Source: Ornithinimicrobium tianjinense (GTDB lineage: Bacteria > Actinomycetota > Actinomycetes > Actinomycetales > Dermatophilaceae). Taken from it: a stretch of DNA of 64,000 nt. The position numbers were made by a program, and so were the translations under genes. Location of the stretch: NCBI RefSeq assembly GCF_014636495.1, contig NZ_BMEM01000002.1, positions 310,001 to 374,000 of the forward strand, read 5' to 3'. Under the pieces are notes generated by a model. That model was not told where the DNA came from, searched no databases, and saw only the letters and a program-made list of their open reading frames with translations. Position 1 is the first letter of the stretch. The number at the start of each line of letters is the position of its first letter. Of the stretch, positions 1 through 64,000 are shown one piece after another.

Positions 1-125
1 CCGAGCACCACCGGATGCGGGACATGGAGCGTCCGCCGGTCCCCGAGGTCACCGGCGCCTACGGCAACCGGGTCGACCTGAGCAAGCGCCGCAGGCTGGT
101 GCCGCAGTCGGGCGACCAGCGCTGA
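1..125 (+). CDS. C-terminal end of an unidentified protein
   Basis: An open frame enters from the left edge and ends at a TGA at 123-125, giving about 40 residues of a strongly charged tail (it contains HHRMRDMERPPVPEV and ends LVPQSGDQR). I do not recognise a family. The frame is codirectional with the helicase gene that starts 52 bases later. Codon use, with almost every third base G or C, matches neighbouring real genes. Only the tail is visible, so function cannot be assigned. Confidence 0.5.
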   Translation, partial: EHHRMRDMERPPVPEVTGAYGNRVDLSKRRRLVPQSGDQR

Positions 126-177
126 CGTCCGGCTACCGGCGCCGACGTCTGTCGGTGGCCGGTGGCACAGTGGTCGC

Positions 178-3100
178 GTGACCACGCAGCCGCACCAGGC
201 GGTCCTCGACCGCTTCTCTCCCGCCACGCGGGCGTGGTTCGACGCCTCCTTCCCCGGCCCCACTGCGGCCCAGGCCGGAGCGTGGGAGGCCATCAGCCGG
301 GGCGACCACACCCTCGTCGTGGCTCCCACCGGATCGGGCAAGACCCTCTCGGCGTTCCTGTGGGCGATCGACCGCATCGTCGCCACCCACGCGGAGCCGC
401 CGCAGCCGGCCGTCCGTGAGGACGGCAGCGAGCGCGGCCGCTGCCGCGTCCTCTACGTCTCCCCGCTCAAGGCCCTGGCCGTCGACGTCGAGCGCAACCT
501 CCGCTCCCCGCTCGTCGGCATCGGCCACGCCGCGACTCGCCTCGGTATGCCGTCGCCGCGCGTCTCGGTCGCGGTCCGCTCCGGCGACACCCCGGCAGCA
601 GACCGCCGGGCGTTCGCCCGGGACGGCGCCGAGATCCTCATCACGACGCCCGAGTCGCTCTTCCTGCTCCTCACCTCCCAGGCCCGCTCGGCGCTGACCG
701 GCGTCGAGTCGGTGATCGTCGACGAGGTCCACGCGGTCGCCGGCACCAAGCGCGGCGCCCACCTCGCCCTCACCCTCGACCGGCTCGACGCGCTCCTCGA
801 GCGGCCGGCCCAGCGGATCGGCCTGTCGGCGACCGTGCGTCCGGTCGAGGAGGTCGCGCGCTACCTCGCCGGCGGGCGGCCCGTGAGCATCGTCCAGCCG
901 GAGTCGACCAAGCGCTGGGACCTGCGCGTGGTCGTGCCGGTCCCCGACATGTCCGACCCCGGCGCGACCGAGCTGCCCGGGCCTGCCGCGGGCGGTGCCC
1001 CGACCGCACCCGCACAGCGGGCCACCGCGCAGGAGCGGGCGGCCCAGCCCGATGACTGGATGAGCGGCCCGGGCCCGGTGCTCCCCGACCTCGACGGCGA
1101 CGGGGACGGCGACGTCTGGGCGCCCGCCCCCGACCCCGAGGAACGCGCCTCGATCTGGCCGCACGTCGAGCGGCGCGTCGCCGACCTGATCACCGAGCAC
1201 ACCTCCACCCTCGTCTTCACCAACTCACGCCGGGTCGCCGAGCGCTTCACCGCACGGCTCAACGAGGACTGGGACGAGCGCCTCGAGGCGACCGGAGCCG
1301 ACTCGGACCGGGACGGGGACGAGGCCGGGTCCGGGGCGCCACGCCATACCGGAACGTCCCGCGCCCCCGCCCAGGTGATGGCGCAGTCCGGGGCCAGCCA
1401 GGGCGCCCCGCCGGCGCTCGCGCGCGCCCACCACGGGTCGGTGAGCAAGGAGCAGCGGGCGGTCATCGAGGACGCCCTCAAGACCGGGCAGCTGCCTGCC
1501 GTGGTCGCCACGAGCAGCCTCGAGCTCGGCATCGACATGGGAGCCGTCGACCTCGTCGTCCAGGTCGCCAGCCCGCCGAGCGTCGCCTCCGGGCTGCAGC
1601 GCGTCGGTCGTGCCGGCCACCAGGTGGGCGCGGTCAGCGCGGGCGTGTTCTTCCCGACCCACCGCGCCGACCTGGTCCAGACCGCGGTCGTCGTCGACCG
1701 CATGCGCGCCGGGATGATCGAGCAGCTGCACGTGCTCACCAACCCCCTCGACGTCCTCGCCCAGCAGGTCGTGGCCATGGTCGCGATGGAGGACTGGGCG
1801 GTCCCCGACCTCTTCGACCTGGTGCGGCGCAGCGCGAGCTTCGCCGCGCTCCCCCGGCCGCTGTTCGACGCGGTGCTCGACATGCTGGCGGGCCGCTACC
1901 CGGGCGAGGACTTCGCCGACCTGCGCCCACGGATCGAGTGGGACCGCGTGACCGACACCTTGACCGCCCGGCGCGGCGCCCAGCTGCTCGCCGTCACCTC
2001 CGGCGGCACGATCCCCGACCGCGGCCTGTATGCCGTGATGCTCGCGACCGGCGACGGCCCGGGCCGTCGGGTGGGTGAGCTGGACGAGGAGATGGTCTAC
2101 GAGTCGCGGGTCGGCGACGTCTTCACCCTCGGCACGACCAGCTGGCGGATCGAGGACATCACCCACGACCAGGTGCTGGTCACGCCGGCGCCGGGGCAGG
2201 TGGGCCGGTTGCCGTTCTGGAAGGGCGAGGCGCAGGGGCGCCCCGCCGAGCTGGGCGCGGCGGTCGGCGCGTTCGTGCGCGAGACCGCGGGTATGCCGCG
2301 CTCCGCCGCCCTGGAGTCGCTCACCGGCCGCGGCCTCGACCGCTGGGCGGCCGACAACCTCGTCACCTACCTGGAGGAGCAGCGCGAGGCGACGGTGCAC
2401 CTGCCGGACGACCGGACCGTCGTCGTCGAGCGCTTCCGCGACGAGATCGGCGACTGGCGGGTGGTGGTGCACTCGCCGTGGGGCCGCCCGGTGCACGGGC
2501 CGTGGGCGCTGTGCCTGGCGGCGCGGATGCGGGAGCGCTACGGGACCGACGTGCAGGCGCTGGCCGCGGACGACGGGATCGTGCTGCGGATGCCGGACCT
2601 CGGCGGCTGGGACGAGGACGGTCGCGGTAGCGGGGGCGCTGACACCCGGGAGGAGCAGGCTCGGCTCGACGCGGAGATCGTCGAGCTGCTGACGCTCGAC
2701 CCGGACGAGGTGGCCGACCTCGTCACCCAGGAGATCGGCGGGTCGGCGCTGTTCGCCTCGCGCTTCCGCGAGTGCGCCGCGCGGGCCCTGCTGCTGCCGC
2801 GGCGCAACCCGGGCAGGCGCCAGCCGCTCTGGCAGCAGCGGCAGCGCTCGGCACAGCTGCTGGAGGTCGCGGCGCGCTATCCCACCTTCCCGATCGTGCT
2901 CGAGGCGGTGCGCGAGTGCGTCCAGGACGTCTACGACGTGGACTCCCTCGTCGACCTGATGCGCGGGGTGGCCTCGCGCCAGGTGCGGGTCGTGTCGGTC
3001 GCCAGCGCCCAGCCCTCGCCGTTCGCCCGGTCCCTGCTCATGGGCTACATGGCCCAGTTCCTCTACGAGGGCGACTCTCCCCTGGCCGAGCGTCGCGCGG

Positions 3101-5121
3101 CGGCGCTGTCGCTCGACCCCGCCCTGCTGGCCGAGCTGCTTGGCCGCGGTGAGGGCGCCTCGCTCCGCGACCTGCTCGACCCCGAGGTCGTGGTCCGCAC
3201 GGAGGCCGAGCTGCAGCGCCTGACGCCCGAGCGGGCGGCGCGCGACACCCAGGACCTGCTCGACCTGCTGCGCGTCCTCGGCCCGCTCTCGACCGCCGAG
3301 CTCCGGGAGCGCACCCAGGAGGAGTCGCGCGGCCTGGTCGACGGCTGGCTCGACGAGCTCGCGGGAGCCCGCCGCGTCATCCCGGTGCGCGTCGGGGGCG
3401 ACGACCGGTGGGCGGACGCGCAGGACGCCGCCCGGCTGCGCGACGCGCTCGGCACCGCCATCCCCGTGGGCGTTCCCGCGGCCTACCTCGAGGGCGTCGA
3501 GGACCCGCTCGGCGACCTCGTGGTCCGCTACGCCCGGACCCACGGGCCGTTCACGCTGGAAGCACTGGCCGCTCGCCTGGGCCTGGGCGCGGCGGTCGTG
3601 CGCGACGCGACCCGCCGACTGGTGTCCACCGGCCGGATGGCCGAGGGCGCGCTCGTCCCGCACGGCACCGGCCACGACGACCTCTGCGACGCCGAGGTGC
3701 TGCGGCTCCTGCGCCGGCGCTCGCTCGCGGCCCTGCGCCAGGAGGTCGAGCCGGTCCCCCAGCGGACCTATGCCCGCTTCCTGCCGCGCTGGCAGGGCGC
3801 GACCGGTCTCGGCTCCGGCGAGGGTGAGCAGCTGCGCGGGGTCGACGGCGTCCTCCGGGCGGTCGAGCAGCTCGCCGGCGCCCGTCTGCCCGCCTCGTCC
3901 CTGGAGAGCCTGGTGCTCCCGGCTCGCGTGCGCGACTACTCCCCCGCGCTGCTCGACGAGCTCATGACCGGCGGCGAGGTGCTGTGGCAGGGCCACGGCA
4001 GCCTCCCCGGCGACGACGGCTGGGTCTCCCTCCACCTGGCGGACACGGCATACCTCACGCTGGCGGAGCCCGAGAGCGTCGAGGGCGAGCTGGCCGCGCG
4101 GGTGCGCGAGGTGCTCGAGCGCGTCCCCGGGGGCGCCTACCTGTTCCGCTCGCTCACCGACGCCCTCGGCCTGACCGACGACCAGGCCCTCAACGCCACG
4201 CTGTGGGACCTCGTATGGGCCGGGGCGCTCAGCGCCGACACCTTCGCGCCGGTGCGCGGCCTCCTGGGCGGCGGGCGCACGGCGCACCGGACCCGCCGGG
4301 CGCCGCGTGCCGGACGGTGGTCACGCACCTCGGTCGCCCTGGGGAGCCGCCCGTCCCGCCCCGCGATGCCCGTCCGCTCGGGGCCGCCGACCGCCGTCGG
4401 CCGGTGGGCGCTCCTGCCGCAGGTCGAGGTCGACCCGACGGTGCGGGGACTCGCGACGGCTGAGCAGCTGCTCGACCGCTACGGCGTGCTCACCCGCGGA
4501 TCCGTCGTCGCGGAGGGCATCCCCGGCGGGTATGCCGGCGTCTACCGGGTCCTCGCCGGTGCCGAGGAGGCGGGTCGGGTCCGTCGCGGGTATGTCGTGG
4601 AGGGTCTGGGCGCGGCGCAGTTCGGGACCGCGGGGGCGATCGACCGGTTGCGCGCGCTCGACGGCGAGGCGCGTGACCAGGCACCGCGGACGCCCGAGGT
4701 CGTGCTGCTGGCTGCCACCGACCCTGCGAACCCGTACGGCGCGAGCGTGCCCTGGCCGGACAGGGGCGTCGCCGCGGAGGGACGGACCGAGGGCGAGGAG
4801 GCGGGTGCAGGTGGCACCCACCGGCCGGGGCGCAAGGCCGGGTCGATGGTGGTGCTGGTCGATGGGCAGCTCGTTCTCTACCTCGAGCGCGGCGGTCGCA
4901 CGGCGCTGACCTACCCGGCGGCGTCGGCGGCCGAGCCCGAGGCGGTCTGGGACGCCGTCGCCGGAGCCCTCGTCGGGGCCGTCAGGTCCGGCGCCCTCGG
5001 CGGCCTCACGGTCACCAAGATCGACGGGGACCCGGCGCTCGGGTCGGCGGTCCCGCTGGCGACCGCGCTGGTCCGAGCCGGCTTCCACACGGCTCCCCAG
5101 GGTCTGCGCCTGCGCAGGTGA
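178..5121 (+). CDS. lhr: Lhr-type ATP-dependent DNA helicase
   Basis: Large superfamily 2 helicase of the Lhr family, 1647 residues from a GTG start; actinobacterial members are about 1500-1600. Visible motifs are Walker A APTGSGKT (49-56), DEVH (182-185), SAT (217-219), a motif V segment SSLELGIDMG and motif VI QRVGR (474-478), followed by the long Lhr C-terminal region. The family unwinds DNA or RNA-DNA hybrids by 3'-5' translocation and is linked to DNA repair; this role is inferred from family. Two low-complexity acidic or Ala/Gly/Pro inserts (roughly residues 262-325 and 372-415) sit between helicase motifs and look lineage-specific. The same strand carries nei2 1.5 kb downstream, a pairing also seen in Mycobacterium, which supports a repair role. 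Confidence 0.95.
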   Translation: MTTQPHQAVLDRFSPATRAWFDASFPGPTAAQAGAWEAISRGDHTLVVAPTGSGKTLSAFLWAIDRIVATHAEPPQPAVREDGSERGRCRVLYVSPLKALAVDVERNLRSPLVGIGHAATRLGMPSPRVSVAVRSGDTPAADRRAFARDGAEILITTPESLFLLLTSQARSALTGVESVIVDEVHAVAGTKRGAHLALTLDRLDALLERPAQRIGLSATVRPVEEVARYLAGGRPVSIVQPESTKRWDLRVVVPVPDMSDPGATELPGPAAGGAPTAPAQRATAQERAAQPDDWMSGPGPVLPDLDGDGDGDVWAPAPDPEERASIWPHVERRVADLITEHTSTLVFTNSRRVAERFTARLNEDWDERLEATGADSDRDGDEAGSGAPRHTGTSRAPAQVMAQSGASQGAPPALARAHHGSVSKEQRAVIEDALKTGQLPAVVATSSLELGIDMGAVDLVVQVASPPSVASGLQRVGRAGHQVGAVSAGVFFPTHRADLVQTAVVVDRMRAGMIEQLHVLTNPLDVLAQQVVAMVAMEDWAVPDLFDLVRRSASFAALPRPLFDAVLDMLAGRYPGEDFADLRPRIEWDRVTDTLTARRGAQLLAVTSGGTIPDRGLYAVMLATGDGPGRRVGELDEEMVYESRVGDVFTLGTTSWRIEDITHDQVLVTPAPGQVGRLPFWKGEAQGRPAELGAAVGAFVRETAGMPRSAALESLTGRGLDRWAADNLVTYLEEQREATVHLPDDRTVVVERFRDEIGDWRVVVHSPWGRPVHGPWALCLAARMRERYGTDVQALAADDGIVLRMPDLGGWDEDGRGSGGADTREEQARLDAEIVELLTLDPDEVADLVTQEIGGSALFASRFRECAARALLLPRRNPGRRQPLWQQRQRSAQLLEVAARYPTFPIVLEAVRECVQDVYDVDSLVDLMRGVASRQVRVVSVASAQPSPFARSLLMGYMAQFLYEGDSPLAERRAAALSLDPALLAELLGRGEGASLRDLLDPEVVVRTEAELQRLTPERAARDTQDLLDLLRVLGPLSTAELRERTQEESRGLVDGWLDELAGARRVIPVRVGGDDRWADAQDAARLRDALGTAIPVGVPAAYLEGVEDPLGDLVVRYARTHGPFTLEALAARLGLGAAVVRDATRRLVSTGRMAEGALVPHGTGHDDLCDAEVLRLLRRRSLAALRQEVEPVPQRTYARFLPRWQGATGLGSGEGEQLRGVDGVLRAVEQLAGARLPASSLESLVLPARVRDYSPALLDELMTGGEVLWQGHGSLPGDDGWVSLHLADTAYLTLAEPESVEGELAARVREVLERVPGGAYLFRSLTDALGLTDDQALNATLWDLVWAGALSADTFAPVRGLLGGGRTAHRTRRAPRAGRWSRTSVALGSRPSRPAMPVRSGPPTAVGRWALLPQVEVDPTVRGLATAEQLLDRYGVLTRGSVVAEGIPGGYAGVYRVLAGAEEAGRVRRGYVVEGLGAAQFGTAGAIDRLRALDGEARDQAPRTPEVVLLAATDPANPYGASVPWPDRGVAAEGRTEGEEAGAGGTHRPGRKAGSMVVLVDGQLVLYLERGGRTALTYPAASAAEPEAVWDAVAGALVGAVRSGALGGLTVTKIDGDPALGSAVPLATALVRAGFHTAPQGLRLRR

Positions 5122-5151
5122 TGGCCGCCACCGTCGGGCTCGCGTGATCGA

Positions 5152-6106
5152 ATGTCGCTCGTGCCAGCACCAGAGAGACCGACCACCGCCGCGCTGGCCG
5201 CCGTCGGCGCCGCCGCCCTGTGGGGCACCACCGGCACCGCCCAGGCCCTCGGGCCGGACGGCACGGACCCGGTGAGCGTCGGAGCCCTGCGGATCGCCGT
5301 GGGCGCTGTGGTGCTCGGCCTGCTCGCCGCTCGAGGTATGCCGCGACGCGCGGCGCAGGGCGATCCTCGCGTCCTCGGCGCGGGGACCGGGCGGCTCCCC
5401 GCCGGCGCCGTCCTCCTGCTGGGCGGCCTGTGCGTGGCGGCCTACCAGGCCTGCTTCTTCCTCGGGGTGGATCGCGCCGGGGTCGCCGTGGGCACGGTCG
5501 TCGCGCTCGGGGTGGCGCCGCTGGCGACGGGCGCTCTGGGGCTGCTCCTCGGCGAGCGCCTGACGCGCCGGTGGGGCGCGGCGACGGCCGGGGCTGTCGT
5601 CGGGGTCGTCCTCCTGGTCCTCGGCGCGGGGGGCGGCCGGGGCGGGCGTGGACCCGCTCGGCGTCGCCGGCGCTCTCGGTGCTGGCCTGTCCTACGCCGG
5701 CTACACCGTCACCGCGCGCACGCTGCTGCTCCGGGGCGCTCACGGCGTCACCGTGATGGCCGGGATGTTCGGCGTCGGAGCCATGGTCCTGCTCCCCGCG
5801 GTGGCCGGCGCGGACCTGGGCTGGGTGCTGAGCGCGCGCGGTGCGCTCATGGTCGCGTGGCTGGGCCTGGTGGCCACCGGTCTGTCGTACGTCCTGTTCC
5901 AGCACGGTCTGGCCGGGCTTCCCTCGAGCACCGTCGCGACGCTCTCGCTCGCCGAGCCGGTCACCGCGACCCTGCTCGGCGTGCTCGTGCTGGGCGAGGT
6001 GCTCGGCAGCCTCAGCGCGCTCGGGATCACGGTGGTCGTGCTGAGCCTGGCCGCCATGGCGCTGCCCGGTCGTCGGCCGCGGGCCGGGACTAGGGTCGCT
6101 CCATGA
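5152..6106 (+). pseudogene. EamA (DMT) family permease, broken by a one-base frameshift
   Basis: Reads as an EamA/RhaT-type metabolite permease of about 317 residues with ten hydrophobic segments, but in two frames. The 5' part (from ATG 5152, MSLVPAPERP) covers about five membrane helices. It then loses frame near 5628-5640, and the 3' part (GVDPLGVAGALGAGLSYAGY to [10 protein letters not shown]) continues in the next frame to a TGA at 6104-6106. Removing one G from the six-G run at 5628-5633 joins the halves seamlessly (LVLGAGAAGAGVDPLGVAG). The gene is therefore inactivated, phase-variable at a homopolymer, or affected by a sequencing error. The stop overlaps the next start (ATGA), so the two were probably translated together. 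Substrate is unknown. Confidence 0.8.
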
Positions 6107-6690
6107 CCCAGCCGCAGCACGATCCCACCATCTCGGCTCTCCCCCTGCCCGCCCGCGACGACGTGCCCGAGGGCGTGCGTCGACTCTGGGACAAGTCGCA
6201 GGAGGTCTTCGGCTTCGTCCCCAACGTCTTCGTCGCCCAGGCCTACAACGGCGAGCAGTTCCAGGCGTGGTGGGCCTACTTCAACCTCCTCGTCAACAAG
6301 GAGGGTCATCTCACCAACGCCGAGCGCGAGCTGCTCGCAGTGGTCGTCAGCGGCCTCAACCGCTGCACGTACTGCGCCGTCTCGCACGGTGCCGCACTGC
6401 GCCACTACTCCGGGGACCCGGTCACCGCAGATCTCGTCGCCGTCAACTGGCGCCAGGCCCAGCTGCCGCCGCGCGAGGCGGCGCTCGCGGCCTACGCCGA
6501 GCAGCTGACCCTGCGTCCCGCCGAGGTGACAGCGCTGGACCTGGAGCCGCTCCGGGCGGTCGGCCTGGACGACCACCAGATCCTGGAGGCGATCCAGGTC
6601 ATCGGGATGTTCAACATGACCAACCGGGTGTCCACGGCTCTGGCGATGGTCCCCAACGTCGAGTACCACGCCCAGGGACGCGGTGCCTGA
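6103..6690 (+). CDS. AhpD-like / carboxymuconolactone decarboxylase-fold peroxidase-related protein
   Basis: A 195-residue cytoplasmic protein of the CMD/AhpD superfamily. The hallmark CxxC with downstream His is present in [11 protein letters not shown] (near residues 89-98), the redox centre used by alkylhydroperoxidase-like members. An N-terminal segment typical of the 'uncharacterised peroxidase-related enzyme' subgroup ([20 protein letters not shown]) precedes it. Start ATG 6103 overlaps the permease stop, and its own last codons overlap the nei2 start by 8 bases, indicating a tightly coupled operon. A role in peroxide or organic hydroperoxide defence is inferred from the family; the real substrate is unknown. 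Confidence 0.8.
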
Positions 6691-7549
6691 GGGGGACGCC
6701 GTCTGGCTGACCGCGCGGCGGCTGCACCGCGCGCTCGCCGGGCAGGTGCTTGTCGGCAGCGATCTGCGCTACCCCGCGCTGGCGACCGCGGACTTCTCCG
6801 GGCGGCGCACCGTCGAGGTGGTGCCGCGCGGGAAGCATCTGCTGCACCGCCTGGAGGGCGACCTGACCCTGCACAGCCACCTGCGGATGGACGGTTCCTG
6901 GCGGGTGCACCCGGTGGCGCGCCGCCGAGCACTAGGCGGCCGGCACACCGTGCGGGCGCTGCTGTGGACGACCGAGGTCGTCGCCGTGGGCGACCAGCTC
7001 GGCATGCTCGACCTCGTCCGCACTGCCGACGAGGCGGCCGTGGTCGGTCATCTGGGCCCGGACCTGCTCGACCCGGCCTTCGACCTGGACCGCGCGGTCG
7101 CCAACCTCCGTCAGGTGCCCCGTCGACCGCTCGTCGAGGCGCTGCTCGACCAGCGCAACGTTGCGGGGATCGGCACGATCTGGGCCAGCGAGCCGCTGTT
7201 CCTGGCCGGCCTTCACCCGTGGACGCCTGCCGGTGACGTCGACGTCGAGGCGCTCGCGGACCTGCTGCGCACCACCCGCCGGCTCATGGTCCAGAGCTGC
7301 CGCGACCGGCGGCTGGTGACCACGGGGCGCCCTGGGGTCTCCGAGGACACCTGGGTGTTCGGGCGGCGGGGACTGCCCTGCCACCGCTGCGGGACGGTCG
7401 TGAGGTGGGCGACGGTGGGACAGCAGCCGCAGCAGCGCTTCTTGGCCTACTGCCCGGCCTGCCAGGGCGGGATCGCCGCGCACGACGACGGCGCCAGACA
7501 GCTGCCGCTGGGTCACCGCTCGTCCTACCTGCAGGACGAACGCCCCTGA
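6683..7549 (+). CDS. nei: Fpg/Nei family DNA glycosylase (Nei2-type)
   Basis: Base-excision repair glycosylase/AP lyase of 288 residues. From the GTG start the protein begins MPEGD, so the catalytic Pro2 and the proton-donor Glu3 are present. A C-terminal zinc finger is formed by C233/C236 (CHRC) and C257/C260 (CPAC). The helix-two-turn-helix region ([23 protein letters not shown]) is conserved. Family members remove oxidised pyrimidines such as thymine glycol. The gene overlaps the AhpD-like gene, so oxidative defence and repair of oxidised DNA are co-transcribed; lhr upstream is on the same strand. Confidence 0.93.
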
Positions 7550-7551
7550 CA

Positions 7552-7606
7552 GGTCTTTGTCGTAAGCCCGACCGTGAGCCCGGAGAAAAGACGCCGCCGG
7601 GGCTCA
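7552..7606 (-). terminator. Possible terminator hairpin after clgR
   Basis: On the minus strand, right after the clgR stop (7604-7606), the sequence can fold GAGCCCCGG against CCGGGCTC with one bulge and a loop containing TCTTTTCT. It lies in the 54-base gap between convergent nei2 and clgR. The stem is imperfect, so this is tentative. Confidence 0.3.
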
Positions 7607-7942
7607 GGCTGCGGTGACGACGGCGCCCCGGCGGGCGCCCACCTGAGCCCGACGGATCGGCTTGGCCAGGCCCTCGGTCAGCACGGCGGTCATCTGCGTC
7701 TCAGCGGCCTCGGCGAGGCTGACCCGGTCGGCCACGTCGGACAGCATGTCCGACAGCGGCACCTCCAGGGCCCGGCAGATGGAGGCGAGCAGCTCGGAGG
7801 AGGCTTCCTTCTCGCCGCGCTCCACCTCGGACAGGTAGCCCAGGGAGCAGGCGGCCTGCGAGCTGACCTCGCGCAGGGTGCGTCCCTGGCGCTGGCGCTC
7901 CTCACGCAGGACGTCACCCAGCTCACGTCGTAGCAGCACCAT
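7604..7942 (-). CDS. clgR: ClgR-type XRE transcriptional regulator
   Basis: A 112-residue helix-turn-helix protein starting [20 protein letters not shown]. The Cro/C1-type HTH spans about residues 8-65 ([23 protein letters not shown]), followed by a short C-terminal tail. This matches ClgR of actinobacteria, which activates clp protease genes and is itself a Clp substrate (family knowledge). It is the last gene of the ftsK-rimO-pgsA-cinA-clgR order. It starts 2 bases after the cinA stop, so it is almost certainly co-transcribed. The C-terminal ...AVVTAA is small and hydrophobic like the Clp degron described for ClgR. Confidence 0.85.
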
Positions 7943-7944
7943 GG

Positions 7945-8532
7945 TCAGCCCTCCTCTGCTGCGTCGGTCCCGTCGGTCGACGAGATCCCTACCGTACCTC
8001 CCGGCGCTGACAGACCGCCGCGCAGAGCCTCCTCCAGGAGCTGGAGCACCGCCTCGACGGCGCTGACGCGCACGGCTGTCCGGTCGCCGACCAGTGACAA
8101 CGCGCGGTGCACCCGCCCTGATTCCCCCGGCAGCGCCGGCAGCCCCGGCGTGTCGCGGGGACCGACGACCGCGATGTGGACCGTGCCGGCGGGGTGCCCG
8201 TCGCTCGGCCCGGGACCCGCCACGCCCGTCGTGGACAGGGCCCAGTCGGCCCCCAGCAGCGCCCGGACCCCGTCGGCCATCGCCTCGGCGCACTCCCTCG
8301 AGACCACCCCGTGCCCCTCGACCACCCCCGGCGGGACACCGAGCACCTCGATCTTGGCTGCCGGCGTGTAGGCCACGACTCCCCCGGCCACGACCGCGCT
8401 GGACCCCGGCACGTCGGTCAGCGCCGCCGTCACCAGCCCACCGGTGAGCGACTCGGCCGCCGCCACGGTCTGCCCGGCCTCGCGCAGCAGCCCGACGACG
8501 CGGGCCGCGGTCGTGACCGGTGCGGCCGTCAT
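7945..8532 (-). CDS. cinA: CinA C-terminal domain protein (NMN amidohydrolase type)
   Basis: A 195-residue stand-alone CinA C-terminal (PncC) domain, lacking the N-terminal MoCF domain of full CinA. Conserved blocks are [10 protein letters not shown] near residue 25-34 and STTGVAGPG at 100-108. PncC-type enzymes deamidate nicotinamide mononucleotide in pyridine nucleotide recycling; the historical 'competence/damage-inducible' name does not prove a competence role. The ATG at 8530-8532 overlaps the pgsA stop by 4 bases. About 20 residues past the domain ([18 protein letters not shown]) are low-complexity. Confidence 0.9.
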
Positions 8533-9134
8533 CGCGCCGGCGCGGGCCGGGGTCCGAACGCCTGCCTCAGGTAGTCGACGCCGGTCACCACGGTGACGAC
8601 GAGCGCGGCATACATGATCCAGAGCCCGGCCGTCCCGACGACGCCGTCGAGCGGGGTGAGCATGAGGGTGAGGCCGACCGCCTGCAGGGCCGTCTTGAGC
8701 TTGCCGCCGCGGCTGGCCGGGATGACACCGCGCCGGATGACGACGAACCGCATCAGCGTGATGCCGATCTCGCGGACCAGGATGACGACGGTCACCCACC
8801 ACGGCAGCTCGCCGAGCAGGGACAGGCAGATCAGCGCCGAGCCCATCAGCGCCTTGTCGGCGATCGGGTCCATGAGCTTGCCGAACGCGGTGATCAGGCC
8901 GTTGCGGCGCGCGAGGTGCCCGTCGACCCAGTCGGTCGCGGTCGCCACGACGAACACGAGAGCGGCCCACCACCGGTCGGAGACGTCCTCGCCCGACTCC
9001 CGCATGAGCAGCCACACGAACAGCGGCACCATGAGCATGCGCAGCACGGTCAGTGCGTTGGGCAGGTTCCACGGGGAGGCCTGCGGCGCCTCCGGGGCGG
9101 TCGCGATGTCGGGGCCGTCGGGGTCGTGGATCAC
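8529..9134 (-). CDS. pgsA: CDP-diacylglycerol-glycerol-3-phosphate 3-phosphatidyltransferase family protein
   Basis: A 201-residue integral membrane CDP-alcohol phosphatidyltransferase. The complete signature D-x2-DG-x2-AR-x8-G-x3-D-x3-D is readable (DWVDGHLAR ... G ... D ... D), which is the catalytic and metal site. About five to six hydrophobic helices follow. The PgsA family makes phosphatidylglycerophosphate from CDP-DAG and glycerol-3-phosphate at the membrane. Actinobacteria carry several paralogues (PgsA1-3), so the exact acceptor alcohol is less certain than the family. It overlaps cinA by 4 bases and lies 1 base from rimO. Confidence 0.9.
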
Positions 9135-9135
9135 G

Positions 9136-10632
9136 TCAGTCCTCCTCGGGCGCCTCGTCGGCGCTCACCGGTATGGCGATCAGGTCGACCCCCTCGGTCG
9201 CGACGACCTCGGCGGTGACGATCGCGCCCGGGGCGAGTTGCGGCATACCCCCGTCCTCGTCGACGAGGTGGGTGACGCCGTCGACGTCCGGCCCCTGCTG
9301 CCCCGCGCGCCCCACGAGCCGGGGCTCCTCGTCGTCTCCGTCGTCCTCGACGCCCTCCACGAGCACCTCGACGAACGTGCCGATCCGTTCCTCGGCGCGC
9401 TGGGCGGTCAGCTCCTCGACGAGGGCGCTCACCCGCGCGACGCGCTCGGCGATCGTGGCCTCGTCGAGCTTGCCCTCGAAGCCCTCCGCCTCGGTGCCGT
9501 CCTCGTCGGAGTAGCCGAAGACGCCGACGACGTCGAGGCGGGCGGCCTCGAGGAAGGCGGTGAGCTCGGCGAGGTCCTCCTCGGTCTCCCCCGGGAAGCC
9601 GACGATGACGTTGGTGCGGATGCCGGCCTCCGGCAGCCGCTCGCGCACCTGGTCGAGCAGCGCCAGGAAGGAGGCGCGGTCGCCGAAGCGGCGCATCCGC
9701 CGCAACAGCGGGCCGCTCGCGTGCTGGAAGGAGATGTCGAAGTAGGGCACGACCCCCGGGGTGCGGGCCATCGCGTCGAGCAGGTCGGGACGGATCTCGG
9801 CCGGCTGCAGGTAGGAGACCCGCACGCGCTCGACGCCCTCGGTGGCCGCCAGCTGCGGGAGGAGGTTGTCGACGAGGCGCAGGTCGCCGAGGTCCTTGCC
9901 GTAGGAGGTGGTGTTCTCGCTGACGAGGAAGACCTCCTTGACTCCCCGCTCCCCCAGCCACGCGGCCTCGGCGAGGATCTCCTCCGGCCGCCGGGAGACG
10001 AAGCTGCCGCGGAACATCGGGATGGCGCAGAAGGCGCAGCGCCGGTCGCAGCCCGAGGCGATCTTCAGCGGCGCCCACGGGCGGTCGTCGAGCCGGGCAC
10101 GCACGACGCGCGGGCCGCTCGCCGGCGCGACCTGCGCCAGCTCGGCCTCCTCCGCGCGCTGCTGGTGGCCCGGCAGGGCGACGTGCTCGCTGGCGGTATG
10201 CCGTGCGGCCGGCGCGAGCGGGAGGAGCGTGCGACGGTCGCGCGGCACGTGGGAGGCGGTGGCCTCGCCGGCGAGGATGCGCTGGAGGTGACCGGACATG
10301 TCGGCGTAGGAGTCGAAGCCGAGCACGGCGTCGGCCTCGGGCAGCTCGGCCGCCAGCTGCTGGCCGTAGCGCTCGGCCATGCAACCGACCGCCACGACCT
10401 TCTGGGTGCGGCCGGTGCGCTTGAGGTCGTTGGCCTCCAGCAGCGCGTCGATGGAGTCCTTCTTGGCCTGCTCGACGAACCCGCAGGTGTTGACCACGGC
10501 CACGTCGGCCTCGCCGGCGTCGTCCACGAGGGTCCAGCCCTCGGCGGCCAGCCGGCCGGCCAGCTCCTCGGAGTCGACCTCGTTGCGGGTGCAGCCGAGG
10601 GTGACGACGGCGACGGAGCGGGTGGCGGGCAT
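9136..10632 (-). CDS. rimO: Ribosomal protein S12 methylthiotransferase RimO
   Basis: A 498-residue radical-SAM methylthiotransferase modifying Asp of ribosomal protein S12. The N-terminal UPF0004 domain has its three cluster cysteines C14 (LGCTRN), C50 (NTCG) and C84 (GCMAER). The radical-SAM CxxxCxxC is C195/C199/C202 (CDRRCAFC). A TRAM-like C-terminal domain follows. An insertion of roughly 45 residues between the two iron-sulfur domains (around 135-180) is rich in Ala/Glu/Arg; it contains the codons CGG-CAT-ACC that arise from the recurring genomic octamer. It is followed directly by pgsA. Confidence 0.93.
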
Positions 10633-10691
10633 GGGCCTCAGTCTACGGCCGGGCGCCGGCCCTCCCGGACTCTCGGCGGGGACGCCGGTCT

Positions 10692-10745
10692 GGTGAGCAG
10701 CCCGGTGAGCAGCCTGCGTGAGCAGCTCGAGTGAGCAGCCCGCGT
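10692..10745. repeat. Short direct repeats, GTGAGCAGCC x4
   Basis: Between the rimO start and the ftsK stop, four near-identical units of GTGAGCAGCC/T occur at 12-13 base spacing. They do not code on either strand. No hairpin is obvious. They may reflect simple slippage or a binding-site cluster ahead of rimO. Confidence 0.6.
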
Positions 10746-10757
10746 CAGCCGCGCCCG

Positions 10758-13628
10758 TCAGTAGCGCTCGCGCCCGCCGCCACGGTCCGTGAGCTCCCAG
10801 GCGTCCTCGGACTCCTCCTCGCCCTCGTCCTCGACGTAGGTCCCGGAGACCGGGTCGCCGTCGTAGCGCGTGTTGCGCTGCGGGGCCACCGGCTCGGGCA
10901 CGGCATACCCCTCGCCCTCGTCGACGACCTCGGCGGCGTCGGCGTCGAAGGGCGCGGTGTCGGTCTCGACCTCCGGCCGGGGCGCGGGCTCCTGGCCCTG
11001 CAGGACGGCCAGCGTCTCCTCGAGGTCGTCCGGCCGGACCAGCACCTCGCGGGCCTTCGACCCCTCGGACGGACCGACGATGCCACGGCTCTCCATGAGG
11101 TCCATGAGACGGCCCGCCTTGGCGAAGCCGACGCGCAGCTTGCGCTGCAGCATCGACGTCGAGCCGAACTGCGTCGTGATGACCTGCTCGGCCGCCTGCA
11201 GCAGCAGGTCGAGGTCGTCGCCGATGTCCTCGTCGATCTGCTTCTTGGCCGGCGCCGCCGCGACCTCCTCGACGTAGGTCGGCTTGAGCTGCCCGGTGAC
11301 GTGGGCGACGACGTCGTGGATCTCCGACTCGCCCACCCAGGCGCCCTGGACGCGCATCGGCTTGCTCGCCCCCATCGGCAGGAAGAGCGCATCGCCCTGC
11401 CCGATGAGCTTCTCCGCGCCGGGCTGGTCGAGCACGACCCGGCTGTCCGCGAGGGAGGAGGTCGCGAACGCCATCCGCGACGGGACGTTGGCCTTGATCA
11501 GGCCGGTGACCACGTCGACCGACGGACGCTGGGTCGCGAGCACGAGGTGGATGCCGGCGGCGCGCGCCAGCTGGGTGATGCGCACGACCGACTCCTCGAC
11601 GTCGCGCGGGGCGACCATCATCAGGTCGGCGAGCTCGTCGACGACGACGAGCAGGTAGGGGTAGGGCTGCATGACGCGCTGCGACCCCGGGGGCGGCGTC
11701 ACCTTGCCGGCCTTGATCGCCTTGTTGAAGTCGTCGACATGCTTGTAGCCGAAGGCCGACAGGTCGTCGTAGCGCTGGTCCATCTCCTTGACCACCCAGG
11801 CCAGCGCCTCGGCGGCCTTCTTGGGGTTGGTGATGATCGGCGTGATGAGGTGCGGGATGCCCTCGTAGGCCGTCAGCTCCACCCGCTTGGGGTCGACGAG
11901 GATCATCCGCACCTCGTCCGGCGTCGAGCGCATGAGGATCGAGGTGATCATCGAGTTGACGAAGCTCGACTTGCCCGAGCCCGTCGCGCCGGCCACGAGC
12001 ATGTGCGGCATCTTGGCCAGGTTGGCGATGACGTAGCCGCCCTCCACGTCCTTGCCGACGCCCATGACCATCGGGTGCGTGTTGTTGCGCGCCGCCTGGC
12101 TGCGCAGCACGTCGCCGAGGTTGACGTTCTCGCGGTCGGTGTTGGGGATCTCCACGCCGACGGCGGACTTGCCGGGGATCGGCGAGAGGATGCGCACGTC
12201 GGCGGAGGCCACGGCATACGCGATGTTCTTGGAGAGCGCGGTGATCCGCTCGACCTTGACGCCGGGACCGAGCTCCACCTCGTAGCGGGTGACCGTCGGG
12301 CCACGCGTGAAGCCGGTGACCTGCGCGTCGATGTTGAAGTCCTCGAGCACACCGGTGAGCGCGTCGACCACCCGGTCGTTGGCCTCGGAGCGCTCCTTAT
12401 GGGGACTGCCGGGCTTGAGCAGGGCCGAGTCGGGCAGCGTGTAGGTGACGTCGCCGGCCAGCTGCAGCTGCTCGACCCGCTGCGGCAGCTGGGTGGTGGG
12501 CGGCGGCTCGAGCGGGGCCTTCTCGGCCTGGGCGGCGGCCTTGACCTTCTCGACCGCGCTCGGCGGGCTCGGGCGCTTCTGCCCGGGCCGCAGCGCCGGG
12601 ATCTCCTCGGTCGCGTCGCCGGCGGGCACGTCCGCCAGTCCGGTGCCCCGGGTATGCCGTGCCGCCCCACCCTTGGTGGGCGCCGGCACCTCGCCGGTGG
12701 CGTCCACGTCATACACCTCGGCGTCGCGGGAGCGACGGGCACCGGCGCGCAGCGAGCGCCCGCCCTTGCCCCGCTCGACCTCGGCGGCCTGCTCGAAGGC
12801 GACGTCGCCGTCGCGCTCGTCGAGGTCCGCGCGGGCCCGGCGACGCCGGGGCAGGACCTCGCCGGTGACCGGGTCGACGTCGTCGAAGCGGGCGGAGTCG
12901 AAGAGGTGCTGCTCGAGCTCGCGGAGCCGGTCCGGGATGCGGTGCACCGGGGTGCGCGTGAGGACGAGGAAGCCGAAGACGCCCAGCACGGAGAGCACGA
13001 CGTAGGCGCCGGTCGCGGTGATCGCGGCCGAGAGCATGGCCGAGAGGATGAAGCCCAGGATGCCGCCGCTGCCCTCGAGGGCGTGGGCACCCTCGGCGTA
13101 GTCCGGGGCGCCGGTGGCCAGGTGGGTGATGCCCGAGGCCGACAGCAGCATGGCCATCGTGCCGATCGACATCCGGTTGGTGGCCTGGCCCTCGGTGGGC
13201 TTGCGGAAGTTGCGGATCGCGAAGAACAGCAGGACGAGGGGCAGGACGAGGGCCACCCGGCCGAAGGTGCCGGCGGCGACCGAGTGGACGATGTCGCCGA
13301 AGAGCCCGTCCAGCTGCCACCACTCGCGCAGCGCGACGATGACGGCCAGCACGAGCAGCAGGAAGCCCGCACCGTCGCGGCGGTGCTCGGGCTCGAGGTC
13401 GTGGGCCGCGTCGCTCATCGCGCGGACCGTGCCACCGGCGGCGCCGGCGATGCCGCGGTAGGCCTTGCCCGGCAGGGAGCCGCCGGGGCGCGGCTCGGGA
13501 GCGCGCCCGCCGCGGGACCGGGACGCGCCCGAGCCGGAGCCCGAGCGCCCCGACGAGGGTCTCGCGCTCGAGCCGGCGCGCGGCCCGCTGCTGCGGGGGC
13601 GGCTGGAGGAGGTCACAGACTTGGCCAC
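10758..13628 (-). CDS. ftsK: DNA translocase FtsK/SpoIIIE
   Basis: A 956-residue septal DNA pump. It has a short basic N-terminus and about four membrane helices (roughly residues 85-190), then a Pro/Ala/Glu-rich linker (about 210-400). The RecA-like motor follows, with Walker [10 protein letters not shown] near residue 545 and Walker [10 protein letters not shown]. The C-terminal winged-helix gamma domain ([20 protein letters not shown]) reads orienting sequences on DNA. GTG start at 13626-13628 gives a basic N-terminus ([15 protein letters not shown]). FtsK clears chromosome ends from the division septum and activates XerCD at dif. It heads the rimO-pgsA-cinA-clgR series. Confidence 0.95.
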
Positions 13629-13741
13629 CGTCGCACGGTACCAATGACCACGTCCGTCACACGGTTCACACGCCGGGGGCGGGTGCGAGTGGGCCGTGGA
13701 AGTCCGTGGCCGCCGGGCCGCAAGCGGACTACGTTGGGATC

Positions 13742-14122
13742 ATGACCGAGGACCCGAGCCGCGTCCCGCCGCCGCTCCCGAGCTACGACCCGCAGCGCCC
13801 CGCCCCGCCCCTCACCCCGGACCCGGCGGCCGACCCCGCGCTCCGCGCCGCGGCGCTCAAGCACCTCGAGGCGGTGAAGGCCTTCCGCATCCACCTCACC
13901 GTCTATCTCGCGGTCATGGCGCTGCTGGTCGCCATCTGGCTGATCACCGGCGCGGGCTACTTCTGGCCGGTCTGGCCGGCCATGGGGTGGGGCCTCGGTC
14001 TGGGCCTGCACCGTGCGTCGATGTCGTGGGACCGGGAGCCGACGGAGGCCCAGATCGCCGAGCAGGCGCGACGCCTCGCGCAGCGGCGGGACCAGGACCG
14101 CCCGCGCGCCATCGAGGACTGA
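13742..14122 (+). CDS. 2TM-domain small membrane protein
   Basis: A 126-residue protein starting at ATG 13742 (MTEDPSRVPPPLPSYD). It has a Pro-rich N-terminus of about 40 residues, a helical segment (ALKHLEAVKAFRIHLTVY), two hydrophobic helices joined by a short turn (VMALLVAIWLI and FWPVWPAMGWGLGLGL), and a charged C-terminal helix. This is the 2TM-domain architecture found in many bacteria, sometimes fused to histidine kinases; function is unknown. It is divergent from ftsK and convergent with the RNase J gene. Confidence 0.75.
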   Translation: MTEDPSRVPPPLPSYDPQRPAPPLTPDPAADPALRAAALKHLEAVKAFRIHLTVYLAVMALLVAIWLITGAGYFWPVWPAMGWGLGLGLHRASMSWDREPTEAQIAEQARRLAQRRDQDRPRAIED

Positions 14123-14235
14123 GGCCCCGCCGCCCGCGTGGTGGCCCGCCGCGCGCGTCCAGCTCCGCCGTGTGCGCGTCCGGCCGGCCGCTCGGGGCAC
14201 GGGTGCCCCTCCTTACCCTCTGGGTGACACGTCAT

Positions 14236-14293
14236 ACAGAGTTATTCGGTCCAGGAGCGGTGAACAACCCGCTCCTTGACCGAATAACTCTGT
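14236..14293. terminator. Long hairpin between convergent genes, probable bidirectional terminator
   Basis: Arms 14236-14260 and 14269-14293 are complementary over 25 bases with a single mismatch (14252), around an 8-base loop TGAACAAC. The outer half of each arm (AGAGTTATTCGG) is unusually AT-rich for this genome, and the inner half is GC-rich. The position between two converging genes suggests termination in both directions. There is no long U-run, so a palindromic mobile remnant or a protein-binding site remains possible. Confidence 0.6.
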
Positions 14294-14345
14294 CTGTCAT
14301 GTCATCTATCTACGCGCCGGTGGCTCGGCCCGGCCACGCCGGCAG

Positions 14346-14437
14346 CCCGGCCCGGCCACGCCGGCGGCTCGGTGCCCGGACAGGCCGGTGACTCGGCCCG
14401 GCCACGCCGGCGGCTCGGTGCCCGGACAGGCCGGCGG
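14346..14437. repeat. 46-bp tandem repeat, two copies
   Basis: Copies at 14346-14391 and 14392-14437 are nearly identical, and a partial third copy lies just upstream (14322-14345). Each unit contains CCCGGACAGGCCGG, which resembles the GACCGGACAGGC core of the arrays near deoA and cdd. It lies immediately before the RNase J stop codon. Confidence 0.8.
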
Positions 14438-14447
14438 CCGCGTAGCC

Positions 14448-16133
14448 TCAGGCGTCGATGACGATCGGGATGATCATCGGGCGACGGCGCAGCCGTCCAC
14501 CCACGAACGACCCGACGGTGCGGCGGATGACCTGCTGCAGCTGGTAGGTGTCCTGCACCCCGTTGCTCTGCGCCTCCTGCAGCGCGGAGACCAGCTTGAG
14601 CCGCACCTTCTCGAAGACGTCCTCGCCCTCCGCGAAGCCGCGGGTCTGGATCTCCGGGCCGGCGGCGATGGCACCGGTGGACGCGTCCCGCACGACGATG
14701 ATCGTCACGAAGCCCTCGTCGCGCAGGATGCGGCGGTCCTTGAGCATGGTCTCGTCGGCCGCGCCGACCAGCGAGCCGTCGACGTAGACGTAGCCGACGT
14801 CCACCGCCCCGGCGACGCGCGCCTGGCCGTCGACGAGGTCGACCACGACCCCGTCCTCGGCGAGCACGACGTTCTCGCGCGGCACACCGGTCGCCACCGC
14901 CAGGTCGCCGTTGGCGACCATGTGCCGCCACTCGCCGTGCACCGGCATCACGTTGCGCGGACGCACGATGTTGTAGCAGTAGAGCAGCTCGCCGGCGCTG
15001 GCGTGGCCCGAGACGTGGACGAGGGCGTTCTCCTTGTGGACGACCTTGGCGCCCAGCCTGGTCAGGCCGTTGATCACGCGGTAGACGGCGTTCTCGTTGC
15101 CGGGGATGAGCGAGGAGGCGAGCAGCACGGTGTCGCCCTCACCGACCTCGATCTTGTGGTCACCGTTGGCCATCCGCGAGAGCGCCGCCATCGGCTCGCC
15201 CTGCGACCCCGTGCTGATCAGCACCTGCTGGTCGTCCGGCAGCTGGGTGAGCTTGCCCAGGTCCACCAGGACGCCGTCGGGGATGTGCAGATAGCCGAGG
15301 TCGGCCGCGATCCCCATGTTGCGGATCATCGAGCGCCCCACCATCGCCACCTTGCGCCCGGACTCCGCCGCGGCGTCGAAGACCTGCTGGACGCGGTGCA
15401 CGTGCGAGGCGAAGCAGGCGACGATGATGCGCCGCTCGGCCTGGTGGAAGACGCGCTCGATGGCCGGGGTGATGTTGCGCTCGGGCGTGGTGAAACCGGG
15501 GATGTGGGCGTTGGTGGAGTCGGTCATGAACAGGTCCACGCCCTCCTCCCCCAGCCGGGCGAAGGCCCGCAGGTCGGTGATCCGACCGTCCAGCGGCAGC
15601 TGGTCCATCTTGAAGTCGCCGGTGTGCAGCACGTTGCCGCCGGAGGTGCGCACGAAGACGGCGAGCGCGTCCGGGATCGAGTGGTTCACCGCGACGAACT
15701 CGCAGTCGAAGGGCCCCAGCGCCTCACGGTCGCCCTCCCTCACCCCGAGGGTGAAGGGCTTGATCTTGTGCTCCTTGAGCTTGGCCTCCACGAGGGCCAG
15801 GGTCAGCTGGCTCCCGACCAGGGGTATGTCGTTCTTCAGGCGGAGCAGGTAGGGCACCGCGCCGATGTGGTCCTCGTGCCCGTGGGTCAGGACGACGGCG
15901 ACGATGTCGTCGAGGCGGTCCTCGATGGGGCCGAAGTCGGGCAGGATCAGGTCGATGCCGGGGTGGTGCTCCTCGGGGAAGAGCACCCCGCAGTCGATGA
16001 CGAGCAGCTTGCCCCGGTGCTCGAGCACGGCCATGTTGCGACCGACCTCGCCCAGCCCGCCGAGCGGGATGACGCGGACGCCCCCGTCCTGCAGCGGTCC
16101 GGGGGCGGTGAGCTCGGGGTGGGGGTGACTCAT
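14448..16133 (-). CDS. rnj: Ribonuclease J
   Basis: A 561-residue metallo-beta-lactamase/beta-CASP ribonuclease, the usual RNase J length. The start is taken at ATG 16131-16133 (MSHPHPELTAPGPL). Motif HxHxDH is T-HGHEDH with H84, H86, D88 and H89. Further beta-CASP blocks are LHTGDFKMD, DSTNAHIPG, FASHVHRVQQ and VHGEWRH. RNase J is a 5'-3' exo- and endoribonuclease for rRNA maturation and mRNA turnover. In many actinobacteria dapA sits just upstream; here the upstream gene is instead the Nudix-DHFR fusion, separated by a hairpin. Confidence 0.95.
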   Translation of the reverse strand: MSHPHPELTAPGPLQDGGVRVIPLGGLGEVGRNMAVLEHRGKLLVIDCGVLFPEEHHPGIDLILPDFGPIEDRLDDIVAVVLTHGHEDHIGAVPYLLRLKNDIPLVGSQLTLALVEAKLKEHKIKPFTLGVREGDREALGPFDCEFVAVNHSIPDALAVFVRTSGGNVLHTGDFKMDQLPLDGRITDLRAFARLGEEGVDLFMTDSTNAHIPGFTTPERNITPAIERVFHQAERRIIVACFASHVHRVQQVFDAAAESGRKVAMVGRSMIRNMGIAADLGYLHIPDGVLVDLGKLTQLPDDQQVLISTGSQGEPMAALSRMANGDHKIEVGEGDTVLLASSLIPGNENAVYRVINGLTRLGAKVVHKENALVHVSGHASAGELLYCYNIVRPRNVMPVHGEWRHMVANGDLAVATGVPRENVVLAEDGVVVDLVDGQARVAGAVDVGYVYVDGSLVGAADETMLKDRRILRDEGFVTIIVVRDASTGAIAAGPEIQTRGFAEGEDVFEKVRLKLVSALQEAQSNGVQDTYQLQQVIRRTVGSFVGGRLRRRPMIIPIVIDA

Positions 16134-16235
16134 GGGGGCCAGGATACGCGGGCGGGGCGGTCGGGAAACCATCCCGCCCGGGGGTCCGTGGGCGAGCCGA
16201 CGGGGGGTTGCGCGGGGGCCTGGCCGGAGACGCAA

Positions 16236-16280
16236 GATCGCGCTGCTACCCGCTCGGGGGGTCCAGGTAGCAGCGCGATC
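16236..16280 (-). terminator. 15-bp perfect hairpin downstream of the Nudix-DHFR gene
   Basis: Arms GATCGCGCTGCTACC (16236-16250) and GGTAGCAGCGCGATC (16266-16280) are perfectly complementary around a 15-base GC-rich loop. It sits about 57 bases after the stop of the Nudix-DHFR gene and upstream of rnj, so it could end the thyA-dfr transcript. A regulatory hairpin in the rnj leader is the alternative. Confidence 0.55.
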
Positions 16281-16336
16281 ACTGTCTATATCGGGGGCCG
16301 GTCAGGTGTCGTTACGCAGAAGTATCGTGATCTGGA

Positions 16337-17272
16337 TCACACTCGGGTCCACGTCACCCACGCGGCGACGTCGCCGGAGCCGGGACGGCGTTCAGCCACT
16401 CGCCACACGGCCGGGTCGACGTCGGGGAAGCGGGTCGCGCCCTCAGGCTCGAGGTCGACCTCCGTCAGCACGAGGCGGGAGGCGTGCTCGATCGTCTGGG
16501 CGTAGATCTGCCCCCCGCCGACGACGAAGACCTCGACGTCGCCCGCGAGCGCCAGCGCCTCCTCGAGGGAGTGGGCGACCTCCGCGCCGGGTGCGGACCA
16601 GTCCTGCTGACGCGTGACGACGATCGTCCGCCTCCCCGGCAGCGCGCGGCCGATCGAGTCCCAGGTGCCGCGCCCCATGAGGAGCGTGCCGCCCATCGTC
16701 GTCTCCTTGAAGAACCGCAGGTCCTCGGGCAGGTGCCAGGGCATCGAGGACCCGTCACCGATCACCCCGTTGCGGCCGACCGCGGCCACCAGGGTCAGGG
16801 TCTGGTCGAACCCCAGGGTCACCAGCGTCTGCGACGAGCGGCCGGCCAGCACCTCCAGCGCCGCCCGCTCGTGCGGCACGACGTGGTCCGGCAGGTCATC
16901 CAGCGGCCACCACCGCAGGTCGGCCACCTTGTCCGGCTCCTGCACGGACGGCTCGCCCGTCCAGCGGTGGGTCGAGACGAAGAGGTCGACCCGCTCCTCC
17001 GACGGTCGGTGCGCAGCCACCGTGCGGTGGACGGTCGCGTGGTGGGCGAGGTCCTCCACGTCGACCCTCACCCCGAGCTCCTCCACCGCCTCTCGGCCGG
17101 CCGCCTGCAGCGCGCTCTCCCCCAGCTCGACGTGGCCGGCCGCGCCGTGCGCCCAGCGACCGTCCATGTAGCCGGTGCCCCGGCGCAGCTGGAGCAGGAC
17201 CTCGGTGCCCTGCTCCCCGTCCCGCAGGAGCGCCACGTAGGCGGCGGGGACCACCTGGAAGCGCGACGTCAT
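16337..17272 (-). CDS. folA: Nudix hydrolase - dihydrofolate reductase fusion
   Basis: A 311-residue protein with two complete domains. Residues about 1-145 are a Nudix hydrolase; the box GX5EX7REUXEEXGU fits exactly at 46-68 (G46, E52, R60, E61, E64, E65, G67). Residues about 158-311 are a full-length DHFR of about 155 residues: [12 protein letters not shown], the [13 protein letters not shown] segment with catalytic Asp184, [11 protein letters not shown], and VVGGGQIY near 251-258. DHFR regenerates tetrahydrofolate from the dihydrofolate made by ThyA, whose gene is directly upstream and overlaps by 4 bases (ATGA). The Nudix part might be a pterin or nucleotide pyrophosphatase serving the same pathway; that is inference. 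No stop or internal start suggests two separate proteins. Confidence 0.92.
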
Positions 17273-18090
17273 ACCGCGATCGGGGCCTTGATCGTGGGCG
17301 CCGCGACGTAGTCACGCACCTCGACGTCCTCCAGCTCGAAGGCGTCGAGGTCCTTGACCGCGGGGTTGAGCCACAGAGTCGGCAGCGGCCCCGGCGTCCG
17401 GGTCAGCTGCTCGGCCGCCTGGTCGAGGTGGTTGAGGTAGAGGTGCGCGTCGCCGATGGTGTGCACGAAGTCCTTGGGCCGCAGGTCGGTGACCTGGGCG
17501 ACCATGTGCGTGAGCAGGGCGTAGCTGGCGATGTTGAACGGGACGCCGAGGAAGGTGTCGGCGCTGCGCTGGTAGAGCTGGCAGGACAGCCAGCCCCGCC
17601 CGTCCTCGTCGTCGGGAGCCGCGGGCGCGACGTAGAACTGGAAGAGCGTGTGGCACGGCGGCAACGCCATGTCGTCGACCTCGGCGACGTTCCAGGCGCT
17701 CACGATGTGGCGCCGGGAGTCGGGGTTGGTGCGCAGGCCGGTGACCAGCCGGTCGATCTGGTCGATCGTGCCGCCGTCGGGAGCGGGCCACGAGCGCCAC
17801 TGGTGCCCGTAGACGGGGCCGAGGTCGCCGTCCTCGTCGGCCCACTCGTCCCAGATCGAGATCTTGCGCTCCTGCAGCCAACGCACGTTGGTGTCGCCGC
17901 GCAGGAACCACAGGAGCTCACCGATCACCGAGCGCAGGTGCAGCCGCTTGGTCGTGAGCACCGGGAAGCCCTCGGTGAGGTCGAAGCGCATCTGGTGGCC
18001 GAAGACCGACAGCGTGCCGGTGCCGGTGCGGTCCCCCTTCTGCACGCCCTCGATCCGAATCCGCTCCAGGAGATCCAGGTATTGCTGCAT
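17269..18090 (-). CDS. thyA: Thymidylate synthase
   Basis: A 273-residue folate-dependent thymidylate synthase converting dUMP to dTMP with methylene-THF. Start ATG at 18088-18090 ([11 protein letters not shown]). The phosphate-binding Arg region ([13 protein letters not shown]), catalytic Cys146 in [11 protein letters not shown], and [17 protein letters not shown] are present. It is slightly longer than the usual 264 because of a loop ([13 protein letters not shown]) after the active site. The 3' end overlaps the Nudix-DHFR start, so synthase and reductase are translationally coupled. Confidence 0.96.
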
Positions 18091-18150
18091 GGGACGAGCG
18101 TAGGCGAGGCCACCCACGGACCCGCCCGGGAGGCCATTACGCTCGGGCGG

Positions 18151-20121
18151 GTGCAGCCGAGCGACCTGACCACGATCCGCACCCTGTCCGCCCTCACCGT
18201 CCACCCGGAGGGCCGCGACGTGCTCTTCGCGGTGAGCCGGCCCGACGTGGAGGACAACCGCTACCGGACCAGCCTGTGGCGCCAGCCGCTGGCGGACGGG
18301 GCGGCCGACGGGCCGGCCCGGCGGCTGACCCGCGGCACCCGCGACGGCTCGCCCGCCTACTCCCCCGACGGCAGCCGGATCGCCTTCCTGCGCGCCGGCG
18401 AGGACGGCCCGCCGCAGCTGCACGTCATACCCGCCGACGGCGGCGACGCCCGCCGGCTCACCGAGCACAAGCTCGGGGTGGGCGGGTTCGCCTGGTCCCC
18501 CGACGGCACCGCGATCGCGTATGCCGCGCGCCTCCCCGAGGAGGGCCGCTACGGCACCGACGAGAAGGTCAAGCCCGATCAGGAGGCGCCGCGGCTCATC
18601 GAGCACAGCGCCTACCTGGCCGACGGCCTGGGCTACGTCCTCGACCGTCCCAGCAAGATCTTCGTCGTGGACCTCGCCGGGCTCGCCGAGGACGACGGCG
18701 AGGACGCGGAGGAGCTCCCGCAGAGCACGCAACTGACGACCGGCGCGGGTGACGACCGCTCCCCCGTCTGGCTGTCCGCCGACCGCGTGGGGTTCATCGC
18801 CTCGCGCGACCGGCGCGGCACCTGGCGGCCCGACACGCTCGTCTCGGACCTCTGCTCGGTCGACCTGCGGGGCAAGGGCTTCCGCCGGCACACCGACGGC
18901 ACCGGCTCGGTCGGCAGCGCCCACGTCGCCGGGGACGGCAGCGTCGTCTACGGGGTCGGCGGCCTCGGTGAGAGCGGGCAGGACTTCGTGGCCCGCAACC
19001 CCGTGCTGCGGCGGCTCACCGCCGTGCCCAAGGACGCCAAGGCCGACGGCCGGAGCGCTGGTGAGGCCCTCACCGACCCCGAGACCGACCACCTCGCCTG
19101 CCCGCCCGCCCTGGGCGTCGGCGGCACGCTCGTCGCCGCCTTCGAGACCCGCGGCGACACCGTCGTCCGCGACGTGGACACCGGGCAGGTGCTGCTCGAC
19201 GGCAGCGTCAGCGTGAGCGCGGTGGCCGTGGGTGGCGGCGTCGTCGCCGCGGTCGCGGGGACGCGCACGTCATACTCCGAGCTGTTCGTGGCGCCCGTCG
19301 GCGAGCAACTGGCCCCGGTGACGGACTTCGGCCGGCACCTCAGGGGCCGCGCCGCGCCGATCGAGCCCGAGGAGCTGGAGACCACGGCCAACGACGGCTA
19401 CCCGGTCCACGGCTGGCTGTTCCGGCCGACCGGCAAGGCCCCGCGCAAGGGCGGCCACCCGGTCGTCCTGATGATCCACGGCGGTCCCTACACCCAGTAC
19501 TCCGGCAACCTCTTCGACGAGGCGCAGGTCCTCGCCGGCGCCGGGTATGCCGTGGTGATGGGCAACCCGCGCGGCGGCTCGGGCTACGGCGCGACCCACG
19601 GACGGGCGGTCAAGGAGGCCATCGGCACCGTCGACGTCGCCGATCTGACGGCGTTGCTCGACCACGCCCTGACACTGCCCGGCCTCGACGCCACGCGGGT
19701 GGGCGTGCAGGGCGGCTCCTACGGCGGGCTGATGACGACCTGGCTCGTCGCGCACACCGACCGGTTCACCGCCGCGATCAGCGAGCGCGCGGTCAACGCG
19801 TGGGACTCCTTCGCCGGGACCTCGGACATCGGCTGGTTCTTCGGCGACGAGTACGTCGGTGCTTTCGCGCACGAGCAGTCGCCGCTGACCTGGGCCGACA
19901 ACATCACGACCCCGACGATGGTCATCCACTCCGAGCGCGACTTCCGCTGCCCGCTCGAGCAGGGTCAGCGGCTCTTCTCCCGCCTCCGGCGCAACGGCGT
20001 GCCGACGAGGCTGCTCGTCTTCCCCGGCGAGGGCCACGAGCTGACGAGGTCCGGCCAGCCCAGGCACCGGGTGCAGCGCTTCGAGCACATTCTCGACTGG
20101 TGGGCCGAGCACCTGGCCTGA
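18151..20121 (+). CDS. S9 family prolyl oligopeptidase-like serine peptidase
   Basis: A 656-residue cytoplasmic peptidase. The N-terminal half is a WD40/PD40-like beta-propeller (repeats such as [13 protein letters not shown] and [13 protein letters not shown]). The C-terminal third is an alpha/beta hydrolase with catalytic Ser523 in GGSYGG, Asp597 in HSERDFRCP and His629 in GEGHE. The start is taken at GTG 18151; frames open further upstream overlap the divergent thyA gene and are not credible. Members cleave acyl-peptides or short peptides. It is transcribed alone, divergent from thyA with 60 bases between starts. Confidence 0.9.
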
Positions 20122-20154
20122 GCTCGTCCGCGGGCTGGTGCTCGCGGGTGCCGG

Positions 20155-22056
20155 TCAGTCCAGATCCGGCCCGTGCACCCGCTCGTGCGGCGTCCTGCGG
20201 TGGAAGACGATGAGGTCGGCGACACTGCGCCACCCCACCGCCAGGCGGCCCTCCTCCGGTCGCCACTGCTGGTACTCCCTCAGCGCGGCGGCCTTGGCCT
20301 TGATCGCCGTCGGGTCGAGCTCCACCCGGGCAGCGCGCTCGTCGACGACCTGCGGCACGGGAAGGTAGAACCGGGCGTCGCGGACCAGGCCTTCTGCGTG
20401 GGCGAGGCGCAGCGCGCGGCCCGCGGCGGCGTGGTCGGCGTGCACGTCGAGGTAGCTCATCGTGCGGTGAGAGGCTCCCGGGTGCCGCCGCGCCTGCCTG
20501 CGCACCACCTCCAGCACCAGCTCGGCCGTCAGCGCACCATCAGGCAGGTTCGCACGGACGACGTCCTGCTCGCGGACACCGAGGTGGCTCAGCGCGGCCC
20601 GGAACTCCAGGTCGCGGGCGGCGACGAACTCGTCGACGCTCAGCGCACGTCCCAGTTTGGCGCCGACGCCAGCGATGGCCTGCGAGGCGTCACCGCGGGT
20701 CAGGAGGACGACGATGTTGCGGCGGCCCCTCTCGGAGGCGATCGCACCTCCCATGAAAATCGATTCGTCGTCCGCGTGCGGGACGTACCACACCACGGTC
20801 CCGCGGCGCGGGCGTCGGGTGCGGACGATCCGCCGCACCGTGTCCGCGTGACGCTCCGGGAGTCTCGCGAGCGTCTCCCGCACACCCCGGCGGGCGGCTC
20901 TGCGCCACAGAGGCAGACGTGAGGGCACGGGGGCTGACGGTTGGCTCTTCATCGGCTGCTCTGACTCCGGCTTCATGGTGATCGGCTTCATGGTGGTCGG
21001 CTTCGTGATGGTCGGCGTCTTCGGAGTCCCAGGCTTGAGCAGGAAGCGATAGGTGGGACGGTGCAGCGGGGTCCACTCGAACTTCCAGGGGTATTTGCCC
21101 GCGCCCAGATCGAACTCGTCGATCTCGTCCGTCAGCTCGCTCGCCTCAAGATGCTCGACGATCTGCAGCTGCAGCACCTTGCCCATCCGGTAGCGCTCCA
21201 TCTCGGGCAGGTAGGCGCTGTTCCATGAGAAGAGCCTGCGTCCGTGCCGAAAGACGGTCCGGTAGGCGAGCACACGTCCCGTTGCCGCATCTCCTTCGTG
21301 GAAGGCGAAGGTCAGGGTGTCGTCGGTGTCGTGAAAGACCCGGCGCAGGTGCTCGACCCGGCGGTCATCCTCGTACAAGGAGTGACGCTCGGTGCGCGAA
21401 CGCGCCTCGACGAGATGCTCCTTCTCGGCACGGTGGACCTCCGCGATGCGCTCGAGGATGCCGTGCTCATCACCGCGGAACACTGTGAAGGACGCCTCGC
21501 GGTCACGCAGGAACTGGTTGCGGTACTTCCGTGCGTGCGACGGGACGGTGCGCGGACGCCGCAGGTCGATGTAGGGGTTCTCGATGAGGAAGGTCAGCTT
21601 CTGGTGGTAGCGCTGCGAGGTCCGCACGTGCCACGCGAAGTCCGACTCGGACTGGACGCTCGGCAGATGGACGCTGAAGGCCTCACCGTCGTCGATGATC
21701 CGCTGGAGCTCGTCGAGCACCCTGGCCATGACGGTCGCGGGCGCCGCTGCGGCTGCGTCGTGAGCCACCAGGACGCACATGTAGTCGCCGTGACTGGCCC
21801 AGCGCAGCACGTCGACCGTCCGACCGTCGCGCTCCTCCGGACGGAAGGCGAAGGGCGCGATCCCGACGGCTCGACCGTCCTGACGGACCACGACGACGTG
21901 CAGGCGGTAGCCCGGCGCGTCCTGGTAGCTTCCCCACCATGCGCTCACGAAGCGGTGCGTCGTGTAGTACGCACCGTCCGGCGTCTCTAGCGCTTCCCAC
22001 TCGTCCCGCAGCTGCGCGAGCTCTTCGGTCGTGCTGCAGATCACCGTCTCGATCAC
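20155..22056 (-). CDS. BcsL/CelD-type GNAT acetyltransferase fused to PIG-L deacetylase
   Basis: A 633-residue two-domain protein. Residues 1 to about 345 are a CelD/BcsL-like acetyltransferase (Acetyltransf_6 type), ending with the typical FDLGAGKYPWKFEW block. A linker of Thr/Met-Lys-Pro repeats (TKPTTMKPITMKP, about 350-375) follows. From about residue 415 comes a PIG-L/LmbE domain with zinc motif PHADDE near 424-430 and HADH further on. PIG-L enzymes deacetylate N-acetylglucosamine groups on glycolipids, mycothiol precursors or antibiotics. A fusion of acyl transfer and deacetylation suggests remodelling of an amino sugar, by inference. The gene overlaps the upstream GNAT gene by 4 bases. 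Base composition is visibly less GC-rich than neighbours, suggesting transfer. Confidence 0.85.
   Translation of the reverse strand: MIETVICSTTEELAQLRDEWEALETPDGAYYTTHRFVSAWWGSYQDAPGYRLHVVVVRQDGRAVGIAPFAFRPEERDGRTVDVLRWASHGDYMCVLVAHDAAAAAPATVMARVLDELQRIIDDGEAFSVHLPSVQSESDFAWHVRTSQRYHQKLTFLIENPYIDLRRPRTVPSHARKYRNQFLRDREASFTVFRGDEHGILERIAEVHRAEKEHLVEARSRTERHSLYEDDRRVEHLRRVFHDTDDTLTFAFHEGDAATGRVLAYRTVFRHGRRLFSWNSAYLPEMERYRMGKVLQLQIVEHLEASELTDEIDEFDLGAGKYPWKFEWTPLHRPTYRFLLKPGTPKTPTITKPTTMKPITMKPESEQPMKSQPSAPVPSRLPLWRRAARRGVRETLARLPERHADTVRRIVRTRRPRRGTVVWYVPHADDESIFMGGAIASERGRRNIVVLLTRGDASQAIAGVGAKLGRALSVDEFVAARDLEFRAALSHLGVREQDVVRANLPDGALTAELVLEVVRRQARRHPGASHRTMSYLDVHADHAAAGRALRLAHAEGLVRDARFYLPVPQVVDERAARVELDPTAIKAKAAALREYQQWRPEEGRLAVGWRSVADLIVFHRRTPHERVHGPDLD
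20970..21020 (-). repeat. Short in-frame repeats coding the Lys-Pro linker
   Basis: Three to four units resembling CGGCTTCATGGTGAT repeat at 15-18 base spacing and encode (T)xMKP-type repeats in the linker between the acetyltransferase and PIG-L domains. In-frame slippage could vary linker length. Confidence 0.65.
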
Positions 22057-22661
22057 GCGGGGGGCATCCAGATCCAGGCGGGCAACGAGATCGTGCGCCT
22101 GACCTTCCGCAGGACCAGATGCTGCCTGGTCCGGCCCGCTCCGAAGGCGGCGTAGGAGGCACGGGACGCGGTGTTCCCGCGCGAGATCATCGTGAGACCT
22201 TCGGTGCGGCCGTCGGCTGCCAGCAGCTCCAGCCGCCGCGCGATCGAGTAGGCGTGCAGGCCGCGGCGCCGGTGGGTGACGAAGACGTGGTCGTCCCAGA
22301 AGTACCCTTGCTGCGCCGACACCGGCACCCGCAGCCCGATCCGGGCGTTCTCCGTGTCCCCGTAGGTGAGGTGGCAGTAGCCGCAGGGCTCCCCCGCCTC
22401 GTCGAGGATGACCAGAGTGCGATCTGCGGGATGTTTCAGGCGCTTGACCAGCAAGGCGTACTTGCGTTGAGTCAGGTCCTCCGGGTAGTCACGACGCATA
22501 CGCTCCAGGAGGGTGGCCGTGGCATCCACCAGGCTGCGGGCCGGGTCAGCCGCTGGGCCGGGGCCGTCCACGGGGAAGATGTAGGTGTCCATCACCTCGC
22601 GCTGTCGCCACGCTGTCCGCCACGTGGCAAGACTTTTCCCGAGGATCGGCATGCCGCCCAT
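22053..22661 (-). CDS. GNAT family N-acetyltransferase
   Basis: About 202 residues from ATG 22659-22661 (MGGMPILGKSLATW); a second ATG at 22650-22652 would shorten it by three residues. The core looks like a GNAT domain: a beta-strand with DEAGEPCGYCHLTYG, then the acetyl-CoA pyrophosphate-binding turn VTHRRRGLHAYSIARRLELLA and an NTASRASYAAFGA motif near the end. Substrate is unknown. The final ATGA overlap with the GNAT/PIG-L fusion gene shows a two-gene operon, so both probably act on the same envelope or secondary metabolite. Confidence 0.75.
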   Translation of the reverse strand: MGGMPILGKSLATWRTAWRQREVMDTYIFPVDGPGPAADPARSLVDATATLLERMRRDYPEDLTQRKYALLVKRLKHPADRTLVILDEAGEPCGYCHLTYGDTENARIGLRVPVSAQQGYFWDDHVFVTHRRRGLHAYSIARRLELLAADGRTEGLTMISRGNTASRASYAAFGAGRTRQHLVLRKVRRTISLPAWIWMPPA

Positions 22662-22772
22662 GCTACCCACCGGTGGCCGACGGCCCTCCCCAGCGAGACG
22701 CGCCCAGCGTCCGGCTGTCTCGAGGCCGTATGAGCAGACCGTGTCCGAGAACGTGCCGGGGAGGACGTCACA

Positions 22773-24065
22773 ATGGATGCCGTGACCGAGCCCGCGCGCA
22801 CGACCGAGACGGCCGAGGACCGCGACCGGCGGCTCCTCGCCTGGCTCGGCGCGGGGATGTTGGCCGGCGGGTCGCCGGTGCACGAGGCCGAGGACGACGT
22901 GCGCGAGGTCGCGCGAGCCCTGGGTCACCCCAACGCGCAGGTCACCTGCATGCCCACGGGGGTGATGGTCGCCCTCGCCCCCGGGCGCGCGACCGCTCTC
23001 GAGCGCGTCGAGGGCGGCATACGCCTCGACCAGGTCGCCGACGTCGCGAGTCTCGTCGCCGGGCTCCGCGCCGGCCGCACCACCGCCGACGAGGCGCTCG
23101 CCCGGCTGGCGACGCTGCGGGCCCAGCCGCACCGCTACACCCGGGTCGGCCTCCCGGTCGGTGTCGTGCTCTCCGCGGTCGGCATCGCGCTCATCCTGAC
23201 GCCCGTGGGGAGCTCGGTCCTCTTCGCGGCGGTCCTGGCGCCGGTCACCGTGCTCCTCTTGCTCCTCTCCAGGAGCAGCCGCGCGGTCCGCACGCTCGTC
23301 CCGCTCGCCGCGTCGTTCGCCACGTCGGTCGCGGCGTTCACGGCCGCCTCGGCCGGGTGGGTGGAGGCGCCGCTGTGGACCCTCGTCGCGCCGATCGCGG
23401 TCATCCTGCCCGGGGCCACCATCGTCACCGGTCTCACGGAGCTCGCCGCAGGCTCGATGGTGGCGGGCACCGGGAGACTGGCCCACGGCACCCTGCAGAT
23501 GCTGCTCTTCGCCCTCGGCGTCGGCGGTGCGGCGGGCCTCCTGCGCGTCGACGCCGCGCTGCTGGACCCGGCCCGGCCCGTGGGGCTGGGCTGGTGGGCA
23601 CCCCTGCTCGGCGTCGTCGTGGTCACGGTCGCCATCTCGCTCATGGAGTCCCTGCCGCCGCACGTCGTCCCCTGGGTGCTGCTCACGGTGCTGGCCACCT
23701 ACCTCGCCCAGGCCGTCGGACAGGAGGTCCTGGGTATGCGGTGGGCCGGCGCCTTCGTCGGTGCCCTCGTCGCCGGCCTGGCGGCGTCACTCGTGGAGTT
23801 CGTCCGCCCGGAGCTGCCCCGTGCCGTGGCCTTCCTGCCCAGCTTCTGGCTGCTGGTCCCCGGGTCGCTGGGGCTGATCTCCGTCGCGCAGGCCGACATC
23901 TCCCCCGCGGTGGCGGCCGGCGCCGTCTGGGAGGTCACCCTGGTGGTCGTCGCGCTCGCCCTGGGCGTCGCCGTCGGCGCCAACCTCGCCTCGCCGCTGC
24001 GGGGCGCTGCGCGCCGGACGGGGCTGGTGCACCTGCTCGGTCGGTGGCGGCGCGGCCGGGCCTAG
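22773..24065 (+). CDS. thrE: ThrE-type threonine/serine exporter
   Basis: A 430-residue membrane protein with the two-part ThrE architecture: an N-terminal ThrE domain (LGAGMLAGGSPVHEAEDDVREVARALG) followed by about ten hydrophobic helices including the C-terminal ThrE_2-like half. The family exports L-threonine and L-serine by proton antiport. ATG 22773 is preceded by a good ribosome-binding sequence GGGGAGGA at 22758-22765. It is divergent from the GNAT operon. Its TAG stop shares the palindrome CTAG with the stop of the convergent VWA gene. Confidence 0.88.
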   Translation: MDAVTEPARTTETAEDRDRRLLAWLGAGMLAGGSPVHEAEDDVREVARALGHPNAQVTCMPTGVMVALAPGRATALERVEGGIRLDQVADVASLVAGLRAGRTTADEALARLATLRAQPHRYTRVGLPVGVVLSAVGIALILTPVGSSVLFAAVLAPVTVLLLLLSRSSRAVRTLVPLAASFATSVAAFTAASAGWVEAPLWTLVAPIAVILPGATIVTGLTELAAGSMVAGTGRLAHGTLQMLLFALGVGGAAGLLRVDAALLDPARPVGLGWWAPLLGVVVVTVAISLMESLPPHVVPWVLLTVLATYLAQAVGQEVLGMRWAGAFVGALVAGLAASLVEFVRPELPRAVAFLPSFWLLVPGSLGLISVAQADISPAVAAGAVWEVTLVVVALALGVAVGANLASPLRGAARRTGLVHLLGRWRRGRA

Positions 24066-25495
24066 TCGTCCTCGCCGCGGTAGTACTCGCTCCAGCTGCG
24101 GTCGGCCTGCTCGTAGACCGCTGCCCTGTCGGCATCCGCCTGGTCGTCGGAGGCGACCCAGTTCTCCGAGGCCGTGTCGTTGCCGTAGTTCCAGATCGGT
24201 GTGCTGCGGTCGTCGAACCAGCTCCAGATGGCCGACGACGTCTCAGCATCGATCAGGCCCTCGGTCTCCAGCTGACGAGCCACGTCCTTGCCGGCCTGCG
24301 ACTCCACGGTGGACGTCGTCTTGATCCGCTCGCCGATGACGTTGGCCGAGATCTTGTTGTCCTCGCCCACCTCCGTGATGCGGCTCGCCTCCTCCTGGCG
24401 CCACGCTGCCCAGGCCGCCTCCAGCCGCCGACGTTCCTCCGCCCAGTAGGCCTCGAGCTCCGCGCCGGACCCGGCAGCGGTGAACTCCCCGCCACCAGCC
24501 CCGGCGATGGCCGCGAGCGCAGCCTGGTCGGCGTCGCCCGTCCGGAAGCCGATCACGTTGACGACCGGCCGCACCTCCGTGCCGGCCAGCGCCCGCGCCG
24601 CCGCTACCGGGTCGCCCCCGCAGGTCTCCAGACCGTCGGTGACGACGTAGACGATGCTGTCGGTCGCCTCGGCGGGGATGTCGGCTCGCGCGTCGCCGAT
24701 GGCCGTGGCCAGTGGCGTGTAGCCCACCGGGACGACGCCGCTCAGGGCGCGCGTGAGCCGCGCACGGTCTGAGCTCTCGCCCTCGAAGACCACCTCGCTG
24801 GAGGCACAGGACTCCTCCTTGCCTTCCTCGTCGTTGCTGCCCTCGTGCCCGTAGATCCGCAAAGAGATGCTGCTGCCGTCGGGCAGCTGCTGGACGAACC
24901 GCTCGATCGAGGTCTTGGCCTCCTCCATCCGCGTCCCGGTCGAGCCGGCGGCCGCCATCGAGCCGCTCGCATCGAGGACGAGCGCGTAGTGGTTGGTGCC
25001 GACGTCCTGCACCGGGGACAGGCCGGATGTCGGCGCAGCCGAGCCGTCACCGGTGCTCGTGTCGAAGAAGACGGTGTCGCGCACGTCGTCGGCGTAGGCG
25101 CCGTGGACCTGCGCGAGCACGGCGCCGATCCACTCCTCCTCGGTCTGCGGCTCCAGGGCGGCCGCTGCCGCGGCGGCCTGCTCACGCTCGGCGTCGCTCA
25201 GGAGCGCTTCGGCCGGGGTGGCGGCCCGCTTGGCGAACGGGCCGGGCTCGAACAGCATCGAGCGCTCGAGCGCGGTCAGCGCGCGAGGCGAGTCCGTCAG
25301 CTCAACGGGCGTCAGCCAGCGGGTGAGCGGGTCGCCGGCGGCGTCCCCTTGGGGCGCGCCGGTCGTCGTCGCGCCGGCGTCGGCCGGAGGTGCCGAGACC
25401 GCCGCCACCTCGTGCGGGGCGGGCTCCTGCCCACCTCCAGTGCAACCGGTGAGCACCAGCGCGCACGCCAGCACGGACGCCATACCCCGAACCAT
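24062..25495 (-). CDS. VWA-domain lipoprotein
   Basis: A 477-residue secreted lipoprotein: signal peptide MVRGMASVLACALVL with lipobox LTGC (lipidated Cys18), an Ala-rich linker, then a von Willebrand A domain beginning HYALVLDASGSMAA near residue 170. The metal-ion site DxSxS is intact, along with the later T (GYTPLATAI) and D (VTDGLETCGG) residues. The C-terminal 130 residues form a charged, Trp-rich region with no recognised domain. VWA domains bind protein ligands in a metal-dependent way; the partner is unknown. The gene overlaps thrE tail to tail and lies downstream of the carboxylase gene on the same strand. Confidence 0.85.
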   Translation of the reverse strand: MVRGMASVLACALVLTGCTGGGQEPAPHEVAAVSAPPADAGATTTGAPQGDAAGDPLTRWLTPVELTDSPRALTALERSMLFEPGPFAKRAATPAEALLSDAEREQAAAAAAALEPQTEEEWIGAVLAQVHGAYADDVRDTVFFDTSTGDGSAAPTSGLSPVQDVGTNHYALVLDASGSMAAAGSTGTRMEEAKTSIERFVQQLPDGSSISLRIYGHEGSNDEEGKEESCASSEVVFEGESSDRARLTRALSGVVPVGYTPLATAIGDARADIPAEATDSIVYVVTDGLETCGGDPVAAARALAGTEVRPVVNVIGFRTGDADQAALAAIAGAGGGEFTAAGSGAELEAYWAEERRRLEAAWAAWRQEEASRITEVGEDNKISANVIGERIKTTSTVESQAGKDVARQLETEGLIDAETSSAIWSWFDDRSTPIWNYGNDTASENWVASDDQADADRAAVYEQADRSWSEYYRGEDD

Positions 25496-25559
25496 CTGCG
25501 GATCCCCTCCACGTCGCGACCGCGGCCCACTCTAACGGAGCATCGCGGACGCCCCGATC

Positions 25560-27155
25560 TCACACGGGCGGGATAGGACGGTGCCGGGTGGAGAAGTGAC
25601 GGTCGCGGCGAGCGGCATACCGGAAGCGTCGGACGATCTCCTCGCGCAGGTCCTCCGGCTCGACGATCGCATCGATCACCAGGTCGGCGGCGAGGCGCTC
25701 GAGGTCGACGTCCTCCATATACTCGGCCCGGCGCGCCTCGACGAAGGCGGCCTGCTGGGTCGGGTCCTCGATCTCGGCGATCTTGTTGGCGAAGACCGCG
25801 TTGACCGCCGCCTCCGGACCCATCACCGCGATCCGTGCGGTCGGCAGGGCGATCGTCGCCTCGGGGCCGAAACCCGGGCCACCCATCGCGTAGAGCCCGG
25901 CGCCGTAGGCCTTGCGGACCACCACGCACAGCTGCGGGACGGTCGCCTCGGACACCGCCGAGACCATCTTCGCCCCGTGCCGGATGATGCCGCCGCGCTC
26001 GACCTCGCTGCCGATCATGAAGCCGGGCACGTCGGCCAGGTAGAGCAGCGGGATGCCGTAGGCGTCGCACAGCCAGATGAAGCGAGCGGCCTTGTCGGCG
26101 GAGTCGGTGAAGAGCACGCCGCCCTTGACCGCGGAGTTGTTGGCCAGGATCCCGACCGTCTGCCCCTCGATCCGCCCTAGGCCCACGACCAGCTCTGCCG
26201 CGAAGAGCGGCTTGATCTCGAAGAAGCTGTCGGCGTCGACCAGCCCCTCGATGACGTCGTGCACGTCGAAGGGCACCGACTCCGCCTCGGGCACGGTGTC
26301 GCGGTCCAGCGGGCCGGCCGGCGCCTCCGGCGCGTAGCTGGGCACCGGGTCGTGCCAGGTCTCCGGCAGGTAGGAGAAGAGGTGCTTGGCGAGGTCGATG
26401 GCCTCCTCGTCGTCGGCCGCGAGCAGGTCGCCGACGCCGGAGACGGTGCAGTGCATCCGGGCACCGCCCATCTCCTCCAGGCTCACCTTCTCCCCCACGA
26501 CCATCTCGGCCATACGCGGGCTGCCGAGGTACATCGACGCATTGCCCTCGACCATGATGATGACGTCGGTGAAGCTCGGGATGTAGGCGCCGCCGGCCGC
26601 GCTGGGCCCGAAGAGGCAGCAGATCTGCGGGACCTTGCCCGACAGCGCGACCTGGTTGTGGAAGATCCGTCCTGCGCCGCGGCGCCCCGGGAAGAGGTCG
26701 ACCTGGTCGGTGATCCGCGCGCCGGCGGAGTCGACGAACCAGAAGACCGGCAGCTCCTCGCGCAGCGCGGCCTCGGTGGCCCGGATGATCTTCTCGACCG
26801 TCCGCGCGCCCCACGAACCGGCCTTGACGGTCGGGTCGTTGGCGACGACGATCGCCGGCCGCCCGTCCACCTCGCCGCGCCCGGTGACGACGCCGTCCGC
26901 GGGCAGCCCCTGCGCGGTCGCGTTGGCGTAGCGCCCGTCCTCGACGAACGTCCCCTCGTCGAAGAGGAGCGCGATCCGGTCGCGGACGTACATCTTGCCC
27001 TGGCTGTCGAGCTTGGCCTTCGCCTTCTCCGGCGGCGCGTCGGAGGCCTGGTATGCCGACTCCAGCCGGGTCCGCAGGTCACCGACCCGGGGGTCGGGAA
27101 AGGGGTTGGTGCTGGGGGTGGGGCTCGAGGGCGACGACGACGTCATACCGGGCAT
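25560..27155 (-). CDS. Acyl-CoA carboxylase beta subunit (carboxyltransferase)
   Basis: A 531-residue biotin-dependent carboxyltransferase (AccD/PccB/MccB family) with the two crotonase-fold halves: an N-terminal half with GPSAAGGAYIPSFTD and a C-terminal half with YGAGLYAMGGPGFGPEA, which bind acyl-CoA and carboxybiotin. Starts at ATG 27155 (MPGMTSSS) or ATG 27146 (MTSSS) are both possible. It follows an acyl-CoA dehydrogenase and lies near a biotin carboxylase subunit gene, so it probably carboxylates propionyl-, methylcrotonyl- or a related branched acyl-CoA. Which one cannot be told from sequence alone. Confidence 0.9.
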   Translation of the reverse strand: MPGMTSSSPSSPTPSTNPFPDPRVGDLRTRLESAYQASDAPPEKAKAKLDSQGKMYVRDRIALLFDEGTFVEDGRYANATAQGLPADGVVTGRGEVDGRPAIVVANDPTVKAGSWGARTVEKIIRATEAALREELPVFWFVDSAGARITDQVDLFPGRRGAGRIFHNQVALSGKVPQICCLFGPSAAGGAYIPSFTDVIIMVEGNASMYLGSPRMAEMVVGEKVSLEEMGGARMHCTVSGVGDLLAADDEEAIDLAKHLFSYLPETWHDPVPSYAPEAPAGPLDRDTVPEAESVPFDVHDVIEGLVDADSFFEIKPLFAAELVVGLGRIEGQTVGILANNSAVKGGVLFTDSADKAARFIWLCDAYGIPLLYLADVPGFMIGSEVERGGIIRHGAKMVSAVSEATVPQLCVVVRKAYGAGLYAMGGPGFGPEATIALPTARIAVMGPEAAVNAVFANKIAEIEDPTQQAAFVEARRAEYMEDVDLERLAADLVIDAIVEPEDLREEIVRRFRYAARRDRHFSTRHRPIPPV

Positions 27156-27175
27156 CCTGTCAGGGGCCGGGCGGC

Positions 27176-28363
27176 TCAGGCCGGCAGGCCGAGGCCGCGG
27201 GCGATGAGCATGCGCTGCACCTCGGAGGTGCCCTCGCCGATCTCGAGGATCTTGGCGTCGCGGTAGAAGCGGGCGACGGGGTACTCCTCCATGAAGCCGT
27301 TGCCGCCGAAGATCTGGGTGGCCATCCGGGTCGCGGTGACGGCGGCCTCGGTGGAGTAGAGCTTGGCCATGGCCGCGGCCTGCTTGACCTCGGCGACCGA
27401 GCGCTTTCCGGCGTGCTGCTGCTCCTTGAGCCAGGCGGCCTTGTAGGTGAGCGTGCGGGCGACCTCGGTCATGAGCGCGATGTCGGCGACCTGGAAGGAG
27501 ACGCCCTGGTTGACCGCGATCGGCCGGCCGAAGGCGAGCCGCTCCTGGCTGTAGCGGGTGGTCTCCTCGAGCATCCGCTGCAGGCAGCCGACCGCGAGCG
27601 CGGCGATGGCGATGCGGCCGTCGTCGAGGGTCTTGAGGAACTGCTTGAAGCCGTGGCCGCGCTCGCCCAGCAGGTTGGACTCCGGGACGCGGGCGCCCTC
27701 GAAGGTGAGGCCGTGGGTGTCGGAGATGTGCCAGCCCAGCTTGCGGTAGGCGGGCTCGACGGTGAAGCCGGGGGTGCCGTTCGGGACGATGATCGCGCTG
27801 ATCTCGGCCTTGCCGTCGGCGGTCTCGCCGGTGCGGGCGGTGACGGTGACGACCGAGGTGATGTCGGTGCCCGAGTTGGTGATGAAGGCCTTGGCGCCGT
27901 CGACGACCCACTCGCCGTCCTCGAGCCGGGCGCGGGTCTTCGTGGCGCCGGCGTCGGAGCCGGCCTCCGGCTCGGTCAGGCCGAAGCCGGCGAGCGCGCG
28001 GCCGGCCAGCAGGTCGGGGAGCCACTGCTCCTTCTGCTCCTGGGTGCCGTAGGTCTGGATCGGGTTGATGCCCAGACCGACGCCCGCCTCCAGGGTGATG
28101 CCCATGGCCTGGTCCACGCGGCCGAGCTCCTCGATGGCCACGCACAGGTAGGAGAAGCCCTCCCCCTCCATGCCGGCGCCGCCGAACTCCTCGGGCGCCT
28201 CGAGCCCGAACAGGCCCAGCTCGCCCATCTTCGGGACGAGGTGCACGGGGAAGTGCGACTCGCGGTCCCACTGCTCGACATGAGGCGCGATCTCGCCCTC
28301 GGCGAAGTCGCGGACGACGCGGCGGAAGTCTTCGTGATCCTGGGTCAGCTCGAACACGTGCAC
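27176..28363 (-). CDS. Acyl-CoA dehydrogenase
   Basis: FAD-dependent acyl-CoA dehydrogenase of about 395 residues from GTG 28361-28363 (VHVFELTQDHEDFRRVVRDFAEGEIAPHV), a normal family length. Signatures seen are FGLTEPEAGSDAGATKT, GFKQFLKTLDDGRIAIAALAVG, QIFGGNGFMEEYP and RDAKILEIGEGTSEVQ, with the catalytic Glu region at EIGEGTSE. An open frame continues upstream to 28450 but would run through the MerR operator, so the GTG at 28363 is preferred. No ribosome-binding site precedes it, which suggests leaderless translation. Branched-chain acyl-CoA oxidation is likely from context. Confidence 0.92.
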   Translation of the reverse strand: MHVFELTQDHEDFRRVVRDFAEGEIAPHVEQWDRESHFPVHLVPKMGELGLFGLEAPEEFGGAGMEGEGFSYLCVAIEELGRVDQAMGITLEAGVGLGINPIQTYGTQEQKEQWLPDLLAGRALAGFGLTEPEAGSDAGATKTRARLEDGEWVVDGAKAFITNSGTDITSVVTVTARTGETADGKAEISAIIVPNGTPGFTVEPAYRKLGWHISDTHGLTFEGARVPESNLLGERGHGFKQFLKTLDDGRIAIAALAVGCLQRMLEETTRYSQERLAFGRPIAVNQGVSFQVADIALMTEVARTLTYKAAWLKEQQHAGKRSVAEVKQAAAMAKLYSTEAAVTATRMATQIFGGNGFMEEYPVARFYRDAKILEIGEGTSEVQRMLIARGLGLPA

Positions 28364-28399
28364 ATCGTGCTTGACGTGAGCGTCAACGTCAAGCACGAT
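28364..28399. promoter_or_regulatory. 36-bp inverted-repeat operator for the divergent MerR regulator
   Basis: Arms ATCGTGCTTGACGT (28364-28377) and ACGTCAAGCACGAT (28386-28399) are a perfect 14-bp inverted repeat around an 8-base spacer. It lies between the acyl-CoA dehydrogenase start and the merR start. A further TTGACGT half-site follows at about 28416. MerR-family regulators bind such dyads between -35 and -10. It directly touches the dehydrogenase GTG start. Confidence 0.85.
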
Positions 28400-28433
28400 G
28401 GGGCGGCACCGTGACTTGACGTTAGGACAACCC

Positions 28434-28817
28434 GTGACCGACGACACCACCTGGACGATCGCCCAGATGGCCGACGACTTCGACGTGACGCACCGCGCGC
28501 TGCGTCACTACGAGCAGCTGGGGCTGCTCTCCCCCGAGCGCGAGGGGCAGCGCCGGATCTACTCCCGCCGCGAGCGGACGCGGCTCGCGCTGATCCTGCG
28601 CGGGCGCCGGCTCGGCTTCCCGCTGGAGGAGGTCGCGACCATCCTGGACATGTATGACGACCAGCCCGGCGAGGCCGGTCAGCTGCGCTACCTGCTGTCC
28701 CAGATCGGCGAGCGGCGCGCCGAGCTGCAGCGCCGGCTGCGCGACGTGCAGGACGGCCTGCGCGAGCTCGAGGAGCTGGAGAAGCGGTGCGAGGAGGACC
28801 TCGAGCGGCTCGCCTGA
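28434..28817 (+). CDS. MerR family transcriptional regulator of acyl-CoA catabolism
   Basis: About 127 residues from GTG 28434, chosen because AGGA sits 8 bases upstream at 28423-28426; an ATG at 28398 is in frame but inside the operator. The N-terminal winged HTH (WTIAQMADDFDVTHRALRHYEQLGLL) is followed by RREGQRRIYSRRER and a long C-terminal coiled-coil (about residues 75-125, many Glu/Arg/Leu). No metal-binding Cys cluster is seen, so it is not a metal sensor. Divergent placement with an acyl-CoA dehydrogenase and carboxylase resembles LiuR-type control of leucine/branched-chain degradation. Confidence 0.85.
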   Translation: MTDDTTWTIAQMADDFDVTHRALRHYEQLGLLSPEREGQRRIYSRRERTRLALILRGRRLGFPLEEVATILDMYDDQPGEAGQLRYLLSQIGERRAELQRRLRDVQDGLRELEELEKRCEEDLERLA

Positions 28818-28883
28818 TGCGACGCGGAGCGCGCCTGCCCCGGTGCGCGTGCACGGCATACCCCTGCCGTTAGTGTGTCCCCC

Positions 28884-30671
28884 ATGCCGATCAGCAAGGT
28901 CCTCATCGCCAACCGTGGCGAGATCGCCGTCCGCATCGCCCGCGCCTGCAAGGACGCAGGTCTGGGCTCCGTCGCGGTCTACGCCGACCCCGACCGTGAC
29001 GCGCTGCACGTGAAGGTGGCCGACGAGGCCTACGCCCTGGGCGGGTCGACGCCCGGCGAGTCCTACCTCGTGCAGGAGAAGCTGCTCGACATCGCCAGGC
29101 AGGCCGGCGCCGACGCCGTGCACCCGGGCTACGGCTTCCTCGCCGAGAACGCCCACTTCGCCCAGGCCGTCATCGACGCCGGGCTGACCTGGATCGGCCC
29201 GGGCCCGGACGCGATCGACGCCCTCGGTGACAAGGCCAAGGCCAAGCACATCGCCGTCAAGGCGGGCGCCCCGCTGGCGCCGGGCACCAAGGACCCGGTC
29301 AAGGACGCCGACGAGGTCGTCGCGCTCGCCGAGGAGTTCGGGCTGCCGATCGCCATCAAGGCGGTCTACGGCGGTGGCGGTCGCGGCCTCAAGGTCGCGC
29401 GCACGATGGAGGAGATCCCGCACCTGTACGAGTCCGCGGTGCGCGAGGCCGTGACGGCCTTCGGCCGCGGCGAGTGCCTCGTCGAGAAGTTCCTCGACCG
29501 GCCCCGTCACGTCGAGACGCAGTGCCTCGCCGACCAGCACGGCAACGTCGTCGTCGTCTCGACCCGTGACTGCTCGCTCCAGCGCCGCAACCAGAAGCTC
29601 GTCGAGGAGGCGCCGGCCCCGTTCCTGACCGAGGAGCAGAACGCTGAGCTCGTCCGCGCGTCCAAGGCCATCCTCAAGGAGGCGGGCTACGTCGGCGCCG
29701 GCACCTGCGAGTACCTCGTCGCCCGGGACGGCACGATCTCCTTCCTCGAGGTCAACACCCGTCTCCAGGTCGAGCACCCGGTCACCGAGGAGGTCACCGG
29801 CATCGACCTCGTGCGCGAGCAGTTCCGCATCGCCGACGGCGAGGTGCTGGGGTTTGACGACCCGGCCCCGCACGCGCACTCGTTCGAGTTCCGCATCAAC
29901 GGCGAGGACGCGGGGCGCGACTTCATGCCTGCGCCGGGGACGGTCTCCCGGATGGTGGTCCCCCACGGACCGGGCGTGCGCTGGGACTCGGGGATCGTCG
30001 AGGGCGACACTGTCGCCGGCGCGTTCGACTCGATGATCGCCAAGCTCATCGTCACCGGCCGCGACCGCGAGCAGGCCCTGGAGCGCGCGCGCCGCGCGCT
30101 CGGCGAGCTCGTGGTCGAGGGTATGCCGACCGTGCTCCCCTTCCACCAGGTCGTCGTCTCCGACCCGGCCTTCGCGCCCGAGGGCGGCGAGCCGTTCACC
30201 GTCCACACCCGGTGGATCGAGACCGAGTTCGACAACCAGATCGAGGCCTACTCCGGCCCGACGGCCGACGGCCCGGCCCCCGAGGAGAGCGAGCGTCAGA
30301 AGGTCGTCGTCGAGGTCGGCGGCCAGCGCCTCGAGGTGTCGCTGCCGGCCGGTCTCGCGCTCGGCGGCGGTGCCGCTGCGGGCGGCAACGGCGCGGGTGC
30401 GCGCAAGAAGGCGCCGAAGCGCTCGCGCGGTGGTGGCGGCGGGGCCGCGGCCTCCGGCGACGCCGTGACCGCGCCGATGCAGGGCACCATCGTCAAGATC
30501 GCCGTCGAGGAGGGCCAGACCGTCGCCGAGGGTGACGTCGTGGTCGTGCTCGAGGCGATGAAGATGGAGCAGCCGATCAAGGCCCACAAGGCCGGCACCG
30601 TCACCGGCCTCTCCGCCTCCGTGGGTGCGACGGTGACCAACGGCGCCGTCCTCTGCGAGCTCAAGGACTGA
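28884..30671 (+). CDS. Acyl-CoA carboxylase alpha subunit (biotin carboxylase + BCCP)
   Basis: A 595-residue AccA/PccA/AccA3-type protein. The N-terminal biotin carboxylase begins [26 protein letters not shown]-grasp motif is [11 protein letters not shown] and [18 protein letters not shown] is conserved. A Gly/Ala/Lys-rich flexible linker (about 500-530) leads to the biotin carboxyl carrier domain with biotinylated Lys560 in EAMKMEQ. Start ATG 28884 gives the canonical [12 protein letters not shown]; an upstream GTG at 28875 is less likely. In actinobacteria one alpha subunit often serves several carboxylases, so it may partner both the beta subunit encoded 1.7 kb away and others. Confidence 0.95.
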
Positions 30672-30813
30672 CCGCCCCTTCCCCCGTCACCCCCACCGCC
30701 ATCACCCCCCACCGCGCAGGTCAGGTGGTTGCTCTCACCCCACCGGAGGCGTCAATGGGGCTCGGTGTGCCCGAAGGTCCGGCTGCCGTGAACGACTCAG
30801 CACGGTGGGGCGT

Positions 30814-32280
30814 CTAGTCGGCGATCTCGTGGAGCTGGCGGGCGGCCTCGGCGAGGGAGCCGCTCATCGAGGGGTAGACCGTGAACGTCGAGGAGAACTG
30901 GTCGACGTTGAGGCGGTTGGCCACGGCCAGGGCGATCGGGAAGATCAGCTCGCTGGCGCGAGGACCGACCACGACGCCGCCGACGATCGTCGCGCTGCCG
31001 CTGCGGGCGAAGAGCTTGACGAAGCCGTCGGAGGTGTTCTGCATCTTGGCGCGGGGGTTCTTGCTCAGCGGCAGCATGACGGCCCGGGCGTCCACGCGGC
31101 CCTCGTCGACGTCGGCCTGGCTGGCGCCGACCGTGGCGATCTCGGGGTCGGTGAAGATGTTGGAGCTGACCTTGCCCAGCGACAGCGGGGCCACTGCGTC
31201 GCCCAGCGCGTGCGCCACGGCGATCCGGCCCTGCATCCCGGCCACCGAGGCGAGGGGCAGCACGCCGGTGCAGTCTCCCGCGGCATACACGCCGGGGACG
31301 TTGGTGCGGGACACGCGGTCGACCTCGACGTGCCCCCGCTTGCCCAGGCGGACCCCCGCCTCCTCCAGACCCATGTCCGTGGTGTTGGGGATCGAGCCGA
31401 CGGCCAGCAGCGCGTGCGAGCCGGTGACCTCGCGCCCGTCGTCCAGGGTCACGACGACGCCGTCACCCTCACGGCGGACGGCCCCGGCGCGCGAACGGTT
31501 GAGGACCGTCATACCCCGGCGACGGAAGACCTCCTCGAGCACGTTGGCGGCGTCGGGGTCCTCCCCCGGCAGCACGCGGTCGCGCGAGGAGATCAGCGTG
31601 ACCTGGCAGCCGAGCCCGAGATAGGCGTGGGCCAGCTCCGCACCCGTCACGCCGGAGCCGATGACGACGAGGTGCTCGGGCAGCTCGGTGAGGTTCCAGA
31701 TGTGCTGCCAGGTCAGGATCCGCTCCCCGTCGGGCACGGCGGTGTCCATGACCCGGGGGCGCGCGCCGGTCGCGATCAGCACGACGTCGGCGTCGATCCG
31801 GCGAGTCGCCACGGCCTTCTCCCGGTCCTGGCCGTGCGGTGCGGGCTCCTCGCCGGAGGCGACCGCTCCCACCCCCTCGACGACCTCGACGACGCCGGGC
31901 CCCGCGAGCCGGCCGGCGCCCTGCACCACCTCGACACCCATCGACTCGAGGCGCTCGTGGATGTCGCGGCTCTGGGCACGGGCCAGGTCCATGATCCGGG
32001 CGTTGACGTCCGCGATGTGAGCGGTGACCCCCTGGTCGGCCGGCACCTCCGCACCGTCGAAGTGCACGCCGATCCGCTTGGCCGCGCTGAAGCGGTCCAT
32101 GAAGTCGGCGGTGGCGATCAGCGCCTTGCTCGGCACGCAGTCGGTGAGCACGGCCGCGCCGCCGAGACCCGACCGCTCGACGACCGTGACCTCCGCGCCC
32201 AGCTGCGCCGCGCCGAGCGCGGCCTCGTAGCCACCCGGGCCACCACCGATGACGACGACCGACCTGTCTGCAGAACTCAC
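30814..32280 (-). CDS. lpdA: Flavoprotein disulfide reductase-like NAD(P)H-quinone dehydrogenase (LpdA type)
   Basis: A 488-residue pyridine nucleotide-disulfide oxidoreductase: FAD site VVIGGGPGGYEAALGAAQLG at the N-terminus, NAD(P) site VIGSGVTGAELAHAY mid-protein, AGDCTGVLPLAS, and the dimerisation domain. The active-site segment reads GLGGAAVLTDCVPSK: only the second of the two redox cysteines remains. This is the pattern of the M. tuberculosis Rv3303c (LpdA) group, which reduces quinones rather than lipoamide. Start is GTG 32278-32280 (VSSADRSVVV). Neighbours deoD and the phosphomutase gene also match the mycobacterial order. An insertion around residues 150-170 (GAVASGEEPAPHGQ) is unusual. 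Confidence 0.88.
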   Translation of the reverse strand: MSSADRSVVVIGGGPGGYEAALGAAQLGAEVTVVERSGLGGAAVLTDCVPSKALIATADFMDRFSAAKRIGVHFDGAEVPADQGVTAHIADVNARIMDLARAQSRDIHERLESMGVEVVQGAGRLAGPGVVEVVEGVGAVASGEEPAPHGQDREKAVATRRIDADVVLIATGARPRVMDTAVPDGERILTWQHIWNLTELPEHLVVIGSGVTGAELAHAYLGLGCQVTLISSRDRVLPGEDPDAANVLEEVFRRRGMTVLNRSRAGAVRREGDGVVVTLDDGREVTGSHALLAVGSIPNTTDMGLEEAGVRLGKRGHVEVDRVSRTNVPGVYAAGDCTGVLPLASVAGMQGRIAVAHALGDAVAPLSLGKVSSNIFTDPEIATVGASQADVDEGRVDARAVMLPLSKNPRAKMQNTSDGFVKLFARSGSATIVGGVVVGPRASELIFPIALAVANRLNVDQFSSTFTVYPSMSGSLAEAARQLHEIAD

Positions 32281-32338
32281 GGCCCCTATCCAACCATCTC
32301 GGCACCCTTGCCTCGTGAGCGCTACTACCCTAGGTGCG

Positions 32339-33169
32339 GTGACCGACGTCCTTCCCGATCTCTCCGACCCCCGCACCGACCCGCGCGCCGTCGCCCAGGC
32401 AGCCGCGCAGGTGATCGCCGAACGCACGGGCGCCGCCCGTCACGACGTCGCGCTGGTGCTCGGCAGCGGGTGGAAGCAGGCCGCCGACCTCCTCGGCCGG
32501 GCCGACTGCGAGATCGACAACACCGACGTCCCGGGCTTCGCGGCCGCCGCGGTCGAGGGACACTCCGGCACGATGCGCTCGATCCCGCTCCCGGACGGCC
32601 TTCGCGTCCTCGTCTACGGCACCCGCACGCACTTCTACGAGGGCCGCGGCGTGCGCGCCGTCGTCCACGCGATCCGCACCGCCGCGGCCGCCGGCTGCCG
32701 GACCGTCGTGCTCACCAACGGCTGCGGCGGACTGCGCCCGGAATGGGCACCCGGCACGCCCGTGCTCATCAGCGACCACATCAACCTCACCGCCACCTCG
32801 CCGCTGGAGGGTGCGACCTTCGTCGACCTCACCGACCTCTACACGCCCCGGCTGCGCGAGCTGGCCCGCGACGTCGACGCGAGCCTCGACGAGGGCGTCT
32901 ACGTGCAGTTCCCCGGCCCCCACTACGAGACGCCGGCCGAGGTCCGGATGGCCAAGATCATCGGCGGCGACCTCGTCGGCATGTCGACCACGCTCGAGGC
33001 GATCGCCGCGCGCGAGGCCGGCATGGAGGTGCTCGGCATCTCCCTGGTCACCAACCCCGCAGCCGGCATCAGCGACGCCCCGCTCGACCACCAGGACGTC
33101 ATCGAGGCCGGTCAGGCCGCCGCGGAGCGTTGCGGTCGGCTGCTGGCCGCCATCGTCGAGCGCATCTGA
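32339..33169 (+). CDS. deoD: Purine nucleoside phosphorylase (class II, trimeric type)
   Basis: A 276-residue PNP that splits (deoxy)guanosine/inosine with phosphate into base and (deoxy)ribose-1-phosphate. Visible motifs: VLGSGW phosphate-binding loop, THFYEGRGVRAVVH, LTNGCGGLRPEW, ISDHINLT, the PNP signature GPHYETPAEVRM, and LVTNPAAGIS. The start is taken at GTG 32339 with TAGGTG just upstream; GTG 32315 in the same frame would add 8 residues. The stop TGA is within the ribosome-binding site of the following phosphomutase gene, so the pair is coupled. Confidence 0.92.
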   Translation: MTDVLPDLSDPRTDPRAVAQAAAQVIAERTGAARHDVALVLGSGWKQAADLLGRADCEIDNTDVPGFAAAAVEGHSGTMRSIPLPDGLRVLVYGTRTHFYEGRGVRAVVHAIRTAAAAGCRTVVLTNGCGGLRPEWAPGTPVLISDHINLTATSPLEGATFVDLTDLYTPRLRELARDVDASLDEGVYVQFPGPHYETPAEVRMAKIIGGDLVGMSTTLEAIAAREAGMEVLGISLVTNPAAGISDAPLDHQDVIEAGQAAAERCGRLLAAIVERI

Positions 33170-33180
33170 GGAGCTCCGGT

Positions 33181-34908
33181 ATGCCGTCCACGTCGCCCTT
33201 CCCGCACGACGCCGCCCTCCCGGGCGGCTCCGACGCCCTCCTGCAGGAGGCCCGCGCCTGGGTCGGCGACGACCCCGACCCGCTCACCCGCGACGAGCTC
33301 ACCGCGGTCGTCGACGCCGCGGCGACCGGCGACGAGACTGCGCTCACCGACCTTGCCGACCGGTTCTCCGGCTTCCTGGAGTTCGGCACGGCCGGCCTGC
33401 GGGGCGCCCTCGGGGCGGGGCCGAACAGGATGAACCGGGCCGTGGTGATCCGCACGGCCGCCGGGCTCACGGCATACCTGCAGAATCAGCTCGACGCCGC
33501 GGGCGAGCGGCGCGGACCGGTCGTGGTCGTCGGCTTCGACGCCCGCCACAACTCGGACGTCTTCGCGCGCGACACCGCAGCCGTGGTCGTTGCGGCCGGC
33601 GGGCGGGCCATGGTGCTGCCGCGTCCGCTGCCGACGCCGGTGCTGGCGTTCGCGACGACCTGGCTGGGTGCGGACGCCGGCGTCATGGTGACGGCCAGCC
33701 ACAACCCGCCGCAGGACAACGGCTACAAGGTCTACCTCGGCGACGGCTCGCAGATCGTGCCGCCGGCGGACAGCGACATCTCGGCGCAGATCGACCGGGT
33801 GCGCGCCGCCTCGACGGTCGCCCGGGCCGACGACGGCTGGGAGACGCTGGGCGACGAGGTGCTCGAGGCCTACCTCGACGCCGCGGTCGCGGTCCTCGAC
33901 CCGAGCTCGTCGCGCGACCTGTCGGTCGTGCACACGGCCCTGCACGGCGTCGGCTCGGACGTGGTGCTGGAGGCGTTCGGGCGCGCCGGGTTCCCCGCTC
34001 CAGAGGTGGTCGCCAGCCAGGCCGAGCCCGACCCGGCCTTCCCGACCGTCGCCTTCCCCAACCCCGAGGAGGCCGGCGCGATCGACGCCGCCCTGGAGCT
34101 TGCGGCACGGGTGCGGCCGGACCTGGTCATCGCGAACGATCCGGACGCGGACCGGTGCGCGGTGGCGGTGCAGGACGGCGGCGTGTGGCGGATGCTGCGC
34201 GGCGACGAGGTGGGTGCACTGCTCGGGCAGCACGTGATCGAACGCGGCCGGGCCACCGGCGCGCGTCGCGTGCTGGCGCGCTCGATCGTCTCCTCCCGGC
34301 TGCTCGGTGCCATGGCCGCGGAGGCCGGCCTGGAGGGTCAGGAGACACTGACGGGCTTCAAGTGGATCGGGCGGGTGCCGGGGCTCGCCTACGGCTACGA
34401 GGAGGCGCTCGGCTACTGCGTCGACCCGGCCACCGTGCCGGACAAGGACGGCGTCACGGCGGCGCTGCTGGTGGCCGAGCTGGCGGCCGGGCTGAAGGTC
34501 GAGGGCCGCACGCTGCTCGACGTCCTCGACGACCTGGCCGTGCGTCACGGCGTCCACCAGACGGACGCCTTCTCGGTGCGGGTGAGCGACCTCTCGCTCA
34601 TCCCGCCGGTCATGGCGCGCCTACGGGGCGAACCACCGGCCGAGCTGGGCGGCGTGGCCGTCACCTCGGCCGAGGACCTGGCCGAGGGCGCGCAGGGCCT
34701 GCCACCGACCGAGGGCATGCGCTATCTCCTGGCGGACCAGACGCGCGTGATCGTGCGCCCGAGCGGGACCGAGCCCAAGCTCAAGGTCTACCTGGAGGCG
34801 GTCGTGCCGGTCCAGGGCGGTGTAGAGGGTCTCGGGGACGCGCGGCAGGAGGCGAAGGCGCGCCTGGCCGCCGTGCGGTCGGCGATGGAGGAGCTCACCG
34901 CGCTCTGA
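33181..34908 (+). CDS. Phosphohexomutase-family protein, likely phosphopentomutase/phosphoglucomutase (PGM2-like)
   Basis: A 575-residue alpha-D-phosphohexomutase with active Ser173 in TASHNPP, metal loop DPDADR (320-325), sugar-specificity segment LTGFKWIGRVPG and phosphate loop RPSGTEPK (526-533). The length and the TGFKWIG block fit the PGM2/PmmB group, whose members include phosphopentomutases. Context supports that activity: PNP directly upstream produces (deoxy)ribose-1-phosphate and DeoC elsewhere in the window needs the 5-phosphate, while no deoB is present here. Start ATG 33181 is preceded by GAGGAG (33168-33173) overlapping the PNP stop. Phosphomannomutase activity is the alternative. 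The GTATGCCG octamer spans the start codon. Confidence 0.88.
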   Translation: MPSTSPFPHDAALPGGSDALLQEARAWVGDDPDPLTRDELTAVVDAAATGDETALTDLADRFSGFLEFGTAGLRGALGAGPNRMNRAVVIRTAAGLTAYLQNQLDAAGERRGPVVVVGFDARHNSDVFARDTAAVVVAAGGRAMVLPRPLPTPVLAFATTWLGADAGVMVTASHNPPQDNGYKVYLGDGSQIVPPADSDISAQIDRVRAASTVARADDGWETLGDEVLEAYLDAAVAVLDPSSSRDLSVVHTALHGVGSDVVLEAFGRAGFPAPEVVASQAEPDPAFPTVAFPNPEEAGAIDAALELAARVRPDLVIANDPDADRCAVAVQDGGVWRMLRGDEVGALLGQHVIERGRATGARRVLARSIVSSRLLGAMAAEAGLEGQETLTGFKWIGRVPGLAYGYEEALGYCVDPATVPDKDGVTAALLVAELAAGLKVEGRTLLDVLDDLAVRHGVHQTDAFSVRVSDLSLIPPVMARLRGEPPAELGGVAVTSAEDLAEGAQGLPPTEGMRYLLADQTRVIVRPSGTEPKLKVYLEAVVPVQGGVEGLGDARQEAKARLAAVRSAMEELTAL

Positions 34909-34950
34909 GCCGTCCACTTTTGCCGTAGACGTACCACATCTCGATCACAA

Positions 34951-35515
34951 CTAGGGCGTGTCTCTCAAGATGCTTCAGCCAGATGGTGATGGCGCGTAGG
35001 ACGGCGGCTCCGCGGTAGACGATGGCGAGCTTGTCGTAGCGGGTGGCCAGGCCGCGCCATTGCTTGACGGTGTTGAAGGACCGCTCGACGACGTTGCGGG
35101 TGGACCGGTGCGGTGTACAGGTCCGCCCACCCGTCCTGACCAGGATTGTTGTGATTCGGTTCAGCCCCCCTGACTTGCCCGAGGAACTCGGTCAGCGTCG
35201 AGGCCTCGTCCGGTCCTGCTCGCTGTCGCCGTCCTTGGCGGCTGGTTTCTCCCACGGCATGTTGGTGGCGTGCTGGTGGGCCCGATTGATCGTGGAGTCC
35301 ACGCTCACCGTCCACTCCACTCCACTCCTCTCCGGCCCCGTCGCCCGGGCAAGCAGCGCCTGGTGGATCTTGTCCCAGGTGCCTCCTGGCTGAAGCGGCG
35401 GTGCCGCTTCCATACCGTCTTGCCACGGCCCGAACGACTCGGGAGGTCACGCCAGGCCATACCGCACCGGTACCGGTAGATCACCCCTCGACCACCTGCC
35501 GGTGATCACACATCG
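34951..35515 (-). mobile_element. Remnant of an IS5-type insertion sequence
   Basis: Pieces of one IS5-family transposase are readable on the minus strand but in different frames. The N-terminal part HRQVVEG then IYRYRCGMAWRDLP lies at about 35505-35430, followed by GTWDKIHQALLARA and VEWTVSVDSTINRAHQHATN (about 35380-35265). The C-terminus WRGLATRYDKLAIVYRGAA, then VLRAITIWLKHLERHA, lies at about 35060-34955. Several frameshifts and an internal deletion have removed most of the DDE core, so it cannot transpose by itself. The end TAGGGCGTGTCTCTCAA near 34951-34968 resembles an IS5-group terminal repeat; I could not find its partner with confidence. The flanks (34909-34950 and 35516-35577) hold nothing I recognise. 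Confidence 0.8.
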
Positions 35516-35577
35516 GCCGACCGGTCCTGGGGTTGACCCAGTCGGTGGGGTGGGGTGGGCGGGGTGGGCCGGGGGTG

Positions 35578-36222
35578 TCAGGGGAGGAGGGTGGCGACGC
35601 CGAGGGCCACGGAGAGGACGACCAGCACGACGGGCGCCCAGGCGATCGTGCGGGTGGCCACGGTCGGGGCGGCCGCGTGGTCGCCGCCGTCGAGGCGCCA
35701 GCGCTGCAGGGCCCGCTGCACCTCGTCCGCAGCGCCCTGGGCCGTCACGCCCTCGTAGCCGCGCCGCCGCGTCGTCTCGGCGAAGTCGTCGATCGCCCGA
35801 CGTCGCACCAGCTCGCGCCGGACCGGCACCGCCCAGGCTGCGTGCCTGGAGCCCGCCTCGTCCGTCAGCTCCAGGGCCCATTGGTGCGTGACCTCCCGCA
35901 TCGCCCCGAAGGGCACCACCACGTCGGTCACCACGTTGCGCAGCAGCACACCGTCGTCATACAGGACGGCGGAGGGGCGCAGGAAGACCACCCAGCCCGC
36001 GGTCGCGAGCCCGACGATCAGAGCGACCGGCCCGAGCAGCCCCGCCGCACGGTCGGTCAACACGTCCCAGAGGGTCAGCCCCGCGAGCGCCACCGCGACG
36101 GCGACCAGCACCCACCCCAGGACGCGGGCGGGCAGGGTGCGGTAGACCCGCAGGGGCGTGCCGGAGGGGGCGGGGGAGCGACCGTTCTTCACGGGCCAGA
36201 TCCTCTCAGACGGGAAGGTCAC
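35578..36222 (-). CDS. PH-domain-like membrane protein
   Basis: A 214-residue protein with a short charged N-terminus, two adjacent membrane helices (about 33-50 and 62-82: VLGWVLVAVAVALAGLTLW and LLGPVALIVGLATAGWVV), and a bacterial PH-like domain (YDDGVLLRNVVTDVVVPFGAM to ELVRRRAIDDFAE). It ends with a final membrane helix (IAWAPVVLVVLSVALGVATLL). The pattern matches the actinobacterial 'PH domain-containing protein' group of unknown function. It starts at GTG 36220-36222 and is divergent from the kinase gene. Confidence 0.75.
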   Translation of the reverse strand: MTFPSERIWPVKNGRSPAPSGTPLRVYRTLPARVLGWVLVAVAVALAGLTLWDVLTDRAAGLLGPVALIVGLATAGWVVFLRPSAVLYDDGVLLRNVVTDVVVPFGAMREVTHQWALELTDEAGSRHAAWAVPVRRELVRRRAIDDFAETTRRRGYEGVTAQGAADEVQRALQRWRLDGGDHAAAPTVATRTIAWAPVVLVVLSVALGVATLLP

Positions 36223-36273
36223 CCCCGCTCCTCCGCTCAGGGATGTCCCCCCGCCCGCCTACACTCTCCCTCC

Positions 36274-36933
36274 ATGGACGGAGCCGGACGCGGGGCGTGG
36301 CAGGGCACGCGCGTGCTCGTGCTCGCCGGGCCCAGCGGCGCGGGCAAGTCGCGGCTGGCGCGCCGACTGCACGCGACCTACGGCTGGCCGCTCATGCAGC
36401 TGGACGACTTCTACCGCGAGGCCGGCGACCCCGTCCTGCCGATGAGCCCGCTGGGGCTGCCGGACTGGGACGACGTCCGCTCCTGGCACCTCGACGCCGC
36501 GGTGGAGGCGCTCGAGCAGCTGTGCCGGACGGGGCGCACCGACGTCCCGCTGTACGACATCTCCACCTCCCGCATCACCGGACACCACCTCGTCACCTCC
36601 GACGACCACCCGGTGGTCGTGGCCGAGGGGATCTTCGCCGCGCACACGATCTCGCTGCTGCGCGAGCGGGACCTGCTGGCCGGTGCGTGGTGCATCCGCA
36701 ACCGGCCCTGGCTCACCTTCGGCCGGCGGCTCGTCCGTGATCTCGCCGAACGCCGGAAGTCGCCGCTGACGCTCTGGCGCCGCGGGCACGTCCTGCGCCG
36801 CGCCGAGCCCGGTATCGTGGCCGCGCAGCAGGCGTTGGGGGCGGAGCCGATGACGGCCGCGGAGGCGGAGCGCCGGGTGAGCGGTCTGGCCGGGGCTCCC
36901 GGGGCACCGACCCTCGACGCCGGACCGAGATGA
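36274..36933 (+). CDS. Uridine kinase-like P-loop ATPase
   Basis: A 219-residue P-loop kinase with Walker A GPSGAGKS (19-26), LMQLDDFYREAGDP (the uridine/phosphoribulokinase 'DDFY' region), PDWDDVRSWHLDAAVEAL, and VVVAEGIFAAH. The similarity is to uridine kinase-like ATP-binding proteins annotated in many actinobacteria; phosphorylation of uridine fits the nucleoside salvage genes nearby but is inferred. ATG 36274 follows a short divergent spacer. The next gene starts 10 bases after the stop, with GGAGCAGGGG as a ribosome-binding site. Confidence 0.8.
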   Translation: MDGAGRGAWQGTRVLVLAGPSGAGKSRLARRLHATYGWPLMQLDDFYREAGDPVLPMSPLGLPDWDDVRSWHLDAAVEALEQLCRTGRTDVPLYDISTSRITGHHLVTSDDHPVVVAEGIFAAHTISLLRERDLLAGAWCIRNRPWLTFGRRLVRDLAERRKSPLTLWRRGHVLRRAEPGIVAAQQALGAEPMTAAEAERRVSGLAGAPGAPTLDAGPR

Positions 36934-36943
36934 GGAGCAGGGG

Positions 36944-38065
36944 ATGATGACATACGACCAGGGGGCACGCCCCGACCTTCCGCCGCCTGGGGCACCCACC
37001 GCGGCGCCGCCGCCCCTCCCCCCGCCCGGCTCCCCCTCCCCCATCCCGGGTATGCCGCTCCCGCCGCCCCAGGGCGCGCCCGGCGGCACGGCATACCCCT
37101 GGCAGAGCCTCCCGCCGGAGCAGCTGGCCCGCATGCACCAGCCCGGCGTCGTGCCGCTGCGTCCCCTCTTCCTCGGCGACATCTTCGCCGGGGCTCTGCA
37201 GACCATGCGGCGCAACCCCGCCGCCACGATCGGCACGGCCCTCGTCGTGCTGTCGGCACTGCTCGTTCCCTCCTACCTGATCTCGGTGCTGCTGACGGGA
37301 TCGGTCGACCTGGCCGAGGAGGACCTTGCCGCGCTCACGACGATGCTGAGCGTCCTCTTCGGCGGGCTGGCCTCGATCGCGCTGGCCGGCATGATCGTCC
37401 ATGTCGTGGGCGAGGCGGTCCTCGGCGACCGCGTCACCCTGGGCCAGACCTGGGCTGCGGTGCGCGGCCGGATCCCCGCTCTCCTCGGGGCGGTGCTGCT
37501 CATCGCCCTCGTCTTCGTGGCGGCCACCGTCGCCCTCGTCGTCGCGGTCGCCAGCCTGTTCGTGGCCATCGACGCCGCCTCCGGTGGGGTGTTGGCGGCA
37601 CTGGTCGTGGCGCTGGTCCTGGTGGGTCTCGGTGCGGTCGTGCTCGTGTGCTGGCTCTCCGCGAAGGTGTCGCTGACGACGGCGGCGGTCGTGCTCGAGA
37701 AGGCCGGTCCGTGGAGCGCGCTGCGACGCTCGTGGGCGCTGACCAGGGGCCGGCAGGCCTGGCGGGTGTTCGGGATCACCCTGCTGGCCGGCATCCTGAC
37801 CACGATCTTCTCCACGGCCGTGCAGCTGCCCGTGACGATCGGGGTGTTCCTCGCCCTCGACGGGATCTCGGGCGGGCTGTCCTCCACGCACCCGGTCGTC
37901 CTGCTGACCGACCACGTCGTGCAGCTCGTCGTCCAGGCCTTCGCGATCCCGTTCTCGGCAGGGGTCACGGCGCTGGTCTACCTCGACCAGCGCATCCGTC
38001 GCGAGGGCCTCGACGTCACGCTCATCGGCTCCGCGCAGGCCCGGGCGGCAGCCCGCGCCCGCTGA
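36944..38065 (+). CDS. GDPD-type integral membrane domain protein
   Basis: A 373-residue membrane protein: a Pro/Gly-rich cytoplasmic N-terminus (about 75 residues), then about six to seven hydrophobic helices, with a conserved segment PLFLGDIFAGALQTMRRNPAATIG and SWALTRGRQAWRVFGITLL. This resembles the membrane domain of glycerophosphodiester phosphodiesterases (no catalytic GDPD domain is present), which heads MoxR/DUF58 operons in many actinobacteria. It is followed after 1 base by the DUF4129 gene. Function is unknown. Confidence 0.8.
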   Translation: MMTYDQGARPDLPPPGAPTAAPPPLPPPGSPSPIPGMPLPPPQGAPGGTAYPWQSLPPEQLARMHQPGVVPLRPLFLGDIFAGALQTMRRNPAATIGTALVVLSALLVPSYLISVLLTGSVDLAEEDLAALTTMLSVLFGGLASIALAGMIVHVVGEAVLGDRVTLGQTWAAVRGRIPALLGAVLLIALVFVAATVALVVAVASLFVAIDAASGGVLAALVVALVLVGLGAVVLVCWLSAKVSLTTAAVVLEKAGPWSALRRSWALTRGRQAWRVFGITLLAGILTTIFSTAVQLPVTIGVFLALDGISGGLSSTHPVVLLTDHVVQLVVQAFAIPFSAGVTALVYLDQRIRREGLDVTLIGSAQARAAARAR

Positions 38066-38066
38066 G

Positions 38067-38738
38067 ATGCCGGTCGTGGCGGCGGTCCCGGTCGACCCGG
38101 ACCGCGACAGCGCCCGCAGCTGGCTCGAGGCCGAGCTGGACCGGCCCGGGTATGCCGTGCGCGAGTCCTGGGTGCGCCGCGCCCTGACCTGGCTGCGCGA
38201 CCGGCTCCCCGACCTCTCCCTCGACGGCCAGCTGCCCGCCTGGACCTCCTGGGTGGCCATCGCGCTGGTGGTGGCCGCCGTGGCCGGGCTGCTCTGGTTC
38301 GCCGCGCGCGACCGGTGGCGCCGGGCCGGGCTGACGGGAGCGCCGCGGGGAGACCGCGTCTTCGGGGCCGAGGGCCAGCTCTCGGCGGCGGCCTACCGCG
38401 AGCGCTCCCGCTCCTCGGCGACCGCGGGAGACCTCGACAGCGCCCTGCTCGACGGCTACCGCGCCGTGACGGCGGCCGCCCACGAACGCAGCGTTCTCGA
38501 CGCCGCACCGGCTCGCACGGCGCACGAGGTCGCGGTCCGGCTCGCCGCGGTCTTCCCCGCACACGCGGGCGACCTGGGCGTGGCGGCCGACCGCTTCGAC
38601 GCGGTGCGCTACGGCGGACGGCACGCCGACGCAGAGCAGGTTGCGCAGGTGCACGCGCTCGACGAGGCGCTGGCGGCGCCGACGAGCCTGCCGGCTCCGA
38701 CCGGACCGCTGCCAGCGCCGACGGGGCCGCCGCGGTGA
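38067..38738 (+). CDS. DUF4129 domain protein
   Basis: A 223-residue protein with a single membrane helix (WTSWVAIALVVAAVAGLLWFA, about residues 71-91) and a C-terminal DUF4129 domain (YRERSRSSATAGDLDSALLDGYRAVTAAAHERSVLDAAPARTA...). The tail carries two copies of LPAPTGP. The domain is thought to be cytoplasmic. The TGA stop overlaps the next gene's GTG start (GTGA). It is a stable member of MoxR-DUF58 loci; its role is unknown. Confidence 0.85.
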   Translation: MPVVAAVPVDPDRDSARSWLEAELDRPGYAVRESWVRRALTWLRDRLPDLSLDGQLPAWTSWVAIALVVAAVAGLLWFAARDRWRRAGLTGAPRGDRVFGAEGQLSAAAYRERSRSSATAGDLDSALLDGYRAVTAAAHERSVLDAAPARTAHEVAVRLAAVFPAHAGDLGVAADRFDAVRYGGRHADAEQVAQVHALDEALAAPTSLPAPTGPLPAPTGPPR

Positions 38739-39880
38739 GGGCGGTGCGGCGCTGGGCGCCCTGGGTGGTCCTCGTCCTCGCCGCGGGTCTGGTCGCCGCG
38801 CTGCTGGCGGGGACGCGGTCCGGCGAGCGTCTCGCGCCGGACAACCCTGGTCGCGAGGGGGGTCAGGCCCTGGCCCGGGTGCTCCAGAGCCAGGGGGTCA
38901 CGGTCCGCACCGTCCTCGGCACGGCCGCCCTGCCCGAGCAGGTGGCACCGGGCACCACCGTCCTGGTGACGGGCACGGCATACCTCACGCCGGAGGCGGG
39001 GGCGCAGCTGCTCGACCGGACGCGCGAGGCCGACCGGCTCGTCGTCCTCGTCCCCGGGCCGCAGGAGGACCTCGGGACCGCGCTCGGGCTCGACGTGCGG
39101 ACCACCTGGCCGACGGGCGCCCGGCTGACCGGTGCCTGTGCCGACCCGCGCGTGCGCGACGGCGACGAGGTCGTGGCCTGGGACGTGCAGCTGGACTCGA
39201 CCGCGACGTCCGGGGCGGTCGCCTGCTTCCCGCCGAGCCCCGGGCACAACGTCGGCGGGGCGAGGGCCGGGGCGCTGCTCACCTTCCCCGCCACCACCGA
39301 CCACGCCGAGGTCAGCCTCGTCGGCTTCTCCTCCGCACTGACCAACGGTCGTGTCACCGAGGCGGCCCACGCGGCCCTGGGGCTGCGCCTGCTGGGGGCC
39401 AGCCCGGAGCTGCTCTGGGTGACGCCGCAGCCGGGTGACGCCGGCCAGGGCGCTCCGCAGGGGCTGTGGGACGTCCTCCCGCGCAGCGCGACCCCCGCCG
39501 TCGTCCTGCTCGGTGCCGCGGTGCTGGCGCTGGCGCTGTGGCAGGGACGGCGGCTCGGACCCGTCGTCGTGGAGCCGCTGCCCGCGGTGGTCCACGCGGC
39601 GCAGACGACGCGGAGCCGTGGGCGCCTCTACCGGCAGGCCGGTGACCGGCCGCACGCCCTCGCGGCACTGCAGGCCGGCGCACGGCACCGGGCCGCCGCG
39701 CGCCTCGGCCTGTCCCCCGCCGCCGATCCCGGGGCATTGGTCGACGCCGTGGCCACCGCCACCGGCCGGCCGCGCGACCAGGCCTCGCGTCTGCTCACCG
39801 ATCCGTCGGCGACCGACGACACCGACTTCGTGACCACCGCCCGGGAGCTGCGCTCCCTCGAGGAAGGACTGCACCGATGA
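38735..39880 (+). CDS. DUF4350 domain protein
   Basis: A 381-residue protein starting at GTG 38735 inside the stop overlap with DUF4129. It has an N-terminal membrane helix (WVVLVLAAGLVAALLAG) and an extracytoplasmic DUF4350 domain (NPGREGGQALARVLQSQGVTV, VLVTGTAYLTPE). A second membrane helix follows (TPAVVLLGAAVLALALWQG, about 252-270), then a cytoplasmic tail ending ELRSLEEGLHR. It overlaps the moxR start by 4 bases (ATGA). DUF4350 resembles GldG-like ABC auxiliary domains; function is uncharacterised. Confidence 0.85.
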   Translation: MRAVRRWAPWVVLVLAAGLVAALLAGTRSGERLAPDNPGREGGQALARVLQSQGVTVRTVLGTAALPEQVAPGTTVLVTGTAYLTPEAGAQLLDRTREADRLVVLVPGPQEDLGTALGLDVRTTWPTGARLTGACADPRVRDGDEVVAWDVQLDSTATSGAVACFPPSPGHNVGGARAGALLTFPATTDHAEVSLVGFSSALTNGRVTEAAHAALGLRLLGASPELLWVTPQPGDAGQGAPQGLWDVLPRSATPAVVLLGAAVLALALWQGRRLGPVVVEPLPAVVHAAQTTRSRGRLYRQAGDRPHALAALQAGARHRAAARLGLSPAADPGALVDAVATATGRPRDQASRLLTDPSATDDTDFVTTARELRSLEEGLHR

Positions 39881-40902
39881 CCCAGCCCACGCCTGACCCC
39901 GGTCACCCCGACCACCTCGTCTCCTCGTCCGACGCTCCCGACCCGGGCCGGGACGCCCGTGCGCGCGAGGCGCTCCAGGCCGTGACCGACGAGGTCGGCA
40001 AGGCGGTGGTGGGCCAGCGCCCGGCCGTCTCCGGGCTGCTCGTGGCCCTGCTGGCCGGCGGTCACATCCTGCTCGAGGGCGTGCCCGGCGTGGCCAAGAC
40101 GCTGCTGGTCCGGGCGCTGGCCGCCGCGCTCGACCTGCGCACGACCCGGGTGCAGTTCACCCCCGACCTCATGCCGGGCGACGTGACCGGCTCGATGGTC
40201 TACGACACCGGCCGCAGCGACTTCACCTTCCGGCCCGGGCCGGTCTTCACCAACCTGCTCCTCGCCGACGAGATCAACCGCACACCGCCGAAGACGCAGT
40301 CGGCCCTGCTCGAGGCGATGGAGGAGCGGCAGGTCACCGTGGACGGCACCAGCCATGCGCTGCCCGCGCCGTTCCTGGTCGCCGCGACCCAGAACCCGGT
40401 CGAGTACGAGGGCACCTACCCGCTGCCGGAGGCCCAGCTGGACCGCTTCCTGCTCAAGGTGGTGCTGCCGCCCCCGCCCCGCGACGAGGAGGTCGAGGTC
40501 CTCGTCCGGCACGCGCGCGGCTTCGACCCGCGCGACCTCGCCGCCGCCGGCGTCCGCCCCGTCGCCTCCGTCGACGACCTCGCCGCCGGGGCGGCCGCCG
40601 TGCGCCGCGTGCAGGTCTCCCCCGAGGTCATCGGGTATGTCGTGGACCTCGCCCGCGCGACCCGCGCCACCCCCTCGCTGCAGCTCGGGGTCAGCCCCCG
40701 TGGCGCCACCGCCCTGCTGGCGACGTCACGGGCGTGGGCCTGGCTGTCCGGCCGCGACTTCGTCACGCCCGACGACGTCAAGGCACTGGCCCCGGGGACC
40801 CTGGGTCACCGGGTGTCCCTGCGCCCGGAGGCCGAGCTCGAGGGCGTCACCACGGCAGCCGTACTGTCCTCGGTCCTGGCCTCCGTCGACGTCCCCCGCT
40901 GA
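39877..40902 (+). CDS. MoxR-type AAA+ ATPase
   Basis: A 341-residue AAA+ ATPase of the MoxR group: Walker A GVPGVAKT, Walker B LLADEINR, sensor 1 VAATQNPVEYEGTYPLPEAQLDRF, and a lid domain. MoxR proteins act as chaperones that insert cofactors or assemble VWA/DUF58 partner proteins; here the partner DUF58 gene follows after 5 bases. A long acidic N-terminal extension (about 35 residues) precedes the domain. It is translationally coupled to DUF4350. Confidence 0.93.
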   Translation: MTQPTPDPGHPDHLVSSSDAPDPGRDARAREALQAVTDEVGKAVVGQRPAVSGLLVALLAGGHILLEGVPGVAKTLLVRALAAALDLRTTRVQFTPDLMPGDVTGSMVYDTGRSDFTFRPGPVFTNLLLADEINRTPPKTQSALLEAMEERQVTVDGTSHALPAPFLVAATQNPVEYEGTYPLPEAQLDRFLLKVVLPPPPRDEEVEVLVRHARGFDPRDLAAAGVRPVASVDDLAAGAAAVRRVQVSPEVIGYVVDLARATRATPSLQLGVSPRGATALLATSRAWAWLSGRDFVTPDDVKALAPGTLGHRVSLRPEAELEGVTTAAVLSSVLASVDVPR

Positions 40903-40907
40903 CCGGC

Positions 40908-42221
40908 ATGGTCCTGCGTGGCCCCGTCGTCGCCCTGGTGCTGCTGGGGCTGGTCCCCGTCGCGCTGTGGCCGGCCGCGGCGGGCACGGTAGCGCTGCTG
41001 TGGCTGCTCGGCGTCGCGGCCCTCGTGGCGGTCGACCTGCTGCTCACGCCCTCGCCGCGGTCGGTGCAGCTGACCCGGTCGCCCGACCCCCAGGTCCGCC
41101 TGGGCGAGCCCACCACCACGACGTTGACGCTCACCGGCACGGGAGAGCGGCACCTCCGGGGCCGGCTGCGCGACGCGTGGGTGCCGTCCGCGGGGGCGGA
41201 GGGCGCACGGCATACCCTCGACCTGCCCGCGGGCGGACGGCGCACGGTGACGACCAGGCTCCGCCCGACGCGTCGCGGTGACCGGCGGGCGGCGGGGGTG
41301 ACGGTCCGGGTGCACGGCCCCCTCGGCCTGGCCGGTCGGCAGCGGACCGTCCTGGTGCCCGGCGTGGTCCGCGTGCTGCCGCCGTTCCGCTCGCGTCGCG
41401 ACCTGCCGAGCCGGCTGGAGCGGCTGCGCCAGCTGGACGGGCGCTCCGCGGTGCGCACCCGCGGGCAGGGCACGGAGTTCGACGCGCTGCGCGACTACGT
41501 CGACGGCGACGACGTCCGGGCCATCGACTGGCGGGCCACGGCGCGACGCCAGCACGTGGTGGTCCGCACCTGGCAGCCCGAGCGCGACCGCCGCGTCGTC
41601 ATCGTCCTGGACACCTCCCGGACCAGCGCCGCCAGGGTCGGCGACGAGCCGCGGCTGGACGCGGCCATGGACGCCGCGCTCCTCCTGGCCGCCGTGGCGG
41701 CGCACGCCGGCGACCGGGTCGACCTGCTGGCGGGCGACCGCGTCGTGCGGGCACGCGTCGGCTCGCAGGCGGGCGGGGCCTCGACCCGCAGCGCCCTGCT
41801 CCACCGCCTCGTGACGGCCATGGCGCCGCTGGAGCCGGTGCTGGTCGAGGCCGACTGGACGACCCTGGCGGGCGCCGTCACGGGGCTGGCCCGGCGCCGC
41901 GCGCTGGTGGTGCTGCTGACCCCGCTGGAGCCGGCGGCGGTGGAGGAGGGTCTGCTGCCGGTGCTGCCCACGCTGACCGCCCACCACCGGGTTGTCGTGG
42001 CCTCGGTGGCCGACCCGGCGCTCGAGGCGCTCCGGGCGGACGTCTCCTCCCTCCAGGCGGTCTGGGACGCCGCCGCGGCGGAGCGCACGGAGGCGCTGCG
42101 GCGCCGCACGGCGGCCGCGCTCGGGCTCCTCGGCGTGACGGTCGTCGACGAGCTGCCGGAGCGGCTGCCCGGTGCGCTGGCCGACCACTACCTCGCGCTC
42201 AAGGCCCGCGGCCTGCTCTGA
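40908..42221 (+). CDS. DUF58 domain membrane protein
   Basis: A 437-residue protein with two N-terminal membrane helices, a beta-rich region, and the DUF58 core (QGTEFDALRDYVDGDD, VRAIDWRATARRQH) followed by a VWA-like fold (VVIVLDTSRTSAA). It starts at ATG 40908. DUF58 proteins are the usual clients of MoxR ATPases and lie on the cytoplasmic side after the two helices. The octamer-derived ARHT at 41208-41215 falls in a variable loop. Confidence 0.9.
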   Translation: MVLRGPVVALVLLGLVPVALWPAAAGTVALLWLLGVAALVAVDLLLTPSPRSVQLTRSPDPQVRLGEPTTTTLTLTGTGERHLRGRLRDAWVPSAGAEGARHTLDLPAGGRRTVTTRLRPTRRGDRRAAGVTVRVHGPLGLAGRQRTVLVPGVVRVLPPFRSRRDLPSRLERLRQLDGRSAVRTRGQGTEFDALRDYVDGDDVRAIDWRATARRQHVVVRTWQPERDRRVVIVLDTSRTSAARVGDEPRLDAAMDAALLLAAVAAHAGDRVDLLAGDRVVRARVGSQAGGASTRSALLHRLVTAMAPLEPVLVEADWTTLAGAVTGLARRRALVVLLTPLEPAAVEEGLLPVLPTLTAHHRVVVASVADPALEALRADVSSLQAVWDAAAAERTEALRRRTAAALGLLGVTVVDELPERLPGALADHYLALKARGLL

Positions 42222-42284
42222 GCGATGGTGGCCCCCGTCGGTAGAATCGGGCCGAGCCCCCGCCCGACCCACCCTTCTGCGAGC

Positions 42285-43241
42285 GTGCCCGTGACCCAGC
42301 CCAAGCCCGAGAAGCCCAGCCTCAGCACGCGTCACCCCGCCCCCGAGGACCTGACGCGCTTCGCCTGGCTCTCGATCGCCGCGGCCGTCGTCACCATCGC
42401 GCTCAAGGGCACCGCGTGGCTGGTCACCGACTCGGTAGGACTGCTCTCCGACGCCGCAGAGTCGACGGTCAACCTGGTGGCCGCGGTGGTGGCGCTCATG
42501 GCGCTGCGGGTCGCGCTGCGTCCGCCGGACCGCAACCACAACTTCGGGCACAGCAAGGCCGAATACTTCTCCGCGGCCGTCGAGGGCGTGATGATCTTCG
42601 TCGCCGCCGCGGTCATCCTCGTGGCCTCCGTCGAGCGCTTCCTCAACCCGGCGCCGCTGGAGAACGTCGGCGTCGGCCTGCTCATCTCCGTCGTGGCCTC
42701 CGTGGTCAACGGCGGCGTCGCCTGGGTGCTGCTGCGCGCCGGCCGCGCTCACCGCTCCATCACCCTGACCGCCGACGGCAAGCACCTTCTCACCGACGTG
42801 TGGACCTCGGTCGGCGTCGTCGTGGGCGTGCTCCTGGTGTGGCTGACCGGCTGGGAGCGCCTGGACCCGATCATCGCCTTCGCGGTCGGCGTCAACATCC
42901 TGGTGACCGGCTGGGGCCTGATCGCCAGCTCGACCGCGGGCCTCATGGACGTCTCCCTGCCGGCCGAGGACAACGAGCGGATCCGGGGCGTGATCGAGAC
43001 CTTCATCGCCGGCTTCGACGGCGAGGACGTGCGCTTCCACGCCTTCCGCACCCGTGAGTCCGGCCACCGGCGCTTCATGGAGATGCACCTGCTGGTGCCC
43101 GGTGCCTGGACCGTCAAGCACGGCCACGACGTCGCCGAGGACCTCACGGACGCGCTGCTCGCGGAGTACCCCGACCTGCGCGTCAACCTGCACCTCGAGC
43201 CCGTCGAGGACCCCCGCTCCTACGAGGACATCGGCGTCTGA
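42285..43241 (+). CDS. Cation diffusion facilitator transporter
   Basis: About 318 residues with six membrane helices. The first-half metal site LLSDAAESTVNLVAA and the GHSKAEYFSAAVEG block are typical of CDF (zinc/iron/manganese) efflux proteins, and the C-terminal cytoplasmic domain (IRGVIETFIAGFDGEDVRFHAF) is the usual dimerising ferredoxin-like fold. The start is uncertain: GTG 42285 or 42291 are favoured over ATG 42225, since a -10-like TAGAAT occurs at about 42242-42247. Metal is unknown. It interrupts the DUF58-SpoIIM-RDD order. Confidence 0.88.
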   Translation: MPVTQPKPEKPSLSTRHPAPEDLTRFAWLSIAAAVVTIALKGTAWLVTDSVGLLSDAAESTVNLVAAVVALMALRVALRPPDRNHNFGHSKAEYFSAAVEGVMIFVAAAVILVASVERFLNPAPLENVGVGLLISVVASVVNGGVAWVLLRAGRAHRSITLTADGKHLLTDVWTSVGVVVGVLLVWLTGWERLDPIIAFAVGVNILVTGWGLIASSTAGLMDVSLPAEDNERIRGVIETFIAGFDGEDVRFHAFRTRESGHRRFMEMHLLVPGAWTVKHGHDVAEDLTDALLAEYPDLRVNLHLEPVEDPRSYEDIGV

Positions 43242-43274
43242 CGGCCAGCGCGTCGGGGGCCTAGTGTCGGAGGC

Positions 43275-44264
43275 ATGGACACGCCCCCGTGCGCCGAGCT
43301 GCACCTGCACGTCGAGGGGACGCTCGAGCCCGAGATGGTGCTCGCCCTCGGCGAGCGCATCGGCATACCCCTCCCGTATGCCGATGCCGAGGACCTGAGG
43401 GCGCGCCTGGCGTTCACTGACCTGCAGTCCTTCCTCGACCTCTACTACGCCAACACCGCGGTGCTGCGCACGGCGCAGGACTTCGCGGAGCTGATGGCGG
43501 CCTACCTGCGGCGCGCGGCCGTCGCGCACGTGCGCCACGCGGAGGTGATGTTCGACCCGCAGGCCCACCTGGCGCGCGGCATACCGATCGAGGAGGTCGT
43601 CGAGGGACTTGCCGCCGGCATGGCGCTCGGTGCCGAGCTCGGCGTCTCGAGCCTGCTCGTCGCGGCCTTCCTCAGGGACAGGCCGGCCGGCGAGGCGATG
43701 GAGGTGCTCGAGGCGCTGCTGCGAGCGGGCGCTCCCATCGCCGGGGTCGGGCTGGACTCCGCGGAGGTCGGGCACCCGGCCGCGCCGTTCGCGGACGTCT
43801 TCCTGCGGGCGCGGGCCGAGGGGCTGCGCCTGACCGCCCACGCGGGCGAGGAGGGACCGGCGTCCAACGTCACCGAGGTCCTCGACGTGCTCGGCGTCGA
43901 GCGCGTCGACCACGGGATCCGCGCGGCGGACGACCCGGACCTCGTGGCGCGCCTGCGCGAGGAGCAGGTGCCGCTGACCGTCTGCCCGCTGTCCAACGTG
44001 CGGCTGCGGGCGGTCGGGTCGATCGCCGCGCACCCGCTCCCGCAGCTCCTCGCCGCGGACGTGCTGGTGACCGTGAACAGCGACGACCCGGCCTACTTCG
44101 GCGGCTACGTGGACGACAACTACGCGGCGCTCAGGGCGGAGACGGCACTGGGACGCGACGACCTGGCCAGGCTCGCCACCAACAGCTTCACCGGCTCGTG
44201 GCTCCCGGCGGCCCGGGCTGCAGAGCTGGCCGCCGAGGTGGAGGCCTGGCGGCTGGCTGTGTGA
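43275..44264 (+). CDS. Adenine deaminase (adenosine deaminase family)
   Basis: A 329-residue zinc amidohydrolase. Metal ligands are visible in HLHVEGTL (near residues 10-17), HAGEEG and VDHGIR; the C-terminal DDP is in VNSDDPAYFGGYVDDNY. The ...DDPAYFGGYV block and LDSAEVGHP are characteristic of the Aah1-type adenine deaminases rather than true adenosine deaminases, so adenine to hypoxanthine is the likely reaction. The window also encodes a canonical Add at 46354-47475. Two octamers, one in each orientation, lie 7 bases apart early in the gene (43361-43383), and a third (43577-43584) uses the rare ATA Ile codon. Confidence 0.82.
   Translation: MDTPPCAELHLHVEGTLEPEMVLALGERIGIPLPYADAEDLRARLAFTDLQSFLDLYYANTAVLRTAQDFAELMAAYLRRAAVAHVRHAEVMFDPQAHLARGIPIEEVVEGLAAGMALGAELGVSSLLVAAFLRDRPAGEAMEVLEALLRAGAPIAGVGLDSAEVGHPAAPFADVFLRARAEGLRLTAHAGEEGPASNVTEVLDVLGVERVDHGIRAADDPDLVARLREEQVPLTVCPLSNVRLRAVGSIAAHPLPQLLAADVLVTVNSDDPAYFGGYVDDNYAALRAETALGRDDLARLATNSFTGSWLPAARAAELAAEVEAWRLAV
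43361..43383. repeat. Paired copies of the recurring GTATGCCG / CGGCATAC octamer
   Basis: Representative entry for a dispersed octamer. Starts of GTATGCCG: 545, 2028, 2291, 4530, 5336, 10196, 12652, 18519, 19545, 27051, 30121, 33179, 37050, 38150, 43376, 45477, 46196, 47527, 49795, 51090, 54534, 60028, 61532, 63713. Starts of CGGCATAC: 4046, 8606, 9241, 10901, 12212, 23015, 25613, 28854, 31281, 33470, 37089, 38976, 41208, 43361, 43577, 47364, 48530, 61402, 63233. The favoured extended form is GGGTATGCCGTG. None occur from 12.7 to 18.5 kb. Relaxed variants (GGTATGACG, GGTATGTCG, GGTATGGC) are also common. Confidence 0.85.
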
Positions 44265-44471
44265 GCGCGGGGTGGGAGGGTCGGGGGTCAGCGTGAGGTG
44301 GTGGGCGTCGGATGGTGCCGACCCGTCCCCAGGGCCAGCGAGGTTGATCTGTCCCGGCGACACGCCCGAGCACAGCCGCTCACGCGTGCACGTGCTCGCT
44401 GGAGCCGGTCGCGGACGGCGTGTCGCCGGCACGGATCCCGTCAGCCCGTCAGCCGGCTACCGGCCAGCTGG

Positions 44472-45467
44472 TCAGCCGACGGTGGGCGCGCTCGCCGCCT
44501 GCAGCTCCTCCGCGACGTCACCAGTGACGCCGGCGCGCGCCGCGCGGCGCCCCAGCGTGAAGACGTAGACGAAGAACCCCAGCAGGGCGAGGACACCGAT
44601 GCCCACCCTCGCCCACGTCGGCAGCGGCGACGGCGTCACGAAGCCCTCGATGACGCCTGAGATCAGCAGCACGATCACGAGCCCGACGGAGACACCGGCC
44701 GCCGTGCGCCCCTCGGCCGCGAGGCTGGCGAGACGGGTCCGCGGCCCCGGCGCTACCCAGGCCCAGAACAGCCGCAGCCCCACTCCGGCCGCGACGAAGA
44801 TCGCCATCAGCTCCAGCAGGCCGTGCGGGGTGATCAAGCCCCAGAAGACCTCCCCCCGGCCGTGCCTGTGCATGAGGGAGCCGATCACCGCGACATTGGC
44901 GATGTTCTGCCACAGCAGCCAGACGACCGGGACGCCGAGCACCCCCATCCCGATGCAGCGCGCGGCCACCCAGGCGTTGTTGACCCACACGAGCGTCGAG
45001 AAGCTCGAGGCTGCGTGCTCGGAGTAGTAGGACTCGAACTGCACGTTGACCAGCAGCTGCACCTCCTCGGGGGTGAGCAGGCTGTTCTCGACGACTGGGT
45101 GCGCGGTGAGCCACCAGCCGAGCAGGAGACCGACGACGACGTTGGCCAGCGCCGTGATGCCCCACCACCAGCGCAGGCGGTAGAGCGCCGCGGGGAAGTC
45201 CTCCGCGACGAACCGCCCCACCCCCTCCCAGCTGAAGGTCGGCACGCGCGAGGCCCGGGCCCGGGCCGTGGCGATCAGGGTGGACAGGTGCGCGACCACC
45301 TGCGCGTCGGGCGCGGACGACCGCACGGTCGACAGGTCGGTCGCGGCACGCTGGTAACCGTCCAGCAGCTCGTCCGCCTCGGCCCCGGACAGGTGGCGCT
45401 GCCGCGACAGGGTCGCCAGCCGTTGCCAGTCCCCCCGTCGACGTCCCACCAGCGCGTCGAGGTCCAC
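44472..45467 (-). CDS. Stage II sporulation protein M-like (SpoIIM/DUF95) membrane protein
   Basis: A 331-residue membrane protein starting at GTG 45465-45467 (VDLDALVGRRRGDWQRL). A helical N-terminal region of about 100 residues precedes about five to six membrane helices (WWWGITALANVVVGLLLGWWL, CIGMGVLGVPVVWLLWQN, GLLELMAIFVAAGVGLRLFW and others). NPHGLLEL-like TPHGLLELMAIF is the signature of the SpoIIM/DUF95 family. No sporulation is implied; in actinobacteria it pairs with RDD and MoxR/DUF58 genes. It is divergent from the RDD gene with about 81 bases between starts. Confidence 0.88.
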   Translation of the reverse strand: MDLDALVGRRRGDWQRLATLSRQRHLSGAEADELLDGYQRAATDLSTVRSSAPDAQVVAHLSTLIATARARASRVPTFSWEGVGRFVAEDFPAALYRLRWWWGITALANVVVGLLLGWWLTAHPVVENSLLTPEEVQLLVNVQFESYYSEHAASSFSTLVWVNNAWVAARCIGMGVLGVPVVWLLWQNIANVAVIGSLMHRHGRGEVFWGLITPHGLLELMAIFVAAGVGLRLFWAWVAPGPRTRLASLAAEGRTAAGVSVGLVIVLLISGVIEGFVTPSPLPTWARVGIGVLALLGFFVYVFTLGRRAARAGVTGDVAEELQAASAPTVG

Positions 45468-45548
45468 CCCGTCACTGTATGCCGTCGCGCCGGGCTCCCC
45501 GCGCGGCTCCTCGGGTGCACGGCCGGGGACCGGGGTAGCCTGCCCGCC

Positions 45549-46346
45549 ATGGCCCAGCGGGGGATCTTCGACAGCGAGCGCTTCGTCACCAGCGAGGCGG
45601 TCGAGATCGAGCTGCCTGCGGCGGCGCTGCCGCTGCGGATGGTCTCGGGGCTCATCGACCTGGTCGTGGTGGCGGCGGGGGTGCTGCTCCTCGTCCTGGT
45701 GCTGCCGGCACAGCTCTTCGCCCGCGACTCCGCCCTGGGGCAGGCCTTCGGGGTCGTGCTGGTGGCGGTGGTCATGGCCGGGCTGCCGATCACCCTGGAG
45801 ACGCTGACCCGCGGTCGCACGGTCGGCAAGCTGGTCATGGGGCTGCGCACCGTGCGTGACGACACCGGCCCGATCGGGCTGCGGCACGCGATCATCCGCG
45901 CGCTGGCCGGCACGGTCGAGCTGTGGATGACGCTCGGCGGGCTGGCGCTGCTCGTCGCCACCACCAACGAGAAGGCCCGTCGCATCGGTGACCTGCTCGC
46001 CGGGACCTACGTCGTGCGCGACCGGGTCCGCCTGCGCCTGCCCGAGGGGCCGGTGATGCCGGAGGAGCTGCGCGCCTGGGCGGCCCAGGCCGACCTCGGC
46101 GTGCTCCCGGCCGCGCTCGCCGTCGCGGTGCGGCAGTTCCTGCAGCGCACCGGGTCGCTGACCCCCGAGGCCCGGGGGCGCACCGCCTCCGAGCTGTATG
46201 CCGCGCTCCTCCCCCACGTCGCTCCCCCGCCGCCGCCCCAGGCGCACCCGGAGTCGGTGCTGGCGGCCGTGCTCGCGGAGCGACGGCGCCGCGACGAGCA
46301 GCGGATGGAGCGCGCCGACGCCCTGCGCTCCCGTCTGCTGAGCTAG
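45549..46346 (+). CDS. RDD family membrane protein
   Basis: A 265-residue protein from ATG 45549 (MAQRGIFDSERFV). The RDD domain has the usual hydrophobic helices; the family Arg-Asp-Asp region appears as LRMVSGLIDLVVV and TRGRTVGKLVMGLRTVRDDTG, ending with NEKARRIGDLLAGTYVVRD. A cytoplasmic tail of about 100 residues ends in an Arg/Glu-rich helix. Some RDD proteins are sodium/proton antiporters; that is not demonstrated for this group. It is divergent from SpoIIM and convergent with add, 7 bases from its stop. Confidence 0.88.
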   Translation: MAQRGIFDSERFVTSEAVEIELPAAALPLRMVSGLIDLVVVAAGVLLLVLVLPAQLFARDSALGQAFGVVLVAVVMAGLPITLETLTRGRTVGKLVMGLRTVRDDTGPIGLRHAIIRALAGTVELWMTLGGLALLVATTNEKARRIGDLLAGTYVVRDRVRLRLPEGPVMPEELRAWAAQADLGVLPAALAVAVRQFLQRTGSLTPEARGRTASELYAALLPHVAPPPPPQAHPESVLAAVLAERRRRDEQRMERADALRSRLLS

Positions 46347-46353
46347 ATCGTCC

Positions 46354-47475
46354 TCAGCCGACGTCGTAGGCCGGCTTGAGGACGCCCTCGATGATCTCGA
46401 GGCGCTCGTCGAAGGGCAGGAAGGCCGACTTCATGGCGTTGACCGCGACCCGCCGCAGGTCGCTCAGCTGCCAGTCCGCACGGTCGACGAGCAGCTGCGC
46501 CTCCCGGCTCATCGAGGTGGCGCTCATCAGGCGGTTGTCGGTGTTGAGCGTGACCCGGAAGTTGAGGTCCTTGAGCAGCGAGATCGGATGCGTCTCGATG
46601 GACTCCGCGGCACCGGTCTGCACGTTGCTGCTCGGGCACATCTCCAGCGGGATCCGACGGTCCTTAACGTAGGCCGCGAGCGGGCCCAGCTCGAAGGCGT
46701 TTGGCTCCACCGCCGCCCACCGGATGGCGCCGGCCAGGTCGTCGGTCACGGGGCGGCCGTCCAGCCGGATGTCGTCGACGATGCGCACGCCGTGACCCAG
46801 CCGCTCGGCCCCGCAGAACTGGATCGCCTCCCAGATGCTCGGCAGCCCGAACGCCTCGCCCGCGTGGATCGTGAAGTGCGCGTTGTGCTGACGCAGGTAG
46901 TCGAAGGCCGCCAGGTGCCGCGTGGGCGGGTGGCCGTCCTCGGCACCGGCGATGTCGAACCCGGCCACCTGGTCGCCCAGGTGTCGCACGGTGAGCTGGG
47001 CGATCTCGACGGCGCGTGCCGCGTGCCGCATCGCGCTCGGCAGGACCCGTACCCTGATCCGCCGGCCGGCGCTCGCAGCCTCCTCCTCGCCCTCGCGGAA
47101 GCCGCGATTGGCGGCCTCCACCACCTGGTCCAGCGTCAGCCCGCGCTGGAGGTGCTGCTCGGGGGCATACCTCACCTCGGCGTAGACGACCCCGTCCTCG
47201 GCGAGGTCCACGACGCACTCGCGCGCGACCCGGGCCAGCGCGTCCTCGGTCTGCATCACCCCGACCGTGTGGTCGAAGGTCTCCAGGTAGCGGACCAGGG
47301 ATCCCGAGTCCGCCGCGTCGGCGAACCACGCGGCGAGCGTCCCCACGTCCGAGGCGGGCAGCGCGGCATACCCCTGCTCCTGCGCAAGCTCGAGCACGGT
47401 CGCGGGCCGCAGCCCGCCGTCGAGGTGGTCGTGGAGCACGACCTTGGGCAGCTCACGGGTGTCGAGGGTCGTCAT
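46354..47475 (-). CDS. add: Adenosine deaminase
   Basis: A 373-residue zinc-dependent deaminase converting (deoxy)adenosine to (deoxy)inosine. Motifs: [13 protein letters not shown] (two metal His), [29 protein letters not shown], and [10 protein letters not shown] near the C-terminus, the form found in actinobacterial Add. Start ATG 47473-47475. It is divergent from deoC with 53 bases between starts, an arrangement that would let one control region serve both ends of deoxynucleoside breakdown. Confidence 0.95.
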
Positions 47476-47528
47476 GGCCCGATCCTAGGCAGGCGGGCCC
47501 CGCCCTCGGCCGCCCTAGACTCGGGGGT

Positions 47529-48296
47529 ATGCCGAACACGTACGCGCCGGGCAGCGCCCTGACCGTCCAGGACGTCGCCGATCTCATCGACCACGCCCTG
47601 CTCAAGCCCGAGCTGACGCCGCAGGAGGTCGAGGTGTCCTGCCGCGAGCTCGCGCGGGAGGAGATCTGGTCGGTGTGCGTGCGGCCGTCGGACGTCTCGC
47701 TGGCCCTGACCGCGGTCGAGGGCCACAGGACCCAGGTCTGCACGGTCATCGGCTTCCCGCACGGCACGACGTCCACGGCGGCCAAGGTCGCCGAGGCGCG
47801 GCAGGCCCTGGCCGACGGCGCGACCGAGCTGGACATGGTGCTGAACATCGGCCGGCTGCGCGGAGGCGACGTGGACGCGGTGCGCGAGGACATCGCGGCC
47901 GTCGTCGAGGTCGGCCACGCCGAGGGCCGGATCGTCAAGGTCATCTTCGAGACCGCCCTGCTGGACGAGGCGCAGAAGGTCGCCGCCTGCCGCGCCAGCG
48001 AGGAGGCGGGAGCCGACTTCGTCAAGACCTCGACCGGCTTCGCCGGCGGTGGCGCGACCCTGCCGGACGTGCGGCTGATGCGCGCGAACACCGGGCCGCA
48101 GGTGCAGGTGAAGGCCTCCGGCGGCGTGCGCGACATCGACACGCTGCTCGCGATGTGCGCCGAGGGCGTCACCCGCATCGGCACGTCCTCGACCGCTGCG
48201 CTGCTCGCCGGCGCCCGTGAGCGCGAGGCCGCAGGGACGCTCGTCGTCCCGCAGCCGGGCGCCGACGTCGCCGGCGCCGACGGCCAGGGCTACTGA
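47529..48296 (+). CDS. deoC: Deoxyribose-phosphate aldolase
   Basis: A 255-residue class I aldolase splitting 2-deoxyribose-5-phosphate into glyceraldehyde-3-phosphate and acetaldehyde. The Schiff-base Lys166 lies in FVKTSTGF; VCTVIGFPHG, ELDMVLNIG, VKVIFETALL and VKASGGVRD (second catalytic Lys) are all conserved. A C-terminal extension (TLVVPQPGADVAGADGQGY) goes beyond the barrel. ATG 47529 is itself part of a GTATGCCG octamer. The stop lies just before a 22-bp tandem array. Confidence 0.95.
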   Translation: MPNTYAPGSALTVQDVADLIDHALLKPELTPQEVEVSCRELAREEIWSVCVRPSDVSLALTAVEGHRTQVCTVIGFPHGTTSTAAKVAEARQALADGATELDMVLNIGRLRGGDVDAVREDIAAVVEVGHAEGRIVKVIFETALLDEAQKVAACRASEEAGADFVKTSTGFAGGGATLPDVRLMRANTGPQVQVKASGGVRDIDTLLAMCAEGVTRIGTSSTAALLAGAREREAAGTLVVPQPGADVAGADGQGY

Positions 48297-48328
48297 GGCT
48301 GAGGCTGAGGCTTCCGTCCCCTCAGCCC

Positions 48329-48470
48329 GACCGGACAGGCGATCGTGCCGGACCGGACAGGCGATCGTGCCGCGGGCGGACAGGCGTCGTGCCCGACCGG
48401 ACAGGCGATCGTGCCGGACCGGACAGGCGATCGTGCCGGACCGGACAGGCGATCGTGCCGCGGGCGGACC
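48329..48470. repeat. 22-bp tandem array, GACCGGACAGGC core
   Basis: Six consecutive 22-base units run from 48329 to 48460. Five are identical: GACCGGACAGGC, then GATCG, then TGCCG. The third (48373-48394) is degenerate, and a partial seventh reaches the deoA stop. Each unit contains the palindrome CGATCG. The array occupies the convergent spacer between deoC and deoA. The last deoA codons (GACCGGATCGCCTGA read on the minus strand) resemble the unit. Confidence 0.9.
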
Positions 48471-49760
48471 TCAGGCGATCCGGTCGATGACCACCTGCGC
48501 GGGGGCCTCCACCTCGGAGGCTGAGCCCACGGCATACCCGCCCTCGAGCGCCTCGAGCGCCCGGGCGAACCGGTCCGGCTCGTCCGTGTGCAGCGTGAGC
48601 AGCGGCTGACCCGCGCGGACGGGGTCACCCGGCTTGGCGTGCATCTGCACCCCGGCCGCGGCCTGCACCGGGTCCTCCTTGCGGGCCCGGCCGGCACCCA
48701 GGCGCCACGCCGCGACGCCCACGGCGAGCGCGTCCAGCCTGGTGAGCACACCGTCGGCCGGTGCGGTGACGACGTGGGTGTCCTTGGCGACGGGGAGCGG
48801 GGCGTCCGGGTCGCCGCCCTGGGCGGCGATCATCCGGCGCCACACGTCCATGGCCCGGCCGTCGGCGAGCGCGTCGGCGGGGTCGACGTCCCCACGGCCC
48901 GCCCCAGCGAGCATCTCGCGAGCCAGCGCCAGGGTGAGCTCGACGACGTCAGCCGGGCCGCCGCCGGCCAGCACCTCGACCGACTCCTGCACCTCCAGCC
49001 CGTTGCCCGCGGTGAGCCCGAGCGGAGTCGACATGTCGGTGAGCAGGGCGACGGTGTGCACGCCCGCGTCGGTGCCGAGCTCGACCATGGTGCGGGCCAG
49101 CTCGCTGGCGTCCGCCTGGGTCTTCATGAACGCACCCGACCCGACCTTGACGTCGAGGACGAGCACCCCGGTCCCCTCGGCGATCTTCTTGCTCATGATC
49201 GAGGAGGCGATGAGCGGGATCGCCTCGACGGTGCCGGTGACGTCGCGCAGGGAGTAGAGCCGCTTGTCCGCCGGCGCCAGCCCCGAGCCCGCCGCGCAGA
49301 TCACCGCGCCGACGTCCTCCAGCTGCGCGAACATCTCCTCGTTGGACAGCGCGGCGCGCCAGCCCGGCACCGCCTCCAGCTTGTCGAGGGTGCCGCCCGT
49401 GTGGCCCAGCCCGCGCCCCGACAGCTGCGGCACCGCCACCCCGCAGGCCGCGACGAGGGGGGCGAGCGGCAGGGTGATCTTATCGCCGACACCGCCGGTC
49501 GAGTGCTTGTCGGCGGTCGGGCGCGAGAGGCCGGAGAAGTCCATCCGCTCGCCCGAGGCGATCATCGCCGCGGTCCAGTCGCCGATCTCGCGGCGGTTCA
49601 TGCCGTTGAGCAGGATCGCCATCGCCAGCGCGGACATCTGCTCGTCCGCCACGACCTCGCGGGTGTAGGCGTCGACCACCCAGGCGATCTGCTCGGGGCT
49701 CAGCTCGCCCCGGTCACGCTTGGTCCGGATGATGTCGACGGCGTCGAAGGACTCACTCAT
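48471..49760 (-). CDS. deoA: Thymidine phosphorylase
   Basis: A 429-residue pyrimidine nucleoside phosphorylase from ATG 49758-49760 (MSESFDAVDIIRTKRDRGEL). The phosphate-binding signature TADKHSTGGVGDK and the segments LSGRGLGHTGGTLDKLEA and VGSGAFMKT are present. It converts thymidine or deoxyuridine plus phosphate to base and deoxyribose-1-phosphate, feeding the phosphopentomutase-DeoC route. It is convergent with deoC across the 22-bp array. Confidence 0.95.
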   Translation of the reverse strand: MSESFDAVDIIRTKRDRGELSPEQIAWVVDAYTREVVADEQMSALAMAILLNGMNRREIGDWTAAMIASGERMDFSGLSRPTADKHSTGGVGDKITLPLAPLVAACGVAVPQLSGRGLGHTGGTLDKLEAVPGWRAALSNEEMFAQLEDVGAVICAAGSGLAPADKRLYSLRDVTGTVEAIPLIASSIMSKKIAEGTGVLVLDVKVGSGAFMKTQADASELARTMVELGTDAGVHTVALLTDMSTPLGLTAGNGLEVQESVEVLAGGGPADVVELTLALAREMLAGAGRGDVDPADALADGRAMDVWRRMIAAQGGDPDAPLPVAKDTHVVTAPADGVLTRLDALAVGVAAWRLGAGRARKEDPVQAAAGVQMHAKPGDPVRAGQPLLTLHTDEPDRFARALEALEGGYAVGSASEVEAPAQVVIDRIA

Positions 49761-49807
49761 GGGACCAGTCTCGCGCATCGCCTGCGACCTGCGGGTATGC
49801 CGTCCCG

Positions 49808-50434
49808 CTAGAGCGCCGGGCCCCGGCAGGTCTGGATGATCCGCTGCACCAGCGACGAGCGCCCCGGTCCCGGCGTCTCCGCCAGGGCCCTGGCGACAGC
49901 ACCTCCCAGGCCGTCCAGCGAGGCGCGCAGCCTGCTGGCCTCGGGGCTACCCGCCACCTCCAGGGAGCCCTTCACCTGCTGCACCGTGCTCTGCGCGCGC
50001 CGCAGAGCCTGCTCCACCCGGCTGTCGTCGCCGCTGCCCGCGGCCTGGTCGAGGTCACGACCGACCTGGCCCAGCTGGAGCTGCGCGAGGGAGACCGCGG
50101 GATCGGAGCCGAGCGACGACATACCCTGCCCCGCCGCTCCCGGGTAACGCGGCACGTCGATCGTCGGCATCGGGCTGTCCGGCTGGAGCGGCCCGGGCGA
50201 GGTCGGTCGGGAGGTCTCCTGGGGCCAGGCGACCCCCTGCGGGCGCTCGACCCGTCCGAGCGTCCCGCCGGGCCGACCTGAGCGCCCACGGCCGAGCTTG
50301 TGGCCCCAGACCGTGTACGCCACCCAGCCGAGGACCAGGAGGGGAAGGACCGGGATGTCCAGCTCGCCCGCGACCCGCAGCGTCACGAAGGCGAGGAGGA
50401 TCCAGCCCCAGACGGGCAGTCTGCGCATGTTCAT
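49808..50434 (-). CDS. Hypothetical membrane-anchored protein
   Basis: A 208-residue protein I do not recognise. It starts MNMRRLPVWGWILLAF with two closely spaced hydrophobic helices (about 8-22 and 28-44), then a Gly/Arg/Pro-rich linker. The predicted helical C-terminal region (LAQLQLGQVGRDLDQAAGSGDD, then RVEQALRRAQSTVQQVKGSL) may form a coiled coil. The most likely picture is an inner-membrane protein with a cytoplasmic or periplasmic coiled-coil tail. It is divergent from the next gene with 33 bases between starts. Confidence 0.7.
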   Translation of the reverse strand: MNMRRLPVWGWILLAFVTLRVAGELDIPVLPLLVLGWVAYTVWGHKLGRGRSGRPGGTLGRVERPQGVAWPQETSRPTSPGPLQPDSPMPTIDVPRYPGAAGQGMSSLGSDPAVSLAQLQLGQVGRDLDQAAGSGDDSRVEQALRRAQSTVQQVKGSLEVAGSPEASRLRASLDGLGGAVARALAETPGPGRSSLVQRIIQTCRGPAL

Positions 50435-50467
50435 CGGCTCCCGCCCTCGTGTGACATCCTGTCCCGC

Positions 50468-51127
50468 GTGCTCATCGCTGACATCATGACGCTCGTCGTT
50501 CCTCCCGTGACCGAACTGCTGCGCCGCTCGCGCACCGGGGATGGGACGGCAGGGGCGCAGCCGATGTTCCCCACCATCATCGCAATCCGCAACGAGCGTG
50601 TCGTGGCCGCGGTCTCCACCCCTCGGATGGCGGCCACCCTCAGCTGCGCCCAGACGCTGGCCGTCGGGCTGGGCGCCGAGGCCCTCGTCCTGGCGGCGGA
50701 GGCTGAGCTGGACGGCACGCCGGCGCTCACCTACTCGGTGATGACGCGGGAGCGCCACGCCAAGTACGTCCTGCAGGAGATCACCGGCGAGGGCGCAGCG
50801 ACCCGCTTCTCGGTGCCCGTGGACGGCGGCGACCCCGCGAACGGCGGCATCCTCGCGGCCCTCGCCGCCGGTCTCTCTCAGCGGCCGATTCACGTCACGC
50901 AGGTGGCGCGCACGGGGTCGGACACCAGCGGCACCTTCGGCGACGCGCCGTTCCTCCCGGCCGAGCAGGGCCGCGTCGTGGTGGACGCCGGGACGGTCCG
51001 CACGCTCCAGGAGCGGGTGCAGGGCATCGGCGGACGCGCGGTCTACATCGCCCGGTCGCCCGAGGCGGCCCAGCTCGCCCTCGATGCCGGTATGCCGCGC
51101 GCCTGCCTGGTCAACACGCTCGCCTGA
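50468..51127 (+). CDS. Hypothetical protein of unknown family
   Basis: About 219 residues from GTG 50468, or 213 from ATG 50486 (MTLVVPPVTELLRRSRTG). No signal peptide or membrane helix is seen. The sequence is a balanced alpha/beta mix (AAVSTPRMAATLSCAQTLAVGLGAEALVLAAEAEL; YVLQEITGEGAATRFSVPV). I recognise no motif. It is divergent from the gene at 49808. The last 18 bases of the gene, including its stop, are duplicated 83 bases downstream in a repeat region. Confidence 0.7.
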   Translation: MLIADIMTLVVPPVTELLRRSRTGDGTAGAQPMFPTIIAIRNERVVAAVSTPRMAATLSCAQTLAVGLGAEALVLAAEAELDGTPALTYSVMTRERHAKYVLQEITGEGAATRFSVPVDGGDPANGGILAALAAGLSQRPIHVTQVARTGSDTSGTFGDAPFLPAEQGRVVVDAGTVRTLQERVQGIGGRAVYIARSPEAAQLALDAGMPRACLVNTLA

Positions 51128-51258
51128 GCGCCCCTCCACGCCGACCGGACAGGCAGTAGTGCCGCTGCGGTCGTGTCAGCAACGCCTGTCCGGTCAACAC
51201 GCTCGCCTGAGCGCCCCTTCACTCCGACCGGACAGGCAGTAGTGCCGCTGCGGCCGTG
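51110..51258. repeat. 83-bp tandem duplication including a gene 3' end
   Basis: The segment beginning GTCAACACGCTCGCCTGA at 51110 (end of the gene at 50468) recurs at 51193 with period 83. Homology continues through GACCGGACAGGCAGTAGTGCC and GCTGCGG. Both copies carry the GACCGGACAGGC core. A reverse-complement GCCTGTCCGGTC lies between them (51184-51195), so each core can pair with it as a hairpin. Confidence 0.85.
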
Positions 51259-51410
51259 GCAGGAACGCCTGTCCGGTCGGGTGGCGGGTGCTGTGGTGGC
51301 AGGAACGCCTGTCCGGTCGGGTGGTGGGTGTGGGCGTGGCAGGAACGCCTGTCCGGTCGGGTGGTGGGTGCGGCCGTGGCAGGAACGCCTGTCCGGTCAG
51401 GGGGTGGGGT
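51256..51410. repeat. 40-bp tandem array at the cdd 3' end
   Basis: Three exact-period 40-base units (51256-51295, 51296-51335, 51336-51375) and a fourth truncated one (from 51376) share GTGGCAGGAACGCCTGTCC followed by GGTCGGGTGG; only the last 6-10 bases differ. Read on the minus strand each contains GACCGGACAGGCGTTCCTGCC. The fourth unit includes the cdd stop codon (51397-51399), so the cdd C-terminus is built from the repeat. Confidence 0.9.
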
Positions 51411-51810
51411 GCTCGACGGCCGCGAGGTCGTCGGGCCCGAAGGCCTGGGGCAGGACCTCGTCCATCCGCAGGATCCCGCGCGGGGTCTGCAGCCGGCACT
51501 CCGCTCCCCCGTGCTCCCAGATCAGCTGACGGCAGCGGCCGCAGGGCATGATCGTGTCCCCGTCGGCGTTGACGCACCACACCGCGAGCAGACGTCCGCC
51601 GCCACCGGCGACCAGGTCGGAGACCATCCCGCACTCGGCGCACAGCGTCACGCCGTAGCCGGCGTTCTCCACGTTGCACCCGCGCACCACCCGACCGTCG
51701 TCGACCAGGCCGGCCACCCCGACCGGGTAGTGGGAGTACGGGACGTAGGCGCGCCGCATGACCTCGACGGCGGCGGCGTGCAGCACGTCCCAGTCCACGG
51801 GGTCGCTCAC
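51397..51810 (-). CDS. cdd: Cytidine deaminase
   Basis: A 137-residue zinc deaminase of the small tetrameric type. Motifs: YVPYSHYPVGVAGL, GCNVENAGYG, CAECG (first metal Cys and catalytic Glu region is NVENA/CAE), and PCGRCRQ (two further Cys). It hydrolyses cytidine and deoxycytidine to uridine forms. GTG start at 51808-51810. It lies 11 bases downstream of a nucleoside permease gene and is clearly the last gene of the importer operon. Confidence 0.94.
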   Translation of the reverse strand: MSDPVDWDVLHAAAVEVMRRAYVPYSHYPVGVAGLVDDGRVVRGCNVENAGYGVTLCAECGMVSDLVAGGGGRLLAVWCVNADGDTIMPCGRCRQLIWEHGGAECRLQTPRGILRMDEVLPQAFGPDDLAAVEHPTP

Positions 51811-51821
51811 TCCATACCTCT

Positions 51822-53117
51822 CTAGCTCTTGGTGTAGGGAATGCCCTCGGCCGCGGGCGGGCGGACCCGCCCCACGAAGCCGGCGACGGCGAAGATCGTG
51901 ATCAGGTAGGGCAGCATCAGCAGCAGCTCCGAGGGGACCCCGCTGCCGATGGTGGACAGCACGTTGCCGAGGTTTTTGGAGAAGCCGAAGAGCAGGGCCG
52001 CGGCGACCGCGCCGTAGGGGTTCCATTTGCCCAGGATCATCGCGGCTAGCGCGATGAAGCCGGTGCCGGCCGACATCTCGCGGCCGAACGCCAGCCCCGA
52101 GCCGACCGTAAAGAAGGCCCCGCCCAGGCCCGCGACCGCACCGCCGAGGATGGTGTTCCAGACCCGGCGCACGTTGACCTTGATGCCCACGGTGTCCGCG
52201 GCCTTGGGGTGCTCACCGACCGCGCGGGTGCGCAGGCCCCAGCGGCTGCGGAAGAGCATGACGTTGAGGACCACGACGATGACGTACATAAGGTAGATCA
52301 GCACGGTCTGGTTGAACAGGACCGGCCCGAGGACCGGGATCTCGGCCAGGACCGGGATCCGCAGGCGGGGCAGCGGCATGCGGGTGTTCCACAGCGCCTT
52401 GTTGTCCGAGAGCACGGTCGCGAAAAGGAACCCGGTCAGGCCCAGGATCAGGGTGTTGAGGACCACGCCCACGATGATCTGGTTGACCTGGTAGCTCACC
52501 GCGAACCAGGCGAGCAGGGCGCCCACGAGCGCGCCCGCGACGGGCGCCGCGATCAGCCCCCAGTAACCGCTGCCGAGCGCCGAGGCCGTCACCGCGGCGG
52601 CGAACGCACCGAACAGCAGCTGCCCCTCGATGGCGATGTTGATGATGCCCGAGCGCTCGCAGATGACACCGGAGAGGGCACCGAAGACCAGTGGCACCGA
52701 CAGGGCGAGGGCCCCGGCGAGCAGCGACACCATCGGGATGACCGACGTCTTCCCGGCACCGGCGTAGGTGAGGAAGGCCAGCACGAAGGCCAGCCCGACG
52801 ACGACGTGCAGCCAGGGCGGGGCGTGGCGCCGCTGCCGGACGAGGACGAAGGCCCACGCGGCAGCGGCCGCCATCACCACGGTGAGCACCACGAGCGTCA
52901 TCAGCGCGGGGACCGTGAGGTTGGGCAGGGAGAACCACTCCGCGCCGGCGCTGAACTGGAAGGTGGTCGACTCGTCCGCGCCCACGCCCGGCAGCAGGAG
53001 CGCGAGCGTCACCAGCGCGGCCAGCGCGTAGACGACGGGCGTCTTCACGCTGACCTTCGGCCGCGCCGTCGTCGGGGCGTCGACGTCTCGGGCGTGGGGA
53101 ACGGTCGCGGCGCTCAT
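51822..53117 (-). CDS. Nucleoside ABC importer, second permease (BmpA/NupQ-type)
   Basis: A 431-residue membrane permease of the BPD_transp_2 (branched-chain/ribose-type) family: about nine to ten helices, with family blocks ERSGIINIAIEGQLLFGAFAA and GEHPKAADTVGIKVN. This is the permease subtype that works with BMP lipoproteins in guanosine/purine nucleoside uptake (B. subtilis NupNOPQ). An N-terminal extension of about 100 residues carries three extra helices. ATG 53115-53117 overlaps the preceding permease's stop by 4 bases. Confidence 0.92.
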   Translation of the reverse strand: MSAATVPHARDVDAPTTARPKVSVKTPVVYALAALVTLALLLPGVGADESTTFQFSAGAEWFSLPNLTVPALMTLVVLTVVMAAAAAWAFVLVRQRRHAPPWLHVVVGLAFVLAFLTYAGAGKTSVIPMVSLLAGALALSVPLVFGALSGVICERSGIINIAIEGQLLFGAFAAAVTASALGSGYWGLIAAPVAGALVGALLAWFAVSYQVNQIIVGVVLNTLILGLTGFLFATVLSDNKALWNTRMPLPRLRIPVLAEIPVLGPVLFNQTVLIYLMYVIVVVLNVMLFRSRWGLRTRAVGEHPKAADTVGIKVNVRRVWNTILGGAVAGLGGAFFTVGSGLAFGREMSAGTGFIALAAMILGKWNPYGAVAAALLFGFSKNLGNVLSTIGSGVPSELLLMLPYLITIFAVAGFVGRVRPPAAEGIPYTKS

Positions 53118-54447
53118 GCCGCTACCTCCTTCGGGGTGGTGCGGGCCGGGCGGGGCCGGCGCGGTCTGGGCGTCGGGGCCGGGAGCCGGAAGACCGAGCG
53201 GACGAGCGGCGGCGCCGCGATGAGCAGCACGATGAGCGACTGGACGACCAGGATGATGTCGATCGGGGTCTGGGTGAGCGACTGCATCAGGAAGCCGCCG
53301 GCCTTGAGGGCGCCGAAGAGCAGCCCGGCGAAGAAGGTGCCCCACGGGCGCGAGCGCCCCAGCAGCGCGACGGTGATCGCGTCGAAGCCGAAGGAGGCCG
53401 CCACCCCGGCGGTCAGCGAACGCTCGGTGCCCAGCACCTGCCCTCCGGCCGCGAGACCGGCCAGCGCGCCCGCGATCACCATCGTGATGATCGTGATCCG
53501 GCCGACCGACATGCCGGCCGTGCGTGCGGCGGCCGGGTTGGCTCCGACGGCCCTGATCTGGAAGCCCGTCGTGGACCGCTCGAGCAGCCACCAGACGAAG
53601 ACCGTCGCCAGGATCGCCACGACGAAGCCCCAGTGGAGCCGGAAGTCGTTCTCGACCAGCGCGTCGGGGACGAGCGCGGGGTAGAGCGCCTCGGGCTGGA
53701 CGGCTGGGCTGCGCTGCCCGGTGCGTCCCGGGTTGAACGAGGGCTGCTTGAGCATGTAGCTGATCAGGTAGACGGCGATGTAGTTGAGCATGATCGTGAC
53801 GATCACCTCGTTGGCCCCGAAGCGGGCCTTGAGCACGCCCGGGATGCCGGCGTAGACCGCCCCGCCCACGACGCCGCCGAGGACCGCGACCAGCAGGTGC
53901 ACGACCGGAGGCAGGTCGACGGCGAAGCCGAGCCAGGCGGCGACGATGGCACCGACGATGATCTGCCCCTGGGCACCGATGTTGAACAGCCCCGCGCGGA
54001 AGCCGACCGCGATGCCCAGGCCGGCGAGGATCAGCGGGACGGAGAAGACCATCGACTCGGTCAGCGGCTTGACCATCCCGACGACGCTGTCGGCCTGCCA
54101 GTCGAGGACGGAGCCGCGGAAGAGGGCGACGTAGGCCTGCCACATGGCGTCCCACGCCGCGGCCAGGGTGTCGGTCGGGCGCGCGAAGAAATAGCTGGAG
54201 GCCGCTCGGGTGTCCTCGTCGGCGAAGGCGATGAGGAGCCCGCCGAGCAGCAGCGCCAGCACGATGGCCAGGGCCGACATGAGCGCGCTGCCGGACAGGA
54301 TCTGGTGCAGGACCGACCCCCCGTCGTCGTCGCGTCGTGTCGGGCCGTGCCCGCCCTCGGTGCCGACGGCGGCCGGCGGCGCGGCGGCGACCGCCTGCTC
54401 GCTGCCGGCGTCGGAGCCGTGCGAGCTGCTCGCGTGGGGCTGGTCGC

Positions 54448-54451
<4 letters not shown>
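53114..54451 (-). CDS. Nucleoside ABC importer, first permease (BmpA/NupP-type)
   Basis: A 445-residue permease with a long hydrophilic Ser/Gly/His N-terminus (about 55 residues) and about nine membrane helices. Family blocks are FRAGLFNIGAQGQIIVGAIVAAW and GANPAAARTAGMSVGRI. It pairs with the second permease to form the membrane channel of the importer. It starts at GTG 54449-54451, overlapping the ATPase stop by 4 bases; both permeases are translationally coupled. Confidence 0.92.
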
Positions 54452-56127
<1,676 letters not shown>

Positions 56128-56201
56128 GGCAGTTCCTGCTTCATCAGCACCTCACGGGTGGGGCGGTGAGAGGCGGTGGACCGCCTCGGAGGGACAGCGT
56201 A

Positions 56202-56230
56202 ACGGCCCGGCCCCCCTGGGGCCGGGCCGT
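56202..56230 (-). terminator. Hairpin between bmp and the importer ATPase gene
   Basis: Arms ACGGCCCGGCCCC (56202-56214) and GGGGCCGGGCCGT (56218-56230) are a perfect 13-bp stem with a 3-base loop, 44 bases after the bmp stop. It is followed on the minus strand by TTACG and no long U-run. A partial terminator here would keep the binding protein in excess over the membrane parts. Confidence 0.7.
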
Positions 56231-56274
56231 CATGCGGTGGGTCGCCGGATCGTCCGACGCCGGTCAGACGCGCG

Positions 56275-57396
56275 TCACGGCGCGTTCGGCGTCTCGATCT
56301 TCAGCTCGCCGGAGATGATCTGCTCCTTGTACTCGTCGAGCTTGGTCTGCAGCTCGGCGGGCACCTCGGCGCCGCGGACCTCGGCCAGGCCGACGCCGCC
56401 GTTCTCGAGGGTGCCGACGTAGGGCTCGTTGGTGAAGCCGCCCTCGACGGTCTGCGCGACGGTGTCCTGGACCGCCGCACCGATCTGCTTCATCACGGAG
56501 GTCAGCATGAGGTCCTTGTACTCAGCGGCCGTGAGGTAGCCGTCCGAGTCGACCCAGATCAGCTTCACGCCGTCGGCACCGGCAGCAGCGGCGGCGGCAC
56601 CCAGGCCGACCGGGCCGGCGACCGGCATGACGATGTCCGCGCCCTGGGCGATGAACTGCTCGGTCAGGGTCTGGCCCTGGCTCTGGTTCTCGAAGTCGCC
56701 GGAGAAGGCCCCCTCCTGCTTGTCCTTGTCCCAGCCGAGGAGTTTGACGTCGCTGCCGTTGTCCTCGTTGTACTTGGCGACGCCGTCGGCGAAGCCGTCC
56801 ATGAAGATCGAGACGGACGGGATCTGCATACCGCCGAAGGTCGCGACGGTGCCCGACTCGGTCATCCCGGCCGCCAGGTAACCGGCGAGGAAGCTGGCCT
56901 CGGCGGTGTTGAAGAGGATCGGCTTGGCGTTGTCCAGCTCGACCGGCTTGAACTCGGCATCGGAGAAGGCGGAGTCGATCAGCGCGAAGTTGCTGTCCGG
57001 GTTGCCCTCGGCCGCGGTCTGGATGGCGTCCTCGAGCAGGAAGCCGACACCGATGGTCAGGTTGCAGCCCTGGGAGACGAGGTTGTTGACGTTGGTGGCG
57101 TAGTCGGTGTCGGCCTGGGACTCGACCTCGACGGTCTCGATGCCCAGCTCGTCCTTGGCTGCGTCGAGACCCTCCTTGCCCGACTGGTTGAACGACTGGT
57201 CGTCGAAACCGCCGGAGTCGGAGACCATGCATGCCTTGAAGTCGCCGGCGGCCTCGCCGGTCGAGGTGCTGCCGGCGTCGGCGGTGCCACCGGCCGAGCC
57301 GGTCGAGCCGGTGTTGCTGTCCGGAGCCTGGCCGCAGCCGGCCAGCACCATGGTGGCGGCCGCACCGACGGCCGCGAGCTTCAGAACCCGACGCAC
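56275..57396 (-). CDS. bmpA: BMP family nucleoside-binding lipoprotein
   Basis: A 373-residue substrate-binding lipoprotein: signal peptide VRRVLKLAAVGAAATMVLAG and lipidated Cys21, a Ser/Thr/Gly linker, then the BMP domain (KACMVSDSGGFDDQSFNQSGKEGL is the N-terminal hallmark). DIVMPVAGPVGLGAAAAA and LIWVDSDGY are conserved further on. It captures purine/pyrimidine nucleosides outside the cell for the importer. GTG start at 57394-57396 is supported by AAGGAG 7 bases upstream (57403-57408, minus strand). Confidence 0.94.
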   Translation of the reverse strand: MRRVLKLAAVGAAATMVLAGCGQAPDSNTGSTGSAGGTADAGSTSTGEAAGDFKACMVSDSGGFDDQSFNQSGKEGLDAAKDELGIETVEVESQADTDYATNVNNLVSQGCNLTIGVGFLLEDAIQTAAEGNPDSNFALIDSAFSDAEFKPVELDNAKPILFNTAEASFLAGYLAAGMTESGTVATFGGMQIPSVSIFMDGFADGVAKYNEDNGSDVKLLGWDKDKQEGAFSGDFENQSQGQTLTEQFIAQGADIVMPVAGPVGLGAAAAAAGADGVKLIWVDSDGYLTAAEYKDLMLTSVMKQIGAAVQDTVAQTVEGGFTNEPYVGTLENGGVGLAEVRGAEVPAELQTKLDEYKEQIISGELKIETPNAP

Positions 57397-57402
57397 GGGG
57401 AA

Positions 57403-57440
57403 CTCCTTTGTGAGCAGGAAGGGTTGCCGCCCCGATCCTA
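57403..57440 (-). promoter_or_regulatory. bmpA ribosome-binding site and possible -10 box
   Basis: On the minus strand AAGGAG (57403-57408) lies 7 bases from the GTG start, the strongest Shine-Dalgarno I found in the window. A TAGGAT hexamer at 57435-57440 is a reasonable -10 box, giving a leader of about 30-35 bases. No convincing -35 is seen. Confidence 0.5.
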
Positions 57441-57485
57441 TCTCGGCTTCGCACATCCTTCGGGGAGGTGACCTCCTGTCGACGG

Positions 57486-57509
57486 AAAGGTGACGAATTC
57501 GTGACCTTT
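57486..57509. promoter_or_regulatory. 24-bp palindrome upstream of bmpA, probable operator
   Basis: Half-sites AAAGGTGACGAA and TTCGTGACCTTT form a 24-bp palindrome with one mismatched pair, AT-rich in the middle (GAATTC). It lies about 90-113 bases upstream of the bmpA start, in the spacer after the amidohydrolase gene and above the likely promoter. It fits a dimeric repressor or activator of the nucleoside import operon. Confidence 0.65.
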
Positions 57510-57514
57510 GCCGG

Positions 57515-58777
57515 TCAGACGTGCTCGTCGGCCCCGACCGAGGTGAACACGCTCGAGGCGAGGACCTTGGCCGCGATGGCCACCGCGCGCTCGTCCACCA
57601 CCAGGTCTCCCTGGTGCAGCTCGTAGGTGGGACCGCCGGGCGTGCGGGTACCGAGACGAGCCATCGCGCCCGGCACCTCGGTGAGGTACCAGCCCAGGTC
57701 CTCGCCACCCATGGACTGGCGCGCCGGCAGCACCGCCCCGGCCCCGAGGAGCGACATCGCGGCCCGGGACATCGCGACGACGGCCGCGTTGTCGTTGTCC
57801 ACCGGCGGCACACCGCGGGTGTGCAGGACGGTGGCGGTCACGCCGTAGGGCGCGACGACGGCGTGCACGATCTCCTCCACCAGCGGGGCCACGGAGTCCC
57901 AGGTCTCGGAGTCGAGCATGCGCACCGTCCCGATGCACTCGGCCTGGGTCGGGATGACGTTGGGCGCGGAGCCGGCCCGGACCACGCCCCACACGAGCGT
58001 GGTGCCGGACCGCGGGTCCAGCCGGCGCGACAGCACCGCCGGCACCTCCGTGACGACCTTCCCGAGGGCATACGTCAGGTCCTGGGTCAGGTGCGGGCGG
58101 GAGGTGTGGCCCCCGCGCCCGGTCAGCGTGACGTGCACGGAGTCGGAGGCGGCGGTGATCGGGCCGACCCGCAGACCGATCGTGCCCACGTCGATCGACG
58201 GGTCGCAGTGGAGGGCGTAGAGGCGGTCGACGCCGTCCAGACCACCGTGCTCCATCACCGCGTGCGCCCCGCCGGGGATCGTCTCCTCGGCGGGCTGGAA
58301 GAGCAGACGCACGGCGAGCCCCTGCGCGACCAGCTCCGGCTCCAGCGCCTTCAGGGCGAGCCCGGCACCCAGCAGACCGACCGTGTGCACGTCGTGACCG
58401 CAGGCGTGGCAGACGCCGAGCGTCCGGGACGCGAACGGCAGCCCGGTGACCTCCTCGAGCGGGAGCGCGTCCAGGTCGGCCCGCAGGGCGACGCGGAACC
58501 GCGGCTCGGGCGCGCCGAGGTCGGCGACCAGACCGGAGCCGGGCAGGGTGCGGTGCGCGATCCCGGCCGCGGTCAGGCGGTCGACGAGCATCGACGTGGT
58601 GCGCAGCTCGTGCCAGGAGAGCTCAGGATGCGCGTGGACCGCCTGACGCAGCTCCACCAGCTCCTCGGCCAGGGCGTCCACCTCGTGAGCCACGCGCTCC
58701 ACCATCGTGCGTGCGGGCGGGGCCTGGCCCCCAGCGGTGGCGGTGGGGCGAGGATGGTTGGCGGTGTCGATGGTCAC
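57515..58777 (-). CDS. M20 family amidohydrolase
   Basis: A 420-residue metallo-amidohydrolase of the M20/AmhX group (N-acyl-amino acid or indole-acetyl-amino acid hydrolases). Metal residues appear in RADLDALPLEE, CHACGHDVHT and FQPAEETIPGGA; the dimerisation domain has GRGGHTSRPHLTQD; the C-terminal metal His is in SMGGEDLGWYL. It starts at GTG 58775-58777 (VTIDTANHPRPT). Two such genes (amiA1/amiB1) flank deoD in M. tuberculosis, matching the neighbourhood here. The substrate is unknown. Confidence 0.9.
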   Translation of the reverse strand: MTIDTANHPRPTATAGGQAPPARTMVERVAHEVDALAEELVELRQAVHAHPELSWHELRTTSMLVDRLTAAGIAHRTLPGSGLVADLGAPEPRFRVALRADLDALPLEEVTGLPFASRTLGVCHACGHDVHTVGLLGAGLALKALEPELVAQGLAVRLLFQPAEETIPGGAHAVMEHGGLDGVDRLYALHCDPSIDVGTIGLRVGPITAASDSVHVTLTGRGGHTSRPHLTQDLTYALGKVVTEVPAVLSRRLDPRSGTTLVWGVVRAGSAPNVIPTQAECIGTVRMLDSETWDSVAPLVEEIVHAVVAPYGVTATVLHTRGVPPVDNDNAAVVAMSRAAMSLLGAGAVLPARQSMGGEDLGWYLTEVPGAMARLGTRTPGGPTYELHQGDLVVDERAVAIAAKVLASSVFTSVGADEHV

Positions 58778-58909
58778 GTCTTCTTCGCTACGGATCGGCG
58801 GTCATGGGTAGGCCGCGCCCGGATCAGGTCACTCCAGGTCGAGACAGGGCCCGGAACCCACGACGCGGCGCGGCGTTCGTCCCAGGGTACATCCGTGGCG
58901 GTACCCTCC

Positions 58910-60493
<1,584 letters not shown>

Positions 60494-60502
60494 GCCCGCA
60501 GA

Positions 60503-61615
60503 CTACCGCCGGGCGGTGGCCTCCACCGCGGCGCCCACCAGCCCCGGACCGGCGTAGACGAGCCCCGTGTAGAGCTGCACCAGGCTGGCGCCGGCGTCGA
60601 GCAGCGCCCGGGCGTCCTCGCCGCTCATGACCCCACCGACCCCGATGACCGGCAGGTCCGTGCGGGAGGCGACGTGGGCGACGACCTCGCGCGCCCGCAT
60701 CGTGAGCGGCGCCCCCGAGAGGCCGCCGGCCTCGCTCTGCGCCGTCAGCGCGTCGACGCGGTGCACCCCCTCGCGGGACAGCGTCGTGTTGGTCGCGATG
60801 ACGCCAGACACCCCGGCCCCGACGGCGACCTCCAGCGCCTCGTCGAGCGCGTGGTCGGTGAGGTCGGGGGCCAGCTTGACCAGCACGGGCGTCGCCCCCG
60901 CGGCCGTGACCACGGCGCCGAGCAGCTCGGCCAGCGGACCGGCGTCCTGCAGGGAGCGCAGCCCGGGGGTGTTGGGGCTGGAGACGTTGACCGCCAGGTA
61001 GTCCGCCAGACCCTCGAGCGCCGCGACCGACTCGAGGTAGTCCCCCACGGCATCCTCGACCGGCGTGACCTTGCTCTTGCCGATGCTCACGCCCACCGGG
61101 ATGCGGACGAGTCCCGCCTCACGCGCGGCCCGGAGGCGGTCGGCGAGGGCGTGGACCCCCTGGTTGTTGAAGCCCATGCGGTTGATGACGGCGCGGCTGC
61201 GCGGCAGCCGGACCAGGCGCGGGCGCGGGTTGCCCGGCTGGGGCCTGGCCGTGACCGTCCCCAGCTCGACGTGCCCGAAGCCGAGGGCTCCCCAGCTCGC
61301 GAGCCCACGGCCGTCCTTGTCCATGCCCGCGGCGAGACCCACGCGGTGCGGGAAGCGCAGCCCGAGCACCTCCACGGGGTCGGGCTCGACCGCCGGGCCC
61401 ACGGCATACCCGGCCAGGCTCGTGAGCGCGCGCGTCACCGGGACGCGTCCGAGCAGGTCGGCCGCGACCACGGTGCCGTGGTGCGCGGTCTCGGCGTCGA
61501 GGCGCCACAGGAGGGGGCGGGCGAGGCGCGCGTATGCCGCGTCGGCAGCCAGGCGGGCTACCCGCCTCGTCGCCGGTGCGGCTGGCCTGGGGGTGGGCGC
61601 GGGAGCGGACGTCAT
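60503..61615 (-). CDS. pyrD: Dihydroorotate dehydrogenase (quinone), class 2
   Basis: A 370-residue membrane-associated FMN enzyme of pyrimidine synthesis. It has the N-terminal amphipathic helix region of class 2 (about 25-45), then [50 protein letters not shown] (catalytic Ser), LVKLAPDL, and GGLSGAPL / [13 protein letters not shown] for FMN phosphate. It passes electrons to the quinone pool. Start ATG 61613-61615, divergent from the GDP-mannose gene. Confidence 0.94.
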
Positions 61616-61650
61616 GGGTCAACCCTAAGAGGCTCCATACACTGAACCGC

Positions 61651-62757
61651 ATGCCTTCCGCAGAGCATGTCGTCGACGGGATCCCCGACCTCACCGCGGT
61701 GATCCCCGCCGGGGGGTCGGGAACGCGGCTGTGGCCGTTGTCGAGGGCCGGCTCCCCCAAGTTCCTCCACGACCTCACCGGCAGCGGACGGACCCTCCTC
61801 CAGGCCACCGTCGACCGCCTGCGCCCCCTCGTGGGCGACCGGGTGATGGTCGTCACCGGCCGACGGCACGCCGACGCCGTGCGCGCGCAGGTGCCGGAGC
61901 TGCGCGACCTGCTCGTCGAGCCGTCGGCCCGCGACTCGATGCCGGCGATCGGGCTGGCCGCCGCCGTGCTGGAACGGCGAGACCCCCAGGCGGTCCTCGC
62001 CTCCTTCGCCGCCGACCACGTCATCGGTGACCTCGACGTCTTTCACGACCGCGTGGGGCAGGCGGTGCGCGCCGCCCGCGAGGGGTGGCTGGTGACGCTC
62101 GGGATCAGCCCCACCCACCCGGCGACCGGCTTCGGCTACATCCGCGTCGGCCCCCGCCTGCAGACGGCCGACTCCCCCGACTCCCACCACGTCCGGGCGT
62201 TCGTCGAGAAGCCGGACGCGGAGCGGGCCCGCACCTACCTCGAGTCCGGCGACTACCTGTGGAACGCCGGCATGTTCGTCGTCCGCGCCACCGTCCTGCT
62301 GGAGCTGCTGGACCAGCAGCACCCCCGGATGGTCGAGGTGCTGCGCGAGATCGCCGCGGCGCCGGCGCGGCTCGAGGAGCTGTGGGGGACGCTGACCGCG
62401 GTGGCCATCGACCACGCCGTGGCCGAGCCCGCGGCCGCCGCGGGACGCGTGGCGGTCGTGAAGGCACCGTTCGACTGGGACGACGTCGGCGACTTCGCCT
62501 CTCTCGCAGATCTTCTGGAAGACTCCGCCGACGACCAGGGCCTCCGGGTCCTCGGGGACCCCGACAAGGTCGTCAACGTCGGCTCGACGGGTGTGGTGGT
62601 CGCGCGGTCCGGGAGGACCGTCGTCACGCTGGGCCTGGACGACGTCGTCGTGGTAGACACGGCCGACGCCCTGCTCGTCACCACGCGCGAGCGCGCGCAG
62701 GAGGTCAGGAACGTCGTGGCGCTGCTCCACGGCACGGGCAGGGAGGAGCTGACCTGA
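61651..62757 (+). CDS. manC: Mannose-1-phosphate guanylyltransferase
   Basis: A 368-residue sugar nucleotidyltransferase from ATG 61651 (MPSAEHVVDGIPDLTAVIPAGG). GGSGTRLWPLSR, SFAADHVIGD, ATGFGYI, FVEKPD and LWNAGMFVV are the GMP pyrophosphorylase blocks. It makes GDP-mannose from Man-1-P and GTP for envelope glycans and glycolipids, which suits the following GT4 gene. The C-terminal mannose-6-phosphate isomerase domain of some ManC proteins is absent. A short leader (TCCATACACTGAACCGC) precedes the start. Confidence 0.92.
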   Translation: MPSAEHVVDGIPDLTAVIPAGGSGTRLWPLSRAGSPKFLHDLTGSGRTLLQATVDRLRPLVGDRVMVVTGRRHADAVRAQVPELRDLLVEPSARDSMPAIGLAAAVLERRDPQAVLASFAADHVIGDLDVFHDRVGQAVRAAREGWLVTLGISPTHPATGFGYIRVGPRLQTADSPDSHHVRAFVEKPDAERARTYLESGDYLWNAGMFVVRATVLLELLDQQHPRMVEVLREIAAAPARLEELWGTLTAVAIDHAVAEPAAAAGRVAVVKAPFDWDDVGDFASLADLLEDSADDQGLRVLGDPDKVVNVGSTGVVVARSGRTVVTLGLDDVVVVDTADALLVTTRERAQEVRNVVALLHGTGREELT

Positions 62758-62903
62758 GCCATCCCCCAGGAGCGCACCGCGGGCGGCCGTCGTCGACGGG
62801 ACGTCTGCGCGATGCCATCGGTCATCCACTCGTCACCCGCCGATCACCCGACACACCCCCGGATGTCGCCGCCGACACACCGGCTCCCGCGAGGCTGGAG
62901 CAC

Positions 62904-64000
62904 GTGAGGGTCGCCATCGTCACCGAGTCCTTCCTGCCCGCGCTCAACGGCGTGACCACGAGCGTGTGCAAGGTGCTGGAGTCGCTGCGCGCCCAGGGCC
63001 ATGACGCACTGGTCATCGCCCCCGGCACCAGCCCGTGGAGCCCGACCATGACCCCGGAGCACTACGCAGGCTTCCCGGTGCACAGCGTGACGAGCGTGCC
63101 GGTGCGCCAGTTCCGGGTGGGCCTGCCCTCCTACGAGATCGAGACGGTGCTCCACCGCTTCCGGCCGGACGTCATGCACGTCGCCTCCCCCTTCGTGCTG
63201 GGGGTGCGGGGCCTGACCGCGGCGCGCGCGCTCGGCATACCGTCCGTGGCCATCTACCAGACGGACATGCCGTCCTACATCCGGCAGCACTCGGGGCCGG
63301 CCGGCGACCTGACGGCGCGGGCGGCCTGGCGCTGGATCCGGCGCATCCACCAGCAGGCAGACCTCACCCTCGCTCCCTCCAGCGCGGCGCTGCAGGACCT
63401 CGCCGCCCACGACGTCCCCCGGATCGCCCAGTGGGGCCGGGGCGTGGACTCCGACCTCTTCCACCCCGCCCGCCGCACGGACCCCGGCACCGCTGCGCTC
63501 CGGGCCCGGCTCGCCCCCCGCGGAGAGACGCTGCTGGGCTACGTGGGCCGGCTGGCCCCGGAGAAGGAGCTGCACCGACTCGTCGAGCTGGCCAGGGTGC
63601 CCGGCACCCGGCTCGTCCTCGTCGGCGAGGGTCCCAGCAGCGAGATGCTCGCCGCCAGCCTCCCCGGCGCCGTCTTCCTGGGTCGTCGCGAGGGCGAGGA
63701 CCTGGCCCGGGCGTATGCCGCTTTCGACGTCTTCGTGCACACCGGCACCCGCGAGACCTTCGGGCAGACCATCCAGGAGGCGGCCGCGGCCGGCCTCCCG
63801 GTGGTCGCGCCCGCGCGCGGCGGTCCGCTCGACCTCGTCGAGGTCGGGGTCACCGGCGACCTCTTCGACCCCGACCGGCCGGGCGACCTGGCCGCCAAGG
63901 TGGCGCCGCTCGTCGGCCCCGAGGCGGCCGAGCTGCGCGAGCGGATGGGGCTCGCGGCGCGCGACCGGGTGGTGACGCGCTCCTGGCCCGCGCTGGTCGA
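62904..64000 (+). CDS. GT4 family glycosyltransferase, probable GDP-mannose-dependent mannosyltransferase (5' part)
   Basis: From GTG 62904 (RVAIVTESFLPALNGVTTSV; GGAG at 62897-62900 upstream) an open frame runs without a stop off the right edge, giving 365 residues. The N-terminal GT-B domain has the donor/acceptor loop ESFLPALNGVT and PDVMHVASPFVLGVRG, and the C-terminal domain has VGRLAPEKEL, VFVHTGTRETFGQTIQEA (the EX7E-type block) and AARGGPLDLV-like APARGGPLDLV. This resembles the MgtA/PimB/PimC alpha-mannosyltransferases of actinobacteria. GDP-mannose from the preceding gene is the likely donor. The C-terminal end is missing. Confidence 0.9.
   Translation, partial: MRVAIVTESFLPALNGVTTSVCKVLESLRAQGHDALVIAPGTSPWSPTMTPEHYAGFPVHSVTSVPVRQFRVGLPSYEIETVLHRFRPDVMHVASPFVLGVRGLTAARALGIPSVAIYQTDMPSYIRQHSGPAGDLTARAAWRWIRRIHQQADLTLAPSSAALQDLAAHDVPRIAQWGRGVDSDLFHPARRTDPGTAALRARLAPRGETLLGYVGRLAPEKELHRLVELARVPGTRLVLVGEGPSSEMLAASLPGAVFLGRREGEDLARAYAAFDVFVHTGTRETFGQTIQEAAAAGLPVVAPARGGPLDLVEVGVTGDLFDPDRPGDLAAKVAPLVGPEAAELRERMGLAARDRVVTRSWPALV

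What the first reader, a model, noticed from the sequence alone, without database searches (positions are those of the whole stretch)
545..63720. Octamer GTATGCCG / CGGCATAC is about 20-fold over-represented
By hand I count 43 copies (24 as GTATGCCG, 19 as CGGCATAC). If GC is about 72% and bases independent, about 2 would be expected on both strands. Evidence it is a DNA-level signal: (1) it occurs in different reading frames (Tyr-Ala, Met-Pro, Arg-His-Thr, Ala-Tyr, Gly-Ile-Pro) and in spacers (28854, 49795); (2) it forces rare codons (ATA Ile before Pro, GCA Ala, TAT Tyr); (3) it often sits in variable protein parts, where the same chance-like ARHT/PRHT peptide appears in Lhr, RimO, FtsK and DUF58; (4) two copies contain start codons (phosphomutase, deoC). 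The two orientations are balanced, as with DNA-uptake signals or HIP1-type repeats. I know of no described actinobacterial equivalent.
Basis: partly seen in the sequence, partly recalled or inferred. Interest (0 to 1): 0.85.

Follow-up and report, generated by a model that had tools for sequence, protein, structure and literature searches.

The report
Family-wide repeated DNA recognition word
An eight-letter DNA word is repeated hundreds to thousands of times on both strands in many members of one bacterial family, with one-letter spelling dialects and, in several genomes, an avoidance of nearby copies facing the same way; it looks like a tag for recognising DNA of the bacterium's own kind, but its function has not been tested.

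Summary
GTATGCCG occurs 43 times in the window against 0.93 expected, and 1758 times in the 3.3 Mb genome against 29 for the reversed word. It exceeds a synonymous-codon shuffle in all six coding phases. Half of the TAT codons in the 464 kb sample lie inside it (100 of 200).

It is abundant in 83 of 149 sampled genomes of one actinobacterial family that includes Phycicoccus and Janibacter, and scarce (0 to 167 copies) in 184 genomes of 19 other families of the order. Further family members carry one-letter dialects, GGATGCCG or GTACGCCG, with up to 4480 and 4185 copies.

New here: copies within about 1.5 kb avoid the same orientation but not the opposite one, in the own genome, G097, G056 and 13 pooled loci; not in G089, G131 or G070. 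E. coli Chi shows no such avoidance. RecC is missing in 57 of 83 motif-rich genomes, so RecBCD is not the general reader.

Best reading: a self-DNA (uptake-type) recognition word spread by recombination, with a strand-sensitive reader. No reader and no uptake bias was shown.

The parts
545..552 (+). GTATGCCG copy (in lhr-type helicase gene)
2028..2035 (+). GTATGCCG copy (in lhr-type helicase gene)
2291..2298 (+). GTATGCCG copy (in lhr-type helicase gene)
4046..4053 (-). GTATGCCG copy (in lhr-type helicase gene, antisense)
4530..4537 (+). GTATGCCG copy (in lhr-type helicase gene)
5336..5343 (+). GTATGCCG copy
8606..8613 (-). GTATGCCG copy (in pgsA)
9241..9248 (-). GTATGCCG copy (in rimO)
10196..10203 (+). 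GTATGCCG copy (in rimO, antisense)
10901..10908 (-). GTATGCCG copy (in ftsK-like gene)
12212..12219 (-). GTATGCCG copy (in ftsK-like gene)
12652..12659 (+). GTATGCCG copy (in ftsK-like gene, antisense)
18519..18526 (+). GTATGCCG copy
19545..19552 (+). GTATGCCG copy
23015..23022 (-). GTATGCCG copy
25613..25620 (-). GTATGCCG copy
27051..27058 (+). GTATGCCG copy
28854..28861 (-). GTATGCCG copy (outside called genes)
30121..30128 (+). GTATGCCG copy (in biotin carboxylase-like gene)
31281..31288 (-). GTATGCCG copy
33179..33186 (+). GTATGCCG copy
33470..33477 (-). GTATGCCG copy
37050..37057 (+). GTATGCCG copy; left arm of a convergent pair with 37089
37089..37096 (-). GTATGCCG copy; right arm of a convergent pair with 37050
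38150..38157 (+). GTATGCCG copy
38976..38983 (-). GTATGCCG copy
41208..41215 (-). GTATGCCG copy
43361..43368 (-). GTATGCCG copy; inverted pair with 43376, 7 bases between
43376..43383 (+). GTATGCCG copy; inverted pair with 43361
43577..43584 (-). GTATGCCG copy
45477..45484 (+). GTATGCCG copy
46196..46203 (+). GTATGCCG copy
47364..47371 (-). GTATGCCG copy
47527..47534 (+). GTATGCCG copy; holds the probable ATG of deoC
48530..48537 (-). GTATGCCG copy
49795..49802 (+). GTATGCCG copy (outside called genes)
51090..51097 (+). GTATGCCG copy
54534..54541 (+). GTATGCCG copy
60028..60035 (+). GTATGCCG copy (in methylmalonyl-CoA mutase-like gene, antisense)
61402..61409 (-). GTATGCCG copy
61532..61539 (+). 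GTATGCCG copy
63233..63240 (-). GTATGCCG copy
63713..63720 (+). GTATGCCG copy

Best explanation
GTATGCCG (in this genome extended to G-GTATGCCG-(T/C)-G; letter 6 is the only clearly tolerant position) is a self-recognition word for DNA exchange, working like the DNA uptake sequences of Neisseriaceae and the USS of Pasteurellaceae. Shown: extreme excess in all frames and outside genes, both strands, family-limited range, one-letter dialects, losses, close inverted pairs, and same-orientation exclusion in some genomes. Inferred: an unidentified reader in natural transformation (DNA capture by a Tad-type pilus and ComEA, entry through ComEC) favours DNA that carries the word. Each recombination then copies the word into cells that lost it, so copies accumulate by molecular drive until protein constraint stops them.
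For: Genome count 1758 against 29 for the reversed word. Coding excess 223 against 19.1, all six phases. The neighbour GTACGCCG is depleted in the own sample, 12 against 60, as expected if such sites were converted. Density per kb is 0.875 outside and 0.533 inside called genes. Pairs closer than 60 bp over three genomes: convergent 22, divergent 15, each against about 9.4 expected; same orientation 3 against about 18.8. 83 of 149 family genomes rich; 184 genomes of 19 other families hold 0 to 167 copies. Dialects genome-wide: GGATGCCG 3949 (control 289) in G056, 4480 (262) in G131; GTACGCCG 4185 (207) in G130, 3903 (310) in G070; mixed genomes G074 and G108. Within-genus loss: G009, 50 copies. 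Strand balance, no replichore skew detected. Same-orientation pairs at 60-1500 bp: O/E 0.53 own, 0.57 G097, 0.53 G056, 0.72 in 13 loci; opposite pairs in these four sets 1.08-1.17. Own genome, neighbours 60-1500 bp apart: 39 of 137 (0.285) share orientation; 197 control 8-mers have mean 0.532, minimum 0.354. ComEA and ComEC found in 20 of 20 rich loci.
Against: No reader, uptake bias or competence was shown for any member. ComEC, ComEA and the T2SSE-family ATPases (which include TadA) do not separate rich from poor genomes, and a complete Tad cluster was not verified. Published uptake in H. influenzae does not depend on motif orientation (PMC1939737, passages), whereas the exclusion here does. 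The exclusion is missing in G089 (0.95), G131 (1.01) and G070 (0.89); in the 13 pooled loci it ends at about 1 kb; in 27 genus loci, many orthologous to each other, neighbour orientation is 79 same to 100 opposite, p = 0.13. 'Scarce in acquired DNA' is only weakly touched: the two poorest of 40 stretches carry transposase genes but have GC within the range of their genomes.
Confidence: 0.55

Rival explanations
1. An intracellular iterated motif of the HIP1 kind: a site for a chromosome-structure, repair or methylation protein, kept by selection on each genome, with no role in DNA uptake.
For: HIP1 of cyanobacteria has a similar density (one per 1131 bp in Synechocystis) and several suggested functions (PMC6604393, passages). 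The com genes and T2SSE-family ATPases do not separate rich from poor genomes here.
Against: The word is not a palindrome and holds no GATC core. Dialect differences of one letter within single genera, mixed genomes and losses fit a changing recognition partner under drive better than a needed structural site. Site-by-site conservation is at background (0.289 against 0.310; 11 sites).
Confidence: 0.22
2. A Chi-like recombination regulator read by an end-resecting helicase-nuclease, most likely AdnAB, travelling along DNA and reading one orientation.
For: Orientation-specific exclusion over 1-1.5 kb points to a directional reader. [quoted passage not shown] AdnAB presence in these genomes was not tested.
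Against: RecC is absent in 57 of 83 motif-rich genomes and present in 34 of 66 others, so RecBCD is not the general reader. No replication-strand bias detected (best-phase fraction 0.548 and 0.533, p = 0.31 and 0.76), whereas E. coli Chi is 74% leading-strand (72 of 97) and shows no same-orientation exclusion (32 pairs below 1500 bp against 21.3 expected, 400 kb).
Confidence: 0.13
3. A by-product of codon or dicodon preference, peptide repeats or mutation bias.
For: 45% of the coding copies in the own sample are in one phase (100 of 223, the Tyr-Ala phase).
Against: All six phases exceed the synonymous-shuffle expectation and sequence outside called genes is denser than genes; the excess exists in one family only among those sampled in the order. 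A mutation bias gives no reason for orientation-specific exclusion.
Confidence: 0.02

Closest known systems
DNA uptake sequences (DUS) of Neisseriaceae
   Same: Thousands of copies, family-limited, several dialects, at least one genome with two dialects (PMC3630211, passages; compared).
   Different: Different word, phylum and cell envelope. 218 of 266 copies lie in called genes here, against 35% in N. gonorrhoeae (PMC1939737, passage). The PilM marker of type IVa pili is nearly absent (5 of 149); no ComP-like reader known; uptake bias not tested.
Uptake signal sequences (USS) of Pasteurellaceae
   Different: USS action is reported as independent of orientation (PMC1939737, passages); here nearby copies avoid the same orientation in several genomes. 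The same statistic was not run on a USS genome.
HIP1 of cyanobacteria
   Same: Octamer at about one per 1.1 kb (PMC6604393, passages).
   Different: HIP1 is palindromic with a methylated CGATCG core; this word is not palindromic and has no such core.
Chi sites (RecBCD/AddAB)
   Same: Octamer (E. coli), many copies, possibly direction-sensitive.
   Different: No strand skew, opposite pair statistics, and no positive link to RecC.
Tad/Flp-pilus natural transformation of Micrococcus luteus
   Same: ComEA/ComEC with tad genes and no other T4P genes, in an actinobacterium (PMC4322843, passages); here ComEA/ComEC and T2SSE-family ATPases present, PilM mostly absent.
   Different: The term 'uptake sequence' does not occur in that paper's main text; a full tad cluster was not verified here.

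Membership tests
DUS/USS uptake sequences | Short word with hundreds to thousands of copies, far above codon-aware expectation | tested here: met
DUS/USS uptake sequences | Both orientations equal, no bias to replication strand | tested here: met
   two chromosomes
DUS/USS uptake sequences | Found in genes and denser in non-coding DNA; some close inverted pairs | tested here: met
   (own gene calls)
DUS/USS uptake sequences | Lineage-limited, with dialects | tested here: met
DUS/USS uptake sequences | Scarce in newly acquired DNA | tested here: inconclusive
   Only the 2 poorest of 40 stretches were examined; both carry transposase genes, GC not unusual
DUS/USS uptake sequences | DNA uptake genes present | tested here: met
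   ComEC 145 of 149; ComEA beside ComEC in 20 of 20 rich and 19 of 20 poor loci; T2SSE-family ATPase 148 of 149. Not discriminating
DUS/USS uptake sequences | Reader is a minor pilin of a type IVa pilus (ComP; ComN predicted) | tested here: not met
   By proxy: PilM_2 in 5 of 149 genomes, not in G000. ComN seen only as an abstract in a listing
DUS/USS uptake sequences | Biased uptake of DNA carrying the word | not testable with these tools
   needs transformation assays
Chi (RecBCD) | Reader RecBCD present | tested here: not met
   RecC absent in 57 of 83 motif-rich genomes; present in G000
Chi (RecBCD) | Oriented with replication | tested here: not met
   E. coli Chi 72 of 97 leading
Chi-like for AdnAB | AdnAB altered by the word | not testable with these tools
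   biochemistry; AdnAB presence not searched
HIP1 | Palindromic GCGATCGC with methylated core | tested here: not met
   word GTATGCCG; methylation itself not testable

The most novel reading that the evidence does not exclude
The word is a strand-read self-DNA tag of an actinobacterial transformation system: it is read on one strand as DNA enters or is processed, so each strand carries its own set of tags about 1 to 1.5 kb apart. One-letter dialect changes within the family mark shifts of an unknown reader and partition gene exchange among genera. As far as my searches show, this would be the first uptake-type vocabulary in monoderm bacteria, and the first with strand-resolved spacing.
Probability: 0.3. 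Interest if true: 0.93.

Novelty: new variant of a known kind. Interest (0 to 1): 0.85.

Why it matters
If it is an uptake-type word, sequence-specific bacterial DNA exchange arose independently in a high-GC Gram-positive family, with natural replicates: rich, lost, switched and mixed genomes across many genera. If it is instead read by AdnAB, it would bear on whether that enzyme class responds to a Chi sequence.

Tried and rejected
Rejected: simple codon effect; RecBCD Chi as general reader; replication-polarity element such as KOPS or Chi; spread through the order (no). Led nowhere: ComEC, ComEA and T2SSE ATPases as predictors of the motif; site-by-site conservation (11 sites; 5 genes dropped for too few orthologs); naming the genus of the window (the genome-contig scan, capped at 80 loci, gave Phycicoccus and Janibacter as nearest); a USS benchmark. 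Not done: structure prediction; a test of AdnAB presence; a check of com genes in the loss genome G009; verification of a full tad cluster.

Limits. Genes were called with my own codon-usage script, which makes errors (in one search it called 17269-19092, which differs). The codon shuffle does not keep dicodons. The expected pair counts assume uniform density. The threshold for 'rich' (at least 100 per Mb and 2.4 times the control) was mine, and borderline genomes are listed there. The two other dialects were scored by a second criterion of mine, at least 1000 copies and five times the control, on rows picked by eye and rechecked; G031 and G158 (GGATGCCG 1336 and 1210, 4.3 times the control) fall just short. 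In one search the own locus is printed under the 'poor' label by a script slip; it is not in the 20 + 20 counts. The control count (2 of 199) was the motif itself and an overlapping octamer; one search corrects it.
Full report
OBSERVATION. The window is G000:C2:310001-374000. The whole genome (3,309,481 bp, 12 contigs) holds 872 + 886 copies; the word read backwards occurs 29 times. In 464 kb of it, the octamer occurs 266 times against 7.1 expected from an order-2 model, and the 10-mer GGTATGCCGT 114 times against 0.47.

DNA-LEVEL SIGNAL. Shuffling synonymous codons within genes gives 19.1 copies where 223 are seen, and each of the six phase/orientation classes is in excess (15/1.1, 20/3.3, 100/8.2, 20/2.4, 40/2.8, 28/3.0). 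DNA outside called genes is denser (0.875 against 0.533 per kb; 48 and 218 copies). Of 24 one-letter variants in the own sample, the clear excess is at letter 6 (GTATG[AGT]CG: 27, 39, 27 against 5.5, 9.7, 5.5), and GTACGCCG is depleted, 12 against 60. In this sample 100 of 200 TAT and 28 of 68 ATA codons sit inside the word. Flanks in this genome: G before (78%), T (50%) or C (29%) after, then G (55%); G097 and G089 favour C after and G next.

RANGE. In the genus, 30 of 31 genomes hold 394 to 1901 copies and one, G009, holds 50; 89.5 kb of G009 contains none and no enriched one-letter variant. In the family sample of 149 genomes and 53 genera, densities are bimodal; 83 genomes are rich by my threshold, up to 4724 copies in G037. 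In 184 genomes of 19 other families of the order there are 0 to 167 copies, mostly one to three and a half times the reversed control. The family is identified through named loci: L013 (Phycicoccus sp. Root101) lies in a genome with 727/741 copies and control 36/46, the same as G142 of the family, and L014 (Janibacter terrae) in one with 16/6 and 8/5, the same as G144. NCBI places both genera in Intrasporangiaceae; the GTDB name Dermatophilaceae is recalled. The genus of the window itself was not named.

DIALECTS. Several poor genomes use a word one letter away. GGATGCCG: G056 3949 copies (control 289), G046 3816 (392), G093 3838 (439), G131 4480 (262), G145 3619 (206), G074 2195 (207), G108 2099 (200); G031 and G158 are intermediate, 1336 (310) and 1210 (280). 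G074 and G108 also hold 1217 and 1189 GTATGCCG, while G131 and G145 of the same genus hold 361 and 288, so one genus shows mixed and mostly switched genomes. GTACGCCG: G130 4185 (207), G070 3903 (310), G077 2618 (161), G134 2529 (243), G109 2366 (155), G053 2216 (143), G106 2111 (148), G098 1463 (114), G054 1359 (167), G083 1125 (171). Genus g26 is split: G055 and G124 use GTATGCCG (1062 and 3681) while G098 uses GTACGCCG. G033 uses GTATGNCG. Codon shuffles and phase counts support GGATGCCG in G056 (54 against 11.3) and GTACGCCG in G070 (48 against 9.6); support in G054 is weaker (22 against 8.6). Counting the 83 plus genomes with at least 1000 copies and five times the control of a second word, 98 of 149 have at least one dialect. 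The remaining poor genomes that I sampled (20 kb each, 60 kb for G151) showed no clear one-letter variant, apart from GGATGCCG 10 against 2.9 in G031 and 11 against 4.7 in G151; such small samples do not exclude other words.

ARRANGEMENT. Neighbouring copies in the own genome are 85 same to 160 opposite in orientation, p = 1.9e-6. The pair statistics show exclusion of same-orientation copies more than attraction of opposite ones: at 60-1500 bp the observed/expected ratio for same orientation is 0.53 in the own genome (p = 7e-8), 0.57 in G097 (2e-10), 0.53 in G056 with its own dialect (3e-4) and 0.72 in 13 family loci (0.004), while opposite pairs are at 1.08 to 1.17. It is absent in G089 (0.95), G131 (1.01) and G070 (0.89), ends near 1 kb in the 13 loci, and is not significant in 27 genus loci (79:100, p = 0.13), many of which are orthologous to each other. 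None of 197 other octamers of similar frequency in the own genome shares orientation as rarely between neighbours 60-1500 bp apart (0.285 against a mean of 0.532 and a minimum of 0.354); in G097 it is 0.290 against a minimum of 0.426 in 12 controls, in G089 0.434 against 0.464 in 5. Over 83 rich genomes the strand counts are more even than coin tossing (sd of z 0.79; chi-square lower tail about 0.003 from rounded values). Pairs closer than 60 bp are mostly inverted: 22 convergent and 15 divergent against about 9.4 each, 3 same-way against about 18.8, as with the USS hairpin pairs (PMC7811141, passage). No replichore bias was detected in two single-contig chromosomes.

WHAT READS IT. The genome has a ComEA-ComEC operon (L093:9246-12870, minus strand). 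ComEC passes the Pfam cut-off and the NCBIfam N-terminal-domain cut-off but is just under the full-length one (187.2 against 190.05), and ComEA is under both NCBIfam cut-offs. ComEC is in 145 of 149 family genomes, a T2SSE-family ATPase (the family of TadA) in 148 of 149, ComEA beside ComEC in 20 of 20 rich and 19 of 20 poor loci. So uptake genes are present but do not predict the word. PilM, a marker of type IVa pili, is in 5 of 149. In Micrococcus luteus transformation depends on tad genes and ComEA/ComEC, and no other T4P genes were found there (PMC4322843, passages), so a Tad-based system is plausible here, not shown. RecC is in 26 of 83 rich and 34 of 66 other genomes, which rules out RecBCD as the general reader.

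CHI BENCHMARK. In 400 kb of E. coli K-12, Chi (97 copies) is 74% leading-strand and has 32 same-orientation pairs below 1500 bp against 21.3 expected. The present word differs in both respects.

MECHANISM. Molecular drive needs only biased uptake plus recombination, and is said to produce abundance and a relatively even distribution, with uptake sequences scarce in newly acquired segments (PMC7811141, passages). In orientation-blind drive a second copy on the same fragment is redundant whatever its orientation (my inference). The data show redundancy only for the same orientation, in some genomes. I therefore infer a strand- or direction-sensitive reader acting on about 1 to 1.5 kb. A partial precedent: in N. 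gonorrhoeae single-stranded DNA with the Crick strand of the DUS shows some transforming ability relative to the Watson strand, although double-stranded recognition dominates (PMC12061091, passage). In published H. influenzae data uptake is independent of orientation (PMC1939737, passages), which counts against a simple copy of that system. An AdnAB Chi-like function remains possible; whether AdnAB responds to Chi was not known in 2016 (PMC4824097, passage).

SITE TURNOVER. In orthologous genes of 20 genus genomes, own sites are identical in 41 of 142 comparisons (0.289) against 0.310 for octamers matched by phase and AT content (11 sites). So the density is conserved and the individual places are not more conserved than their surroundings. 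This fits a genome-wide tag better than local regulatory sites, on a small sample.

ACQUIRED DNA. Of 40 stretches of G089 and G097, the two poorest (2 copies each) carry Mu-type or Mutator transposase genes. Their GC (0.672, 0.673) is within the range of their genomes (0.671-0.704 and 0.671-0.701), and the other 38 were not scanned for mobile genes, so this is only a hint.

LITERATURE. In the listings of searches I saw no actinobacterial uptake word. These are titles and abstract beginnings; some searches listed 15 of 643, 12 of 147, 8 of 63 and 8 of 43 papers. The library holds open-access papers only. Of the papers cited I saw passages, none in full.

Noticed in passing
all copies; extended word GGTATGCCGTG: The extended word shares ATGCCGT with the 5' part of the Neisseria DUS (ATGCCGTCTGAA as given). 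Probably chance; the Neisseria core required for transformation lies elsewhere as I recall.
   Followed up: no
   Followed up: partly
G074, G108, G131, G145 (one genus): Two dialects coexist in different proportions, as if genomes were caught while switching words.
   Followed up: partly
L200, L224: The two motif-poorest of 40 chromosome stretches in G089 and G097 carry transposase genes (Mu-type, Mutator) beside helicase or glycosyltransferase genes; possibly acquired islands, but GC is not unusual.
   Followed up: partly
L146 (G068, same genus label as the Janibacter terrae genome): GAAGGGGG occurs 11 times in 20 kb against 1.06 expected; a local repeat or another word, not checked.
   Followed up: no
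L102:1684-1718: A long inverted repeat built around two copies of the word outside called genes, terminator-like.
   Followed up: no
window 178-5121: An Lhr-type ATP-dependent helicase (NF007284, above its cut-off) of 1647 aa carries five copies of the word; one is present at the same place in 7 of 9 aligned genus relatives.
   Followed up: partly
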